Assembly (NCBI GenBank): GCA_016842045.1
Contig: JAEVEY010000155.1
Coordinates: forward strand, 1 to 52,136
Direction: 5' to 3'
DNA: 52,136 nucleotides
Origin: Candidatus Thermoflexus sinensis
GTDB lineage: Bacteria > Chloroflexota > Anaerolineae > Thermoflexales > Thermoflexaceae
Made by a program: the position numbers and the translations under genes. Positions 1-52,136 of the stretch are shown in pieces; position 1 is the stretch's first letter, and every line of letters begins with the position of its first letter. The notes under the pieces were generated by a model, which saw only the letters and a program-made list of their open reading frames with translations, ran no database searches and was not told where the DNA came from.

Positions 1-2175
1 CGTCACCATGTTCCGCAGGGAGGGGATCACCTCCTCCCACCGCCGCGTCTTGAGCCCGCAGTCCGGGTTCACCCAGATCTGCTCCGCCGGGATCACCTGG
101 ATGGCCCGCTCGATGATCGCCTCCATGGATTCCGGGGTCGGGACGGCCGGGGAATGCACGTCGTAAACCCCCGGGCCGATCTGGCGCTCATACCGATGCC
201 GTTCAAAGGCCTCCATCACCTCCCCCCGGCTCCGCGTCGCCTCAATGCTGATCACGTCCGCATCCAGGGCGTCAATGTATTCGATGATCTCGTTGAACTC
301 GGAATAGCACATGTGGGTGTGGATCTGGGTCTCAGGCCGGGCCCGGGAGGCCAGGCGGAACGCCTTCACGGCCCAGTCGAAGTATTCCGGCCACCGCCGC
401 CGCTTGAGGGGCGCCCGCTCCCGGAAGGCCGGCTCGTCGATCTGGATCACCCGGATCCCAGCCACCTCGAGGTCTTTCACCTCATCCTGAATCGCCAGGG
501 CGATCTGAAAGGCCACCTCATGCACCGGGATGTCCTCCCGGATGAAGCTCCAGGCCAGCATGGTCACCGGCCCCGTCAGCATCCCCTTCACCGGCTTCGT
601 CGTCTGCGATTGGGCATAGGTGATCTCCTTCAGGGTCATCGGCGCGGGGCGACGCACATCCCCATACAGGATCGGCGGCCGATACACCCGCGTGCCATAG
701 GAGAGGATCCACCCATGCTGGGTGATGGCAAAACCCTCCAACCGCTCCGCGAAGAACTCCACCATGTCCGAGCGCTCGAACTCCCCATGCACCAGCACGT
801 CCAGCCCCAGCTCCTCCTGCACCCGGATCACATACCGAATGCGCTCCTGGATGAGGGCTTCGTATTCGGCCTCAGGAAGCTTCCCGGCCCGATACGCTGT
901 GCGGGCCCGGCGCAGGTCCTCCGTCTGGGGGAAACTGCCGATGGTGGTGGTGGGGAAGAGCGGAAGCCGAAGGCGCTCCCGCTGTAAACGGGCTCGCTCC
1001 GGGTAGGGAAGGGCGCGGGAGAAATCCTCTGCCCCCAGGCGGCGCACCCGCTCCTGAACCTCCGGACGAACCCAGTGGTCCGTGGGATGCAGAAAGGTGT
1101 TCCACTGCTGTACCTCCCCGGTCTCTCCTTCCGTCAGCAGCGTCCGGAGAAGGCGTAACTCCATCAGGCGTTCCGTGGCGAAGGCGATCCGCTCCCGAAG
1201 GGCCGGATCCAGCCGGGTTTCCCCTTCCACGGTCACCGGGAGATGATACAGCGGCCCCGCGTTGGCGATCCAGATCTCCGCGGAGGTCCGCCGACGGAGC
1301 GCCTCCACCTGCTGCGCCGCCCTCCGCAGATCGGTCTTCCAGACGTTGCGGCCGTCCACGATCCCGGCGATCAGGATCTTGTCGGCCGGGAAGCCGGACC
1401 GCTGGATCGTCTCCATGTTCTCCGCCCCGTGGAGGAGGTCCAGCCCGATACCCCGCAGCGGCAGATCGTAAAGGGCCTCCAGGAAATCCACGCTGTCGTA
1501 GTAGGTGAAGACCAGAAGTTCCGCCTCCCGGCCCAGGGCCATATAGACCTCGCGAATCAGGGCCACGTGGTCCGGGGGCACGTCGGTCACCCAGGCCGGC
1601 TCGTCCACGTGGATCATCGCGGCGCCGGCCGCTTTCAGCGAGCGGAACAGCTCTGCATAGGCGGGGATCAACGCCCGGAGCAGCGTTCCGAAGGCCTCGG
1701 GCGGATATCCCTTGCTCAGCCGGAGGAAGGTGTAGGGACCGATCACATAGGGGAAGCCGTCGGGGGCTTTCGAAAGCGCTTCCAGCGGCTTGTTCCAGGC
1801 TATCCGGAAGGCCGGCGGTTGCCCGCCGGAGAAGGGGATCTCCGGAACCAGGTAGTGATAGTTGGTGTTGAACCACTTGGTGAGCTCCAGCGCCCGCTCG
1901 CCCCGGGCCAGCGCGAAGTAATCCTCCAGCCGCCCGCCGTTCGGGTAAAGGCCGAACATAAGGGCGGTATCCAGCATCGGGTCATAGAGGGACATCTCCC
2001 CGATGGGGAAGCGGTCCACGAAGCGCCGATAGGTCTGGAGGCGTTCGGCCTCCAGGGCCTCCAGGCCGGCGATCAGCTCCGCCTCCGGGACCTTCCCGGC
2101 CCAGAAGCCTTCGATCAGCGTCTTGTATTCCCGCTTGCGCCCCAATCGTGGATAGCCATACGCGTAGGTTTGCAT
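1..2175 (-). CDS. metE: Cobalamin-independent methionine synthase (MetE), 3' end cut by window
   Basis: Transfers the methyl group of 5-methyltetrahydropteroyl-triglutamate to homocysteine, the last step of methionine synthesis, in the cytosol. The frame stays open for 725 codons from ATG at 2175 to the window edge. Seen in it: the N-terminal repeat motif FNTNYHYLVPE, the core TTTIGSFPQT, KGMLTGPVTML, and the zinc/homocysteine site HTHMC, IEATRS and NPDCGLKTR, so all four zinc ligands known from the family (His, Cys, Glu, Cys) are kept. The visible part ends just after the last zinc-ligand motif; E. coli MetE is 753 aa and continues only a short way past that point, so few residues are missing. 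The start has GGGAGGA just upstream. No riboswitch was recognised in the 239-nt gap behind it. Confidence 0.96.
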   Translation of the reverse strand, partial: MQTYAYGYPRLGRKREYKTLIEGFWAGKVPEAELIAGLEALEAERLQTYRRFVDRFPIGEMSLYDPMLDTALMFGLYPNGGRLEDYFALARGERALELTKWFNTNYHYLVPEIPFSGGQPPAFRIAWNKPLEALSKAPDGFPYVIGPYTFLRLSKGYPPEAFGTLLRALIPAYAELFRSLKAAGAAMIHVDEPAWVTDVPPDHVALIREVYMALGREAELLVFTYYDSVDFLEALYDLPLRGIGLDLLHGAENMETIQRSGFPADKILIAGIVDGRNVWKTDLRRAAQQVEALRRRTSAEIWIANAGPLYHLPVTVEGETRLDPALRERIAFATERLMELRLLRTLLTEGETGEVQQWNTFLHPTDHWVRPEVQERVRRLGAEDFSRALPYPERARLQRERLRLPLFPTTTIGSFPQTEDLRRARTAYRAGKLPEAEYEALIQERIRYVIRVQEELGLDVLVHGEFERSDMVEFFAERLEGFAITQHGWILSYGTRVYRPPILYGDVRRPAPMTLKEITYAQSQTTKPVKGMLTGPVTMLAWSFIREDIPVHEVAFQIALAIQDEVKDLEVAGIRVIQIDEPAFRERAPLKRRRWPEYFDWAVKAFRLASRARPETQIHTHMCYSEFNEIIEYIDALDADVISIEATRSRGEVMEAFERHRYERQIGPGVYDVHSPAVPTPESMEAIIERAIQVIPAEQIWVNPDCGLKTRRWEEVIPSLRNMVT

Positions 2176-2414
2176 GGATTCCTCCCGTAAAGAAAAGATA
2201 CAGCAGTCGCCCCTTCGGGTCTTAACAGGCCTGGACACCTATTATTGTGAAGGCAAGGCCGCCTCCACGAGATCATAAATATCGGCGCGGGTTTCCGCCC
2301 CTGACTCAAACAAAGACAACAGGCATAGCGCCTGAGATGCCCGGGTGGCACGACGGCCTTGAGGGCCCGCATCTCCTTCCCGAATTCTGGGAGCTGGAAG
2401 GGGAAAAGATCCCT

Positions 2415-3011
2415 CTACCACTCCCGATACCGCTCCTCCCGCCACGGATCCCCGCGCATATGGTAGCCCGCCTGCTCCCAGAAGCCTGGCCGATCCTCCG
2501 CCATGAACTCCAGCCCGCGAAGCCATTTCGCGCTCTTCCAGAAATAGAGGCGGGGGACGATCAGGCGGAGGGGGTAACCGTGTTCCGGCGTCAGGGGCTC
2601 CCCGTTGTAGTGAGTGGCCAGCAGGGCATCCTCCATGTATTCCATCGGGATGTTGGTGGTGAACCCGTATTCGCAGTGGGCCATCACGTATCGGGCCTCA
2701 GGCTTCACCCGAACGAACCGCAGCAGGTCCTTGAAGGCCACCCCGGTCCAGGTGGTGTCCAGCTTGCTCCATCCGGTGACGCAGTGGACGTCGATGGTGA
2801 TGGTGGTGCGGGGGAGCTGCTGGAATTCTTCCCATGTCCATCGCTTCTCTTCCTCCACCAGCCCGAAGACCCGGAAATCCCATGTCGTCGGGTCGAATTT
2901 CGGGATCGGCCCGTAATGTAGCACGGGGAATTTCTCCGTCAGGACCTGCCCGGGGGGCAGGCGCCGGGCGAGCCGGGCAGCTTCCTCATGAACTTTTCGT
3001 TCGACACGCAT
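2415..3011 (-). CDS. Sulfite oxidase-like molybdopterin-dependent oxidoreductase
   Basis: 198 aa, single oxidoreductase molybdopterin-binding domain of the sulfite oxidase/YedY fold. The Mo-ligating cysteine is probably Cys77 in [13 protein letters not shown], the family hallmark; the C-terminal stretch with [17 protein letters not shown] is also typical. There is no Tat signal or membrane segment, so unlike MsrP it is likely cytosolic, and there is no haem or dimerisation domain. Start chosen at ATG 3011 because AGGAGGG lies 4 nt upstream; an upstream in-frame ATG at 3083 has no such site. A possible -10 (TTATCATA) lies about 100 nt upstream. Substrate unknown. Confidence 0.9.
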
Positions 3012-3216
3012 CGGTCCCTCCTGCTTTTCGGATGGGTGATCGATCCCGGCTCTCCATTTCATGGGCTTCCGCGAGGGGCCCACGGCGGAGGTCTTCCGGG
3101 ATCCACTGCACTATGATAATGAGGGCGGCCGCGCGGTCGATCGCTGCGGGCCCCTCCGACCCGCCTCCCATCGGGTCGAACGCCGGACGATCCGGTTATT
3201 GAGGATTTTACACGGG

Positions 3217-4044
3217 ATGGGGCCTGGAATCGAGAACTGGCCGATGATCGCCCGCCTGATCCTGGGCCTGTTATTCAGCATCCTGATCGGGGGCCTCGCC
3301 TTCCGCCTGGGCGCGCTTTCCTCAAGCGGCTGGCTGGGGGCCGCACTGGTGGGCACCGCCGTCTTCGGCTTCGGAGGATGGCCGTGGGCGCTGTTGCTGA
3401 TCGCCTTTTTCGTCTCCGCCTCGGCTCTTACACAATATGGGTTGGGGCGGAAAGCGGAAGCCGCCCTGGACTTCGCTAAAGGCGGGCCCCGGGATCTGGG
3501 CCAGGCGCTGGCGAACGGGGGGATCGGTGCTGGGCTGGCCATCCTGTGGGGGCTCTTCCCTCATCCAGCGCTCTGGTGGATGTTCGCGGGAAGCCTTGCG
3601 GCCGTCACCGCGGATACATGGGCGACAGAGGTGGGGTTACTCAGCCGGCGGTCTCCCCGCCGTATCTTGGATGGCCGACCGGTGCCCCCAGGGACCTCCG
3701 GGGCGATCACGCTGGAAGGGACCATCGCGGGTGGGTTAGGTGCCCTGGGCATCGGGATCCTGGCGGTGGGGCTGAGCCCGGTAGGGGGATCCATCGGGAT
3801 GGCTCTATGGGTGGGGCTCTCGGGCTTCCTCGGAATGCTCCTGGACAGCCTCTTAGGGGCGACGGTGCAGCGGATCTACTGGTGCGAGCGGTGTGCGAAA
3901 GAAACGGAGCGTCCGATCCATCGCTGCGGTCAGCCTGCCCGGCCGTTACGGGGATGGCGGTGGCTGAACAACGATGGGGTCAATGCCCTGGCTGCCCTCA
4001 CGGGAGCCCTCGGGATGCTGTTGTGGAGCCTTGCGGGTGGATAG
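3217..4044 (+). CDS. DUF92 family integral membrane protein
   Basis: About 275 aa with six or so hydrophobic segments. Diagnostic DUF92 stretches are seen: RLGALSSSGWLGAALVG near the N-terminus, TADTWATEVG in the middle and WLNNDGVN near the C-terminus. Relatives include eukaryotic TMEM19 and the plant/cyanobacterial phytyl-phosphate kinase VTE6, so a prenyl-phosphate kinase role is possible but not shown. A small cysteine pair WCERCAKETERPIHRCG sits before the last membrane segments. The start is uncertain: ATG 3217 or ATG 3244 (MIARLIL), neither with a strong ribosome site. Divergent from the molybdopterin gene. Confidence 0.85.
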   Translation: MGPGIENWPMIARLILGLLFSILIGGLAFRLGALSSSGWLGAALVGTAVFGFGGWPWALLLIAFFVSASALTQYGLGRKAEAALDFAKGGPRDLGQALANGGIGAGLAILWGLFPHPALWWMFAGSLAAVTADTWATEVGLLSRRSPRRILDGRPVPPGTSGAITLEGTIAGGLGALGIGILAVGLSPVGGSIGMALWVGLSGFLGMLLDSLLGATVQRIYWCERCAKETERPIHRCGQPARPLRGWRWLNNDGVNALAALTGALGMLLWSLAGG

Positions 4045-4259
4045 AGGAGGGCTGGAGGGGCCGGTCGATCCAGGCCGCCCGGGAGGAGGGGTGAGGACCA
4101 GAAGTTTCTACCGGGGAAGATAGGAGGGCTCCCGCTGGATCCCAGGAGGCATCACGCACTGGACGGTTCCTCACAGGTTCTGGGGCGGGGCCGTTCCACC
4201 CTTCGGACAGCGGGGTGAGGGGCGCATGTCCCATCCGGAGGAAGGCCGCCAGGTTGCGT

Positions 4260-4265
4260 TATCAT
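4260..4265 (+). promoter_or_regulatory. Likely -10 box (TATCAT) of the B-box gene
   Basis: TATCAT inside GTTGCGTTATCATAA. The same 15-mer lies upstream of the DUF2085 gene on the other strand (31112-31126), supporting a real promoter. No clear -35 box. Confidence 0.45.
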
Positions 4266-4283
4266 AATCAAGGGAGGCCATCG

Positions 4284-4781
4284 ATGGCCGAGGGGGAGAC
4301 TTTATTCTGTGCCTTTCATCCCGGCACCCCCACCACCTTGCGCTGCAACCGGTGTGGGCGGCCGATCTGCGTTCGCTGCGCCGTTCAGACCCCGGTGGGC
4401 TATCGCTGTCGAGAGTGCGTGGCCGGTCAGCAGGCCATCTTCTTCAACGCTCGCTGGATGGATTATGGCATCGCCGCCGTCGTGGCCGTGCTGAGCGGCC
4501 TGATTTCCGCCCCGATCGTCGCTGCCCTGAGCTTCTGGGCGATCTTCGCGGGCCCTCTGGTGGGAAGCCTCACCGCGGAGGCAGTGCATCGATTGATCGG
4601 GCGGCGTCGGGGACGATGGATCTGGCTGGTGGTCAGCGTGGGGCTGGCGGTGGGGCTGGCCGTGTGGCGCCTCCCGCTTCTGCGAGCCTCCCCGCTTTTG
4701 CTAACGCGCTTCCTGTGGGATGGGATTTATCTGGCCCTGGCGATCAGCACGATCATCGGCTATCTTCGATTCTGGCGGTGA
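4284..4781 (+). CDS. B-box zinc-finger membrane protein
   Basis: 165 aa. The N-terminus is a B-box-like zinc finger: Cys9, His12, Cys21, Cys24, Cys29, Cys32, Cys42 and Cys45 in the pattern seen before rhomboid or membrane domains in Chloroflexota and Actinobacteria. Three to four hydrophobic segments follow (about 56-80, 86-102, 112-130 and 142-160). There is no rhomboid Ser/His catalytic motif, so a protease role is not supported. ATG 4284 follows AGGGAGG with good spacing. Function unknown. Confidence 0.8.
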   Translation: MAEGETLFCAFHPGTPTTLRCNRCGRPICVRCAVQTPVGYRCRECVAGQQAIFFNARWMDYGIAAVVAVLSGLISAPIVAALSFWAIFAGPLVGSLTAEAVHRLIGRRRGRWIWLVVSVGLAVGLAVWRLPLLRASPLLLTRFLWDGIYLALAISTIIGYLRFWR

Positions 4782-4833
4782 ATCCCTCCCCCCTTGCTGT
4801 CCGATGGAAAGAGAAGATCTTTGGCAGGGCACG

Positions 4834-5140
4834 AAGCGAAGCGAGTGCCTGTCACAGGCGTTCACAAGCAGGACGGGCACTCACGTGCCCTACTACGAAC
4901 GGAAAGCCCTGTTTGTAGTGCTTCGTCCAGATTTGTTTTGAGGATATAAGAGGGTGTGGGCCAATGGCCCCACCCCCCTTTCTCCCCCCTCCCCACGGCC
5001 CAAAGGGCCGTGGGGAGGGGGGATCAAAGAGATTTTGGGGGCGAGCCGGGCGCCGAAGGCGCCCGGCTCGCCCCCAAACCCCCAGGGGACCAAAATCTGG
5101 AGGGAGCAGTAGTCGGGCACTCCGCTTCGTGTCCGTTCCA
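4834..5140. repeat. Outer imperfect inverted repeat around element R1
   Basis: GGCACGAAGCG..GAGTGCC at the left (about 4839-4860) matches, inverted, GGGCACTCCGCTTCGTGTCC at 5115-5134. Element R1 lies between the arms, so R1 seems inserted into an older palindromic element. Boundaries approximate. Confidence 0.45.
4916..5111 (+). repeat. Element R1: palindromic MITE-like repeat, family R
   Basis: 196 bp. Ends: TAGTGCTTCGTCCAGATTTG at the left and, inverted, TAGTGCTCCCTCCAGATTT-like at the right (last bases CAGTA). Inside, in order: small hairpin GTGGGCC-AAT-GGCCCCAC, C-rich hairpin with apex GGCCC-AAA-GGGCC (about 4983-5022), GAGATTTT linker, then GC hairpin with apex GGCGCC-GAA-GGCGCC (5038-5076). 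No coding potential and no transposase. It lies between the B-box gene and recN. Confidence 0.8.
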
Positions 5141-5171
5141 GGCGTGCCCAGACAGGAAGATTCTATAAGCC

Positions 5172-5199
5172 ATTCGTGAATTCGTGTCCCATTCGTGAA
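5172..5199 (+). promoter_or_regulatory. Possible operator before recN: repeated ATTCGTG
   Basis: Three copies of ATTCGTG at 5172, 5180 and 5191; the first forms the inverted repeat ATTC-GT-GAAT. They lie 25-50 nt before the recN start, next to a -10-like TATAAG at 5164. RecN is usually damage-inducible, so a LexA-type or other repressor site is plausible; no known LexA consensus was matched. Confidence 0.35.
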
Positions 5200-5224
5200 A
5201 GGTCCCTGCTTACGAGAGGACAGG

Positions 5225-6994
5225 ATGCTGGTGGAGCTGCACGTTCGGGATTTCGCGATCATTGATGAGGTCACCCTCCGGCTGGAGCCCGGGTTGAACG
5301 TGCTCACGGGGGAAACCGGAGCCGGGAAATCGATCCTGGTGGACGCGGTGGCGGTGCTGGTGGGCGGTCGGGCGGATGTGGAGATGATCCGCGCGGGCGC
5401 GGAGCGAGCGTTGATCGAGGGCCTCTTTCAGCTGGACGAACCCACCCTCGCGCTGCTTTCCCCGATCCTAGACTCCTATGGCCTGTTCGATGAGGGCCCT
5501 CCCGGGGAGCTGGTGCTGAGCCGGGAGATCCGCCAGGGAGGCCGTCATGTCGCCCGGGTGAACGGCCGGCTGGTTCCCCTCCACGTCCTGAAGGAGATCG
5601 GACAGGTTCTCGTGGATATCCACGGGCAGACGGAGCATCTCTCGCTGCTGCGCGCCCGGGAGCAACTGGAGCTGTTGGATCGCTATGCCGGGGTGGGGGA
5701 GCTGCGGGCAGCGCTGGCGGAGCGGGTCGCCCGCTGGCGGGCCGTGCGCCGCGAGATCGAACAGCTGCGGCAGGACGAGCGGGAGAAGGCCCGTCGGGTG
5801 GACCTCCTCCGGTTCCAGATCGAGGAGATCGAGGCCGCCCGGCTGCGGGAGGGCGAGGAGGAGGCGCTGCTGCAGGAGCGCAACCGCCTGGCCAATGCCG
5901 AGCAACTCGCCCATCTCGCCGACGCCCTCTATCGAGCGCTGTATGAGGGAGAGGATGAGGCCCCCTCCGCCCTGGATCGCCTGAGCGAGGCCGCACGGGC
6001 CCTCCAGGCCCTGGTCCGGATCGATCCGGTCTTCCAGTCCTATGTGGAAACCATGGAAGGCCTGATCGCCCAGGTGGAGGACCTTGCCCGCACGGTCCGG
6101 GATTACCGGGAGGGGATCGAGTTCAATCCGCGGCGGCTGGCCCAGATCGAGGAACGCCTGGACCTCATCCGGCGCCTTCAGCGCAAATATGGGGATACGA
6201 TCTCCGAGATCCTGGCCTACGCGGAGCGGGCGAAGCGGGAGCTGGAGACCCTGCTCCACGCTGAGGAGCGGCTGGGGGAGCTGGAGGAGGAAGCCGAGCG
6301 GCTGCTGCGGGAGATCGGGGAGCTCGGAATGCAGCTCTCCCGTCGGCGCCAGGAGGCGGCCGAGCGCCTGGCCCGGGAGGTGGAGGCCCAGCTAACGGAT
6401 CTCCGGATGGCAGGGGCGCGGTTCACCGTCGCGCTGGAGCGGACGCCGGATGAGGAGGGGGCTTACGCCGATGGCGCCCGCTGGGCCTTCGACGCCACCG
6501 GCCTGGATCGGGTCACCTTCCTGATCGCTCCGAACATCGGAGAGGGGTTGCGCCCGCTGGCCCGCATCGCCTCAGGCGGGGAGACGTCGCGCCTCATGCT
6601 CGCTTTGAAGGTCGCCCTGGCCCAGGCGGACCCGGTGCCCACGCTGATCTTCGATGAGATCGATCAGGGGATCGGCGGCCGCGTGGGGGCCGTGGTGGGA
6701 GAGAAGCTCTGGCGCCTCGCCCGTCATCATCAGGTCCTCTGCGTCACCCATCTGCCGCAGTTAGCGGGCTTTGGGGACACGCATTTCAAGGTGGAGAAAC
6801 AGGTGATCGGCGAGCGCACGGTGGCCCGGGTGGTTCGGGTGGAAGGGGAGGAGCGCGTGGCGGAGCTTGCCCAGATGTTAGGCGGGACGGGCCGGGCGGC
6901 GGTGCAGAGCGCCCGGGAGATCCTGGAGTTTGTGGCGCGGGTGAAAAGCGGGGAAGCTTCCCGCGCGCCTTTCCGGCGCCGATCTGCTTCCTGA
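5225..6994 (+). CDS. recN: DNA repair protein RecN
   Basis: SMC-like ATPase acting early in double-strand break repair. 589 aa, the usual family length. Seen: Walker A GETGAGKS (residues 29-36), long coiled-coil arms rich in Glu/Arg (about 155-370), ABC signature IASGGETSRLMLA (about 446-458), Walker B LIFDEIDQGIGG (about 472-483) and the His-loop CVTHLPQLA. ATG 5225 is preceded by GAGAGGACAGG. It is the first gene after repeat R1, and ATTCGTG repeats sit in its upstream region. No other repair genes adjoin it. Confidence 0.97.
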   Translation: MLVELHVRDFAIIDEVTLRLEPGLNVLTGETGAGKSILVDAVAVLVGGRADVEMIRAGAERALIEGLFQLDEPTLALLSPILDSYGLFDEGPPGELVLSREIRQGGRHVARVNGRLVPLHVLKEIGQVLVDIHGQTEHLSLLRAREQLELLDRYAGVGELRAALAERVARWRAVRREIEQLRQDEREKARRVDLLRFQIEEIEAARLREGEEEALLQERNRLANAEQLAHLADALYRALYEGEDEAPSALDRLSEAARALQALVRIDPVFQSYVETMEGLIAQVEDLARTVRDYREGIEFNPRRLAQIEERLDLIRRLQRKYGDTISEILAYAERAKRELETLLHAEERLGELEEEAERLLREIGELGMQLSRRRQEAAERLAREVEAQLTDLRMAGARFTVALERTPDEEGAYADGARWAFDATGLDRVTFLIAPNIGEGLRPLARIASGGETSRLMLALKVALAQADPVPTLIFDEIDQGIGGRVGAVVGEKLWRLARHHQVLCVTHLPQLAGFGDTHFKVEKQVIGERTVARVVRVEGEERVAELAQMLGGTGRAAVQSAREILEFVARVKSGEASRAPFRRRSAS

Positions 6995-7377
6995 ACCCGA
7001 TAGGGGATTGAGCGCCACCGATTCCCATTCTGGCATGCGCTACCTGTTTTTCATTCGCGGCCCGAAGGGCCCGGGAAGAGCGTCCCCTCCATGGCGCCCG
7101 GGTCGAAGCCGACCGCACGAGCCTCCATTCCCCAATCAGCGACCTCCCCACCCGGTCGGACCCCTCGAAAGCGCCAGCCTGCCCGGTTGCGATCCCGGCG
7201 GTGCTTGCTCGGGTTCCGCGTTTGCCCCTCCCCACGCCGCGAAGCGGCGTGGGGAGGGAGTAAATAAAGCCCACAGCTGGCAACCGAGCAGCCTAAACCC
7301 CGAATCCCAGTCTTTCCCACTCCCCAGCGCCTGCCTCGTCTGGCAGCAAGGATTCCCACAGGGATGCAGGCCCGGAT
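6995..7377. other. Intergenic region without a recognisable gene
   Basis: 383 nt between recN and the zinc operon promoter. Holds one perfect hairpin (listed separately) and an Arg/Pro-rich chance reading frame that I do not accept. Nothing else recognised. Confidence 0.6.
7226..7258. repeat. C-rich perfect hairpin
   Basis: 15-bp arms CCCTCCCCACGCCGC around loop GAA. Related in style to the C-rich hairpin module of the R and T elements, but with no terminal repeats seen around it. No T-run, so a terminator role for recN is only possible. Confidence 0.6.
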
Positions 7378-7406
7378 TTGACAGGGGGGTCGTTTCCGGT
7401 TAAACT
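7378..7406 (+). promoter_or_regulatory. Promoter of the zinc-uptake operon
   Basis: Consensus -35 TTGACA (7378-7383), 17-nt spacer, -10 TAAACT (7401-7406). Predicted start near 7413. Confidence 0.75.
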
Positions 7407-7411
7407 GCTTT

Positions 7412-7426
7412 TGAAAAATTTTTTCA
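7412..7426. promoter_or_regulatory. Candidate Zur/Fur operator
   Basis: Perfect palindrome TGAAAAA-T-TTTTTCA that covers the predicted transcription start. Its place between promoter and a Fur-family gene suggests autoregulation. Inference from position and symmetry only. Confidence 0.5.
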
Positions 7427-7441
7427 TTAAGCGAGGATGCG

Positions 7442-7864
7442 GTGAGCTGGGAGGAGCGTTTGAGCCGGGCCGGGTGGCGGATCACCACGCCTCGCCGGGT
7501 GGTGATGCAGGTCCTGCAGCGGGCCGGTCGCCCCCTTTCCCCCCAGGAGATCTATATGCGAGGGCGCCGGATCCATCGCTCCCTGGGGCTGGTGAGCGTC
7601 TATCGGTCCCTGGAGGTGCTGGAGCGGGTTGGGCTGGTGCGCCGGGTTCATCAGGAGGATCGCTGCGACGGTTACATCCTGGCCTCGCCCGGGCATCACC
7701 ATATCCTGCTCTGCCGGCGCTGCGGACGCACAGTGGAATTCCCGGGGGCGGAGGATCTGAGCGGCCTCATCGCTCAGGTGGAGCAGCGCACAGGGTTCCA
7801 GGTGGAAGACCACCTGCTCGAGCTGATCGGCCTTTGTTCACCCTGTCAGAGGTCCAAATCTTAA
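7442..7864 (+). CDS. Fur-family transcriptional regulator, probably zinc-responsive (Zur)
   Basis: 140 aa. N-terminal winged helix (about 12-70, with TTPRRVVMQVL and VSVYRSLEVLERVGLV), then the metal-binding dimerisation domain. Two CxxC pairs, Cys91/Cys94 and Cys132/Cys135, form the structural zinc site; His85-87 and His70 are candidates for the sensing site. Fur, Zur and PerR cannot be separated by these motifs alone; Zur is inferred because a zinc-type ABC importer follows at once. GTG start at 7442 after GCGAGG. First gene of the operon, 23 nt before the binding protein gene. Confidence 0.88.
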   Translation: MSWEERLSRAGWRITTPRRVVMQVLQRAGRPLSPQEIYMRGRRIHRSLGLVSVYRSLEVLERVGLVRRVHQEDRCDGYILASPGHHHILLCRRCGRTVEFPGAEDLSGLIAQVEQRTGFQVEDHLLELIGLCSPCQRSKS

Positions 7865-7887
7865 CTCTTGCGAAGGAGGGTAGCACG

Positions 7888-8844
7888 ATGCATCGCTGGC
7901 TCTATCGAATCATAGTGGTTCTCCTTATGGGGATAACGGCCTGTCAGCCGTCCCCGGCGAAACCGGCGGGAGGGGAGCGACGGCTGCAGGTTGTGGCCAC
8001 AACCACAATCGTCGGCGATGTGGTGCGGCAGATCGGCGGCGAGGCCATCGACCTCACCGTCCTGTTGCGGCCGGGGGTGGATCCTCACACCTTCGAGCCC
8101 AGCCCGCAGGACGCCGCCCGGGTGGCTGGAGCCGATGTCCTCTTCGTCGCTGGCGCAGGCCTGGAGGCTTTCCTGGAGCCCCTGTTGCAGCAGGCGGGCA
8201 GGCGCGCCCGGCGGGTGGATCTATCGGAGGGACTTCCCCTCCTCCCCTTTGAGGCCGGGATGGAGGAGCATGAGCATGAGGATCATAAGCATGAAGAGGA
8301 AGCTCACTCCCACGGCCCGATGGATCCCCACGTGTGGCTGGATCCCCACAACGTGATCACGTGGACCTTTACCATCGAGGGGGCTCTGAGCCAGCTGGAT
8401 CCGGATCGGGCGGAGGTTTTCCGCCGGAACGCGGAGGCTTATCGGGCGGAGCTGAGGGCGCTGGACGGGTGGATCCGGTCGCAGGTCGCTTTGATCCCGC
8501 CGGACCGCCGCCTCCTGGTGACGGAGCACCAGGTCTTCGGTTACTTCGCCCACCGCTACGGGTTCGAGCAGGCTGGCGTCATCATGCCGGGGGTCACGAC
8601 CGCCGCCCAGCCCTCCGCGCAGGAGATCGCCCGGCTGGAGGAAACCATCCGCTCGAAGGGCATCCGGGCGATCTTCGTCAGCAGCACGGTGGACCCGGCG
8701 CTGGCCCGGCGGATCGCGGAGGATACCGGGGCGCGTTTGGTGCGGCTGTATGTGGATTCCCTCAGCGAGCCGGGGGGTGAGGCAGATTCCTATGTGAAGA
8801 TGATGCGTTATAACGTGCAGGCGATCGTGGAGGCGTTGCGGTAA
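7888..8844 (+). CDS. znuA: Zinc ABC transporter, substrate-binding lipoprotein (ZnuA-like)
   Basis: 318 aa of the cluster A-I (TroA/ZnuA) family. Signal with lipobox GITAC gives lipidation at Cys19, so it is anchored outside the membrane. Metal ligands expected in the family are visible: His of VDPHTFEPSP, His of PHVWLDPHN, His of TEHQVFGYF and the Asp near the C-terminus (YVDSLSEPGG). A His/Glu/Asp-rich loop at about 126-148 (EEHEHEDHKHEEEAHSHG) is typical of zinc rather than manganese binders. AAGGAGGG precedes ATG 7888. Likely delivers Zn2+ to the ATPase/permease pair downstream. Confidence 0.92.
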   Translation: MHRWLYRIIVVLLMGITACQPSPAKPAGGERRLQVVATTTIVGDVVRQIGGEAIDLTVLLRPGVDPHTFEPSPQDAARVAGADVLFVAGAGLEAFLEPLLQQAGRRARRVDLSEGLPLLPFEAGMEEHEHEDHKHEEEAHSHGPMDPHVWLDPHNVITWTFTIEGALSQLDPDRAEVFRRNAEAYRAELRALDGWIRSQVALIPPDRRLLVTEHQVFGYFAHRYGFEQAGVIMPGVTTAAQPSAQEIARLEETIRSKGIRAIFVSSTVDPALARRIAEDTGARLVRLYVDSLSEPGGEADSYVKMMRYNVQAIVEALR

Positions 8845-8895
8845 GGTCTCGTTGCCTTTTAGAGGGTCCCGGCGCGCTTCAGGAAGGAGGATCGG

Positions 8896-9729
8896 ATGGC
8901 GTTGATGAACTGGTGGCGGATGGTGACGTTGCGAGAGCGGGAGGCCCGGCATGCCCCGGGCGAGCCGCTGTTAGAGGTCTCCCGGGTTTCGATGCATTAC
9001 AACGGCGTGCTTGCTCTGGAGGAGATCTCCTTCACGGTGGAGCCCGGCGAGCGCATTGCCATTGTGGGGCCGAACGGGGCCGGCAAGAGCACATTGTTGA
9101 AAATCATCGCGGGCGTTTTGACGCCCACCGCCGGTTCCGTGCGGGTCTACGGCCATGGCCCTCAGGGCCATCTGTGCATCGCTTACATCCCCCAGCGGAA
9201 CCAGGTGGACTGGAATTTCCCCCTGACCGTTGCCGATGTGGTGATGATGGGGCGGGTGGGGAAGATGGGGCTTCTGCGTCACCCCGGCGCTCGGGATTGG
9301 GAGGTTGTTCGCCGTGCCCTGGAGCAGGTGGGTCTCACCGATCTGGCCCATCGGCCAATCCGCGCCCTGTCCGGAGGGCAACAGCAGCGCATGTTCATCG
9401 CCCGGGCCCTGGCCCAGGAAGCGGAGCTGCTGCTGATGGATGAGCCCTTCACCGGCCTGGACCTGCCCGCCCAAGAGGGGATCCTGGAGATTCTGGAGCG
9501 GTTGCGCCAGCAGGGGGTGACGGTTCTGGTGGCCACCCATGATCTGGATCAGGCGGCGGCTTACTTCGATCGGGTGCTGCTCCTGAACCGGCGTCTCATT
9601 GCCTTCGGAAGCCCGGAGGAAGTGTTCACGCCAGAGGCGCTGCGGGCGGCTTACGGCGGCCATCTGCGGCTGGTTTCGATCGGAGGCGAGCTGATCGCCG
9701 TTGGGGATACCTGCTGTGAGGGAGGTTGA
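8896..9729 (+). CDS. znuC: Zinc ABC transporter ATPase (ZnuC-like)
   Basis: 277 aa. Walker A GPNGAGKST (58-66), Q-loop in AYIPQRNQVDW, signature [17 protein letters not shown], Walker B LLLMDEP, and the switch His in VATHDLDQA. The YIPQR..VDWNFPLTV segment is typical of metal-type ATPases. The N-terminus carries about 25 extra residues before the ABC domain; ATG 8896 has AAGGAGGAT upstream. It ends 3 nt before the permease start. Energises import with the permease and binding lipoprotein of the same operon. Confidence 0.93.
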   Translation: MALMNWWRMVTLREREARHAPGEPLLEVSRVSMHYNGVLALEEISFTVEPGERIAIVGPNGAGKSTLLKIIAGVLTPTAGSVRVYGHGPQGHLCIAYIPQRNQVDWNFPLTVADVVMMGRVGKMGLLRHPGARDWEVVRRALEQVGLTDLAHRPIRALSGGQQQRMFIARALAQEAELLLMDEPFTGLDLPAQEGILEILERLRQQGVTVLVATHDLDQAAAYFDRVLLLNRRLIAFGSPEEVFTPEALRAAYGGHLRLVSIGGELIAVGDTCCEGG

Positions 9730-9732
9730 GCG

Positions 9733-10569
9733 GTGGGCGAGGTGTGGCGTCTCCTGCTGGATCCGCTTCAGCATATGTTTATGGTCCGGGGCCTGATCGC
9801 TGCCGTGATGGCCGGAGGGCTTTGCGCCCTGGTAGGGACCTATGTGGTGTTGCGGGGAATGGCGTTCTTCGGCGACGCCCTGGCCCACTCGATCCTGCCC
9901 GGGCTGGCCCTGGGGTATCTGCTCGGAGGCGGCTCCCGGGATGCGTTGTTCTGGTGGGGGCTGGGCACCGCGATCCTGGCCGCCCTGGGCATCGGGGCCC
10001 TCAGCCGCGGGCAGCAGTTGAAAGAAGACACCGCTATCGGGGTGCTGTTCGCCGGGGCCATGGCGCTGGGTGTGGTCATGATCTCCACCTCCCGCAGCTA
10101 TGCCGTGGATCTCGCCCATCTGCTCTTCGGGGATGTGCTGGGGGTTGGGGATCGGGATCTCCTTCGCCTGACGATCTTCGCCGGGATCGTGGCCGCGGCC
10201 GTGGTGTTCTTTTATAAAGAATTCCTGGTGATTTCCTTCGATCCAGTTCTGGCCATCACCCTGCGGCTGCCCACGCGGCTGTTCGAGAACCTCCTGCGGA
10301 TCCTGATCGCGATCACGGTGGTGGTGGCGCTCCAGACCGTGGGGGTGGCCCTGATGGTGGCGATGCTGGTGACCCCGGCGGCCACGGCCTATCTGCTGAC
10401 CCACCGCCTCCCGGCGATGATGGCCCTCTCGGTCCTCCTGGCGGCGCTCTCCGCCGTGGTGGGCCTCTACGCCTCGTATTACGCGGGCGTGGCCTCCGGG
10501 GCGGCCATCGTGCTCACCGCCACCGGGCTGTTTTTGATCGTTCGATGGATCCGGAGGACCCCCTCGTGA
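9733..10569 (+). CDS. znuB: Zinc ABC transporter permease (ZnuB-like)
   Basis: 278 aa, about eight membrane segments, ABC-3 family. Features of the family are seen: an early MAGGLCALVGTYVVLRGM segment, GDALAHSILPGLALG, and the C-terminal VGVALMVAMLVTPAATAYLL block. GTG start at 9733, 3 nt after the ATPase stop, with GGGAGGTTGAG as ribosome site inside the upstream gene. Last gene of the zinc operon; no terminator is obvious in the next 290 nt. Confidence 0.93.
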   Translation: MGEVWRLLLDPLQHMFMVRGLIAAVMAGGLCALVGTYVVLRGMAFFGDALAHSILPGLALGYLLGGGSRDALFWWGLGTAILAALGIGALSRGQQLKEDTAIGVLFAGAMALGVVMISTSRSYAVDLAHLLFGDVLGVGDRDLLRLTIFAGIVAAAVVFFYKEFLVISFDPVLAITLRLPTRLFENLLRILIAITVVVALQTVGVALMVAMLVTPAATAYLLTHRLPAMMALSVLLAALSAVVGLYASYYAGVASGAAIVLTATGLFLIVRWIRRTPS

Positions 10570-10858
10570 TCTGGGCCTGATGCCTCTTTCCTGACCTTGA
10601 TGCCCCCATATCGGTCCTCAGGCCATCGGGGCCGACCATGCTGGGGCAGCTCCGGGGTTGTCTCTCCCCGATGGCGCGGGACGTGGTTTCCTTCCCGGGG
10701 AGATCCCGCACCTGCCTCTGCGCATCGAATATCCCCGGCTCGGGTTGCGCGTTCAGGAAGCAGGCGAGGGGGCGTTATGTTATCATGCTGACCGGATACG
10801 GGGATGGTGTGATCTCCGCTTCTTTGCCAGACAGGCGCCAGGGAAGGTCGGGGCGACT
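10570..10858. other. Intergenic region with possible promoter
   Basis: 289 nt between the zinc operon and the two-component genes. A GTTATCAT -10-like box lies at 10779-10786; it resembles the boxes upstream of the B-box and DUF2085 genes. No gene or strong hairpin seen. Confidence 0.4.
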
Positions 10859-11557
10859 ATGGCTGGAGAGCGGATTCTCATCGTTGAGGATGAAGCGGCG
10901 GTGGCCCGGGGGCTGGAATACGCCCTGAAGAAAGAGGGCTATGAGGTCCTCTGGGCGGATACCGGACAGAAGGCCCTGGAGATGGCTCTCCAGCGGGATC
11001 CCCATCTCATCATCCTGGATATCCGGCTGCCGGATATGAACGGCTTTGAGGTCTGCCGCCGGATGCGAAGCGAGGGCCTGAGGCAGCCCATCCTGATGCT
11101 CACCGCCCTCGATGAGGAAGTGGATCGGGTGGTCGGGCTGGAGGTGGGAGCGGATGATTATGTGGTCAAGCCCTACCGGCTGCGGGAGCTGATCGCCCGG
11201 GTGCGGGCGCTGCTGCGCCGGGCATATGGGGAGCTGGCGATGGCCGCCCCAGGCGAGCGCATCCGATTCGGCGAGATCGAGGTGGATCTGGAGCGGCTCC
11301 AGGTCACCCGGGGCGGCCGCCCCGTGCCGCTGACCCCCACCGAGTTCCGGCTCCTCCGCTTCCTGGTCACCCACCCCCATCGCCCCTTCTCCCGCGAGGA
11401 ACTCCTTGAGGCAGTGTGGGGCTATACCCGCGAGGTCCTGGATGACCGGACCGTGGATGTGCACATCCGGCACCTTCGGGAGAAGCTGGAGGACGACCCT
11501 TCGAACCCTCGCTGGATCCTCACGGTGCGAGGGGTCGGCTATAAATTCCAGCCATAG
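10859..11557 (+). CDS. OmpR/PhoB-family response regulator
   Basis: 232 aa. Receiver domain (about 4-115) with acidic pocket Glu10/Asp11/Glu12, phospho-acceptor Asp54 in LIILDIRLPDM, Thr in MLTALDEE and Lys in VVKPYR. C-terminal winged helix (about 133-230) with PLTPTEFRLLRFLV and VDVHIRHLREKLEDDPSNPRWILTVRGVGYKF-type features. ATG 10859 after AGGGAAGGTCGGGG; upstream in-frame ATGs would add unlike sequence. The partner kinase is probably the gene at 12909, separated by the PDZ protein gene. Confidence 0.93.
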   Translation: MAGERILIVEDEAAVARGLEYALKKEGYEVLWADTGQKALEMALQRDPHLIILDIRLPDMNGFEVCRRMRSEGLRQPILMLTALDEEVDRVVGLEVGADDYVVKPYRLRELIARVRALLRRAYGELAMAAPGERIRFGEIEVDLERLQVTRGGRPVPLTPTEFRLLRFLVTHPHRPFSREELLEAVWGYTREVLDDRTVDVHIRHLREKLEDDPSNPRWILTVRGVGYKFQP

Positions 11558-11750
11558 CAAGCCCTCCGGTTTCCACGGCTTCCCTCCAGGATGATCTGGA
11601 CGACTGGACCTCTTGATAGGCCCCCTCCTGTAGTTTGAGCATCTCCCTGCGCTGGGGATCGATTCTCTCGGCCTGAGGGAGAATTCCTTTCGAGATCTCT
11701 CAGGCTGCGGAAAGGGCGTCCCACCGGATCCGAATCCCTTCTTCACGTGA

Positions 11751-11787
11751 TTAAGAACCCTTAATATTCTGACAATGAGGATATAAC
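11751..11787 (+). promoter_or_regulatory. Possible promoter/operator of the PDZ gene
   Basis: Inverted repeat TTAAG-AACC-CTTAA (11751-11764) followed by -10-like TATAAC (11782-11787). The repeat occupies the -35 region, a usual place for an activator of the OmpR type. Inference. Confidence 0.4.
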
Positions 11788-11837
11788 CCGACCGGTTTAA
11801 ACTCCCGTCCGGTAAGGCGAAGCGGGGGGAGGTTCTC

Positions 11838-12659
11838 ATGCGCCGCTGGATCTGGATTGGATTAGGATTGGTCGGGATACTCATCCTGATCGGGAGCGTC
11901 TTAGGAGCGTGGCTCCTGCTCTCCCGCAGCGCTGCGTTCGCTCGGGTTCTGGGGGTCCCCACCCCAGGGGCCCCGACAACTCCCACGCCCTCCGCAAAGC
12001 GTGGAGTAGTGATCCTCGATGTGGAGTCGGGTGGACCGGCCGACCGGGCCGGTCTCGTGCGGGGGGACATTCTGCTGGAAGTCGACGGTCAGCCCGTGGG
12101 GTCCCTGACGGATCTCCGGGCGATCCTGAGCCGGCATCGGCCCGGCGACACGATCACCGTGACCGTGCAGCACGGCGACGAACGACGCACCCGGACGGTC
12201 ACCCTGGGGGATCGCAACGGGCAGGCCTACCTGGGGATCGTGGTCGCCCCGGAACCGGGCCCACCCGCCTGGCGGGGCTGGATCCCCTTCCGGGGATGGG
12301 GGTTCCCATGGGGGCGCATGCGTCCACCGTCGGGTGGGGTCCTGATCCTCTCGGTGGCGCCGGGAAGTCCGGCGGAACAGGCGGGCCTGCGGGCCGGGGA
12401 CTGGATCACAGCGGTCGATGGGCAGCCCCTGAGCCCGGGGGTGGATCTGGCGGACCGGATCGCCACGCATCGTCCCGGGGATTCCATCCGCCTGACGATC
12501 TGGCGTCCCACGGAGGGAGAGCGGACGGTGACGGTCATCCTGGGGGAGCATCCCCAGAAGCCAGGCCAGGCCTATCTGGGTGTCCGCTATGCGCCGTTCC
12601 GGTTTCGCTTTGCGCCCCGCTTCACTCCCACCCCTGCGCCCTCTGGAGGTGGGACATGA
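11838..12659 (+). CDS. Membrane-anchored protein with two PDZ domains
   Basis: 273 aa. One N-terminal membrane segment (about 5-29), a Pro/Thr linker, PDZ 1 (about 54-125; VESGGPADRAGLVRGDILLEVDGQPV) and PDZ 2 (about 168-240; VAPGSPAEQAGLRAGDWITAVDGQPL). There is no trypsin-like or S2P protease domain, so it is an isolated PDZ protein, probably facing outward. The two PDZ domains resemble each other and may come from a duplication. ATG 11838 follows GGGGGGAGG. It sits between response regulator and sensor kinase genes, which suggests a role in sensing misfolded or exported protein; this is inference. Confidence 0.85.
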   Translation: MRRWIWIGLGLVGILILIGSVLGAWLLLSRSAAFARVLGVPTPGAPTTPTPSAKRGVVILDVESGGPADRAGLVRGDILLEVDGQPVGSLTDLRAILSRHRPGDTITVTVQHGDERRTRTVTLGDRNGQAYLGIVVAPEPGPPAWRGWIPFRGWGFPWGRMRPPSGGVLILSVAPGSPAEQAGLRAGDWITAVDGQPLSPGVDLADRIATHRPGDSIRLTIWRPTEGERTVTVILGEHPQKPGQAYLGVRYAPFRFRFAPRFTPTPAPSGGGT

Positions 12660-12908
12660 AATTGGGGGGTCTGGGACGTGCCTTCAGCGCATCTCAGACC
12701 TCCACACCCGGCTTCATCGACGATACGAGCGCTACCCTGGATGGCGTTTGTTTGAGGCGAACCCGGTGGTCAACGGCTGGGCTCGAACGGAACAGGCGAT
12801 CACAGCGCCCGATGGGAGGGGACACTTTAGCGCTCCTTCCCACTTCGAGCCCTGACGTGGACGCCGGGGCTTCTTTTGCAGGCGTATGCGATGGATGAGG
12901 AGCGAACC
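12660..12908. other. Short gap, no gene accepted
   Basis: 249 nt between PDZ and kinase genes. Short frames here have no ribosome site or known motif. Confidence 0.4.
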
Positions 12909-14504
12909 ATGCGGGGGCTCTGGCCCATTCGAACGATCCGTGGATGGTTGATCGGGAGCTATCTGATTTTGAGCCTGGTGGCGGTGGGGATCAGCGGGCT
13001 TCTCACCCTCGGCCTGTTGCGCGCTTATAGCCTCCGCCAGGAGCAGGCAGTGCTGCGGGCGAACGCGGAGGCCGTCGCCCGGCAGGCCCGCATGTGGATG
13101 GAGCCCGTCCCCTGGACGGAGGGCCTGGCCCGGCTGGCCTACGCCACGGCCTTCCTGGGGAACGCCCGGGTTCGCATCCTGGACGCTCAGGGACAGGTGC
13201 TGGTGGATTCCGGACCGCCGGCGCGCGCGGGCGCGGCCCTCTGGGCAGCCCCCCTTCCCTCCACGACTCCGGGCGCCGGCGAGCCCGGGTCAGGAACTTC
13301 GTTATATCTACCCGGCGCGGTGGAGCATCCTGAACGCCCTTATGGGCCGCCGGGGATGCGATGGATGCGGATCCGTCGATTCCAAAGCCCGTGGGGAAGC
13401 CGCTTCCACTTCGAGACGTTTCCCGGCTCCGGGGAGGCAGAGGGGGTTGTCCTCGAGGGGGGGAACTCTATGACCGTGCGGGCGCCGATTGGCGAGCCGG
13501 ATGCCCCCCTCGGTTACGTGGAATTGCAGACCGGGCTCGAACCCGGCGCGGAGGTGATCGCCGCGGCCGCCCGGGCGTTCGGGATCGCCGGGCTGGGGGC
13601 GGCCCTGCTGGCCGGGTTGCTGGGGCTGATGGTGAGCGAGGCCCTGAGCCGCCCCATCCGCCGGCTGGCCCGGGCTGCGGTTCAGATGGGGGAAGGAAAC
13701 CTCAGCGTCCGCGCCCCGGAATCCGGGCCGCTGGAGCTGCGGCACCTGGCGGTGGAGCTCAACCGGATGGCGGAACGCCTGCAGGCGATGTTTACAGCCC
13801 TGGCCCGGGAACGGGACGCATTGCGTCACTTCATCGCCGACGCCTCCCATCAATTGCGCACCCCATTGACCGCCCTCCGCACGTTCCTGGAGCTCTTGCA
13901 AAGCGGGGCGGTGGAGGATCCGGAGGCCCGCTCAAGCTTCCTGGCGGAAAGTCAGGCCCAGGTGGATCGGCTGGCGTGGATCACGCAGAACCTGCTGGAC
14001 CTCTCCCGGCTTGAGGGCGGGCTGATCCAGCTGGAACTCGCCTCGTATCCCCTGGCTGATCTGATACGTTCTGCGGCGTCCCTGTTCAAGGAAGCCGCTG
14101 CCCGGAAGGGGTTAAGGCTCGAGCTGGAGCTTCCGGAAGAGCCGATGGAAGTGGTGTGGGATCGATGGCGGATGGAGATGGCGCTATCGAACCTGCTGGA
14201 CAACGCGGTGAAGTTCACGCCCACAGGCGGGCGGATCACCGTGGGCGCTCGCCGGGAGGGCGAAAGGGTTCGATTGTGGGTAGAGGACACCGGCCCGGGG
14301 ATCGACCCCGAGGATCTGCCCCATATCTTCGAGCGTTTCTATCGGGGTCGGAACGCCAGTGCCGAGGGCAGCGGGCTGGGCCTGGCCATCGTGCGCTGGA
14401 TTGTGGAGCTCCATGGCGGGCGCGTTGAGGTATCCAGCCGGCCCGGCCACGGGAGCCGGTTTGAATTGATCCTTCCGCTTCGCCCGGAAGCGCCCCGGGC
14501 GTAA
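12909..14504 (+). CDS. Sensor histidine kinase with HAMP domain
   Basis: 531 aa. First membrane segment about 13-36, an extracytoplasmic region of about 180 residues, second segment about 220-245, HAMP (SRPIRRLARAAVQMGEGNL), then HisKA with phospho-acceptor His314 in ADASHQLRTPLTAL, and HATPase_c with N-box NLLDNAVKFTP, G1 DTGPGIDPED, F-box FERFYRG and G2 GSGLGLAIV. ATG 12909 is preceded by GAGGAG at 6 nt. All catalytic motifs are intact. Probable partner of the response regulator at 10859; the outer region has no known sensor fold that I recognise. Confidence 0.93.
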   Translation: MRGLWPIRTIRGWLIGSYLILSLVAVGISGLLTLGLLRAYSLRQEQAVLRANAEAVARQARMWMEPVPWTEGLARLAYATAFLGNARVRILDAQGQVLVDSGPPARAGAALWAAPLPSTTPGAGEPGSGTSLYLPGAVEHPERPYGPPGMRWMRIRRFQSPWGSRFHFETFPGSGEAEGVVLEGGNSMTVRAPIGEPDAPLGYVELQTGLEPGAEVIAAAARAFGIAGLGAALLAGLLGLMVSEALSRPIRRLARAAVQMGEGNLSVRAPESGPLELRHLAVELNRMAERLQAMFTALARERDALRHFIADASHQLRTPLTALRTFLELLQSGAVEDPEARSSFLAESQAQVDRLAWITQNLLDLSRLEGGLIQLELASYPLADLIRSAASLFKEAAARKGLRLELELPEEPMEVVWDRWRMEMALSNLLDNAVKFTPTGGRITVGARREGERVRLWVEDTGPGIDPEDLPHIFERFYRGRNASAEGSGLGLAIVRWIVELHGGRVEVSSRPGHGSRFELILPLRPEAPRA

Positions 14505-14553
14505 ACCAGGCGTCCAGCATATTTTCCGAATGTTTCCTTGCTGGTGAGATCCA

Positions 14554-14762
14554 TAGTGCTCCCTCCAGATTTGATTTTTGGTTTTGGTCCCCTGGGGGAT
14601 TGGGGGCGAGCCGGGCGCCGAAGGCGCCCGGCTCGCCCCCCACATCTCTTTTATCCCCCCTCCCCACGGCCCTTTGGGCCGTGGGGAGGGGGGATAAAGG
14701 GGGGTGGGGCCATTGGCCCACACCCTCTTATATCCTCTCTGGACGAAGTGGACGAAGCAATA
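14554..14762 (-). repeat. Element R2: palindromic MITE-like repeat, family R
   Basis: 209 bp, reverse relative to R1. Starts TAGTGCTCCCTCCAGATTTG; the other end has a short duplication (GGACGAAG twice). Carries both large hairpins. In the same polarity as R1, the C-rich hairpin loop is AAA in both, but the GC hairpin loop is TTC here and GAA in R1, so that hairpin is inverted. It separates the sensor kinase from the haem protein gene and ends 23 nt before the latter's start. Confidence 0.8.
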
Positions 14763-14785
14763 ATCTGATTTCGGAGGGAACACCT

Positions 14786-16090
14786 GTGCAAAGACAGCGT
14801 TGGGGGATTGTGTTGCCGATCCTGCTGGTCGGGGTCGGGTTGCTGATCGCAGCAGCCCTGAATGGGCTCGGCGCCCGCTTCGATTTCCTCTATCGGAATG
14901 TCGGAGGCTTCAGCGCGCTTCAAACCCTCTCGCGCGGGGTGCTTGGGCTCAGCGCCCTGGCCTGGCTGGGCGCGGCCGGGCTCCTCGCCGGGCGGATGGC
15001 CCTTCAGCCTGCGCCGTGGCCTCGAAAGATCATGTTGATCCTGCCCGCCTACTTTCTGGCTCTGCTGCTCCTCGGCCTGCTGATGTTCCTGTTTCACATC
15101 GGGACGACCGGGCCGTTTGCTGCCCTGTGGACAGGGATCAGCGCAGTGCTCGCTCTGGTCGGGGTGGTCTTCTCAGCTTTCGGGCAGCGGATCGGAGGCC
15201 GGCTTCGGGCCATCGTGCAGGGGTTGCTGGGTGTATCCGGCGGCGGTGTGTTCCTCGGGGGATTGGCCTTCCTGCTATCTTTCATCCTTGCGATGGCCCG
15301 AGGTCCAGCGCCGGTCTTTGCCGGACGGGACCGCCCCTTTGGAGAAGGGGCTTTCCCGGGAGCTCCGGCCGGCGCCTTCCGGGCACCGCCGGGGACCTTT
15401 GAAGGCGGGCCGCGCGCCTTTCCTCCCGGCGCTCGCCCAGAAGGAGGATTTCCATTCAGCCCAGGACCGGAAGGGCGCTCGCTCCCGTTCCGGTTTTTCC
15501 CCTCGGCATCCACGATGGCTATCGGTGGGGGCGTGCTGATCGCGCTGGGCATCTTGGCGGGAGCCGCCTGGCTCTGGGGCCGTCGAGGCGCGGCGGGGTT
15601 GGGGGAAGCCATAGCCACTGCTCCGATTTCCGACTGGCGGAGGGAGGGCCTTCGGGCGCTCGCGGGAGGCGGGGGGCTCACGCTGGCACTGTTGCTGATC
15701 GCTCAACTGATTCCGGCGCCGCGCACGAACCCGCCGGTCCGCACCGTAGTGCAGTGGGACCCGCCGGAAGCGCAGGTCCTGTGGCAGCGGGCGTGCGCGG
15801 ATTGTCATAGCAACGAGACTCGATGGCCGTGGTATACCGCGATCGCGCCGGCTTCATGGCTGGTGGTGAACCACGTGAATGAGGGTCGTCAGGCGTTCAA
15901 TCTATCGGAGATGGATTTGAGCCAGCTCCCGGCAGCACGGAAAGCACGGCTGGCGGAAGAGATCGCCCAGGTGATCCGCAATGGCACCATGCCCCCGGAG
16001 GATTACCTGCTGATGCATCCGGAGGCCCGCCTGAGCGCCCTGGAGAGGGAGTTGCTCATCCAGAGCTTCCAGGAGATGCTCGCCCGTTAG
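14786..16090 (+). CDS. Membrane protein with C-terminal haem-binding (CxxCH) domain
   Basis: 434 aa. Six to seven hydrophobic segments in the first 360 residues, interrupted at about 170-245 by a Pro/Gly/Phe-rich stretch with repeats such as GAFPGAPAGAF and GGPRAFPPG. The C-terminus (about 325-432) fits the Haem_bd (PF14376) type: RACADCHSNETRWPWY with CxxCH from Cys337, ASWLVVNHVNEGR, and IRNGTMPPEDYLLMHPEARLS. Probably a c-type haem protein with the haem outside. GTG 14786 is chosen for GGAGGGAA upstream; longer frames read into repeat R2. No cytochrome maturation genes nearby. Redox partner unknown. Confidence 0.82.
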   Translation: MQRQRWGIVLPILLVGVGLLIAAALNGLGARFDFLYRNVGGFSALQTLSRGVLGLSALAWLGAAGLLAGRMALQPAPWPRKIMLILPAYFLALLLLGLLMFLFHIGTTGPFAALWTGISAVLALVGVVFSAFGQRIGGRLRAIVQGLLGVSGGGVFLGGLAFLLSFILAMARGPAPVFAGRDRPFGEGAFPGAPAGAFRAPPGTFEGGPRAFPPGARPEGGFPFSPGPEGRSLPFRFFPSASTMAIGGGVLIALGILAGAAWLWGRRGAAGLGEAIATAPISDWRREGLRALAGGGGLTLALLLIAQLIPAPRTNPPVRTVVQWDPPEAQVLWQRACADCHSNETRWPWYTAIAPASWLVVNHVNEGRQAFNLSEMDLSQLPAARKARLAEEIAQVIRNGTMPPEDYLLMHPEARLSALERELLIQSFQEMLAR

Positions 16091-16165
16091 GGCTGAGCGG
16101 AAAAGTCAGGCACCATGAAAGCGCTGCGCATGAGGCCGCCCGGGAATATTCCAAACTCACGGCAA

Positions 16166-16184
16166 GGCGAAAAATTTTTCACCC
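16166..16184. repeat. Palindrome W1 (GGCGAAAAATTTTTCACC)
   Basis: Near-perfect palindrome 48 nt before the MacA-like gene. Related copies at 20202 and 49150 also lie upstream of envelope genes. Confidence 0.5.
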
Positions 16185-16231
16185 CTATGCTGGGCGCGTC
16201 TATCTGTGAGGAAACGCGAAGGAGGTCGACG

Positions 16232-17641
16232 ATGGTTAAGCGTTGGGGAGGCATTGCCGCTTTTCTGTTCCTGGTCCTCTCCATGGCCACTGCGTGCGGA
16301 AGCTCCTCTGCGGCGCAGACCGGACAGGGCCAGAGCACGGTCTATCGGGTTCGGCGGGATACGCTGGAAGTTTATGTCAGTGGCTCCGGGAATCTCCAGC
16401 CGCACACCCTGGTCAATCTCTCTTTCCCGCAATCCGGGATCGTCCGCAAGGTGTATGTTCAGGTTGGAGATTCGGTGAAGGCCGGCCAGGTCCTGGCGGA
16501 GCTGGACACGCGGGATCTGGAGCTACAATTGCAGAATGCCCAGATCAACCTGAAGATCGCCCAGGCCCGGCTGGCTCAGACCCGGGCTACCGCTCGCTCG
16601 CGGCCGGCGGATGTGGCCGCCGCGCAGGCGGCGCTGGCGAATGCCCAGGCCAGCCTGGAGGCCCTGAAAGCCGGGCCGGATCCTCGCGATCTGGAGATCG
16701 CGCGACTGAACTACGAGGTGGCCAGGAACGCGCTCTGGCAGGCCCAGCTGAGCCGGGATAAGACCGCGGGGATGCCGGGTTCGTCCCAGGTGGATCTGCA
16801 GCTGGCGCAGGCACGGGTCGGTCAATCCGAGCTGCAGGTGGAGATCGCCCGTCTGCAGGCGGAGAAAGCTCAATCCGGACCCAGCGAGCAGCAGCTGAAG
16901 GCCGCGGAGGCCGCGCTGGCCCAGGCGCGGGCGAACCTGATCCGCCTGCAGGCCCAGGATCCAGATCTGGATATCCAGCTGGCCCAGTATCAGGTGGAGC
17001 AGGCGGAGATCGCCGTGCGGCAGCTTCAGCTGCGCCTGGAGCAGGCCCGGCTGGTGGCGCCGGTGGATGGGGTGGTGGCGGCGGTGAACATCGTGGAAGG
17101 CGGCACGGCCGGGGCCAGCGGCCCGGCTATCACCCTGGCGGATCTGAACCGCCTGGAGGTCGTAGTGAACCTCCCCGAGGTGGATGTCGCGCAGGTGGCG
17201 CTGGGTCAGGAGGCGGAGATCGCCCCAGAGGCCATGCCGGATACCCGGTTAAAGGGAAAGGTGGTGGCGATCGCGCCGGTCGGCGTCCAGAATCAGGGCG
17301 TGGTGAACTTCCCGGTGACCATCGCTTTGGAGGAACACGCACCGTCCGTGCGGGCCGGGATGACCGTTCAGGTTCGGATCACGGTGGCCCGGCGGGAGAA
17401 CGCGTTGGTGATCCCGCGGCGGGCCCTGACCACCCGGGGTGGGCAGACCCTTGTGACCGTCCTGCGAGGAGACCAGACGGAGCAGATCCCGGTGCGGGTG
17501 GGACTGCGGGGCGATACCATGGTGGAGATCCTGGACGGGTTGCAGGAAGGAGACGTGGTGGTCCTGCCGGTATCCACAGCTTCTCCTGCGAGCACCCGTG
17601 TCCCTGGCCCCGGCTTCTTCGGCCCGGGAATCTTCCGATAG
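16232..17641 (+). CDS. MacA/HlyD-like efflux adaptor, lipoprotein
   Basis: 469 aa. Signal with lipobox ATAC gives lipid-anchored Cys22. Then first lipoyl half (YVSGSGNLQPHTLVNLSFPQSGIVRKVYV with GDSVKAGQVLAELD motif), an Ala/Gln/Leu-rich alpha-helical hairpin (about 95-265), second lipoyl half (ARLVAPVDGVVAAVNIVEGG), beta-barrel and membrane-proximal domains ending with GLQEGDVVVLP. These are the family's domains in order. GAAGGAGG precedes ATG 16232. Forms an export unit with the permease and ATPase that follow. In a cell without classical outer membrane it would act without TolC. Substrate unknown. Confidence 0.9.
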   Translation: MVKRWGGIAAFLFLVLSMATACGSSSAAQTGQGQSTVYRVRRDTLEVYVSGSGNLQPHTLVNLSFPQSGIVRKVYVQVGDSVKAGQVLAELDTRDLELQLQNAQINLKIAQARLAQTRATARSRPADVAAAQAALANAQASLEALKAGPDPRDLEIARLNYEVARNALWQAQLSRDKTAGMPGSSQVDLQLAQARVGQSELQVEIARLQAEKAQSGPSEQQLKAAEAALAQARANLIRLQAQDPDLDIQLAQYQVEQAEIAVRQLQLRLEQARLVAPVDGVVAAVNIVEGGTAGASGPAITLADLNRLEVVVNLPEVDVAQVALGQEAEIAPEAMPDTRLKGKVVAIAPVGVQNQGVVNFPVTIALEEHAPSVRAGMTVQVRITVARRENALVIPRRALTTRGGQTLVTVLRGDQTEQIPVRVGLRGDTMVEILDGLQEGDVVVLPVSTASPASTRVPGPGFFGPGIFR

Positions 17642-17726
17642 GCAATAGCTGAAGAGCCGCAGGTGGGACTGTGCAGGGCGGTTTCACCCGCTCCCGAATC
17701 CCCGCGAATGGAAAGGAAGGAAGGTG

Positions 17727-18968
17727 ATGAGCGCTGTGGAAGCTTTCCGGACCGCTCTCTCCAGTCTGGCGGCGAATAAAATGCGATCCGCCCTGACCAT
17801 GCTGGGGGTGATTATTGGCGTGGCCTCCGTGATCGCTTTGATGAGCATCGGGCGGGGGACCCAGGTCGCGATCCGCTCGCAGATCGAGCGGATCGGGACG
17901 AACCTGATTTTCGTGACCCCGGGGGTCGTCCGGGTGGGCGGCGTCGCTCAGGCGCCCGGCTCGACATCCACCCTGACCCGCGAGGATGCTCAGGCGCTGC
18001 AGGATCTGCCCGGTGTGGTGGCGGTGGCCCCGGTCTTCCAGACCAGCGCCCAGATCGTTTATCAGCGAAGCAACCTGCGGATTCAGGTGTATGGCGTGAC
18101 ACCGGAGTTCTTCGCCGTCCGTGGCCTCGAGGCTGCCGATGGGGATCTTCTCTCCCAGACCCATGTGGAGACCGGGATGGCAGTGGCCGTGTTGGGGGCC
18201 AACGTGGCGGCCCAGTTGTTCCCGGAAGGAGACCCTGTCGGACAATTCATCCGCCTCAATAACATCCCCTTCCGGGTGATTGGGGTCCTTGCTCCCGTGG
18301 GAGGGACGGGTTTCGGAAGTTTGGACAATCAGGTCTTCGTGCCGTTGAGCACGGCGACCCAACGGCTGGCGCGAGGCGGCCAGTTTCGGGGCAGCGAGGT
18401 CGTTTCTCAGATCCTGGTTCAGGCCGACGGGGCCGATCGGATGCCCGCCGTAATGGAGGCGATCCGTGGGGTTTTACGGGAGCGCCACCGACTGCTGGAT
18501 GGGGATGACGATGACTTCACCCTGGTCAGCCAGCAGGATCTGATCCAGACCTCCGCCCAGATCACCGGGACCCTTACGCTCTTCCTGGGGGCCATTGCGG
18601 CGATCTCCCTGATCGTGGGCGGCATCGGGATTATGAACATTATGCTGGTTTCGGTGACGGAGCGGACCCGGGAGATCGGTCTGCGGAAGGCGGTGGGGGC
18701 CCGGCGGCGGGATATCCTGATGCAGTTCCTCAGCGAGGCGGTGACCCTGAGCGGCCTGGGCGGCCTGGTGGGGGTGGGGATAGGGATCGGCGCCGCTCAT
18801 CTCATCCGTGGAATCCCGGTGGGCGCCGGCACGTTGCGCCCGGTTGTGCAAGGGGACGTCATCGCTCTGGCGCTTCTGTTTGCCGTCGCTGTAGGGGTGT
18901 TCTTCGGGATCTATCCGGCGATCCGGGCCGCCGCTCTGAATCCCATCGAAGCCCTTCGATATGAGTAA
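17727..18968 (+). CDS. MacB-like ABC transporter permease (FtsX family)
   Basis: 413 aa. N-terminal membrane segment after the typical NKMRSALTMLGVIIGVASVIALMSIG-like start (residues about 18-43), then an extracytoplasmic MacB_PCD domain (about 50-265), and three C-terminal membrane segments with GIGIMNIMLVSVTERTREIG and VGARRRDILMQFL, the FtsX signature. The ATP-binding part is encoded separately at 19234, unlike E. coli MacB. GAAGGAAGG before ATG 17727; a GTG three bases upstream is an alternative. Works with the adaptor and ATPase on either side, driving export by mechanotransmission. Confidence 0.93.
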   Translation: MSAVEAFRTALSSLAANKMRSALTMLGVIIGVASVIALMSIGRGTQVAIRSQIERIGTNLIFVTPGVVRVGGVAQAPGSTSTLTREDAQALQDLPGVVAVAPVFQTSAQIVYQRSNLRIQVYGVTPEFFAVRGLEAADGDLLSQTHVETGMAVAVLGANVAAQLFPEGDPVGQFIRLNNIPFRVIGVLAPVGGTGFGSLDNQVFVPLSTATQRLARGGQFRGSEVVSQILVQADGADRMPAVMEAIRGVLRERHRLLDGDDDDFTLVSQQDLIQTSAQITGTLTLFLGAIAAISLIVGGIGIMNIMLVSVTERTREIGLRKAVGARRRDILMQFLSEAVTLSGLGGLVGVGIGIGAAHLIRGIPVGAGTLRPVVQGDVIALALLFAVAVGVFFGIYPAIRAAALNPIEALRYE

Positions 18969-19027
18969 TGTCAGGTTTCCGGCGCTGGATCGAAGGCCCG
19001 CAGTTCAGCGCCGGTATCCCGGCAATT

Positions 19028-19066
19028 CCCCCCTACCCGCGGCTTTTTGGGCTGCGGGGAGGGGGG
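19028..19066. repeat. C-rich hairpin between permease and ATPase genes
   Basis: Imperfect inverted repeat CCCCCCTACCCGCGGC / GCTGCGGGGAGGGGGG, a diverged copy of the C-rich hairpin module. It splits the MacAB-type operon. CAGCGCCGGT occurs as a direct repeat on both sides (about 19007 and 19190). Confidence 0.5.
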
Positions 19067-19233
19067 AAAGGGGAAGAAGCTTGCTCTGTTCCATGGAACT
19101 ACACGAATCCGTGTGGTATCTTCCATCCATGGAGCGCGCCGGGATAGCAGGTTCTGAGACATGCTTTGTCCAGAGTCCAGCAGAATTCACAGCGCCGGTT
19201 TGAAGCAATGCACTGCTCAAGCAGGAGGCATGG

Positions 19234-19950
19234 ATGGGAGATCCAGTGATGGTGATGGAAAAGGTCGAGAAGATCTACCGGATGGGCCAGGTGGAGATCC
19301 CCGCGCTTCGGGGCATCGATCTGGTTATCCGGCGTGGGGAATTCGTGGCGATCATGGGCCCCTCGGGCTCCGGCAAATCCACCCTGATGAACCTCCTGGG
19401 CTGTCTGGATACGCCGACCCGGGGCCGATATATTCTGGAAGGCCAGGATGTCTCCCGCCTCTCCGACGATCAGCTGGCGGAGATCCGGAACCGCAAAATC
19501 GGCTTTGTCTTTCAGAACTTCAACCTGCTGCCCCGGGCGACTGCCCTGCAGAACGTCGAGCTCCCGCTGATTTACCGGGGCGCCCGGGATCGCCGGGAGC
19601 GGGCCCGACAGGTGCTGGAACTGGTAGGTCTGGGGGATCGCCTGCACCATCGCCCCAATGAGCTCTCCGGCGGCCAGCAGCAGCGGGTGGCCATCGCGCG
19701 AGCCCTGGTGACGGAGCCGGCCGTGATCCTGGCCGATGAGCCCACCGGCAACCTGGATAGCCGAACGGGGCGGGAGATCCTGGCGCTGTTCCAGCGGTTG
19801 AACCGGGAGCAGGGGATTACCCTGGTGGTGGTGACGCATGATCCCTTTGTGGCTCGTCACGCGGAGCGCATCGTGCGCATTCAGGATGGTTTAATCGTGG
19901 GCGATGAGCCGGTTCCACCGGAGGAGCGGATCATCGAAGATGGGGCATAG
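19234..19950 (+). CDS. MacB/LolD-type ABC transporter ATPase
   Basis: 238 aa. Walker [11 protein letters not shown]-loop [22 protein letters not shown], signature [16 protein letters not shown], Walker [17 protein letters not shown], His-loop VVVTHDP. The DEPTGNLD motif and Q-loop are characteristic of the LolD/MacB/FtsE group. ATG 19234 ([13 protein letters not shown]) has CAGGAGG upstream. It is 265 nt from the permease gene, with a hairpin between, so the two may be expressed in different amounts. ATPase partner of the FtsX-type permease at 17727. Confidence 0.93.
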
Positions 19951-19983
19951 GCATTTCCTCGCAGGTGAAAAGCGTTTAAGTCG

Positions 19984-20122
19984 GAGCAACCCACTTTCTC
20001 TCTTGCTCAACTTTGCTTAAGGAACAGGTTGTATGCTATGTGAAGTGCTTGAGCAGTCATTGCCCCATCGTTGGGGCGTTTTCAGGTAAGCACTGAATGC
20101 CAGGAGGCGTTCCGGCCGCCTG
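19984..20122 (+). ncRNA. Possible structured RNA or untranslated leader
   Basis: Three stems in series: GAGCAA/TTGCTC (19984-20008), AGTGCTT/AAGCACT (20044-20094) enclosing GCCCCA-TCGT-TGGGGC followed by GTTTTC, and CAGGAGGC/GCCGCCTG with one mismatch (20101-20122). No known RNA family recognised. The middle hairpin alone could be a terminator of the ATPase gene. Confidence 0.3.
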
Positions 20123-20201
20123 ATTGCTTCCGTTCAGATCCCGTGTACGCAGGCCCTGAGGCTTATGTCCGATTCGATCCCCTCGCGGTTTTCGGCAGGT
20201 A

Positions 20202-20223
20202 GGGGCGAAAAACCTTTCGCCCC
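20202..20223. repeat. Palindrome W2 (GGGGCGAAA..TTTCGCCCC)
   Basis: 22-nt palindrome 116 nt before the YceI-like gene; related to W1 and W3. Confidence 0.5.
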
Positions 20224-20338
20224 ATATTTTTACCCGCCGGGGTCTGAGCCCCCTTCTGGGTATTCGACGCTATAACGCGTAATACTTCATCCCTCTGAGC
20301 GGGTAAATCCAACCAACCCAGAATGGAGGTTGGCGAAC

Positions 20339-21073
20339 ATGCAACGTTCTGTAGCGAGGACCGTCTGGCTTCTCCTGATCCTGATCGGACTGGCCGCATG
20401 TGGGAGTCCGGCCACGCCTACGTTTCCTCCTCCCACTTCCACGGCAACGCCGGTGGCGTCTCCTACGGTCGGCGGGCAACCTTCCCCGACCTCTGCACCT
20501 CCCGCGATACCCTCCGTGCCTTCCGATGCCAGCACGGGGCGGATCACCTACGTCGTGGTCTCCGAGGAAAGCGAGGCCCGATATCGGGTTCGCGAACAGC
20601 TGGTCGGGGTGGATCTGCCGAATGACGCGGTGGGGACCACCCGGGCGATCACCGGGGTGCTGGTGATCGAGGGCGGGCGGGTCGTGCCGGAGGCCTCCCG
20701 TTTTCAGGTGGATCTGCGCACCCTGACCAGCGATCAGGCACGGCGGGATAACTTCATCCGGCGCAACACCTTGCAGGCGGATCGCTACCCCTATGCGGTG
20801 TTCATCCCGCGGGAGATCCAGGGCCTGCCTTCGCCTTTGCCGACTTCCGGCGAGCATGCGTTTCGGTTGATCGGTGATCTTACCATTCGTGAGGCGACGC
20901 GGCCGGTGACCTGGGAAGTGACTGCCCGCGTGGAGGGGAATCGGGTGATCGCCCAGGCTCGCACTCAGTTCACCTTTGCGGATTTCAACCTGGAGCAGCC
21001 CCGGGTGCCGGTGGTGCTGAGCGTGGATGAGACTATTCGTCTTGAGATCGATGTCGTGCTCCAGCGGCAGTAA
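20339..21073 (+). CDS. YceI-like lipoprotein
   Basis: 244 aa. Signal peptide with lipobox LAAC, lipidated Cys21, then a Thr/Pro-rich linker (about 24-65) and a YceI-type beta-barrel domain (about 75-244) with IRRNTLQADRYPYAVF, FRLIGDLTIREATRPVTWEV and FTFADFNLEQP. YceI proteins bind isoprenoids or other lipids in a lipocalin-like barrel; here the domain is held outside the membrane. ATG 20339 follows GGAGG by 9 nt. Last gene of the forward envelope run, with a terminator hairpin just after it. Confidence 0.9.
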   Translation: MQRSVARTVWLLLILIGLAACGSPATPTFPPPTSTATPVASPTVGGQPSPTSAPPAIPSVPSDASTGRITYVVVSEESEARYRVREQLVGVDLPNDAVGTTRAITGVLVIEGGRVVPEASRFQVDLRTLTSDQARRDNFIRRNTLQADRYPYAVFIPREIQGLPSPLPTSGEHAFRLIGDLTIREATRPVTWEVTARVEGNRVIAQARTQFTFADFNLEQPRVPVVLSVDETIRLEIDVVLQRQ

Positions 21074-21093
21074 GAGGGACAGGGTTTGAGGAT

Positions 21094-21130
21094 GGGCGGG
21101 GCCGCCACAGACGACCCCGCCCGCTTTCTT
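21094..21130 (+). terminator. Terminator after the YceI-like gene
   Basis: GGGCGGGG (21094-21101) pairs with CCCCGCCC (21115-21122), followed by GCTTTCTT. Lies between converging genes. Confidence 0.6.
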
Positions 21131-21141
21131 CCTGAACCGCT

Positions 21142-24100
21142 CTACCGGGCAAGCCTCCGGAGCAGGCGCTCCAGATCCTCGGGCCAGGAGGGACGTCGGG
21201 GGATCCGAATTGCGCCGTCTGCCACCCAGCCGCCGAATGCCTGGATCTGCCCATCCGCCTGAGGGGGGGCCGGGCGAAGGACCAGCGTTCGTCCTTCCCC
21301 ATAGATCCGCTCAATCCCCGCGCGGGCGGCCAGGATCTTGAAGCGGAGCTGACGGAGCAGGTTGCGGGCCTCCTCCGGCAACGGGCCGAACCGGTCTTTC
21401 AGCTCCATCGCCATCTCTTCCACGCCTTCCAGAGTGCTGATTCCAGCCATACGCCGATAAAGCTGGAGCCGGAGGGCTGCATCCGGGATGTAGTCCTCCG
21501 GCAGGCCGATCGGCCAGGGGAGATTGATTGTGACCCCTTCGGGAGAAGGGGGCGGGGGAGGGAGACCTTCTCGCTCCGCCCGCAGTTCCGCGATGGCCCG
21601 GTTCAGCATCTTCATATATAGATCGAAGCCGACTGCCGCAATGTGCCCGTGCTGGCGCGTCCCCAGGATCTCCCCCGCCCCGCGGACCTCCAGGTCGCGC
21701 ATGGCCAGCTGGAACCCTCCGCCCAGGCCGGGGATCTCATAGATCGCCGCCAGACGTTCCCGGGCCTCCGCCGTGAGGGGGATCTTCGGATCATAAAGGA
21801 AGTAGGCATAGCCCTGGAGCACGCTGCGGCCGACCCGTCCCCGCAGCTGATAGAGCTGGGCCAGGCCGAAGAGGTCGGCGCGGATCACGATCATGGTGTT
21901 GGCGTTGGGGATATCCAGGCCGCTGCTGATGATGTCGGTGGCCACCAGGACATCGATATCTCCCCGCGTGAAGGCCATCATGGTTTTCTCCAGCTGGCGG
22001 GGCGGCATCTGGCCATGGGCCATGCCGAACCGCGCCCCTGGCACCAGCCTCTCCAGGCGCTCCTTCCACGCCTCCAGGCCGTGCACCCGGTTATACACCA
22101 CGAAGACCTGCCCGCCCCGGTCCAGCTCCCGCATGATCGCCGAGCGCACCAGGCGATCGTCATAAGGCCCAACATAGACCTGAACCGGCAGCCGCTCCTC
22201 AGGCGGCGTCTGGATCAGACTGATATCCCGCAGGCCGCTGAGGGCCAGATACAGGGTGCGGGGGATGGGCGTCGCCGTGAGGGTGAGCACGTCGACCTCC
22301 GCCCGGAGGCGCTTGAAGTGCTCCTTGTGCATCACCCCAAAGCGCTGCTCCTCATCGATGATTACCAGCCCCAGGTCCTTGAAGACCACATCCGGCTGGA
22401 GCAGCCGGTGAGTGCCAATCAGGATGTCAATCTCCCCCTCCCGCAACCGGCGCAGGATCTCCGCCTGCTCCTTCGGCGAGCGCAGCCGGGTGAGGACCTC
22501 CACCACCACCGGGAAAGGGGCAAGGCGAGCCCGGAAGGTCTCGTAGTGCTGATGGGCCAGGATCGTCGTCGGTGCCAGAAGGGCGACCTGTTTGCCGTCC
22601 ATCACGGCCTTAAAGGCCGCCCGCAGGGCCACCTCCGTCTTCCCGAACCCGGCGTCCCCGCATAGCAGCCGATCCATCGGCCGGGGCCGCTCCATATCGG
22701 CCTTGACTTCCTCGATGGCCCGCAGCTGATCTTCGGTCTCGATGAAGGGGAAGGAGGCCTCCAGCTCCCGCTGCCATGGCGTATCCGGCGAGAAGGCGTG
22801 GCCGCGTGCGGTTTCCCGCCGGGCGTAGAGCTCCAGCAGCTCCCGCGCGACCTCGGCCGCGGCCTGGCGGGCCCGCGCCCGCGCCTGCGCCCAGTCCCCG
22901 CCGCCCAGCGGATGGATCTCCGGCGGCTGATCCGTCGGCCCCACGTAGCGGCTGACCCGATCCGCCTGATCCACGGGCACATAGAGGCGGTCATTGCCTG
23001 CATAGCGCACCACCAGATATTCCCGTTCCACCCCATCCAGGTTCAGGCGGACCAGCCCCTCGAAGATCCCGATACCGAAGTCCTCGTGGACCACATAGTC
23101 CCCTTCTCGGAGCTCGCGGATCCACTCCGGCGGAGGCCCCCGCCGCATCCGCCGGCGCCAGGGGAGGGGGCGCAGCACGCCGAAGAGCTCCGCATCGGTG
23201 AACAGGGCGAGGCGGTGGCCATCCTTCGATCGGAACAGGAAGCCCCCGCTCAGGGCTCCGTTCAGGAAGTAGATCCGTCGGGGAAGCGGCGGGGCCTCCA
23301 GGGACGCGATCGCCTGGGCCGCCTCCTCCATGCCCCGGGCGTGATCGGCCCAGACCGCCGATAGCCGCGCAGCCTGGCGGCTGACCACCACCACCGCTTC
23401 TCCCAGGTGCAGACGCCGGGCGAAGTCCTCCAGGATGCGCTGGAGTTGCCCCCCGAATCGAGGGGGCGCTTCGATCGGGAAGGAGGAGAACCCCCCGGTT
23501 TCCGGGAGGGCGGTGAGGTGCAGCTGGGGGCGACGCTGCAGATGTGCCTCCCACAGCGCCCGGTCCACAAACGGATCCGGATAGTCCGGAGGCAGGAACC
23601 CGGCGCCCTCTGCCCGAGCCCGAAGCTCCCGGGCTTCTTCCAGCAGTTCTTCCCATGCTGCCCGAATCTCCGCTTCGTCCAGGAGGAAGACCCAGGCGTC
23701 CTCCGGGAGATAGGCGAGGGGCGTGGTGGCATCCGTGTAGAAATAGGGCAGGTAAAACTCCAGCAGTGGGAACGGCGCGCCGCGGGCCAGCGCTTCCCGC
23801 TCCCGCTCCAACGCTTCCGCCTCCGCAGGAGCTTCCACAGCGGGCTGCCAGGCGGCCAGCCGCTCCGCAACGGCAGGCCCGTAGGTGGGCAGCGCTTCCC
23901 GGGCCGGCAGGATGCGAACCTGCTCGATCGGCCGAAGCGTCCGCTGCGTGCCCGGATCGAAGGCGCGCATGCTGGCGATGCGATCCCCTTCCCACTCGAT
24001 TCGGATGGGCTCCGCAACCGTCGAGGGGAAGAGATCCAGGATCCCCCCGCGGCGGGCGAATTGCCCGGGATGGGTCACCATGGTGACCGGCTCATAGCCG

Positions 24101-24591
24101 GCTTCCAGGAGGTAGCGGAGGAATCCCTCCATTGGAAGCTCCTGGCCCACCCGCAGGATCCGACGCAGGCGATGGAAAAGCCGCGGCGGAAGGGTGCGGA
24201 GGAGAAGGGCGCGGATGGAGGCCACCAACACCGGCGCAGGATCTCCGTTCAGGCCCGCTAAGGCGGCCAGGGCCGTCAGCCGCTCCGCGCGGATCTCGGG
24301 AGGCCAGGGCGCCCGTTCGTACGGGAGGGCGGGCGGTTCCGGCAGCCGATGGATCCGCTCCGCTCCCAGCCAGAGGGCCAGATCCTGCGTCATCAGCTGG
24401 GCCCGCTCCGCGGTCCCGGCCACAATCACCATCGGCCGCGAAGCTCGCCGGGCCAGCCCGGCAATCCAGAACGACCACCCCGAGCGGGGAAGCGTCATCT
24501 GAATGTGCTCCCCCATTTCCAGGGCGGCAACGGTCTGGGAAAGGGAAGGCTCTGCCTCCAGAAACTCCAGCAAACCGCGCAGGGGTCCCAT
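21142..24591 (-). CDS. mfd: Transcription-repair coupling factor Mfd
   Basis: 1149 aa, normal size. Displaces stalled RNA polymerase and recruits UvrA. Domains in order: UvrB-like N-terminal part ([17 protein letters not shown]), RNA polymerase-interacting CarD-like domain ([19 protein letters not shown], about 490-560), SF2 translocase with Walker [14 protein letters not shown], box II DEEQRFG, motif [12 protein letters not shown], motif [19 protein letters not shown] and QLRGRVGRS, and the C-terminal TRCF domain. Walker A reads GDAGFGKT where most family members have GDVGFGKT. ATG 24591 has no strong ribosome site, so a few residues of uncertainty remain. Confidence 0.97.
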
Positions 24592-24981
24592 GCTCGCGTG
24601 AAAATCACCCGGGATGAAATCCGCTTAGCAGATCAGGAGCTTGCTTTCCAGCCGTTACGCTACCGCTCCGTCTTCGGACCTTGACAGCTCTGCCGGATGG
24701 TGTTACTGTAGAGCCAGTTCCTCGGATTGCATTTTCGTTTCCCGGCTCATTTTACGACAGGCATATCTCATGGGCTCGAAGTGCTCTTCACCAATCCAGC
24801 TGAAAACGCGCCCGATCTTCGTCCGAAGGTCGGGCATATCCTTCCCCCTGATTTCCACGGTTTCTCTTCTGAGAGCGCTCTAACTCTCGATTGCTGTCCT
24901 ATCCGCTGGTAGAGCCCTCTCCCTGTGACCTTTTTCCTACGGCTTAACGCTTGCGTCTTTTTTATTATTGGGCATAGAACT
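24592..24981. other. Intergenic region, nothing recognised
   Basis: 390 nt upstream of mfd, lower GC than the genes. A TTGACA at 24681 with a weak TACTGT 17 nt on could be a forward promoter, but the next forward gene (tRNA-Arg) is far. No gene seen. Confidence 0.4.
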
Positions 24982-25134
24982 GGACTTTGGACAAACTCCT
25001 CACTTTCCTCAGGATGGGGGATTCAACTTCCCCCCTCCCCGCGGCCCAAAGGGCCGCGGGGAGGGGGGAGGGGCTTGCCTCGCGCAAGGGAAGGGCCTGA
25101 ACGAGAAATCAGACGGCCTGTTTGTCCAAAGTCC
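24982..25134 (+). repeat. Element T1: palindromic MITE-like repeat, family T
   Basis: 153 bp with perfect 15-bp terminal inverted repeats GGACTTTGGACAAAC / GTTTGTCCAAAGTCC. Holds one C-rich hairpin with apex GGCCC-AAA-GGGCC and a conserved right arm (GGGGCTTGCCTCGCGCAAGG and on). Ends 14 nt before tRNA-Arg. Second copy T2 at 48906. Confidence 0.85.
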
Positions 25135-25148
25135 AAATAGAAACGCCT

Positions 25149-25225
25149 GCCCCCTTAGCTCAAAAGGAAAGAGCAGCCGCCTTCTAAGCGGTGGGATCCG
25201 GGTTCGAATCCCGGAGGGGGCACCA
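25149..25225 (+). tRNA. tRNA-Arg (anticodon TCT)
   Basis: Cloverleaf read by eye: acceptor GCCCCCT/AGGGGGC, D stem GCTC/GAGC, anticodon stem GCCGC/GCGGT with loop CTTCTAA giving anticodon TCT (reads AGA), T arm CCGGG-TTCGAAT-CCCGG, discriminator A at 25222 and encoded CCA (25223-25225). Sits between elements T1 and S1. Confidence 0.95.
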
Positions 25226-25260
25226 TAGGGCCGGCGATAGGGCCGGCCCTATTTATTTTA
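25226..25260 (+). terminator. Terminator of tRNA-Arg
   Basis: TAGGGCCGGC / GCCGGCCCTA 10-bp perfect stem directly after CCA, then TTTATTTTA. Element S1 starts in the last two bases. Confidence 0.8.
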
Positions 25261-25350
25261 GGAGTTACGCAGCTGGTTTTCTCCTGGGGGTTTTTTGGGG
25301 GGTGGGGCCATTCTACCTCTTCTCGCGAGCCCCGAACTGCGCAACTCCTA
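25259..25350 (+). repeat. Element S1: MITE-like repeat, family S (no large hairpin)
   Basis: 92 bp. Ends TAGGAGTTACGCAGCTGG and, inverted, TAGGAGTTGCGCAGTTCGG. Inside: TTTTCTCCTGGGGG, GGGGGGTGGGGCCATT and the palindrome CTCGCGAG. It has no central hairpin, unlike S2. Confidence 0.8.
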
Positions 25351-25398
25351 TTATTTTTAACGCGATTGGATGGCTGGACTCTTTCTCCTGTCCGGGGG

Positions 25399-25447
25399 AT
25401 TTCAGGGTGGGTGAGGTCGCCCAGGGCGGCCCCGCCCACCCTGAAAT
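25399..25447 (-). terminator. Large hairpin downstream of the methyltransferase gene
   Basis: ATTTCAGGGTGGG (25399-25411) pairs perfectly with CCCACCCTGAAAT (25435-25447), with further pairing inside. 8 nt after the stop codon on the reverse strand. No T-run, so terminator role is likely but not certain. Confidence 0.5.
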
Positions 25448-25454
25448 GGATCTA

Positions 25455-26033
25455 TCAGCCATTCGCCTTATGGCCGACGATCCAGAAGCGGAAGGATCGA
25501 GGATCCGGATATTCCTGGGCCTGCAGACCAGCAGCTTCCATCAATTCCCGGATTCTTTCCCTGGACAGAAACCGGCTGCGCAGCCCGATCAAGCGCTCCA
25601 TCAGCGCGATCCCCTTGACCGGCCAGCGACGGATATCCGGTTCTTCGATCACCAGCCGGCCTCCCGGTCGAAGCACTCGAGCGGACTCCTGGATAGCGGC
25701 CTGTGCATCAATAAAGTGATGCAACGCATCGACGATAAGGATCCGGTCAAAGGTTGCATCCGCAAAAGGGAGGCGTTCGGCAAGGGCCTGGACAGAGAGC
25801 ACCTGGGGCCGTCGCCGGGCCACCCGGAGCATTCCCCAGGCCGCATCGGCCACGACCGTTGAACCGGCCATCTCCCGCAAAGCGAAGGCCACCCGCCCGG
25901 TCCCTCCCCCGAGGTCCAGCAGTCGCCCCCCTGTCGGAAGCCCCAGGTAATCCCGCAGGGGTCCGAGATCCAGGAAGCGAATGACCGCATCATAGAAGGG
26001 GGCGATTCGCTCGAAAAGCCAGTTGGAACCCAT
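25455..26033 (-). CDS. SAM-dependent methyltransferase, UbiE/MenG-like class I
   Basis: 192 aa. Motif I LLDLGGGTGRVAFAL (about 38-52), acidic residue in VVADAAWGML, motif II FDRILIVDALHHF, and motif III RVLRPGGRLVIEEPD. The N-terminal NWLFERIAPFYD resembles UbiE/MenG and small-molecule methyltransferases. Shorter than true MenG (about 230 aa), so a quinone role is not claimed. ATG 26033 with AGGAGG about 12 nt upstream. Divergent from the eIF2B-like gene, no pathway context. Confidence 0.85.
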   Translation of the reverse strand: MGSNWLFERIAPFYDAVIRFLDLGPLRDYLGLPTGGRLLDLGGGTGRVAFALREMAGSTVVADAAWGMLRVARRRPQVLSVQALAERLPFADATFDRILIVDALHHFIDAQAAIQESARVLRPGGRLVIEEPDIRRWPVKGIALMERLIGLRSRFLSRERIRELMEAAGLQAQEYPDPRSFRFWIVGHKANG

Positions 26034-26106
26034 CGTTTCCCATTCCCTCCTTCTCAGGTGTTGTCACACTCTATGTCAGAAGATGCGAAGGCCGCTTTGA
26101 CCCCCT

Positions 26107-26118
26107 CATTTTAAAATG
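26107..26118. promoter_or_regulatory. AT palindrome between divergent genes
   Basis: CATTTTAAAATG, perfect 12-nt palindrome in the methyltransferase/eIF2B-like divergent region. Possible operator or promoter element. Confidence 0.25.
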
Positions 26119-26257
26119 GGTTGCCATCCCTTGGGGGAAGGATGAGTTTTAATGGAAGAGGGCGGAAGGGACCCTTCCCCCAATTTGTTCTCGGTCTGGG
26201 CCAGGTACCGGGGGCGCCCGGCCCGGACCGACAAACCCGGCTTAAGGGGAGGTTTCA

Positions 26258-27100
26258 GTGGAGCGCTTTGACTGGCGCGAGGAGCTGAAGGCTTATCAGG
26301 AGGATCGGACCTCGGGGGCGATGGCCCTGGCCTCTCAGGCCGCTCGGATTATCGAGGGATGGGCTCAAACGGCTTCAGCGGATCAGGTGGAGGACTTTCG
26401 CTCGGAGCTGGAGGGATTGCTGCAGGCGATCCTCCGCGCCCATCCGGATATGGCTCCTCCGCTTCATGTGGCGGAAGCCGCTCGCCGGGCCGTCCGGGAA
26501 GCAGCGGATCCAGCGGCCGCTCGAGCGGGCCTGATCTCCGCTCTGCAGAGGTTCCGGCACCAGCTGGAGGCTCATGAGAAGGCCGCTGCCCGGCATGCAG
26601 CATCGTTGCTTCGTTCTGCCCGGACGATCCTGACCCATTCCCGGAGCGGCCTGGTCGCCCGGGCCCTGGCCTTCACCGCGGAAAAAGGCCGCTCTCTCCA
26701 GGTGCTCTGCCCGGTGGCGGAGCCCGGTGGGGAGGGCCGGAGGATGTTCGAGGAGGTAGCGGCCATGGGCCACACGGCGATCCTTCTCCCGGATCTCGTC
26801 GCAATGCACTGGCTTCCGCAGGTGGATCTGGTCCTGGTGGGGGCGGACGCCTGGGATGAGGAGGGGATTGTGAACAAGATCGGAACCCTCCCCCTGGCGG
26901 TTCTGGCGCGGGCGTTTCAGCGCCCCTTCTTTGTCGTGGCCACCTCGGAGAAGCGATGGCCCGCCGGGGTCGGGCCCCATCCGGCTCGCGCCGGGCGCCC
27001 TCTTCCACTGGCCGGCGAGGAGATTCCCTGGTTCGAATTCGTCCCGCGATCGTATCTCACCGGCCTGATTCTGGAGGATGGCGTGTACCTGAGCGGGTAA
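26258..27100 (+). CDS. eIF2B alpha/beta/delta-like protein (MtnA/ribose-bisphosphate isomerase superfamily)
   Basis: 280 aa. N-terminal helical part (1-115) and C-terminal Rossmann-like half. The C-terminal motif VGADAW...GIVNKIGTLPLAVLA is the family signature and contains the catalytic Asp of isomerase members. The position of the catalytic Cys of MtnA (in THCN.G) reads LTHSRSG here, so the Cys is replaced by Ser. It may therefore be non-isomerising and bind a phosphosugar or nucleotide, as eIF2B subunits do. GTG 26258 follows AAGGGGAGG. No methionine-salvage neighbours. True function unknown. Confidence 0.8.
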   Translation: MERFDWREELKAYQEDRTSGAMALASQAARIIEGWAQTASADQVEDFRSELEGLLQAILRAHPDMAPPLHVAEAARRAVREAADPAAARAGLISALQRFRHQLEAHEKAAARHAASLLRSARTILTHSRSGLVARALAFTAEKGRSLQVLCPVAEPGGEGRRMFEEVAAMGHTAILLPDLVAMHWLPQVDLVLVGADAWDEEGIVNKIGTLPLAVLARAFQRPFFVVATSEKRWPAGVGPHPARAGRPLPLAGEEIPWFEFVPRSYLTGLILEDGVYLSG

Positions 27101-27214
27101 CCTGCCCCCCTTAAGGGACAGGAAAGATCCCTTTCCACCCGAACCCGCGGGCGAATCCAGCGGGGGCGGTTCCCCCATGACCAAAGTCCTAAGAGCAAGC
27201 CAGCGGGCCATTTC

Positions 27215-27220
27215 TATAAT
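27215..27220 (+). promoter_or_regulatory. -10 box (TATAAT) of the pilin gene
   Basis: Perfect TATAAT 75 nt before the Flp pilin start; no clear -35. Confidence 0.5.
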
Positions 27221-27294
27221 TAAATGTAACCTCGGGTCAGCGGTTCCCATCGCTGATTGGGGATGCCGGTGGATCTCACCCGTGGGGAGCCTCC

Positions 27295-27444
27295 ATGTCG
27301 CGCTCCAGGCGTGAAGAAGGCCAGGGCCTGGTGGAGTATGCTTTGATAGTTTTGTTCATTGCGCTGGCTGTTCTGATTGCCCTGACCGTGTTTGGGCAAA
27401 CGGTATCGAGTCTCTATTCCCAGGTTGTATCGAACTGGCCTTAG
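27295..27444 (+). CDS. Flp/Fap-type pilin, 49 aa
   Basis: Short protein beginning MSRSRREEGQGLVEYALIV. A basic leader, then GQGLVEYALIV and a hydrophobic helix up to about residue 35 match the Flp pilin family (type IVb), in which Glu and Tyr at positions 5 and 6 of the mature protein are conserved; prepilin cleavage would fall after Gly9 or Gly11. Own promoter (TATAAT at 27215) and own terminator. No tad genes (ATPase, secretin, peptidase) are in the window, so the assembly machine must be elsewhere. GTGGGGAG lies upstream of ATG 27295. Confidence 0.85.
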   Translation: MSRSRREEGQGLVEYALIVLFIALAVLIALTVFGQTVSSLYSQVVSNWP

Positions 27445-27466
27445 AAATCCCCAGGGAAAGTTCGAC

Positions 27467-27515
27467 AAAAGAGCGAGGGGGCGAGCTTTAAGAGTCTCGC
27501 CCCCTCGCTCTTTTT
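27467..27515 (+). terminator. Rho-independent terminator of the pilin gene
   Basis: AAAAGAGCGAGGGGGCGAG pairs with CTCGCCCCCTCGCTCTTTT around a 10-nt loop, followed by T residues. 22 nt after the stop. Confidence 0.93.
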
Positions 27516-27866
27516 CCCCAGCGAGGCGAGCACCCATTCCAAGCCTATGGACAGGGCGCAGAGGCGACCTTCTCCCCGCGTCCTGAGCCCTCTTCACCTC
27601 CTCAAACACCGGGAAGGTTGGGAATCCGTAACCCGGGGCCTGGGAACTCGTTAGTATGCATGGAAGTGGAGTTCAGCGGGATCTCCTCCGATGGCCTGCG
27701 CCCTGTGAAAACCGGTTTGAGGGCGCGAGCTGTGCCCAGGCCCTGGGAATGCGCACGGGCTGGCCTCTCCGCCCAACCGGTTGAGCTTAAGCGGACACCG
27801 CCTGGTGGGCTACTGTCGGAGGCTGAATGGATCCCACGACTTCCATATGTTCCAGGGAGGTGCGAT
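27516..27866. other. Intergenic region, nothing firm
   Basis: 351 nt before the DUF5666 gene. No gene accepted; no clear promoter. Possibly a long leader. Confidence 0.4.
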
Positions 27867-28745
27867 ATGTTGCGAAAGCTCTGGTTTCTGATCCTCAGCT
27901 GGGTGCTCTTCAACGCTGGAACGGTATGGGCTCAGGAACCCTCACCAACGGCGACCCCCGTTCTGGGCCGACCGGCTCTGGTCCGGGGAACCATCACCGC
28001 CATCGGAGATCACAGCCTTACACTGAACACAGAGCGCTGGGGCGCTCTGGAGATCCGGATCCAGGAAGGGACCCGCTTCCACGTCCCCGGTTTTGTGCGG
28101 GCAGGCATGAGCGACGTGCGCGCAGGGGATCGGGCGACCGTCCACGGCCGCTGGCTGGAGGAAGGGAAATCCCTGGAGGCCCACTGGGTGATCGTCCAGG
28201 GGCCTGTTCAGGTTCGCCATGGGACAGTGGAGCGGATCGATGTCGCGGCACGGCGGCTGGAGATGAAAACCCGTGTGGGCGAGGTGATCCCGGTGGAGTG
28301 GACCGAGCATACGCGCCTGCACATCACGGGGGTGATCTCACCGACATGGTCGGATCTCGGCGTGGGTTACCCGGTCACGGTGATCGGCCATTTCGTGCAA
28401 GGGACCTTCCTGGCGGGCCGTGTTGTTTCCCACCGCCCTTATCGACTGTTCCATGGCACGCTCCAGAGCATGGAGGGAACCACGCTGGTGATCCAGACTC
28501 GCGAGGGGGAGCTGGTGCGGCTGCTGACGGACGCGCAGACCCGGGTTCGGATCGTGGGCCATCCGAACGCCACCCTAACGGATCTTCAGGCCGGGGATCT
28601 CGTGACCGCGCGGGCGATCGGCCAACCGGATGGAACGTGGTTAGCCCATACGGTGATCGCTCGCTCGCCGAAGGCCCCCCGGCCTGCCCTTCAGGGTCCC
28701 TCCCAGAGCCCCGGGCATGGCCCCCGACCCACCCGACGGCCATAG
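27867..28745 (+). CDS. Secreted protein with DUF5666-type repeats
   Basis: 292 aa. Signal peptide of about 22 residues ending VWAQ. At least three beta-rich repeats of about 70 residues follow, each with the pattern G-x-I/V-x-x-I ... LTLNTERW / LEMKTRVG / LVIQTREG ... T-x-F/L-x-V/I ... L-x-x-G-x-x-V-T-A/V; this is the DUF5666 style, often found in Chloroflexota surface proteins. The C-terminus is Pro/Arg-rich (GPSQSPGHGPRPTRRP). AGGGAGG before ATG 27867. Followed closely by a smaller protein of the same kind. Function unknown; binding of cell-wall or metal is possible. Confidence 0.75.
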   Translation: MLRKLWFLILSWVLFNAGTVWAQEPSPTATPVLGRPALVRGTITAIGDHSLTLNTERWGALEIRIQEGTRFHVPGFVRAGMSDVRAGDRATVHGRWLEEGKSLEAHWVIVQGPVQVRHGTVERIDVAARRLEMKTRVGEVIPVEWTEHTRLHITGVISPTWSDLGVGYPVTVIGHFVQGTFLAGRVVSHRPYRLFHGTLQSMEGTTLVIQTREGELVRLLTDAQTRVRIVGHPNATLTDLQAGDLVTARAIGQPDGTWLAHTVIARSPKAPRPALQGPSQSPGHGPRPTRRP

Positions 28746-28763
28746 CGGGGGAGAAAAGCATCC

Positions 28764-28802
28764 TCCTGGGGTTGGGTCGAGGGCTCTCGGCCCAACCCCA
28801 GG
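28764..28802 (+). terminator. Strong hairpin after DUF5666 gene
   Basis: TCCTGGGGTTGGGTCGAG pairs with CTCGGCCCAACCCCAGGA (one G-T). No T-run, so it could be a terminator, an attenuator between the two DUF5666 genes, or an mRNA stabiliser. Confidence 0.5.
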
Positions 28803-28843
28803 ATCTCAAATTGTAAAGGTAATCTACCTGCTGGGGGAAACAG

Positions 28844-29440
28844 ATGCGTCTCCGGTTGATCCCGATCGGGTTGCTGCTTTTGGGCGCGGCGATCCTTGGA
28901 TGCGCCCGGGGGATCCCCGAAAGAGGCATTTCACCGCCTGCTCGAACTGCTCCTTTGCTTCCAGCTCCAGGAGAGGGAAAGGCCCCAGGTCTGGCCACGC
29001 CTTCCATATCCCCTGGGGCTGAGGAGGGGGTCCCGTCCGGAGCGGAAATCCTCAGCCTGGAAGGCGTGATCGAGGCGGTGATCCCGGGAGGCTATCAGGT
29101 GGCCGGGCATCGTGTGCAGGTCTCCTCCGAAATCGATTCAGAGGGTCCCCTGCCTCCAGGGATCTATGTGAGCGTGCTGGGCTCCCGGGCTCCAGATGGA
29201 TCGATCGTTGCGGAGTCTTTCGAGGTATTGCGTCGCCCGGGTGCGGAAGGAGAGTGGGAGGGGACGATTCAGGAGGCGCTCTCCAATGGGTATCGGGTGG
29301 ACGGACGTCGGGTGTTCGTTCTTCCCACCACCGCTGTGATCGGAACCCCACAGGTCGGCCAGTATGTTTACTTCTCTGGCTTTGAACAGCCGGATGGCTC
29401 GATCATCGCGGACAGTTTGATTGTTCTGGAGTCCCCATAG
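28844..29440 (+). CDS. Lipoprotein with two DUF5666-like domains
   Basis: 198 aa. Signal with lipobox ILGC, lipidated at about Cys20. A Pro/Ala linker to about 65, then two similar halves: LEGVIEAVIPGGYQVAGHRV...GIYVSVLGSRAPDGSIVAESFEV and WEGTIQEALSNGYRVDGRRV...GQYVYFSGFEQPDGSIIADSLIV. The halves align well, a clear internal duplication. Likely a membrane-anchored partner or paralogue of the protein before it. Start ATG 28844 has CTGGGGGA upstream, a modest site. Confidence 0.75.
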   Translation: MRLRLIPIGLLLLGAAILGCARGIPERGISPPARTAPLLPAPGEGKAPGLATPSISPGAEEGVPSGAEILSLEGVIEAVIPGGYQVAGHRVQVSSEIDSEGPLPPGIYVSVLGSRAPDGSIVAESFEVLRRPGAEGEWEGTIQEALSNGYRVDGRRVFVLPTTAVIGTPQVGQYVYFSGFEQPDGSIIADSLIVLESP

Positions 29441-29557
29441 ACGGGTTGCATCGGTTTATCTTTGGGTCTGGACCGGGGCTGGGCGCCTTCAGCGCTCAAC
29501 CCCGCCTGGAAAAACGGGGGGAAAGGCCCACAGCGCCACGCCTTCGGGCAACCGGTC

Positions 29558-30217
29558 TTATCCGTCCTCCGCCAGAAACGGATTGGCCACTCGCTCCTCG
29601 CCGATGGTGGTCCACGATCCATGCCCGGGGTAGACCCGTGTCTCATCCGGCAGGCGGAGTAGCTTCTCCCGGATGCTGCGCATCAGGGTCTCGTAATCCC
29701 CTCCCGGCAGATCCGTGCGGCCGATGCCTCGAGCGAAGAGAACATCGCCGTCAAACACCACACCGGCTTCCGGTTCGTAAAGCGAGATATGCCCCGGAGT
29801 ATGCCCCGGTGTGAACAGCACCTGAAAGCGCAACGTTCCCACTTCCAGAACATCGCCATCCTGTAGTTCCAGATCCGGAGGGGGACTGGGGGGCATCGGG
29901 ATCGCCCACCAGTCCGCGCCCCCTCTGGCCTGCAGCAGCGGAAGATCCGCGGGATGCAGCGCCAGCGGGGCGCCGGTGGCCGAAACCACAGCCCCGTTGG
30001 CGCCGATGTGATCCCAGTGCGCATGGGTGTTGACCACATAGCGCACTTTCAACTCCAGAGCGCGAACCACGGCGAGGATCCGATCCGGATCCCACCCCGG
30101 ATCGATGATCAGCGCCTCCCGGGTTTGCGGGCAGGCGACAATGTAACAATTAGTGGCAAGCGGGCCCACGGTCAGAACCCGCAGCAGCGCTCGCGCTGAA
30201 GAGGCATTGTGGGACAT
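29558..30217 (-). CDS. MBL-fold metallo-hydrolase, glyoxalase II-like
   Basis: 219 aa. Metal ligands: NTHAHWDHIGAN (HxHxDH), TPGHTPGHIS, bridging Asp in VVFDGDVLF, and final YPGHG. The layout matches hydroxyacylglutathione hydrolase-like (GloB-type) enzymes without the C-terminal glutathione-binding domain, as in bacterial YcbL. Thioester hydrolysis is likely; the thiol partner is unknown. ATG 30217 has GAGGAGGA upstream. Starts 35 nt after the DUF2085 gene stop on the same strand, probably co-transcribed. Confidence 0.9.
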   Translation of the reverse strand: MSHNASSARALLRVLTVGPLATNCYIVACPQTREALIIDPGWDPDRILAVVRALELKVRYVVNTHAHWDHIGANGAVVSATGAPLALHPADLPLLQARGGADWWAIPMPPSPPPDLELQDGDVLEVGTLRFQVLFTPGHTPGHISLYEPEAGVVFDGDVLFARGIGRTDLPGGDYETLMRSIREKLLRLPDETRVYPGHGSWTTIGEERVANPFLAEDG

Positions 30218-30252
30218 CCGGAGTTCCTCCTCGGGAACGTTCATCGCGTATG

Positions 30253-31062
30253 TTACCGGACTGGCGGGCCGGAGGGATATCGGTCCTGCTCTTCCAGGAC
30301 AGCCCGAATGGCCGCTTCCATATAAGGCAACGCCAGCCCCCCCAGCCCGGCCCCGAAGAGCACACCGGTGATCCATCGCATCCACGAGTTGAAAGAACCC
30401 AGGGCGTCTCCGACGTAGAACCACGAGGGCAGGCGTCCCCCTGTCAACATCACGAGCCAGGCGTTATCATAGCGGAAGCCGCGCTCTCCGATCCCGTAGA
30501 GGAGGTCGTTGATGAAATGCGCGGTGCCATCCAGGGCCATGGGGAGGGCCAGCAGAAAGAAAACTCCCAGGGGAAGCGGCCGCCAGCGACGGCCGCTTAA
30601 GCCGTAGAGGAAAGCCACCGCCCAGAGGCTGGTATACATCGAGATCATGCGGTCGGACCAGGCGACCTTATATCCGAAGGTCGGGTTGCCGATGAACGCC
30701 CGCAGCTGTAGGGGGTCCTCATAAGGCCAGACCTGGCGGATCTCGCTGAGGGAATACATCGGCTTGAGACCGAAAAGGAAAAGGGAGCGCTGGGGCAGCT
30801 GATGGCAGAAGAGGCTATAGAGATCGTAAAGCCAGCGGGCTGGTATCTCCCACCCCAAATGCATGAGGACAGGCGCGAGCCAGGGGAGGCCGACAAACAA
30901 GCCATATCCGACGATGAAGACCCAGATCCATTCGCGCAGCAGCCATCGGCGGATGCGCTCGGAGAGCGACCGCTGAGCTTCCTGGGGCCAGCCCCTCCAA
31001 TCGCCGCTCCGGGCCTGGACCTCGGGATTCACCCGGGTTCCATGGGCGGGGGGAGAACCCAT
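30253..31062 (-). CDS. DUF2085 family membrane protein
   Basis: 269 aa. A hydrophilic N-terminus of about 40 residues, then five or six membrane segments. The family hallmark LFCHQLPQRSLFLFG (Cys-His-Gln ... Arg-Ser) is present, as are DGTAHFINDLL and a long loop. Start chosen at ATG 31062 because GGAGGGAGG lies 8 nt upstream; ATG 31089 is an alternative. A -10-like TATCAT (31115-31120, reverse) fits this start. Function of the family unknown. Confidence 0.85.
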   Translation of the reverse strand: MGSPPAHGTRVNPEVQARSGDWRGWPQEAQRSLSERIRRWLLREWIWVFIVGYGLFVGLPWLAPVLMHLGWEIPARWLYDLYSLFCHQLPQRSLFLFGLKPMYSLSEIRQVWPYEDPLQLRAFIGNPTFGYKVAWSDRMISMYTSLWAVAFLYGLSGRRWRPLPLGVFFLLALPMALDGTAHFINDLLYGIGERGFRYDNAWLVMLTGGRLPSWFYVGDALGSFNSWMRWITGVLFGAGLGGLALPYMEAAIRAVLEEQDRYPSGPPVR

Positions 31063-31111
31063 CTCAAAGACCTCCCTCCGGGTATCCATCGGTCGTCTCG
31101 CGCGCAGGATG

Positions 31112-31126
31112 CTTATGATAACGCAA
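31112..31126 (-). promoter_or_regulatory. Promoter region of DUF2085 gene
   Basis: GTTGCGTTATCATAA on the reverse strand, identical over 15 nt to the sequence before the B-box gene (4253-4267). TATCAT is the likely -10. Confidence 0.45.
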
Positions 31127-31127
31127 C

Positions 31128-31267
31128 GGGACGATTCCGCCATTCTCACACCACGCAATCCGGAGATGAGGGGTCACGTGAGTTTTCTCCTGGGGGCTGA
31201 TGAGGGTGAGATTCTTCCATCTACTCGCCAGAGATCCGAACCGAATGGGGCAGGGCGGAATCGTTAC
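31128..31267 (-). repeat. Element U3: MITE-like repeat, family U
   Basis: About 140 bp. Inverted ends ACGATTCCGCC (left, 31131) and GGCGGAATCGTTAC (right, 31254-31267). Interior shares ATTCGGTTCGG and GTTTTCTCCTGGGGGC with U1 but has no big hairpin. Lies directly behind the DUF2085 promoter. Confidence 0.7.
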
Positions 31268-31317
31268 AGCGCAACTTGCTGTCGGGGCGTTCTTTTCGTT
31301 TCCCACAGCTTTTGAAG

Positions 31318-31447
31318 TAGGAGTTACGCAGTTGGTTTTCTCCTGGGGGTTTTGGGGAGTCGCGCGCCTTCGGCGCGCGACTCCCCAAAAAATAGGGGGT
31401 GGGGCCATTCTACCTCTTCTCGCGAGCCCCGAACTGCGTAACTCCTA
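31318..31447 (+). repeat. Element S2: MITE-like repeat, family S (with hairpin)
   Basis: 130 bp. Same ends as S1 (TAGGAGTTACGCAG..., inverted at the right). Between the two conserved arms it has an extra hairpin GGGGAGTCGCGCGCC-TTC-GGCGCGCGACTCCCC (about 31355-31387) that S1 and S4 lack. Confidence 0.85.
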
Positions 31448-31549
31448 TGAAGGAAAAGGTGAGGAAGAAATTTGGGAGCTGGGCAGACCGCCCAGCCCCA
31501 AACTCCTGGGGTGTGATCTCAAAATCCCATCTTATACCGGAGGTTCCCG

Positions 31550-32935
31550 ATGCGCCTGCCTTTCTTCGGCCCCACCTTTGAGGAGATGCGGGATCCATCG
31601 TGTCAGCCGGCGGAGGTGCGGGCTCGGGCCCTCGAGGCCCGGGAACGCGACCCCCTGGATCCTTACAACCTCTTCAACATCACCTGGCGCGATCCAGCCG
31701 GCCGAATTTATTATGAGGTCCTGCCCTCCGCGCTTACCGGAGTGGAGGCGCCCATCGTGGTCCTGTATTCCAAGGACTTCCCCACGGGCTCCCATAAAGT
31801 GGGAGCGGCTTACTCGATCCTGATGGAGAAGGTGCTCCTGGAGGGCCTGCGGCCAGGGGACCATATCCTGGTCTGGCCCTCGACCGGGAACTATGGGATC
31901 GGCGGGGCCTGGGTTGGAGGGCGGATGGGGTTTGAAGGGATCGTGATCCTCCCCGAGGGGATGAGCCGGGAGCGGTTCGAGCGCATCGCCGCTTACGGCG
32001 CCCGGGTGATCAAAACCCCTGGTTCCGAAAGCAATGTGAAGGAGATCTACGATAAGTGCAAGGAGCTGGCGGCTGCCGACCCGCGGGTGCGCATCCTGAA
32101 CCAGTTCAGCGAGCTTGGGAACTATCGTTTCCATTACTATGTGACCGGGAACACCATTGTCGAACTGGCGGCCCAGCTCCACCAGCAGGGAATCGGGAAC
32201 GGTCGGGTCGCTGCCTTCGTCTCGGCCATGGGCTCGGCAGGGACGATCGGCGCGGGCGATCGCCTGAAGCAGGTGTGGCCGACATGCCGGATCGTCGGCC
32301 TGGAGCCGATCCAGTGCCCCACGCTTTACATGAACGGCTACGGGGTCCACGACATCCAGGGCATCGGCGACAAACATGTCACATGGATCCATCACGTGAT
32401 GAACATGGACGCCCTGATGTGCATCGATGATCTCTCGTGCAAGAAGGGCCTGCAGCTTCTGACCGAGGAGCCCGGCTGGAGGGTGCTGGCCCGCTGGGGG
32501 GTTCCCGAGGCCCAGATTCAGCGCCTTTCCCAGATCTTTGGCATCAGCGGGATCGCCAATGTGCTGGGAGCCATCAAGACGGCGAAGTTCTATCGCTTCG
32601 GTCCGAAGGACCTCATCGTCACCGTCGCCACCGATAACATCGAGCGCTACCGATCGGTGATGGCGGAACTCACCCGCCAGTACGGGCCGATGGATGAGAC
32701 GGAGGCCACCGTGCGTCTGGTCCATATCTTCCACGGCCAGGGGCTGGACTGGATCCAGGAGGGGACGCAGGAGAACCGGCGCCGGTGGCACAATCTCAAA
32801 TACTTCACCTGGGTCGAGCAACAGGGGAAGACGGTAGAGGAGCTGGACGCCCAGCTGGATCCGGAGTGGTGGGAGCGGGAGCAGGCCCGCATCCCGGAGC
32901 TGGATCGTATGTGGCGCGAGGCGAGGGGTTTTTAA
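31550..32935 (+). CDS. Fold-type II PLP-dependent enzyme, substrate unknown
   Basis: 461 aa. Schiff-base Lys is probably Lys83 in PTGSHKVGAAY; phosphate-binding loop STGNYGIGGAWVG (about 112-125); a second Gly-rich motif SAMGSAGTIGAGDRL resembles the cysteine-synthase GTGGT loop. GSHK is more like TrpB-type enzymes than the SVKDR of cysteine synthase. At 461 aa it is longer than CysK/CysM (about 300) and lacks a CBS domain. Annotated relatives are usually called cysteine synthase or cystathionine beta-synthase-like. CCGGAGG precedes ATG 31550. No sulfur genes adjoin, so I assign no reaction. Confidence 0.8.
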   Translation: MRLPFFGPTFEEMRDPSCQPAEVRARALEARERDPLDPYNLFNITWRDPAGRIYYEVLPSALTGVEAPIVVLYSKDFPTGSHKVGAAYSILMEKVLLEGLRPGDHILVWPSTGNYGIGGAWVGGRMGFEGIVILPEGMSRERFERIAAYGARVIKTPGSESNVKEIYDKCKELAAADPRVRILNQFSELGNYRFHYYVTGNTIVELAAQLHQQGIGNGRVAAFVSAMGSAGTIGAGDRLKQVWPTCRIVGLEPIQCPTLYMNGYGVHDIQGIGDKHVTWIHHVMNMDALMCIDDLSCKKGLQLLTEEPGWRVLARWGVPEAQIQRLSQIFGISGIANVLGAIKTAKFYRFGPKDLIVTVATDNIERYRSVMAELTRQYGPMDETEATVRLVHIFHGQGLDWIQEGTQENRRRWHNLKYFTWVEQQGKTVEELDAQLDPEWWEREQARIPELDRMWREARGF

Positions 32936-32956
32936 GTGGTGGGTCATCCTAATGGA

Positions 32957-32987
32957 TGAGCGGGGCTGTTCTCAGCAGCCCCGCTCA
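32957..32987 (+). terminator. Hairpin after PLP enzyme gene
   Basis: TGAGCGGGGCTG / CAGCCCCGCTCA, 12-bp perfect stem, 7-nt loop, 21 nt after the stop. No T-run after it. Confidence 0.6.
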
Positions 32988-33055
32988 CCGTGGATGGGGC
33001 AGCGCAGGAAAGCCCGCCATCCCCTCCACGGTGATCTTCGACCGGAGTGGAGATC

Positions 33056-33715
33056 ATGGAAGCGGCAGTCGCTGCCTTCTTCGATGTGGATTACACTGTG
33101 CTTTCGGTGAGCTCGGGGAGACAATGGGTGCGCTATCTGCGTCGAAGCGGCCGGATGACCTGGACGTTGTGGGGGACGTTCATCTGGCTGGCCTTGCGGT
33201 ATTACCTGGGGTTGCTGGAATTCCCCCGGGCCAGTGCGAAGCTGACCGCGATGATCGCGGGCACCGATGAGCAGGCGTTCCGGGAGGAGACCCGCCGGTG
33301 GTTTGAGGAGTGGGTGCGGCCCTACATCGCCCCCGGAGCGGTGGAGCGGATCGCCCACCACCGTGCTCAGGGGCATCGGGTGGTCCTGGTTTCCGCGGCC
33401 ACCGAATACGTGGTTCGGCCTCTGGCGGAGGTTCTGGAGATCCCGGATTACCTGTGCACCCGTCTGGAGGTTGTAGATGGGCGCCTCACCGGGCGGGTGG
33501 TGGAGCCCCCGTGCTATGGTCCGGGCAAAGTCTACTGGGTGGAACGCTACGCGGCCGAGCGGGGGATCGATCTGACCCGGAGCTATTTTTATTCAGACAG
33601 CTACACGGATCGCTATCTTCTGGAGCGGGTGGGCCATCCGATCGCCGTGAACCCGGATCCCCGCCTGAGGCGGCTGGCCCAGCAGCGCGGGTGGCCGATT
33701 GAGCGCTTCTATTGA
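33056..33715 (+). CDS. HAD-superfamily IB phosphatase (SerB-like)
   Basis: 219 aa. Motif I FFDVDYTVL (DxDxT), motif II Ser in VVLVSAATEYV, Lys in GPGKVYWVERYA, motif III/IV YFYSDSYTDRYLL. Fits the HAD-IB hydrolases that include phosphoserine phosphatase and the CicA/PSP-like group. The cap between motifs I and II has a hydrophobic helix (WLALRYYLGLL). ATG 33056 (GGAG at 8 nt) is preferred over GTG 33047. Substrate unknown; the family often acts on phosphoserine or lipid phosphates. Confidence 0.88.
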   Translation: MEAAVAAFFDVDYTVLSVSSGRQWVRYLRRSGRMTWTLWGTFIWLALRYYLGLLEFPRASAKLTAMIAGTDEQAFREETRRWFEEWVRPYIAPGAVERIAHHRAQGHRVVLVSAATEYVVRPLAEVLEIPDYLCTRLEVVDGRLTGRVVEPPCYGPGKVYWVERYAAERGIDLTRSYFYSDSYTDRYLLERVGHPIAVNPDPRLRRLAQQRGWPIERFY

Positions 33716-33738
33716 GGGAGCCGGGGGTAGGGGACACG

Positions 33739-33813
33739 ATGGACGCACATCCCCGCCTGGCCATCATCGGAAACTCAGCCGAGAAAGTTGACGATTCCAT
33801 CGACCATGCGTGA
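33739..33813 (+). CDS. Possible 24-codon leader peptide before arginase
   Basis: ATG 33739 after GGTAGGGGACACG encodes [20 protein letters not shown] and four further residues. Its stop TGA (33811-33813) overlaps the arginase start region, so translational coupling is possible. The peptide is not rich in Arg or Lys, which argues against a classical attenuator. It may also be a chance frame. Confidence 0.3.
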
Positions 33814-34714
33814 GATGCGACGTTCAATTCGGATCCTCGGTGTGCCGATGGACCTGGGGCAGAGTCGACGCGGCGTGGATATGGGCCCCAGTGCCATCCG
33901 GTATGCGGGGCTACAGGCCCGTCTGGAGCGCCTGGGTTATTCTGTAGAGGACGGAGGCAACATCGCAGTCCCGGTTCCGGAGGAGGTGCGGCTCACCGGC
34001 CCGGGAGGGATGCGCTATCTGGAGGCCGTCGCGGAGGTCTGCGAACGGGTGTTTGAGGCGACCCGGGAGGCAGTAGTCAGGGGTCGGTTCCCCATCATCC
34101 TGGGTGGGGATCACTCGATCGCCATGGGGACGATCGCAGGGGTGGTGGCCGCCGCTGGCCCGGTCGGTGTCCTGTGGATCGATGCTCATGGCGATTTCAA
34201 TACCCCGGAAACCTCGCCTTCCGGCAACATTCACGGGATGCCTCTGGCGCATCTGGTCGGAAACGGTCATCCCCGTCTAATTCAAATCGGAGGCCCGACT
34301 CCCACGCTTCGTCCGGAACAGGTTGTGCTCATCGGGGTGCGCTCTCTGGACCCGGGGGAGCGGCAGGCCCTGGCCGGGAGTGGGATGCTGGTCTTCACCA
34401 TGCGGGAGATCGATGAGCTGGGAATCGCCACCGTGGTGCGTCAGGCTCTCACCCGTCTGAAGGCGTGGCCCCGGCTTCATGTCAGCCTGGATCTGGATGT
34501 CCTGGATCCCCAGGTGGCACCGGGTGTGGGCACGCCCGTGCCCGGCGGGCTGACCTATCGAGAAGCCCATCTGATGATGGAATTACTGGCGGACAGCGGG
34601 CGGGTGGGCTCGGTAGATGTGGTGGAGATCAACCCGATCCTGGATGACCGGAATCGCACGGCTGAGCTGGCTGTGGAGCTGCTGGCCTCCCTGCTGGGGC
34701 AGCAGATCCTGTAG
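33806..34714 (+). CDS. rocF: Arginase
   Basis: 302 aa. Hydrolyses arginine to ornithine and urea. Manganese motifs are intact: [28 protein letters not shown] and [14 protein letters not shown]. The [10 protein letters not shown] stretch separates arginase from agmatinase. Conserved N-terminal [22 protein letters not shown] also fits. Start ambiguous: ATG 33806 or 33815, neither with its own good ribosome site; the short frame upstream may supply ribosomes. Stop lies 2 nt from the convergent antiporter stop. No urease or ornithine genes nearby. Confidence 0.94.
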
Positions 34715-34716
34715 GA

Positions 34717-35841
34717 TCAAGGCTTGGTCCTGGGCACCAGATGAACCAGCAAGGGCCCGATGATGGCGCTGAGCAGCACGTAAGCGGCCGTCAGAGGAAC
34801 GAAAGGGGCGGAAGGCATCGCCTGGAGAACCAGGCCGGCGATCACTCCCGAGAGCTCCCCCCGGGCAACCATCAAGGCCCCAGTCCGCCAGCGGGCCCAT
34901 CGGCCGAGACGCTGTCGTCGGGCGGCCCACCACCCGGTGAGCCATTTGGTAAATCCGGTGATCAGCACCAGACCTCCCGCGAGCGGTAACACGGGCGGCA
35001 GAAGCCCCGGGTCCAGACGCAGGCCCAGGGTGAGGAAGAAAACGGTTGCGGAAAGATCCCGAACCGGTCCGATCAGTCGCCGCGCACGCTCTTTCACTGG
35101 ATCGGAGATGGCGATTCCCAGCAGGAAGCCGCTGATCGCTGCCGGGATCTGCAATAGGGTAGCTATTCCTCCAGCCAGCAGCACCAGCCCGAACAGGGAG
35201 AGCAGAAGGACCCCATCGCTTTCATGATCCACGGCGCGGCTGAGAGCCTGACCAAAGCGTATGGCTGTCCACAGCGCCCCGATGGACAGGAGGGTGGTCA
35301 GAAGGAGAGGCCCGGCCATAGAGGATTCGGCGTGGAAGATCAAGGCAGCAGCAGGGGGAAGCAGAAGCGCGACCAGCATATCTTCGAGGACCGAAATCGA
35401 GACTGCGATGCGGGCCTCTGGAAGTTCTTCCAACCTCAGCTCGGCAATCAGATGAGCGAGGATCCCGGAGGAAGTAATCAGAGTGGCCCCTCCCATCAAC
35501 ACAGCCAGAGGCAGGCTCCACCCCATCCCCACAGCCAGCAGGAAACCCGGCAGGAAGTTCAGCAGGACATCCACCAGGCCGTCCGGGAGATGGGCCTGAA
35601 GGGCTTCCCGAAGCTCCTGCCCGCTATATTCCAGCCCCAGCATGAAAAGCAGAAGCAGCGATCCGATCTCGGCGGTGACCTGCACAAAGGATTCGCTGAA
35701 GCGCAGGGGGACGATGCCCCCTTCGCCGAAAGCCAGTCCGGCCAGCAGAATGAAGGGAATGGGGGAGAATCCCAGGTAGTAAGCCGTGCGGTAAAGCAGG
35801 GCAAGTCCAACGAAGATCAGGCCGAGCTCAATGAGAACCAT
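34717..35841 (-). CDS. Cation/proton antiporter, CPA2 (KefB-like) membrane domain
   Basis: 374 aa, about 11-12 membrane segments. Typical sequences: LLLLFMLGLEYS, GGATLITSSGILAHL, VLEDMLVALLLP, and ISGFLLGIAIS. Only the Na_H_exchanger domain is present; the TrkA-N/C regulatory domains of Kef proteins are absent, and no separate TrkA-like gene adjoins. GGAGG lies 5 nt before ATG 35841. Converges with arginase. Likely exchanges K+ or Na+ for H+, exact ion unknown. Confidence 0.9.
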   Translation of the reverse strand: MVLIELGLIFVGLALLYRTAYYLGFSPIPFILLAGLAFGEGGIVPLRFSESFVQVTAEIGSLLLLFMLGLEYSGQELREALQAHLPDGLVDVLLNFLPGFLLAVGMGWSLPLAVLMGGATLITSSGILAHLIAELRLEELPEARIAVSISVLEDMLVALLLPPAAALIFHAESSMAGPLLLTTLLSIGALWTAIRFGQALSRAVDHESDGVLLLSLFGLVLLAGGIATLLQIPAAISGFLLGIAISDPVKERARRLIGPVRDLSATVFFLTLGLRLDPGLLPPVLPLAGGLVLITGFTKWLTGWWAARRQRLGRWARWRTGALMVARGELSGVIAGLVLQAMPSAPFVPLTAAYVLLSAIIGPLLVHLVPRTKP

Positions 35842-35915
35842 TCAGGCCTCCAGAAGCCGCTGGCTTGAGGCGGGGGAGCCCGTTTTTATGGGAGTGCAAG
35901 CCGTCGAAGGCAGCC

Positions 35916-36077
35916 TGCTGCTCCTTCCAGATTTGATTTTCTTTGGTTTTGGTCCCCTGGGGATTTGGGGGCGAGCCGGGCGCTTCGGCGCCCGGCTCGC
36001 CCCCAAAATCTCGAGGGGGGTGGGGCCATTGGCCCACACTATCTCACATTCTCAAAACAAATCTGGATGAAGCACTA
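35916..36077 (-). repeat. Element R3: palindromic MITE-like repeat, family R (GC hairpin only)
   Basis: 162 bp, ends TGCTCCTTCCAGATTTG and, inverted, TAGTGCTTCATCCAGATTTG. Has the GC hairpin CGAGCCGGGCGC-TTCG-GCGCCCGGCTCG but lacks the C-rich hairpin of R1/R2. Upstream of the antiporter gene. Confidence 0.85.
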
Positions 36078-36093
36078 CCTCCCGCCTGGAAGT

Positions 36094-36133
36094 GAAAAAT
36101 CCGGGCGGGCCCGCTTTGCGGCCCGCCCGGATT
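36094..36133 (-). terminator. Terminator of the zinc-ribbon membrane gene
   Basis: On the reverse strand AATCCGGGCGGGC pairs with GCCCGCCCGGATT, followed by TTTTCAC. About 50 nt after the stop codon. Confidence 0.85.
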
Positions 36134-36183
36134 CCTGTCATGCTCTCGAAAAGGCTAAAAAGGGGAATATTGTGGACTGGCGC

Positions 36184-36534
36184 TCACTCCGAATAAGCGG
36201 GCCCTGCCGTGAGCGGCCCCGCCAGGTTCCGGAATTCCACCCGGTTCCAGCCGCAGCGGGTGCAGGTGACCTGGAGCTCCTCCACGTAAGGATCGTGATC
36301 GTCAGGCTGGATGGCGGACCAGCGAAGCCGTCCGCCGCACTGGGGACAGGTGGGAGTGATCAGCCAGGAATAAACCCCCGGGGGGTTGATCCAGGCCAGG
36401 GCCGTCATCACCAGGGCCAGGATGACGCCGATCAGAGCGGGCCCCTGGGGTCGAAGCCCGATCCAGATCCCCAGCCAGATCAGCGCCAGCAGGGCGATGA
36501 ACCAGCGCACATAGGGGTATCGGATGAACAGCAT
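36184..36534 (-). CDS. Small membrane protein with C-terminal zinc ribbon
   Basis: 116 aa. Two membrane segments (about 11-27 and 33-50), then a zinc ribbon with Cys63/Cys66 (CPQCGG) and Cys91/Cys94 (CTRCGW). ATG 36534 has GGAGGAACCC before it; a longer frame start at 36552 lacks a site. Own terminator. Not recognised beyond these features. Confidence 0.7.
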   Translation of the reverse strand: MLFIRYPYVRWFIALLALIWLGIWIGLRPQGPALIGVILALVMTALAWINPPGVYSWLITPTCPQCGGRLRWSAIQPDDHDPYVEELQVTCTRCGWNRVEFRNLAGPLTAGPAYSE

Positions 36535-36723
36535 GGGTTCCTCCGTCGGCAAACCAGGATCATCGGACTGGCTACTGCTTCCATTTCCACGATGCGGCGT
36601 TTCATTGGGCTTTTCTTCCCCTTCCCTGCCGCCTAAAAGGGCTGCAGAGAAGGGGATCCATCGGAAGTGGGGGATCGCCCCTTCAAGGATCCTTGCTTCC
36701 CCCGGACGCGCAGGGCCGCCGCG

Positions 36724-37290
36724 CTATTCCTTCTTCGTGTTGTTCGTGAAAATCGGAAGATGTCCCAGGGAGATGATATGACGCCACTTGGCTCGCTCGC
36801 CTTCCGTAAACACGGCCGCTTCCGCGATCACGATGGCACCCGCCTTGTTCATGAGCAGGCGCATGGCCTGCAGGGTCGACCCGGTGGAGATCACATCATC
36901 CACCAGCACCACCTTCCGACCGCGGACCAGCTCGATGTCTTTCTCGTCCAGGTAAAGCGTCTGAGGTTGCCCCGTTGTGATCGAAAGGGTCTCCGCGCTC
37001 AGCGCCTCGCCCATGTAGGGCTTGTAGCTCTTGCGCAGGATCACGTAGGGCAGGCCTGTTTCAACGGAAAGCTGATAGGCCAGGGGGATGGCCTTGGCCT
37101 CCGGGGTGACGATCACCTCTGCCTCTTTGGGGATCCGCCTGGCCAGCTCTTTAGCCGCCGCCAGGACCACCTCGGTGTCCCCCAGCATGTTGAAGATGGC
37201 AATGCGCACACCGGGGGCGATCTCAAATAACGGGAGATGCCGGACCAACCCCGCGATCTCCACGGTATAGGTCTCACGCTTCGGGCGCAT
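36724..37290 (-). CDS. Purine phosphoribosyltransferase-like protein (Apt/PurR-type)
   Basis: 188 aa. PRPP-binding motif VVLVDDVISTGSTLQAM (about 129-145) is intact. VTPEAKAIPLAYQLS and GLPYVILRKSYKPYMGE resemble adenine phosphoribosyltransferase and xanthine-type enzymes. It could be a salvage enzyme or a PRPP-sensing regulator; no HTH is seen. ATG 37290 is preferred for GGGAGGTG upstream. Nearby on the chromosome is a second PRTase gene (hpt), so purine salvage is plausible. Confidence 0.85.
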   Translation of the reverse strand: MRPKRETYTVEIAGLVRHLPLFEIAPGVRIAIFNMLGDTEVVLAAAKELARRIPKEAEVIVTPEAKAIPLAYQLSVETGLPYVILRKSYKPYMGEALSAETLSITTGQPQTLYLDEKDIELVRGRKVVLVDDVISTGSTLQAMRLLMNKAGAIVIAEAAVFTEGERAKWRHIISLGHLPIFTNNTKKE

Positions 37291-37321
37291 AGGATTCACC
37301 TCCCGCCAGGATGCCGAAGCT

Positions 37322-37327
37322 ATTATA
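37322..37327 (-). promoter_or_regulatory. -10 box (TATAAT) of the phosphoribosyltransferase gene
   Basis: Perfect TATAAT on the reverse strand, 32 nt before the start codon. No clear -35. Confidence 0.5.
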
Positions 37328-37375
37328 ACTCAACTGGCGGTCCCTGCTCTTGCTTCTTTCACTTTTTATGTGGAT

Positions 37376-37463
37376 CCCCCCTCCCCGCGGCCCAAAGGGC
37401 CGCAGGGAGGGGAGAAATATATTTGGGGTGGACGGGGTCGCCGAAGGCGACCCCGTCCACCCC
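37376..37463. repeat. Two adjacent hairpins next to R4
   Basis: C-rich hairpin with apex GGCCC-AAA-GGGCC (37376-37412, one mismatch) followed by GGGGTGGACGGGGTCGCC-GAA-GGCGACCCCGTCCACCCC (37425-37463). The second has the same CC-GAA-GG apex as the R hairpins but different arms. Confidence 0.75.
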
Positions 37464-37477
37464 CCAAAAAAACTGAA

Positions 37478-37636
37478 TAGTGCTCCCTCCAGATTTGATT
37501 TTTGGTTTTGGTCCCCTGGGGGTTTGGGGGCGAGCCGGGCGCTTCGGCGCCCGGCTCGCCCCCAAAATCTCGAGGGGGGTGGGGCCATTGGCCCACACCC
37601 TCTTATATCCTCAAAACAAATCTGGACGAAGCACTA
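37478..37636 (-). repeat. Element R4: palindromic MITE-like repeat, family R (GC hairpin only)
   Basis: 159 bp, ends TAGTGCTCCCTCCAGATTTG and, inverted, TAGTGCTTCGTCCAGATTTG. Nearly identical to R3 inside, with the same CGAGCCGGGCGC-TTCG hairpin. TA at both ends would fit insertion at TA. Stops about 60 nt before the promoter of the nucleotidyltransferase gene. Confidence 0.88.
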
Positions 37637-37698
37637 GATTTTGAGCCGCCCACTTTTGGGGAATGCGAAGGGCAACCCTTAACGGCGATCATCCGGGT

Positions 37699-37704
37699 TA
37701 TAAT
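37699..37704 (+). promoter_or_regulatory. -10 box (TATAAT) of nucleotidyltransferase gene
   Basis: Perfect TATAAT 53 nt before the start; -35 weak (CCCTTA). Confidence 0.55.
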
Positions 37705-37756
37705 GCTATCGGAGAGCCCCATGGGAGCATGACCTCGTGATGAAGGAGGCAACACC

Positions 37757-38743
37757 ATGAAAGCGGTGATCCCGGTGGCCGGGTTTGGAACCCGGCTGCG
37801 CCCCCACACTTATAGTAAGCCGAAACCGCTGATCAACGTCGCCGGCAAACCCTTCCTGGGCTATATCCTGGAGAAACTGGCGGCTCTGAACCCGCAGGAA
37901 TACATCTTCATTGTGGGCTACCTGGGCGAGCAGATCCAGCACTATGTGGACAGCACTTACCGGTTGCCTGCCCGCTATGTGGAACAGAAGGAGCTTCTCG
38001 GACAGGCCCATGCCCTCTGGCTGGCCCGCGACTATATCGATGGTCCAATCGTGATCATCTTCGCGGACACCCTCTTTGAGGCGGATCTCCAGGACCTGGA
38101 TTCCCCGGATGCGGATGGGATCGCCTTCGTGAAAGAAGTCGAGGATCCCCGTCGCTTCGGCGTGGTGGAGCTGGACGCGCGGGGCTATGTCACCCGGTTT
38201 GTGGAGAAGCCGACCAGCCTGGAGAACCGGCTGGCGGTGATCGGAATGTATTACATCCGCAACGGTCCCCTGCTGGTGAAGGCCTGTGAGGAATTAATGG
38301 CCCGTGGGATCCGCACCCGGGGCGAGTATTTCCTGACCGATGCGCTGAACATCTTTCTGGAATATGGCCAGCGGCTACGGGTTCGGGAAGTCAACGTGTG
38401 GGTGGATTGCGGGACGCCGGAGGCAGTGCTGGAGACGAATCGATACCTCCTCTCCCATGGCCACGACAATTCCCGGGAGGCCCAGCGGGAGGGCGTGGTG
38501 GTCATCCCCCCCGTCTTTATCTCCCCCAGCGCCCACGTGCGCCACGCGGTGATTGGTCCTTACGCCACCATCGCCGATGGATGCTTCATCGAAAACGCTA
38601 TCATTCGCGACTCCATTGTGGATAGCGGGGCGCGGATCGTGAACGCCGTCCTGGAGCAGTCCCTGATCGGGCGTGACGCATATGTGGGCGGGCGGTTCCG
38701 GCGGTTCAATGTGGGGGATTCCTCCAGCATCGATTTCACCTGA
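37757..38743 (+). CDS. Sugar-phosphate nucleotidyltransferase (RmlA/GlmU-like)
   Basis: 328 aa. N-terminal nucleotidyltransferase: VAGFGTRLRPHT and KPKPLINVAGKP bind the nucleotide, IFADTLFEADL carries the metal Asp, and FVEKP and VDCGTPEAVLETN are typical. The C-terminus (about 250-310) shows left-handed beta-helix hexapeptides (ISPSAHVRHAVIGPYATIAD). Makes an NDP-sugar, most likely dTDP- or UDP-glucose-type; the substrate is not decided by sequence. GGAGG precedes ATG 37757. No other sugar genes adjoin. Confidence 0.9.
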   Translation: MKAVIPVAGFGTRLRPHTYSKPKPLINVAGKPFLGYILEKLAALNPQEYIFIVGYLGEQIQHYVDSTYRLPARYVEQKELLGQAHALWLARDYIDGPIVIIFADTLFEADLQDLDSPDADGIAFVKEVEDPRRFGVVELDARGYVTRFVEKPTSLENRLAVIGMYYIRNGPLLVKACEELMARGIRTRGEYFLTDALNIFLEYGQRLRVREVNVWVDCGTPEAVLETNRYLLSHGHDNSREAQREGVVVIPPVFISPSAHVRHAVIGPYATIADGCFIENAIIRDSIVDSGARIVNAVLEQSLIGRDAYVGGRFRRFNVGDSSSIDFT

Positions 38744-38745
38744 GC

Positions 38746-38910
38746 GGAAGTTGCGCGGTTAGCCTTCCCCCGGGGTTTGGGGCGCTGAGCCAGGCCCCTC
38801 GGCGCCGGACCCGGCCCCGAAACGGGAAAGGGGCCCCTCGACTCCCCCAAAAAAATGGGGGGTGGGGCCATTCTACCTCTTCTCGCGAGCCCCGAACTGC
38901 GTAACTCCTA
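38746..38910 (+). repeat. Element S3: degraded family S repeat
   Basis: Right half is a perfect S arm (GGGGTGGGGCCATTCTACC to TAACTCCTA at 38910). Left end GGAAGTTGCGCGGTTAGCC is a diverged copy. Interior is an eroded GC hairpin. Begins 3 nt after the nucleotidyltransferase stop. Confidence 0.65.
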
Positions 38911-38911
38911 T

Positions 38912-39072
38912 ATCTGAGCGTTCCCGTGGGAGGTTGGGGGGGGCGAGCCGACGCCAAAGGTGCCCGGCTCGCCCCAGATCCCCACGTCCCGAAGATCCGT
39001 AGGGAGAGGGGATCCTGGGGGGTAGAGTTATCCGCTGGACCCGAACGGGATGATGACGGAAAAGCCCTGGAA
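38912..39072 (-). repeat. Element V2: repeat of family V
   Basis: About 160 bp, directly adjoining S3. Reverse strand shares GGCTTTTCCGTC, TTCGGGTCCAGCGGAT and a GGCGAGCCGGGC hairpin with V1. Boundaries approximate. Confidence 0.55.
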
Positions 39073-39077
39073 AAGGG

Positions 39078-39680
39078 TCAGGAGCCTTCGATGCCCTCCA
39101 TGGCTTCCAGGGCTTCGGCCTTAAGCACGGCCACAAAGGGAAGATTACGGAACTTCTCATCCAGATCCAGGCCATAGCCGAAGACAAAAACATTGGGGAT
39201 CTCGAAGCCAACGTAATCGAGGGGAACATCGATCTCCCGCCGGGCTTTCTTATCCAGCAATGCGCAGACGCGCAGAGTGGCCGGGTTGCGGGTCCAGAGC
39301 AGCCGCAGGATGTGATCCAGCGTCCGACCGCTGTCGACGATGTCCTCTACGATCAAAACGTGGCGCCCCTCAATGTTGGTCTGGAGATCCATCAGGATGC
39401 GCACGATTCCGGTGGACTGACGGGCGCCTACCCCGTAGCTGGTGATGGCCATGAAGTCAATCTCATGGGGAATGGTGATGTGGCGCATGAGATCCGTGAG
39501 GAACATCACCCCGCCTTTCAGCACACAAACCAGCACCAGATCTTTGCCAGCGTAATCCCGGGAGATCTGTTCCCCCAGTTCGGCGATCCGGCGTTGCAAC
39601 ACATCCGTGGGGATCAGAACGCGTTCGATCAGATGCTCACATCCCCATCGTGAGGGGGTTTCCACTATGGTCTCCTTCAT
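39078..39680 (-). CDS. hpt: Hypoxanthine phosphoribosyltransferase
   Basis: 200 aa. Converts hypoxanthine/guanine and PRPP to IMP/GMP. PRPP motif LIVEDIVDSGRTL, the CVLKGGVMFLTDLMRHI block, EIDFMAITSYG, and C-terminal DYVGFEIPNVFVFGYGLDLDEKFRNLP are all family hallmarks. An N-terminal extension of about 12 residues precedes the core. ATG 39680 is used, with GGAGGTTAGG upstream. Downstream of tdk on the same strand; element U1 lies between. Confidence 0.95.
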   Translation of the reverse strand: MKETIVETPSRWGCEHLIERVLIPTDVLQRRIAELGEQISRDYAGKDLVLVCVLKGGVMFLTDLMRHITIPHEIDFMAITSYGVGARQSTGIVRILMDLQTNIEGRHVLIVEDIVDSGRTLDHILRLLWTRNPATLRVCALLDKKARREIDVPLDYVGFEIPNVFVFGYGLDLDEKFRNLPFVAVLKAEALEAMEGIEGS

Positions 39681-39718
39681 CCTAACCTCCAGCCAGGCGC
39701 CCCTTTCTAATCCCGAGG

Positions 39719-39905
39719 GTAGCGACTCAGCCTGACCTCATTCGGTTCGGGGCTTTTGCGAAGAGATGGAAGGCCCCCCTGATCTTCCCTCCCCGCGACC
39801 CTCTGGGCCGTGGGGAGGGAGGTGAAGAATATTTGCCCCCAGAAGAAAACCTGCGGGAAATGCCCATATCCGTATGGCGTTGCCTGAGAATAGCGGAATC
39901 GTTAC
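39719..39905 (+). repeat. Element U1: MITE-like repeat, family U
   Basis: 187 bp. Ends GTAGCGACTCAGCC and, inverted, GTAACGATTCCGC. Interior: ATTCGGTTCGGGGCTTTTGCGA, a C-rich hairpin with apex ACCCTCTGGGCC, and AAGAAAACCTGCGG. Its right end GTTAC (39901-39905) contains the tdk stop codon. Confidence 0.7.
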
Positions 39906-40477
39906 TCTCGAGGGACCACATGACAGCGGCGGCAGCGAGCCTCGTAAGTTTCGCTTCCCCCTACCAGGATCACCGGATCATCATAGCGAGCGGGCCGCCC
40001 ATTGATAAGCCGCTGGGTCCGGGTGGCAGGAGCCCCGCATACCACACAGATCGCATGGAGCTTATCCACCTGCTCGGCCTGGGCCATGAGAAGCGGCATC
40101 GGCCCGAAGGGCTCGCCCCGGAAATCCATATCCAGGCCGGCCACAATCACGCGGATTCCCCGCTCCGCCAGTTCCTGGACGACATCGGCGATCTCCCAAT
40201 CAAAGAACTGAGCCTCATCGATCCCGACCACCGTGGTCCCGGGATGGAGGTGCTCAAGGATCGCCCGGGCATGGGGAACGGGAATGGCCTCGATGTCCAG
40301 GCCGTTGTGGGATCGAACCCGTTCGATCCCATATCGGGTATCGATGAGGGGTTTGAACACCTGAACCTGCTGGCGGGCGATCTGGGCGCGGCGGAGCCGG
40401 CGGATCAGCTCCTCGGTTTTGCCGCTGAACATGCAACCACAGATCACTTCCACCCAGCCTGTCCGCGTGGAGTCCAT
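39902..40477 (-). CDS. tdk: Thymidine kinase (type II)
   Basis: 191 aa. Phosphorylates thymidine in salvage. P-loop [25 protein letters not shown], lasso region and zinc-binding cysteines CVVCG and CRRCH are intact. ATG 40477 chosen for GGAGGGAGG; a long upstream extension reads through element S4 and is rejected. The stop codon lies within the terminal repeat of U1, so the C-terminus (VVPRE) may have been changed by the insertion. Confidence 0.95.
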
Positions 40478-40572
40478 GCCGCCTCCCTCCTGGAGCGATG
40501 CCCTCTGCTGTTCAGACATCGGACGGCGCGTCTCTTCTCCCCGGCGGAAGTTGTCCTGCCGATTGAGTGTGG

Positions 40573-40661
40573 TAGGAGTTACGCAGTTGGGGGCTCGCGA
40601 GAAGAGGTAGAATGGCCCCACCCCAAAAACCCCCAGGAGAAAACCAGCTGCGCAACTCCTA
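40573..40661 (-). repeat. Element S4: MITE-like repeat, family S (no large hairpin)
   Basis: 89 bp, reverse relative to S1. Ends TAGGAGTTACGCAGTTGG and, inverted, TAGGAGTTGCGCAGCTGG. Between tdk and rpmE. Confidence 0.85.
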
Positions 40662-40726
40662 TGTGGAATAGACCCACCCCCTGTCCTGAAAAGCCCCTCA
40701 CCGTCACAACGCAGCAAGCCTGATGA

Positions 40727-40763
40727 AAAACAATGCGAGCGGGCCCCCTCGGACCCGCCCGCA
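40727..40763 (-). terminator. Terminator of the rplU-rpmA-rpmE operon
   Basis: Reverse strand TGCGGGCGGG pairs with CCCGCTCGCA (one G-T), followed by TTGTTTTTC. 7 nt after rpmE. Confidence 0.85.
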
Positions 40764-40769
40764 TCCCTT

Positions 40770-41096
40770 TCATTCGCTCTCGCTCTCTTCCAGAGTCTCG
40801 AGGATCTCCTCCGGCTCCTCAACGACCTCAACCACGGTCTGCTTCCGCTTGCGGCGCTGTGAACGCTCCGCGCGCGCCTTCAGGTACTCCTCATCGCGGG
40901 CGCTCAGGCGTCGCATGAAGCGATCCACCTGACCTTCTTTATCGACGATCCGCTGCTCGCCGGTAAAGAACGGATGGCATTTTGAACATACATCGGTCCG
41001 GATCACCGGCACCGTCGCGCCGGTGGTCCAGGTATTCCCACAGGCGCAGATCACCTGGGCGTTGGGATACCATGTGGGATGGATTCCCGGCTTCAT
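40770..41096 (-). CDS. rpmE: Ribosomal protein bL31 with acidic C-terminal extension
   Basis: 108 aa. Zinc ligands Cys17, Cys19, Cys37 and Cys40 (ICACGN and [10 protein letters not shown]) mark the zinc-binding C+ form. The usual 66-75 residues are followed by about 35 extra residues, first basic (RSQRRKRKQ) then strongly acidic ([16 protein letters not shown]). ATG overlaps the rpmA stop (ATGA), so translation is coupled. C+ L31 genes are often Zur targets in other bacteria; no Zur-like palindrome was seen here. Confidence 0.96.
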
Positions 41097-41389
41097 GCAT
41101 CACCTCCGTTTTGCGACGCGCCGTTCGGGCGAACCGGCTCGGGATACACGCTCACCCGCTTCCGGCCGCCGCGCATGAACTCGAAACGCACATATCCATC
41201 GATCAGGGCGAAGAGCGTGTAATCCCGGCCCATCCCCACGTTCTTGCCGGGGTAGATCCGGGTGCCGCACTGGCGGACCAGGATATTTCCGGCCCGCACG
41301 AACTGTCCGTCGAACCGCTTCACACCAAGGCGCTTGGATTCGCTATCCCGTCCATTGCGGCTGGCGCCGCCACCCTTCTTGTGGGCCAT
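41093..41389 (-). CDS. rpmA: Ribosomal protein bL27
   Basis: 98 aa. Starts [16 protein letters not shown], the conserved N-terminus near the peptidyl transferase centre, with no cleavable leader as in Firmicutes. [24 protein letters not shown] follows in pattern. Slightly longer than usual at the C-terminus. Middle gene of the operon, 11 nt after rplU. Confidence 0.97.
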
Positions 41390-41400
41390 GGTTGCCTCCT

Positions 41401-41733
41401 TTATACAGATACCGGGACGCCCGCTTCGATTGCGTCAATTCGCAGAACCGTGTAGGTCTGGCGATGGCCCTGCTTGCGTCGATAGCGCTTGGCGCCCGGT
41501 CGGTATTTGAACACAATGATTTTCTCCCCCTTCACCTGCCCCAGCACCGTGGCCCGCACCCGGGCCTCCGGGATGACCGGCCGACCGATTCGAACCTGTT
41601 CTCCTTCCCCGACCATCAGAACGCGGTCGATCTCCAGAGAAGCACCAGCCTGAAGGGGAAGCTTCTCGACCTGGATCTGATCGCCCACTTTCACACGATA
41701 TTGGTGTCCACCGAGTTCGATCACCGCAAACAC
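41401..41733 (-). CDS. rplU: Ribosomal protein bL21
   Basis: 110 aa. [21 protein letters not shown] start and C-terminal [16 protein letters not shown] are family hallmarks. First gene of the L21-L27-L31 operon, 108 nt downstream of tRNA-Gln. CAGGAGG lies upstream of ATG 41733. The usual order L21-L27 is kept; L31 as third gene is less common. Confidence 0.97.
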
Positions 41734-41810
41734 GATGAGACCTCCTGTGAATGGCTGCGTTTTTCAGAGAGCGGAAGGCCAGCCGGACCTTCTAACCGTC
41801 CAGGGATGAA

Positions 41811-41838
41811 AGAAAGGGCCGCCCCGGGCGGCCCTTTC
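41811..41838 (-). terminator. Terminator of tRNA-Gln
   Basis: Reverse strand AAAGGGCCGCCC / GGGCGGCCCTTT followed by CTTTC, right after the tRNA. Confidence 0.8.
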
Positions 41839-41841
41839 CCC

Positions 41842-41916
41842 TGGCTGCGGGGGGAGGACTCGAACCTCCATACCCGGATCCAGAGTCCGGTGTGTTGCCC
41901 CTTACACCACCCCGCA
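41842..41916 (-). tRNA. tRNA-Gln (anticodon CTG)
   Basis: Acceptor TGCGGGG/CCCCGCA, anticodon stem CCGGA/TCCGG with loop CTCTGGA giving CTG, T arm GGAGG-TTCGAGT-CCTCC, discriminator G, CCA encoded at 41842-41844. Confidence 0.95.
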
Positions 41917-41967
41917 GGGCCGTTCTTCATTTTACACGGGCCCTGCTTTTCCGGTCAAGCCAGCACC

Positions 41968-42162
41968 CCTCGTTGAGGAGGCTTTTCCGTCCTCGTACCA
42001 TTCGGGTCCAGCGGATGGTCCCACCATCCTCCCCATGATCTTTCGCACCGTGGGGAGGCTGAAAAGGATGCTGGGGGCGAGCCGGGCGCTTTCGGCGCCT
42101 GGCTCACCCCCAAACCCCCATGAGAACAACGTATAAAAAAGCTTTGCCTCGTTGAGGAGGCT
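41968..42162 (+). repeat. Element V1 flanked by a 16-bp direct repeat
   Basis: CCTCGTTGAGGAGGCT occurs at 41968-41983 and 42147-42162. Between them: GGCTTTTCCGTC, TTCGGGTCCAGCGGAT and the hairpin GAGCCGGGCGC-TTTC-GGCGCCTGGCTC, shared with V2. The direct repeat could be a target duplication or element end. Confidence 0.6.
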
Positions 42163-42339
42163 GCTTCCAGCAGCCCCCTCTATTCGAAAGAACGGATATG
42201 CTTTCGCGCCTCGAAAGCGGACACTGCCTGGAAAGAACTCAAGGGCCCCATCTCCCTCTTACAGCCCGGAGGACCGCGGGGGAGGAAGATTTCAAGGGCA
42301 GCGAGGGCTCTCCGCCTCCGCTCCAGCTCGCCAGATCAT
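42163..42339. other. Remaining intergenic part, nothing recognised
   Basis: Downstream of the small membrane gene. Contains CTGCTTCCAGCAG hairpin at its start; no gene. Confidence 0.4.
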
Positions 42340-42687
42340 CTACATGAGGCCCAGCCCCAGGCCAATCGCCAGGCAAAGGAGGGCCGCTAAGCCGAACCGC
42401 CACGTCACGGCCATCCAGGGCGCGTAGCGGGCCCGCTGGTCGTGGAGAACTTCCGACAGCGACCGCTGCTCCCGCAGTGCCTGCCAGGGCGCGGCCATGT
42501 TGCCGCCCATCTCCGCCACCGCCGGGAACGCCGCGATGAGGAAATAAACCAGGCCGATCCAGAACAGGCCATCAGAGATCCGGTGGAAGGTGATGCCCCC
42601 CTGGATCCCGCTGAGCAGCACGGCGATCCCCACCGCGAGCCCGGTCAGCCCGATGATCTGCATCCCACCCCGATAGAAGCGAGACAT
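42340..42687 (-). CDS. Small membrane protein of unknown function
   Basis: 115 aa with three membrane segments (about 10-26, 38-56 and 96-113) and a basic loop between the last two (REQRSLSEVLHDQRARY). AAAGGAG upstream of ATG 42687 supports it as a gene. Not recognised. 191 nt downstream of the P1 peptidase, possibly same transcript. Confidence 0.65.
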   Translation of the reverse strand: MSRFYRGGMQIIGLTGLAVGIAVLLSGIQGGITFHRISDGLFWIGLVYFLIAAFPAVAEMGGNMAAPWQALREQRSLSEVLHDQRARYAPWMAVTWRFGLAALLCLAIGLGLGLM

Positions 42688-42878
42688 CTTTACACTCCTT
42701 TCCCGGGTTCATCACGCCACAGTTGGAAGGGAAAACAACAGAGACCTTCGCCAGGGCCCAACCGGGCGAGAGGGGAGATGAAGTTCGTTTCCGATCTGGC
42801 CGGGCACCCATCGGAGGGCGCGCTTCCCGACGCGCCGCTAACGGCGGACCTCCACCCACCGGCCCCGAAGGGTCGCCC

Positions 42879-43886
42879 TTACCGGGTATCTGCCCCCGCC
42901 TTTCCTTGAAGATCCCGCCATGCGGGGATCCCGGCGACACCCTCTGCAGCCCGGATGGCGCGGACCACAGCTTCGGCCACGGCCTCGGCCGCGAAGGCCC
43001 CCACGATGCTGACATCCGCCTCCTTCTCGCCGGTCGCTAAGGCGAAAATCGTATCGCCGTCCAGCATGGTGTGGGCCGGGCGGATGGTGCGGGCGAGGCC
43101 GTTATGGGCCATCTGCGCCACCTTATTGGCCTCTTCCTTGGTCAACGCCGCATTGGTGGCCACCACGCCGATCACCGTGTTCTCAGGGATCCGTCGGCGG
43201 AAGCTGAGGGAGACCTGGCCGGCTAAGAGCCGCAGAACCCTCATGGTATCGGCGAAGCCAGGGCCATCCGGATGCCGGGCACCGGCGAGGATCGCCCCGG
43301 TGTGAGGGTCCACCACGTCACCGAGGGCGTTCACCGCCACCAGCGCACCGACCAGGATCCCATCCCCGATCTCGAGGCAGGTGGTGCCGATCCCCCCTTT
43401 CATCGCGTATTGCATACCGAGGATTTTGCCCACCGTCGCCCCGGTTCCAGCCCCCACGTTCCCTTCAGGCACCGGCCCATCGGTCGCGGCCAGGCACGCG
43501 GCATAACCCATCGCGGCGTCCGGGCGAACCCGCGGATCGCCGATCCCCAGATCATACAGGATCGCAGCGGGGACAATGGGCACCCGTCCGCCCGGGGTTT
43601 CGAACCCCACCCCACGCTCCTCCAGATACCGCATCACCCCGGAGGCGGCGTCCAGGCCGAAGGCGCTTCCACCGGCCAGCACCACGGCATGCACTTCCTG
43701 AACAAGACGCATGGGGCGCAGGGCGTCCGTCTCGCGGGTCCCCGGCGCGCCGCCCCGCTGGTCCATCCCGGCGACGGCGCCCTGTTCGCAGAGCACCACG
43801 GTTACCCCGGTGAGGGCCTGGAGATCCTGAGCGTGGCCTACCCGAATTCCCGGAACATCCGTGATCGCATGATAACGAAGCGGCAT
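42879..43886 (-). CDS. P1-family (S58) peptidase, DmpA/L-aminopeptidase-like
   Basis: 335 aa. Ntn-hydrolase fold family PF03576. Seen: ITDVPGIRVGHAQD at the start, VVLAGGSAFGLDAASGVMRYLEERG, GNVGAGTGATVGK, and GVVATNAALTKEEANKVAQMAHNGLARTIRP near the C-terminus, where the autoprocessing Thr of this group lies (NAALT). Such proteins are cut into two chains and act as aminopeptidases or amidases. ATG 43886 follows AGGAGGGG; no signal peptide, so cytosolic. Substrate unknown. Confidence 0.88.
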   Translation of the reverse strand: MPLRYHAITDVPGIRVGHAQDLQALTGVTVVLCEQGAVAGMDQRGGAPGTRETDALRPMRLVQEVHAVVLAGGSAFGLDAASGVMRYLEERGVGFETPGGRVPIVPAAILYDLGIGDPRVRPDAAMGYAACLAATDGPVPEGNVGAGTGATVGKILGMQYAMKGGIGTTCLEIGDGILVGALVAVNALGDVVDPHTGAILAGARHPDGPGFADTMRVLRLLAGQVSLSFRRRIPENTVIGVVATNAALTKEEANKVAQMAHNGLARTIRPAHTMLDGDTIFALATGEKEADVSIVGAFAAEAVAEAVVRAIRAAEGVAGIPAWRDLQGKAGADTR

Positions 43887-44146
43887 TTCCCCTCCTGAAC
43901 GGACAGCATAAAATTCATGCACCAGCCCTTCCTGGCCTTGTTGTGAATGATCCAGCCACATCGGGGGGAGGGCGGTGCCTCTTCTCCTTCCCTCCCCGGA
44001 GCTCGAAAGGCGGGACGAAGGCGATAGTGGATAGCATGAGAGCCGCTTTCAGCGGCCTGCGCCGCCTCGAAATCCGGGATATGGGCACCAGATGCTGGGG
44101 GTTCCCGATTGGGGAAGGGTCAGGCCGCCTCCCATCGATCCCTACT
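43887..44146. other. Divergent intergenic region
   Basis: Between the reverse peptidase and the forward LysM/M23 gene. A possible forward -10 TATGCT/TATACG lies at 44149-44160. No gene seen. Confidence 0.4.
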
Positions 44147-44186
44147 GTCTATGCTATACGATTGCGAAAATTTGGGAACTTTCAGA

Positions 44187-45689
44187 ATGTCCCTGTCATT
44201 TAGCCGCAAAAGCTCATGTCCTCCCCCTGGAATGCGATGGCCTCTTATAGGCCTCGCCGCATGGGGGATCATGGTCCTGATCGCCTGCGCTCGACCGGTG
44301 ATGGAGAGGCCGGTTCCCCCGACAGGGACCGCCGGGCCTCGGTCGGCCGTTCCGCTTTCGGTCCCCCGGACGCCTACCCCGGATCCGCCGCGAACCGGTG
44401 TGGATCCAGAACGGGAGCTTTACCTCGTGCAGGCCGGAGACACCCTGAGCGGCCTCGCCCAGCAATTCCAGACGACGGTTGATGCGATCCTGGCACTGAA
44501 TCCGGGGATCGATCCTCAGCGGCTCGCGGTTGGGCAGCCCCTGTGGATCCCGCTGGGGATTCGGGAGAAAGGCCCCGCATGGAAACTGATCCCGGATTCC
44601 GAGCTGGTTTACGGTCCGGCTTATCTGGATTTCTCGATCCCGGAGGCCATCCGCCGGTTCGGCGGGTATCTGAGCCGCTATCAGGAGACGATCGGTGGAC
44701 GGACGCTCAGCGGAGCCGAGATCGTGGAAGAGGTGGCGCGGAACCACAGTGTGGGCCCCCGGGTGCTGCTGGCCCTGCTGGAGATGCAGAGCGGATGGGT
44801 GCGGGGAGAGCCCGTGGATGAGCGCGCCCGGCTTTACCCGATGGGATGGGAGCGACCAGGCTATGAAGGGCTGTATCGGCAGCTGAACTGGGCCGCGGAT
44901 CGCCTGAACGATGGGTATTACGGCTTCAAGGGACGCCATATGTGGACCCTGCGTTTCGCCGATGGGCGGCGGATCCGCGTGGCGGATGGGCTCAACGCGG
45001 GGACGGTGGCGGTGCAGGCGTTCCTAACGGCGGTGCTTTCCCCGGAAGCCTGGGCCCAGGCGGTAGGCCCTTCCGGATTCCCGGCGGTCTACCGTGCCCT
45101 CTTCGGGGAACCCTTCCGCCCGGAGCCAGCGTTATCGATCCTGCCGGAGCCTGCCTGGCGGCTGCCCTGGGGGGATGGGGAGCTGTGGTATTTCACGGGC
45201 GGGCCGCATGGGGGATGGGGAAATGGGGCGGCGTGGGGGGCGCTGGATTTCGCGCCGCCGGATGTGGACGGATGCACGCCCTCCCGCTACTGGGCGCGGG
45301 CAGTGGCCGATGGCGTGGTGGCGCGCACCGGAGAGGGTCTGGTGGTTCTGGATACGGATGGAGACGGGCGGGAGGAGACCGGATGGGTGATGGTTTACCT
45401 TCACATCGCTGCGGAGGGGCGGATTCCACCCGGCGCCCGGGTCCGGGCGGGGGATCCGCTGGGGCATCCCTCCTGCGAGGGTGGGTTCGCGGACGCGGCC
45501 CATGTCCATCTGGCCCGCCGCCTGAACGGGGAGTGGGTCCCCATTGAATCCAGGCGTCCCTTCCGCCTGGGGGGATGGGAAGCCCTTCCCAGCCTTACGC
45601 TCTATGAGGGCGTGCTGGTTCGAGGAGAGGAGCGGAAGATCGCCTGCGCATGCAAAGACGAGCCCCGGAATGGAATCCCAGCCCCCTGA
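44187..45689 (+). CDS. LysM and M23-type peptidase (murein hydrolase-like) protein
   Basis: 500 aa. Hydrophobic signal/anchor (about 16-36; LIGLAAWGIMVLIACARP, a possible lipobox at LIAC), Pro/Thr linker, LysM (about 73-120; YLVQAGDTLSGLAQQFQTTV), a helical middle domain (about 135-300), and a C-terminal M23-like domain (about 340-460). In the M23 part the Asp of WGALDFAPP, YLHI and the HVH motif are visible, but the usual His four residues before that Asp is absent; His of GGPHGG may replace it. Probably cuts or binds peptidoglycan outside the cell. Start unsure: 44187 or 44232. Confidence 0.8.
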   Translation: MSLSFSRKSSCPPPGMRWPLIGLAAWGIMVLIACARPVMERPVPPTGTAGPRSAVPLSVPRTPTPDPPRTGVDPERELYLVQAGDTLSGLAQQFQTTVDAILALNPGIDPQRLAVGQPLWIPLGIREKGPAWKLIPDSELVYGPAYLDFSIPEAIRRFGGYLSRYQETIGGRTLSGAEIVEEVARNHSVGPRVLLALLEMQSGWVRGEPVDERARLYPMGWERPGYEGLYRQLNWAADRLNDGYYGFKGRHMWTLRFADGRRIRVADGLNAGTVAVQAFLTAVLSPEAWAQAVGPSGFPAVYRALFGEPFRPEPALSILPEPAWRLPWGDGELWYFTGGPHGGWGNGAAWGALDFAPPDVDGCTPSRYWARAVADGVVARTGEGLVVLDTDGDGREETGWVMVYLHIAAEGRIPPGARVRAGDPLGHPSCEGGFADAAHVHLARRLNGEWVPIESRRPFRLGGWEALPSLTLYEGVLVRGEERKIACACKDEPRNGIPAP

Positions 45690-45737
45690 TCCGGTTGGAG
45701 ACAAATCACCCCGGAGATGCCGTTTCTATCAGGATAG

Positions 45738-45755
45738 GACTTACGCAGATCTGCC
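45738..45755. repeat. Lone S-type end
   Basis: ATAGGACTTACGCAGAT resembles one S terminal repeat (TAGGAGTTACGCAG) with one change; no partner end found within 200 nt. Confidence 0.35.
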
Positions 45756-45804
45756 GATCCAGGACAGGCATCTGTCAGCAACTCATGGGGAGAAGGCTTG
45801 ACGA

Positions 45805-46524
45805 TCAGAGCACTTCCTGCACCAGCGGATTTTTCCTTCGAGCCAGCTCGCGAATCAGGTCCGCCACCTTTTTATATTCATCCGGGAAATCGAACTCCAG
45901 CAGCTGCAGCGCCTCGTCAAAGCGCCCAAGCTCTCTCAGTACTTCCGCTTTCTGAAGGCGTTCCACCGGATTTGTCTCATCCAGCAACTCAAGCAAACGT
46001 TCTAAATTCCTGAGCGCTTCGGGGGAACGCTGGAGGATGGTTGGGGCCCGTTCGGGATTGGAAAAGCGTAATGGGTCATTGCCGGCCCACCACGCACATA
46101 TTCTTAGATAGCGCTCCTGTTCTCTGTTATGGGCCATGCCATTCTGGATTGCCTCCAGGTATTCCATTTCTGTGAGCTCCCTCACCCGTTCGGCCGCCTT
46201 CCATTCAGGAGGGAACTTTTCCCATTCGCGTTTCAGCCTCGCTGCCTGGTCTGAAGGCATAAGTTCAGCAAGCCGTTCATTCAGGGCATCCGGTGAAACC
46301 AGCCAGGGTGGGATTTCCCCAACCACTTTCGCCTGTGAAATCCAGAAATAGCGCCCGCAGCCCCGGCACCTGGTGATGGCCGGGGACACGGGCAGCATCG
46401 GCGCGATCATTTTGCCATCCGTCCACCATTGAGCCCCGAAGGTGTTGCCTGAAATGAGCGTGCGAACGCGTGCAAGGGTTTTGCAGTGAGGGCATTCGAT
46501 AATCTGATCCGGGCCCGGTATCAT
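45805..46524 (-). CDS. Zinc-ribbon protein with helical (TPR-like) C-terminus
   Basis: 239 aa. Cys11/Cys14 (CPHC) and Cys53/Cys56 (CRGC) are split by a Trp-containing insert (GAQWWTDGK), suggesting one zinc ribbon. Residues 70-239 are mostly helical, with a TPR-like pair near the end (AEVLRELGRFDEALQLL). ATG 46524 chosen for GGGAGG at about 7 nt. Single gene, 725-nt gap behind it. Not recognised; could be a sensor or an immunity-type protein, but nothing supports one. Confidence 0.6.
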   Translation of the reverse strand: MIPGPDQIIECPHCKTLARVRTLISGNTFGAQWWTDGKMIAPMLPVSPAITRCRGCGRYFWISQAKVVGEIPPWLVSPDALNERLAELMPSDQAARLKREWEKFPPEWKAAERVRELTEMEYLEAIQNGMAHNREQERYLRICAWWAGNDPLRFSNPERAPTILQRSPEALRNLERLLELLDETNPVERLQKAEVLRELGRFDEALQLLEFDFPDEYKKVADLIRELARRKNPLVQEVL

Positions 46525-46830
46525 GCTTGGCCTCCCTGTCTCGTAAAGGGTGCTCATGGCGAGCGCTTTATCCCGGGGCTTTTGGAGGACGAGGCCGCCG
46601 AGGGCAGCTTTCCCCATCCCCTGAAAGCCCCTCACCGCAATTGCGCAACCCGTCTAATTGCAACCATCCCAATCGCTTTCATGCAGTCTGCAGCGTTCGC
46701 CTTCATTGATGGAGCGATCGAGCGCCTCTTCAGGGAGTATAGCGAACTGCAAATCCATCCACTATGCTACTTCAATTCTTCGGTTCGGCAAATCATAGGG
46801 TGAGGAGGCAGGGCTTTTCAAAGTTCTGAT
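46525..46830. other. Intergenic region, nothing recognised
   Basis: 306 nt upstream of the zinc-ribbon gene. CTGAAAGCCCCTCACCG here also occurs near 40685, suggesting eroded repeat DNA. No gene. Confidence 0.4.
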
Positions 46831-47001
46831 GTAACGACTCGGCCTGGTTATTCGGTTTGAAGCTTTCGTGAGAAGGCGGAAGGGTCCCTCCCCGCGGCCC
46901 GAAGGGCCGCGGGGAGGGGGAGAACACATCTTTTGAGGGCTGGGCCGGTGACCGAAGGCCCCCGGCCCAATCCTCAAAAACCCTAAATGGATGAAGCAGT
47001 A
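46831..47001 (+). repeat. Element U2/R5: chimeric repeat (U left end, R right end)
   Basis: 171 bp. Left GTAACGACTCGGCCTGG..TTCGGTTTG matches U1; right TGGATGAAGCAGTA matches the R end (TGGATGAAGCACTA in R3). Inside: C-rich hairpin with GGCCC-GAA-GGGCC apex and an imperfect CC-GAA-GG hairpin. Confidence 0.6.
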
Positions 47002-47208
47002 GCTTGCCAATATTAGAAAAGCCCTGGTGGAGGAGGCGGAAACGATTTCCTGATTCTAAGGGATTTTGGGATGACAGGCTCATCGAAGGCGGACCTGCCT
47101 GCCTTAAGACACGGGCAGGAAGAGCAGAGAGATGGGAAGTGCCCGGGAGGCTTCTCTGCTGAGGCTCCACTATGCAGGCCTGGTCGCATGCACGGCACGG
47201 GTTTGCCA

Positions 47209-47214
47209 TATAAT
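47209..47214 (+). promoter_or_regulatory. -10 box (TATAAT) of AlbA_2 gene
   Basis: Perfect TATAAT 36 nt before the start codon; no good -35. Confidence 0.55.
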
Positions 47215-47249
47215 GGGCATAGGCGTTTTCCGGTTCTGGGGGAGTTCGA

Positions 47250-48605
47250 ATGAAGGATGGTCCACGAAAGCCAGGCGTATTGCAGGCGCTTTTACGCGAC
47301 CCCGATCCTCAGGAGATCGCGGAGACGCTGGTAGCCTTCGCCAACACCGATGGCGGTGTCCTGGTGATCGGGGTGGATGCAGAGGGGAGAGCCCTCGGGG
47401 CGGATCCGGAGGAGGTGGAGGATGCCCTTCGGCAGGCCCTGCTCCGCTGCCGGCCGCCTGTCCAGACCCGATGGGAACAAAATGAGGTGGATGGAAGAAC
47501 CATTATCCTCCTGCACGTCCCTCGCAGCCCGGAGCTCCACAGCCTGGATGATGGACGGGTCCTGATCCGACGGGGCGCAGAGAACCGCCCGCTGGAAGGG
47601 CGGGAGATCCAGCAGCTGGCGGCGACCAAATCCATCGGGGACTATGAGGCGGAAATAGTCCCCGGGGCTACCCGTGCGGATCTGGATGAGGAGGTGATTC
47701 AGGAATACCTTGCCAAGCGGGAAGCCCGCCAGCGCCGACCAATAGCCAGGACGGTGGAGGAGCTCCTGGTGGAGATCGGGGCGTTGACCCCGGATGGATG
47801 CCCGACGGTGGCGGGGATCCTGCTGTTCGGAAAGCAGCCCCAGCGGTTCCTTCCCCAGAGCGGGGTGGTTTTTGTGAAATATCCCGGGACGACCCCGCAT
47901 GGCGAGGGAGGGTTGCCGGGATATGCGCGCCGGGAGGAGATCGGCGGCCCCCTGGCGCGGATCATCGAACAGGCCTGGAAGGTGGTGTGGGATGAGATGC
48001 AGGTGGGGGCCGTGGTGCGGGGCCTGGAGCGGGAGGAACGGCCGGAGTATCCTCCCTTCGCCGTGCGGGAGGCCATTGTGAACGCGGTTTGTCATCGGGA
48101 TTACCGGCTGCGGGGCCGCCGGATTGAGATCCGCAAATTCGCGGATCGCCTGGAGGTGAGCAGCCCGGGAGGCCTGCCGGGGCACATCACGCTGGATAAC
48201 ATTGTCGACGAGCATTACTCCCGCAACCCACGCATCGTCTCAGGGCTGTTTTACTGGGGCTACATTGAGGAGCTGGGTCTGGGGATCGATCGGATGATCG
48301 AGGAGATGATCCGGGCCGGCCATCCCCAGCCGAAATTCATCGCCCAGCCGTATTCCTTCACGGTGATCCTCTACAACCGGCAGGAACGCGCGCCCGTTCC
48401 GATGGGGGAGCCCCCGATGAATGAGCGCCAGCTGAAGGCGTTGCAGTATATCCGGGAACACGGGCGCATCACCAACCGGGAATATCAGCAGCTGTGCCCG
48501 GGGGTCTCCCCCGAGACCCTTCGGCTGGATCTGGCGGATCTGGTCCGGCGAGGGATCCTCCTGAAGATCGGGGAGAAACGCGGCACTTACTATATCCTGA
48601 AGTAG
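47250..48605 (+). CDS. AlbA_2/Schlafen-type putative DNA-binding protein with ATPase-like C-terminus
   Basis: 451 aa, COG2865 type. N-terminal AlbA_2 domain (about 15-125; LVAFANTDGGVLVIGVDAEG, VLIRRGAENRPL), central domain with REAIVNAVCHRDY (about 270-285) and HSP90-like ATP-binding type sequence FADRLEVSSPGGLPG, and a C-terminal winged helix (about 395-450; NERQLKALQYIREHGRITNREYQ). Such proteins are usually annotated as transcriptional regulators. ATG 47250 has GGGGGAG upstream. Sits alone between repeat-filled gaps; target unknown. Confidence 0.85.
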   Translation: MKDGPRKPGVLQALLRDPDPQEIAETLVAFANTDGGVLVIGVDAEGRALGADPEEVEDALRQALLRCRPPVQTRWEQNEVDGRTIILLHVPRSPELHSLDDGRVLIRRGAENRPLEGREIQQLAATKSIGDYEAEIVPGATRADLDEEVIQEYLAKREARQRRPIARTVEELLVEIGALTPDGCPTVAGILLFGKQPQRFLPQSGVVFVKYPGTTPHGEGGLPGYARREEIGGPLARIIEQAWKVVWDEMQVGAVVRGLEREERPEYPPFAVREAIVNAVCHRDYRLRGRRIEIRKFADRLEVSSPGGLPGHITLDNIVDEHYSRNPRIVSGLFYWGYIEELGLGIDRMIEEMIRAGHPQPKFIAQPYSFTVILYNRQERAPVPMGEPPMNERQLKALQYIREHGRITNREYQQLCPGVSPETLRLDLADLVRRGILLKIGEKRGTYYILK

Positions 48606-48905
48606 AAACTCGAACGTTCCGGCCCTCCGTCGTTGTCCAGGGGTTCGGGGGAGAGTGAACAGCGAAAGGTGGCCCGCCCATGCTCGAATCATTCGGGTAA
48701 CCTGTGGTGCGAGCTCCGGTTCCGAGCAGGGCGGAAGCGGATGATCCCCGCCCCACCCCTGAAAATGATTGGGCTCATGTCGGCTTTGGGGGAAGCAAGG
48801 CATCCATCCAGGCTTCTGACTGACGAACAACCGGATCGCTGGGTCTCGATCACAGGGCCATCATCCCCGGAATCCGGGAGGAGGCCCCTTCACCTCAGAG
48901 CCGCC
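48606..48905. other. Intergenic region, nothing recognised
   Basis: 300 nt after the AlbA_2 gene. No gene, promoter or hairpin that stands out. Confidence 0.4.
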
Positions 48906-49114
48906 GGACTTCAGACAAACTCCTCTCTTTCCTCAGGATGGGGGATTGGGGGCGGGTGGGGCCGCCGAAGGTGGCCCCACCCGCCCCCAAATTCTTCAAC
49001 TTCCCCCTCCCCGCGGCCCTTTGGGCCGCGGGGAGGGGGGAAGGGGGGAGGGGCTTGCCTCGCGCAAGGGAAGGGCCTGAACGAGAAATCAGACGGCCCG
49101 TTTGTCCAAAGTCC
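48906..49114 (+). repeat. Element T2: palindromic MITE-like repeat, family T (two hairpins)
   Basis: 209 bp. Ends GGACTTCAGACAAAC and, inverted, GGACTTTGGACAAAC. Compared with T1 it has an added GC hairpin (GGCGGGTGGGGCC..CC-GAA-GG, about 48948-48988) and the C-rich hairpin in opposite orientation (apex GGCCC-TTT-GGGCC). Right arm is nearly identical to T1. Confidence 0.85.
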
Positions 49115-49149
49115 AAATAGCCAGCAGGGGCCGAAATATTTCCTCCTGT

Positions 49150-49169
49150 GGGCGAAAAATTTTTCGCCC
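49150..49169. repeat. Palindrome W3 (GGGCGAAAAATTTTTCGCCC)
   Basis: Perfect 20-nt palindrome, 118 nt before the GAF kinase gene; related to W1 and W2. Confidence 0.55.
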
Positions 49170-49287
49170 CTACAGAGGGTATGATCAACGGCCTTCCTCA
49201 ATGAATCTTAAGCCCAGGGCCATTATCCCTGGAGTCTGATCATGGCATTTTCCCAAGAATTTCCCAAACCGGATTTGGGATAATAAC

Positions 49288-51588
49288 ATGGTTAACTGGT
49301 CACCGCCGTTTCCGGTTATTGGAGGAATCCCCCTTGGGGCGATCCTATCTGCAGGGCTTGTGGGGATTTATGGATTGCTCCTGGGGTGGAGGCTTAGAGG
49401 ACCATCCACTGGCCCCATAGCAGGAGTTGCCCTCTATGGGGGCCTGGGATTGCTATGGCAAGGATTGTGGGGGATCGCGGTCTGGGAAGGGATTCCCCAC
49501 CTGATGCGATTCACTGCCTGGAACCTCGCGGGTCTTCTTCTATCATGTCTTCCCTTCGCCGCCTGGTTATGGATCTGGCCGTTTTTAGGACGCCCCCTCC
49601 CTGGCTCTGCGATGGTAGGGATGGGCATGGCCGCAGGAATCGCTTTGATCGTGGCCACACTTCCTTACCGCCCAGAAACGGCAAAGGGGCTGCTGGCCTG
49701 GTGGCAGGCCGCTCGATGGCCGGGCGACCCCATTCTGGCTTCCTGGGGGATCCGGGAGGGGCTCTGGGGGGTCGGCACCGCGGTGGGTCTGGGAGGGCTG
49801 GGGTGGGCATATCGACACACCACCCGGCCGCTTCATCGGAACCGGCTGGCTTACGGGCTTCTCGGTGGGCTGCTGATCACGTTAGGGGAGGGCCTGGCGT
49901 GGACGCCCCGGGCGGACTGGATCGCGCTGGGGTGGGTGATCCGCGCAGGGGGGATGGGCCTGGTTGGAGCGCTCTCCCGTCGTTCCGAACTGCCCTCCCT
50001 GCAGCGCATTGGACGGAGGCTTCTGGTTTTCACGTTCAGCTGGATCCTGCAGGGAGGACTGATCGGGGGGGGCCTGGCCGGGCTCCGGGTCTTGCAAGAG
50101 GGTCGTCTGGAGTTCATCCCGGCAGGGGTCGAGCTCCTTCTGACGGGCCTGGTGGGCGCGTGGATGACCATGGTGATCGGCTGGCCGCTCCACCAGTGGC
50201 TCCGGCGTCGCCTGATGCCCTCCGTCGAGGATCCTGCCGCTCTGGTCCGCCGGTATGCCCAATCCATCAGCAACCTGTTAGATGTGCAACGGGTCGCGCA
50301 GGTTGCCTTTGCCGTGTTGCAGGAGGCCTTTGGGCTTCGGCAGGGATTGCTCCTGTTATTCGAAGATCAGCCGGGTGGCGGGGTGGAGGCTCGGGCGATC
50401 GTGGGCCTGGGGGAGGCGCCATCGGAGCCGGGTCGATTCGCCCTCGACAGCCCGATCCTGCGCGCATGGCAGGAGGGCCATCCTCTTACCCAGTATCAGA
50501 TCGACTTCGGGGCCGCTTTCCAGAGCGCAAGCCCGGAGGAGCGGCGCTGGCTTCAGAGCCTGGGCGTGGAGCTCTTCATCCCCATCCGGTCTCAGGCCCT
50601 GTTGCTGGGCTGCCTGGCCCTGGGGGCGCGGGGCGGCGTGGCGGCCTATAGCCCGGCGGACGTGGATCTCCTGGCCTCGGTCGCTGAACAGACCGCGGCA
50701 GTGTTGCAGAACATCCGCCTGGTGGAGGACCTGCGGCGATTGAATGTCCGCCTGGCGGAACTGAACGAAGATCTGGCACGGACGGCGCGACGGCTGGAGA
50801 AGCTGGACCGGGCCAAGACCCACTTCATTGAGATCGCCTCCCATGAATTACGCACCCCTTTGACCCATATCCGGGGGTATGCGGATCTGCTGGCGGAGAC
50901 CCTGGGGGAGCAGCGAGAAGCCGATGGGACCATGGAGCGGATCCTTCAGGGGCTTCGCCGCTCGGCTCTGCGTCTGGAAGAGATCGTGAGCGCCATGCTG
51001 GACATCTCCCAGATCGATGCCGAGGCCCTTTCGATTTACCCGATCTCCATTCAGATTCCCACCCTGATCCGCATGGCGGTGGAGCCCCTGGAGGGGGCGA
51101 TCGCGGAGCGACGCCAGAATCTGATCATCGAGCCGCTGGAGGACCTCCCGGTGATTCACGGGGATCTCACCCGTCTGGTGCAGGCCCTGCGGCACATCGT
51201 GCAGAACGCGATCAAGTTCACGCCGGATGGAGGGACGATCACCATTCGCGCCCGATCCGTTCCCCCGGAGGAGGCAGGGGGATCGGCGTATGTGGAGATC
51301 GCGGTGCAGGACACCGGGATCGGGATCGATCCGGAGGATCAGGTTTTGATCTTTGAGAAGTTCTATCGGGTGGGGCCGATTGAGCTGCACTCCACCGGCT
51401 CGGTGAAGTTCAAGGGGGCGGGGCCCGGTCTGGGGCTGCCCATCGCCCGGGGGATCATTGAGGCCCATGGCGGGCGGATCTGGGTGGAGAGCCCGGGCTA
51501 CGATGAAACCCGGTGCCCCGGGAGCACATTCTACATCTGGCTTCCGGTGATTTCTCGCCCGGAGGGGAGCCGGGTGGGAGAGGAGTGA
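49288..51588 (+). CDS. Membrane histidine kinase with GAF domain (orphan)
   Basis: 766 aa. N-terminal membrane part with about seven to eight segments (about 8-300), GAF domain (about 325-475; SISNLLDVQRVAQVAF ... LLASVAEQTAAVLQNIRLVEDL), a coiled coil, HisKA with His519 in EIASHELRTPLTHIRG, and HATPase_c with N-box QNAIKFTPDGG, G1 DTGIGIDPED, F-box FEKFYRV and G2 GAGPGLGLPIARG. No response regulator adjoins, so it is an orphan. ATG 49288 has no strong ribosome site. The membrane part may sense a lipid-soluble signal; unknown. Confidence 0.92.
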   Translation: MVNWSPPFPVIGGIPLGAILSAGLVGIYGLLLGWRLRGPSTGPIAGVALYGGLGLLWQGLWGIAVWEGIPHLMRFTAWNLAGLLLSCLPFAAWLWIWPFLGRPLPGSAMVGMGMAAGIALIVATLPYRPETAKGLLAWWQAARWPGDPILASWGIREGLWGVGTAVGLGGLGWAYRHTTRPLHRNRLAYGLLGGLLITLGEGLAWTPRADWIALGWVIRAGGMGLVGALSRRSELPSLQRIGRRLLVFTFSWILQGGLIGGGLAGLRVLQEGRLEFIPAGVELLLTGLVGAWMTMVIGWPLHQWLRRRLMPSVEDPAALVRRYAQSISNLLDVQRVAQVAFAVLQEAFGLRQGLLLLFEDQPGGGVEARAIVGLGEAPSEPGRFALDSPILRAWQEGHPLTQYQIDFGAAFQSASPEERRWLQSLGVELFIPIRSQALLLGCLALGARGGVAAYSPADVDLLASVAEQTAAVLQNIRLVEDLRRLNVRLAELNEDLARTARRLEKLDRAKTHFIEIASHELRTPLTHIRGYADLLAETLGEQREADGTMERILQGLRRSALRLEEIVSAMLDISQIDAEALSIYPISIQIPTLIRMAVEPLEGAIAERRQNLIIEPLEDLPVIHGDLTRLVQALRHIVQNAIKFTPDGGTITIRARSVPPEEAGGSAYVEIAVQDTGIGIDPEDQVLIFEKFYRVGPIELHSTGSVKFKGAGPGLGLPIARGIIEAHGGRIWVESPGYDETRCPGSTFYIWLPVISRPEGSRVGEE

Positions 51589-51629
51589 AAAGCTCTGGAG
51601 GGAAGGCCACTCCGGCTAAGGGAGGTGTC

Positions 51630-51675
51630 AACCTGGGGCGCGGGCAGCTTTGTTGCCCGCGCCCCAGGTTGTTTT
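51630..51675 (+). terminator. Rho-independent terminator after the GAF kinase gene
   Basis: AACCTGGGGCGCGGGCA pairs perfectly with TGCCCGCGCCCCAGGTT around a 7-nt loop, then GTTTTG. Between converging genes. Confidence 0.9.
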
Positions 51676-51693
51676 GAAGAGGGGGAGGGAGCT

Positions 51694-52136
51694 TTATCGC
51701 AATCCGGTGTAGATCGCATTGGCCAGCAGCCGGAAGGTATGAGCTGGATGAGCCCGGAACGTTGGGTTCAGCCCCATCAGTGTGATCTCCGCTGCGCCGG
51801 CAGAGCGGTGCACGACGATTGGCTGACCGGCGGCGCCGCTGGTTTCCCAGGATCGCCAGAATCCGGAGACAAAGAACGCTCCCTCGCTCAAACGGGCGGA
51901 GACCTCGACCCCGGGTTCCAGCGCAGTAAACCACACCGGGCCATAGACAAAACCATGGCTGAGGACCGGATACTGAGCGGAGATCGGATCCTGGGGGTTG
52001 TAAATCACCTGAACCACGCCGTTATCGCGGGCTGTACTCATCCGGTAAGTCCCGCTCAGCAACTTGGCGGAGATGGCAAAGGGAACGCCAGTGCGGCCGA
52101 TGCCGATGTAATCCCCGCCTCCGGCGATGAATGCCG
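51694..52136 (-). CDS. C-terminal part of a large exported protein (M14 peptidase-like?), 5' end outside window
   Basis: 147 codons visible, open to the window edge. Begins AFIAGGGDYIGIGRTG and ends FRLLANAIYTGLR. The AGGGDYIGIG stretch and the closing PTFRAHPAHTFRLLANAIY resemble the C-terminal glutamine-amidotransferase-like domain of large zinc-carboxypeptidase-type (M14) proteins in Chloroflexota. The catalytic part is not in the window, so the identification is weak. Stop TAA at 51694-51696. Confidence 0.55.
   Translation of the reverse strand, partial: AFIAGGGDYIGIGRTGVPFAISAKLLSGTYRMSTARDNGVVQVIYNPQDPISAQYPVLSHGFVYGPVWFTALEPGVEVSARLSEGAFFVSGFWRSWETSGAAGQPIVVHRSAGAAEITLMGLNPTFRAHPAHTFRLLANAIYTGLR

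Follow-up and report, generated by a model that had tools for sequence, protein, structure and literature searches.

Mostly intergenic MITE-like families of a Thermoflexus genome carry one structured core beneath different ends

A 52,136-nucleotide stretch of DNA from the hot-spring bacterium Candidatus Thermoflexus sinensis, hereafter the window, contains short palindromic elements whose outer ends fall into several families (R, S, T, U and V) and whose interiors share the same blocks, which raises the question of how one interior came to lie beneath so many ends. A sequence-only reading of the window had answered it with a mosaic system in which terminal repeats and hairpin cores are exchanged. 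The genome that holds the window comprises 3.44 Mb in 212 contigs, and our sample consists of the window together with 100 stretches around matches (615,726 bases); because these stretches were chosen around matches, counts within the sample lean towards elements.

Genome-wide searches confirmed that the repeats are real and genome-wide, with matches to R, S, T and V across the genome rather than in the window alone. The R end, allowing up to 3 mismatches, occurs 103 times against 5 for a reversed control, and the exact S end, TAGGASTTACGCAGTT, 280 times against 0. A single R copy used as a query has at least 82 matches in the genome (40 of 356 candidates scored) and a single S copy at least 89 (40 of 396 candidates scored); a T query has 92 and a V query 69, many of which reach only one of the internal hairpins, hairpin C. 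Paired ends delimit 39 R, 73 S, 19 T, 17 V and 16 U elements in the sample, the V and U patterns being loose. At its gathering score, Rfam matched nothing in the window except two tRNAs. The literature covered, by titles and the starts of abstracts and mostly outside subscription journals, held no account of these elements or of their end sequences, and the available part of PMC8129789 does not mention transposons.

The core, of about 125 bp, consists of a hairpin (A), an AT-rich linker, a second hairpin (C) and a G-rich block. R elements measure about 109 bp without hairpins, 160 bp with A, 163 bp with C and 208 bp with both. The repeats that had been reported from the window are all there: four copies of R and four of S, one of these a half copy, two of T, three V-like and two U-like elements plus loose hairpins, about 15 in total. 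R copies lie at 4916..5111 (minus strand, both hairpins between a pair of terminal inverted repeats), 14554..14762 (plus, both hairpins, right end variant), 35916..36077 and 37478..37636 (both plus, hairpin A only). Hairpins C and A of the first occupy 4983..5023 and 5034..5078 (minus), and hairpin C of the second 14654..14694 (plus). S copies without hairpins are found at 25259..25350 (plus) and 40573..40661 (minus), one with hairpin A only at 31318..31447 (plus) and a right half at 38851..38910 (plus). The T copies are at 24982..25134 (plus, hairpin C only) and 48906..49114 (plus, both hairpins). A V-like copy without hairpins spans 31128..31267 (plus), a V element with hairpin C 39718..39906 (minus), and a V right part with hairpins C and A 46831..46976 (minus); the far end of the last, TGGATGAAGCAGTA, resembles an R end and makes it a possible chimera. 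U-like elements with both hairpins lie at 38913..39075 (plus) and 41977..42162 (minus), their boundaries approximate. A pair of C and A hairpins at 37375..37465 (minus) and a hairpin C at 19027..19068 (no strand assigned) are without recognised ends. The S copy at 40573..40661 adjoins the gene of a thymidine-kinase-like protein, whose nearest named relatives come from a Chloroflexota bin (93% identity), Thermoflexus sp. SKYB22 (89%), SKYG36 (72%) and 'Ca. Thermoflexus tengchongensis' (70%). The first R copy sits in a GTAGGGCACG-type repeat. A repeat with units GTAGTCGGGCACG / CGTGCCCTACTACGAACAGG occupies 4780-4915 and 5112-5150 of the window, is tandem at L098 and L100, and is the host of several R copies, inserted at TA.

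The claim that such elements fill most of the longer intergenic gaps held: by rough gene calls from a crude ORF caller, which limit all gap and orientation counts given here, 8 of the 11 gaps of at least 300 bp hold a member (5 flagged by script, 3 by eye). As for the other three, the gap at 6995-7377 holds a C-like hairpin only and two are empty. That the elements occur only between genes is not shown: 116 of 164 copies lie between predicted ORFs, 35 inside them and 13 at stretch edges, at least some of the ORFs from this crude caller being spurious.

Alignments indicate that the families, whose outer ends are unrelated, share a homologous core. With one representative per family, R 38-161 aligns with V2 54-179 over 126 bp (90%, E 2e-45), R with S1 over 127 bp (86%, E 8e-38) and R with T over 122 bp (78%, E 2e-19). 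The earlier observation that internal blocks recur in families with distinct ends is thereby borne out as homology beyond chance. The shared part is longer between S1 and V (160 bp at 84%) and reaches to about 15 bp from the S ends.

In a tree built from 35 cores (32 of them distinct; five V rows represent three loci; 2 of 29 inner branches well supported), T requires a single change (support 100) and so does R (82/74), V requires two and S three, and the well-supported branches force at least two core changes for S ends. On this weakly supported tree, cores mostly appear to travel with their own ends, and S ends lie on three core lineages. Four elements combine the ends of two families: L120 (S-left/R-right), L158 (S-left/U-right), L118 (R-left/T-right) and L172 (S-left/T-right within outer S-type ends). 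At L120, L158 and L172, three of these four that were checked, the genes on either side are neighbours in other members of the genus, where the gap between them is shorter; with such syntenic flanks these are not joins of distant contigs. A short-read assembly might disturb the palindromes, though the flanks are syntenic. In genome G002, the L120 locus holds an older, decayed core element. The chimeras are joined in the C/G block, and the simplest account would be that neighbouring elements fused through this shared block. Cores thus mostly track their ends, yet S ends on three lineages and four two-family elements are also found, and exchange therefore happens, rarely. This leaves the interpretation of the sequence-only reading partly supported and its mosaic view half right: the shared core, the separate coming and going of hairpins and the mixed ends stand, swapping as the main mode does not, and the constant pairing of one core with one pair of ends, which would speak against a mosaic, is nearly what T and R, with one change each, display.

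The families are MITE-like, with terminal inverted repeats, target duplications and nested insertions. Their copies are short (84-216 bp) and noncoding, with paired ends. Direct repeats of at least 5 bp flank 48 of 71 S copies against 1.2 expected after shuffling, with a mode of 5; T copies have duplications in 14 of 19 cases against 0.9 expected, ends being allowed to shift by up to 3 bases. Duplications are weak for V (5 of 16) and U (2 of 16). R has ends that start with TA and a duplicated TA target, with no duplication in its flanks beyond TA. A TA target is a property of the IS630/Tc1 family, and that of R points to an enzyme of this type. When the flanks of 103 R, S, T and V copies were joined, 19 had a match across the junction. 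Five R copies have an ungapped empty counterpart in repeats elsewhere among the loci; TA is single in four of these counterparts, and the fifth has TG. The other R matches are gapped. The S copy at L087 has an ungapped empty counterpart within an R end (81%). Insertions are also nested, as in an R copy that lies within hairpin C of a V element.

As the earlier reading had noted, no mobilising enzyme with these ends is seen in the window. Its proposal of a transposase whose own ends match found no candidate in the own genome among the two Pfam families searched (it may be missing from the MAG). At L206 (C78 of the own genome), an S copy is interrupted after hairpin C by an inserted IS5-like element whose ORF, of 312 aa, is of DDE_Tnp_1 type; the ends of this gene do not match, which rejects it as the cognate transposase. 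A DDE_3 fragment at a contig end (L207) was likewise rejected for R, being below the cut-off and without an R end beside it. Among end pairs 600-3500 bp apart, the sampled stretches contain a single S pair and a single V pair, both lacking a duplication. The closed sister genome G005 has 1.3-1.65 kb elements with S ends, with exact 5-bp duplications in 5 of the 6 places read, and the one that was translated holds a single long gene of TnpB type; G005 has 12 TnpB-type genes, and none is intact in the own genome. Genes of this type, which belongs to an RNA-guided nuclease family, lie in elements with terminal inverted repeats, bounded by S ends in both genomes, at L227 1699-3000, L228 1294-2596, L229 1195-2497 and L230 1698-2999 in G005 and at L240 1397-2799 in G001; the target duplications of these elements are exact and 5 bp long, and those read contain no further long gene. 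TnpB would accordingly be cargo of an element with terminal inverted repeats, not of an IS605-type one. A lead for the S mobiliser is the IS701 family: a 104-aa IS701-like piece (NF049921, E 1.8e-25) lies immediately after one S-type end in G005. This piece differs from a clear member in being a single decayed copy with a score of 90 under a cut-off of 250, no Pfam match and no second end.

Motifs on both sides served to orient 129 of the 131 paired R, S and T elements, whose hairpin states could then be scored. The numbers of copies with none, A, C and both are 14, 12, 7 and 5 for R; 8, 16, 2 and 17 for S1; 2, 2, 21 and 1 for S2; 0, 0, 0 and 3 for S3; and 4, 0, 6 and 9 for T. R copies without A, compared with those that have it, are missing one TTTGGGG repeat and the intervening stretch, the pattern expected of slippage, and copies with C and without A have three different junctions. 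The absence of hairpins in R thus looks more like deletion at this short direct repeat than like swapping. Both loop orientations are found with respect to the element (A loop: GAA 26, TTC 32; C loop: A-type 27, T-type 40), in unequal combinations, GAA occurring with AAA once and TTC with TTT ten times. Matched changes on both sides of the arms number 103 in hairpin C against 19.9 expected if independent (142 copies, families mixed) and 140 in R-type A arms against 42.3 expected (69 copies, families mixed). One-sided changes are also frequent, 223 in C, where they exceed the 103 matched, and 61 in R-type A (families mixed). Single-strand folding, by programs that ignore triplexes, was much better than in shuffled sequences, with z -11.9 for an R copy folded as DNA and z -14.2 for an S copy folded as RNA. 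In our reading, the hairpins are unstable palindromes, which are lost, flipped and partly corrected from arm to arm.

The block of G residues common to R and S, judged from its letters, is the mirror and thus candidate third-strand partner of hairpin C, a relation that the earlier reading overlooked. The purine arm of hairpin C, GGGGAGGGGGG, is followed by a short spacer (often ATAAA or AGAAA) and then by the mirror GGGGGGTGGGG or GGGGGGAGGGG; in the window, proposed third strands lie at 4968..4978 (GGGGGGTGGGG, minus, mirroring the purine arm of hairpin C) and 14699..14709 (plus) in the first two R copies and at 49043..49053 (GGGGGGAGGGG, plus) in the T copy at 48906..49114. Among 139 C hairpins with enough flank (of 144 found), 74 have a mirror third strand with at most 1 mismatch on one side and none of the 139 has one on the other side, against 0.8% for shuffled flanks, and 65 have no good third strand. 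The base that faces the A of the arm, which was left free in this test, is T in 55 cases, A in 15, C in 3 and G in 0. The pattern CCCCTCCCC-N9-24-GGGGAGGGG-N3-14-GGGGWGGGG occurs 151 times in this genome and 0 times reversed; it is present in 55 of 396 genomes of the class, where its reverse has 5 matches in 3 genomes.

This layout is that of the class II purine intrastrand triplex (TM/PIT) motif, into which the core would be predicted to fold. The published motif is 5'-CCCTCNCCC-N3-6-GGGNGAGGG-N3-GGGNGAGGG (Holder et al. 2015, PMC4666352). As in TM_ECO/PIT, according to the available text of that paper, a C-rich arm is followed by a G-rich arm containing A and by another tract rich in G that places T or A opposite the A, all three of which are found here, and the motifs are intergenic, multicopy and at deletion-prone loci. 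Unlike them, the core has a longer first loop of about 13-19 nt with its own 6-7-bp stem, beyond the 1-6 nt limit of the published search, a second hairpin precedes the motif, and the motif lies within transposable elements (PMC4666352). The same text reports that TM_ECO formed a triplex in vitro, which was not seen in vivo, that its loci are variable, and that no connection to mobile elements was found (PMC4666352).

Related arrangements extend beyond the genus. In G016, from another family, S-type ends enclose a related core (132 bp at 73% to R). G323 and G228, of one family, and G036, of another, have hairpin C and a third strand with a hairpin 12-13 nt upstream in 7 of 7 measurable loci, its arms of 17-25 bp (two with mismatches) unrelated in sequence and matched by 0 of 100 shuffles each; as some loci among these genomes are near-copies, they represent fewer than 7 independent cases. 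One of 5 measurable places in G266 and one place in G106 have a similar, imperfect upstream hairpin. No hairpin A stands beside C in G369, G101, G114 and the other 4 of 5 measurable places in G266; loci in G003, G007 and G016 do not match the strict pattern and are unscored, and 6 places lie too near a contig end. The same order with unrelated hairpin sequences thus means that the shape would be older than the sequence or arose more than once. Around triplex motifs at 20 loci of other families no terminal repeats with a duplication were found, so that the link between core and mobile ends outside the genus rests on the one G016 copy. The exact S end occurs in 39 of 298 genomes of the class, and in other Anaerolineae families S-type ends bound elements of 83-160 bp with quite different interiors (L209, L214, L218, L220, L221, L223, L225, L235, L236 and others).

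These far loci bring up the possibility that hairpin A, linker, hairpin C and mirror third strand form a selected cruciform or triplex DNA structure that has a role in the cell or in transposition, is carried by any available ends and is conserved in shape, not sequence, across Anaerolineae families. The constant order and spacing in G323, G228 and G036 and the occurrence of the pattern in 55 of 396 class genomes would suit such a structure. We nonetheless hold it as doubtful, if tenable, because the far copies are without terminal repeats bearing duplications, hairpin A is missing from G369, G101, G114 and most of G266, and Thermoflexus copies often lose hairpins.

The core could also be a functional transcription terminator, with hairpin A and a U-rich tail and C as a further block, selected as such and spread by transposon ends. 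Hairpin A is indeed followed by an AT-rich linker, with terminator-like flags at 5035-5077 and, in the loose pair, 37425-37463 of the window; in G323 and G228 the letters after it are TTATTTTTT or TATTTTTTTT, and SPRITE repeats of the pneumococcus are described as terminator-like (PMC3049150). At L284-L288 and L292 in these two genomes, the A hairpin is preceded by another C-rich hairpin with TTTTTTT or TTTTTTTT after it, so that the plus strand there reads like a row of terminators. Against a terminator, gaps with a member are tandem, divergent and convergent in 60, 22 and 15 cases and those without in 94, 37 and 29, no placement bias by these rough gene calls; in tandem gaps 35 members are co-directional and 25 opposite (p 0.25). 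Many copies are without A, and TM/PIT motifs had no terminator activity in the available account (PMC4666352). We regard this explanation as unlikely. Since there is no bias of placement or orientation, we consider a tolerated structure with local interference in replication and recombination more likely than a selected terminator, selection for shape being a less probable but tenable alternative.

That these are REP/REPIN-like palindromes moved by RAYT in single-strand transposition, without true terminal repeats, is highly improbable: GC-rich palindromes are numerous between genes, as such a system would have them, but the elements have long terminal inverted repeats with target duplications, which for S already largely refute it, and hairpin-less copies look as mobile as the others.

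We therefore favour, with a probability of about 0.7, MITE-like families with an inherited structured core, each probably moved in trans by its own transposase, in which the core is unstable and new end pairs are rare. Several short non-autonomous families, each with its own terminal inverted repeats, would have inherited one core common to all, and the observed repeats and duplications suggest a separate enzyme for each, inserting R at TA and producing duplications of mostly 5-7 bp for S and mostly 6-8 bp for T. On one strand, the sequence would allow the G block to fold back on C in G.GC triads with T.AT or A.AT. Such a core, when single-stranded, may hinder polymerases; slippage at its base would delete hairpins, and template switching between arms would flip loops and copy changes from arm to arm. 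Recombination in the shared C/G block may at times fuse neighbouring elements into new end pairs, and new end families would arise rarely and then spread as simple copies. Against this reading speak the absence of a transposase with these ends from the two Pfam families searched, the weak duplications of V and U, the weakly supported core tree, the one-sided arm changes in C that exceed the matched ones, and the published motif, whose triplex was not seen in vivo. Many R and S copies are without C and 65 of 139 C hairpins without a good third strand, so neither is needed for an element to be present. We lean towards the core as a passenger structure that is tolerated, with arms whose match is maintained chiefly in the DNA itself, and these observations suggest that the spread of the elements preserves DNA shape in addition to sequence.

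Known repeats offer partial parallels, as far as the consulted portions of their reviews extend. Streptococcus BOX elements are also composite, with different ends around one core: in S. suis, boxA/boxC and boxE/boxF ends enclose the same boxB modules (PMC3049150). They differ in that boxB is tandem and variable in number, whereas here two distinct hairpins are present or absent (PMC3049150). Neisseria Correia/NEMIS elements likewise have terminal inverted repeats, and their 107- and 155-bp forms differ by a 50-bp internal block; unlike the present families, Correia has one end family and, in the text available, no reported mirror third strand (PMC2229807). R resembles RUP, a MITE of IS630-Spn1 of about 107 bp with a TA target and terminal repeats, from which it differs in its hairpin pair and in that the enzyme of RUP is known (PMC2229807).

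Many bacteria have multiple copies of intrastrand-triplex motifs, for which no route of spreading is known, and the elements described here, with their terminal inverted repeats and duplications, give one. A triplex motif inside mobile elements provides a testable link to local instability in the form of hairpin loss, loop inversion and chimeras. Our results suggest that MITE families may be founded when an old structured core acquires new ends, and that the arms of a palindrome can remain matched despite the turnover of their sequence. If the core is indeed a selected, portable cruciform/triplex module, this would explain how intrastrand-triplex motifs become multicopy in bacteria.
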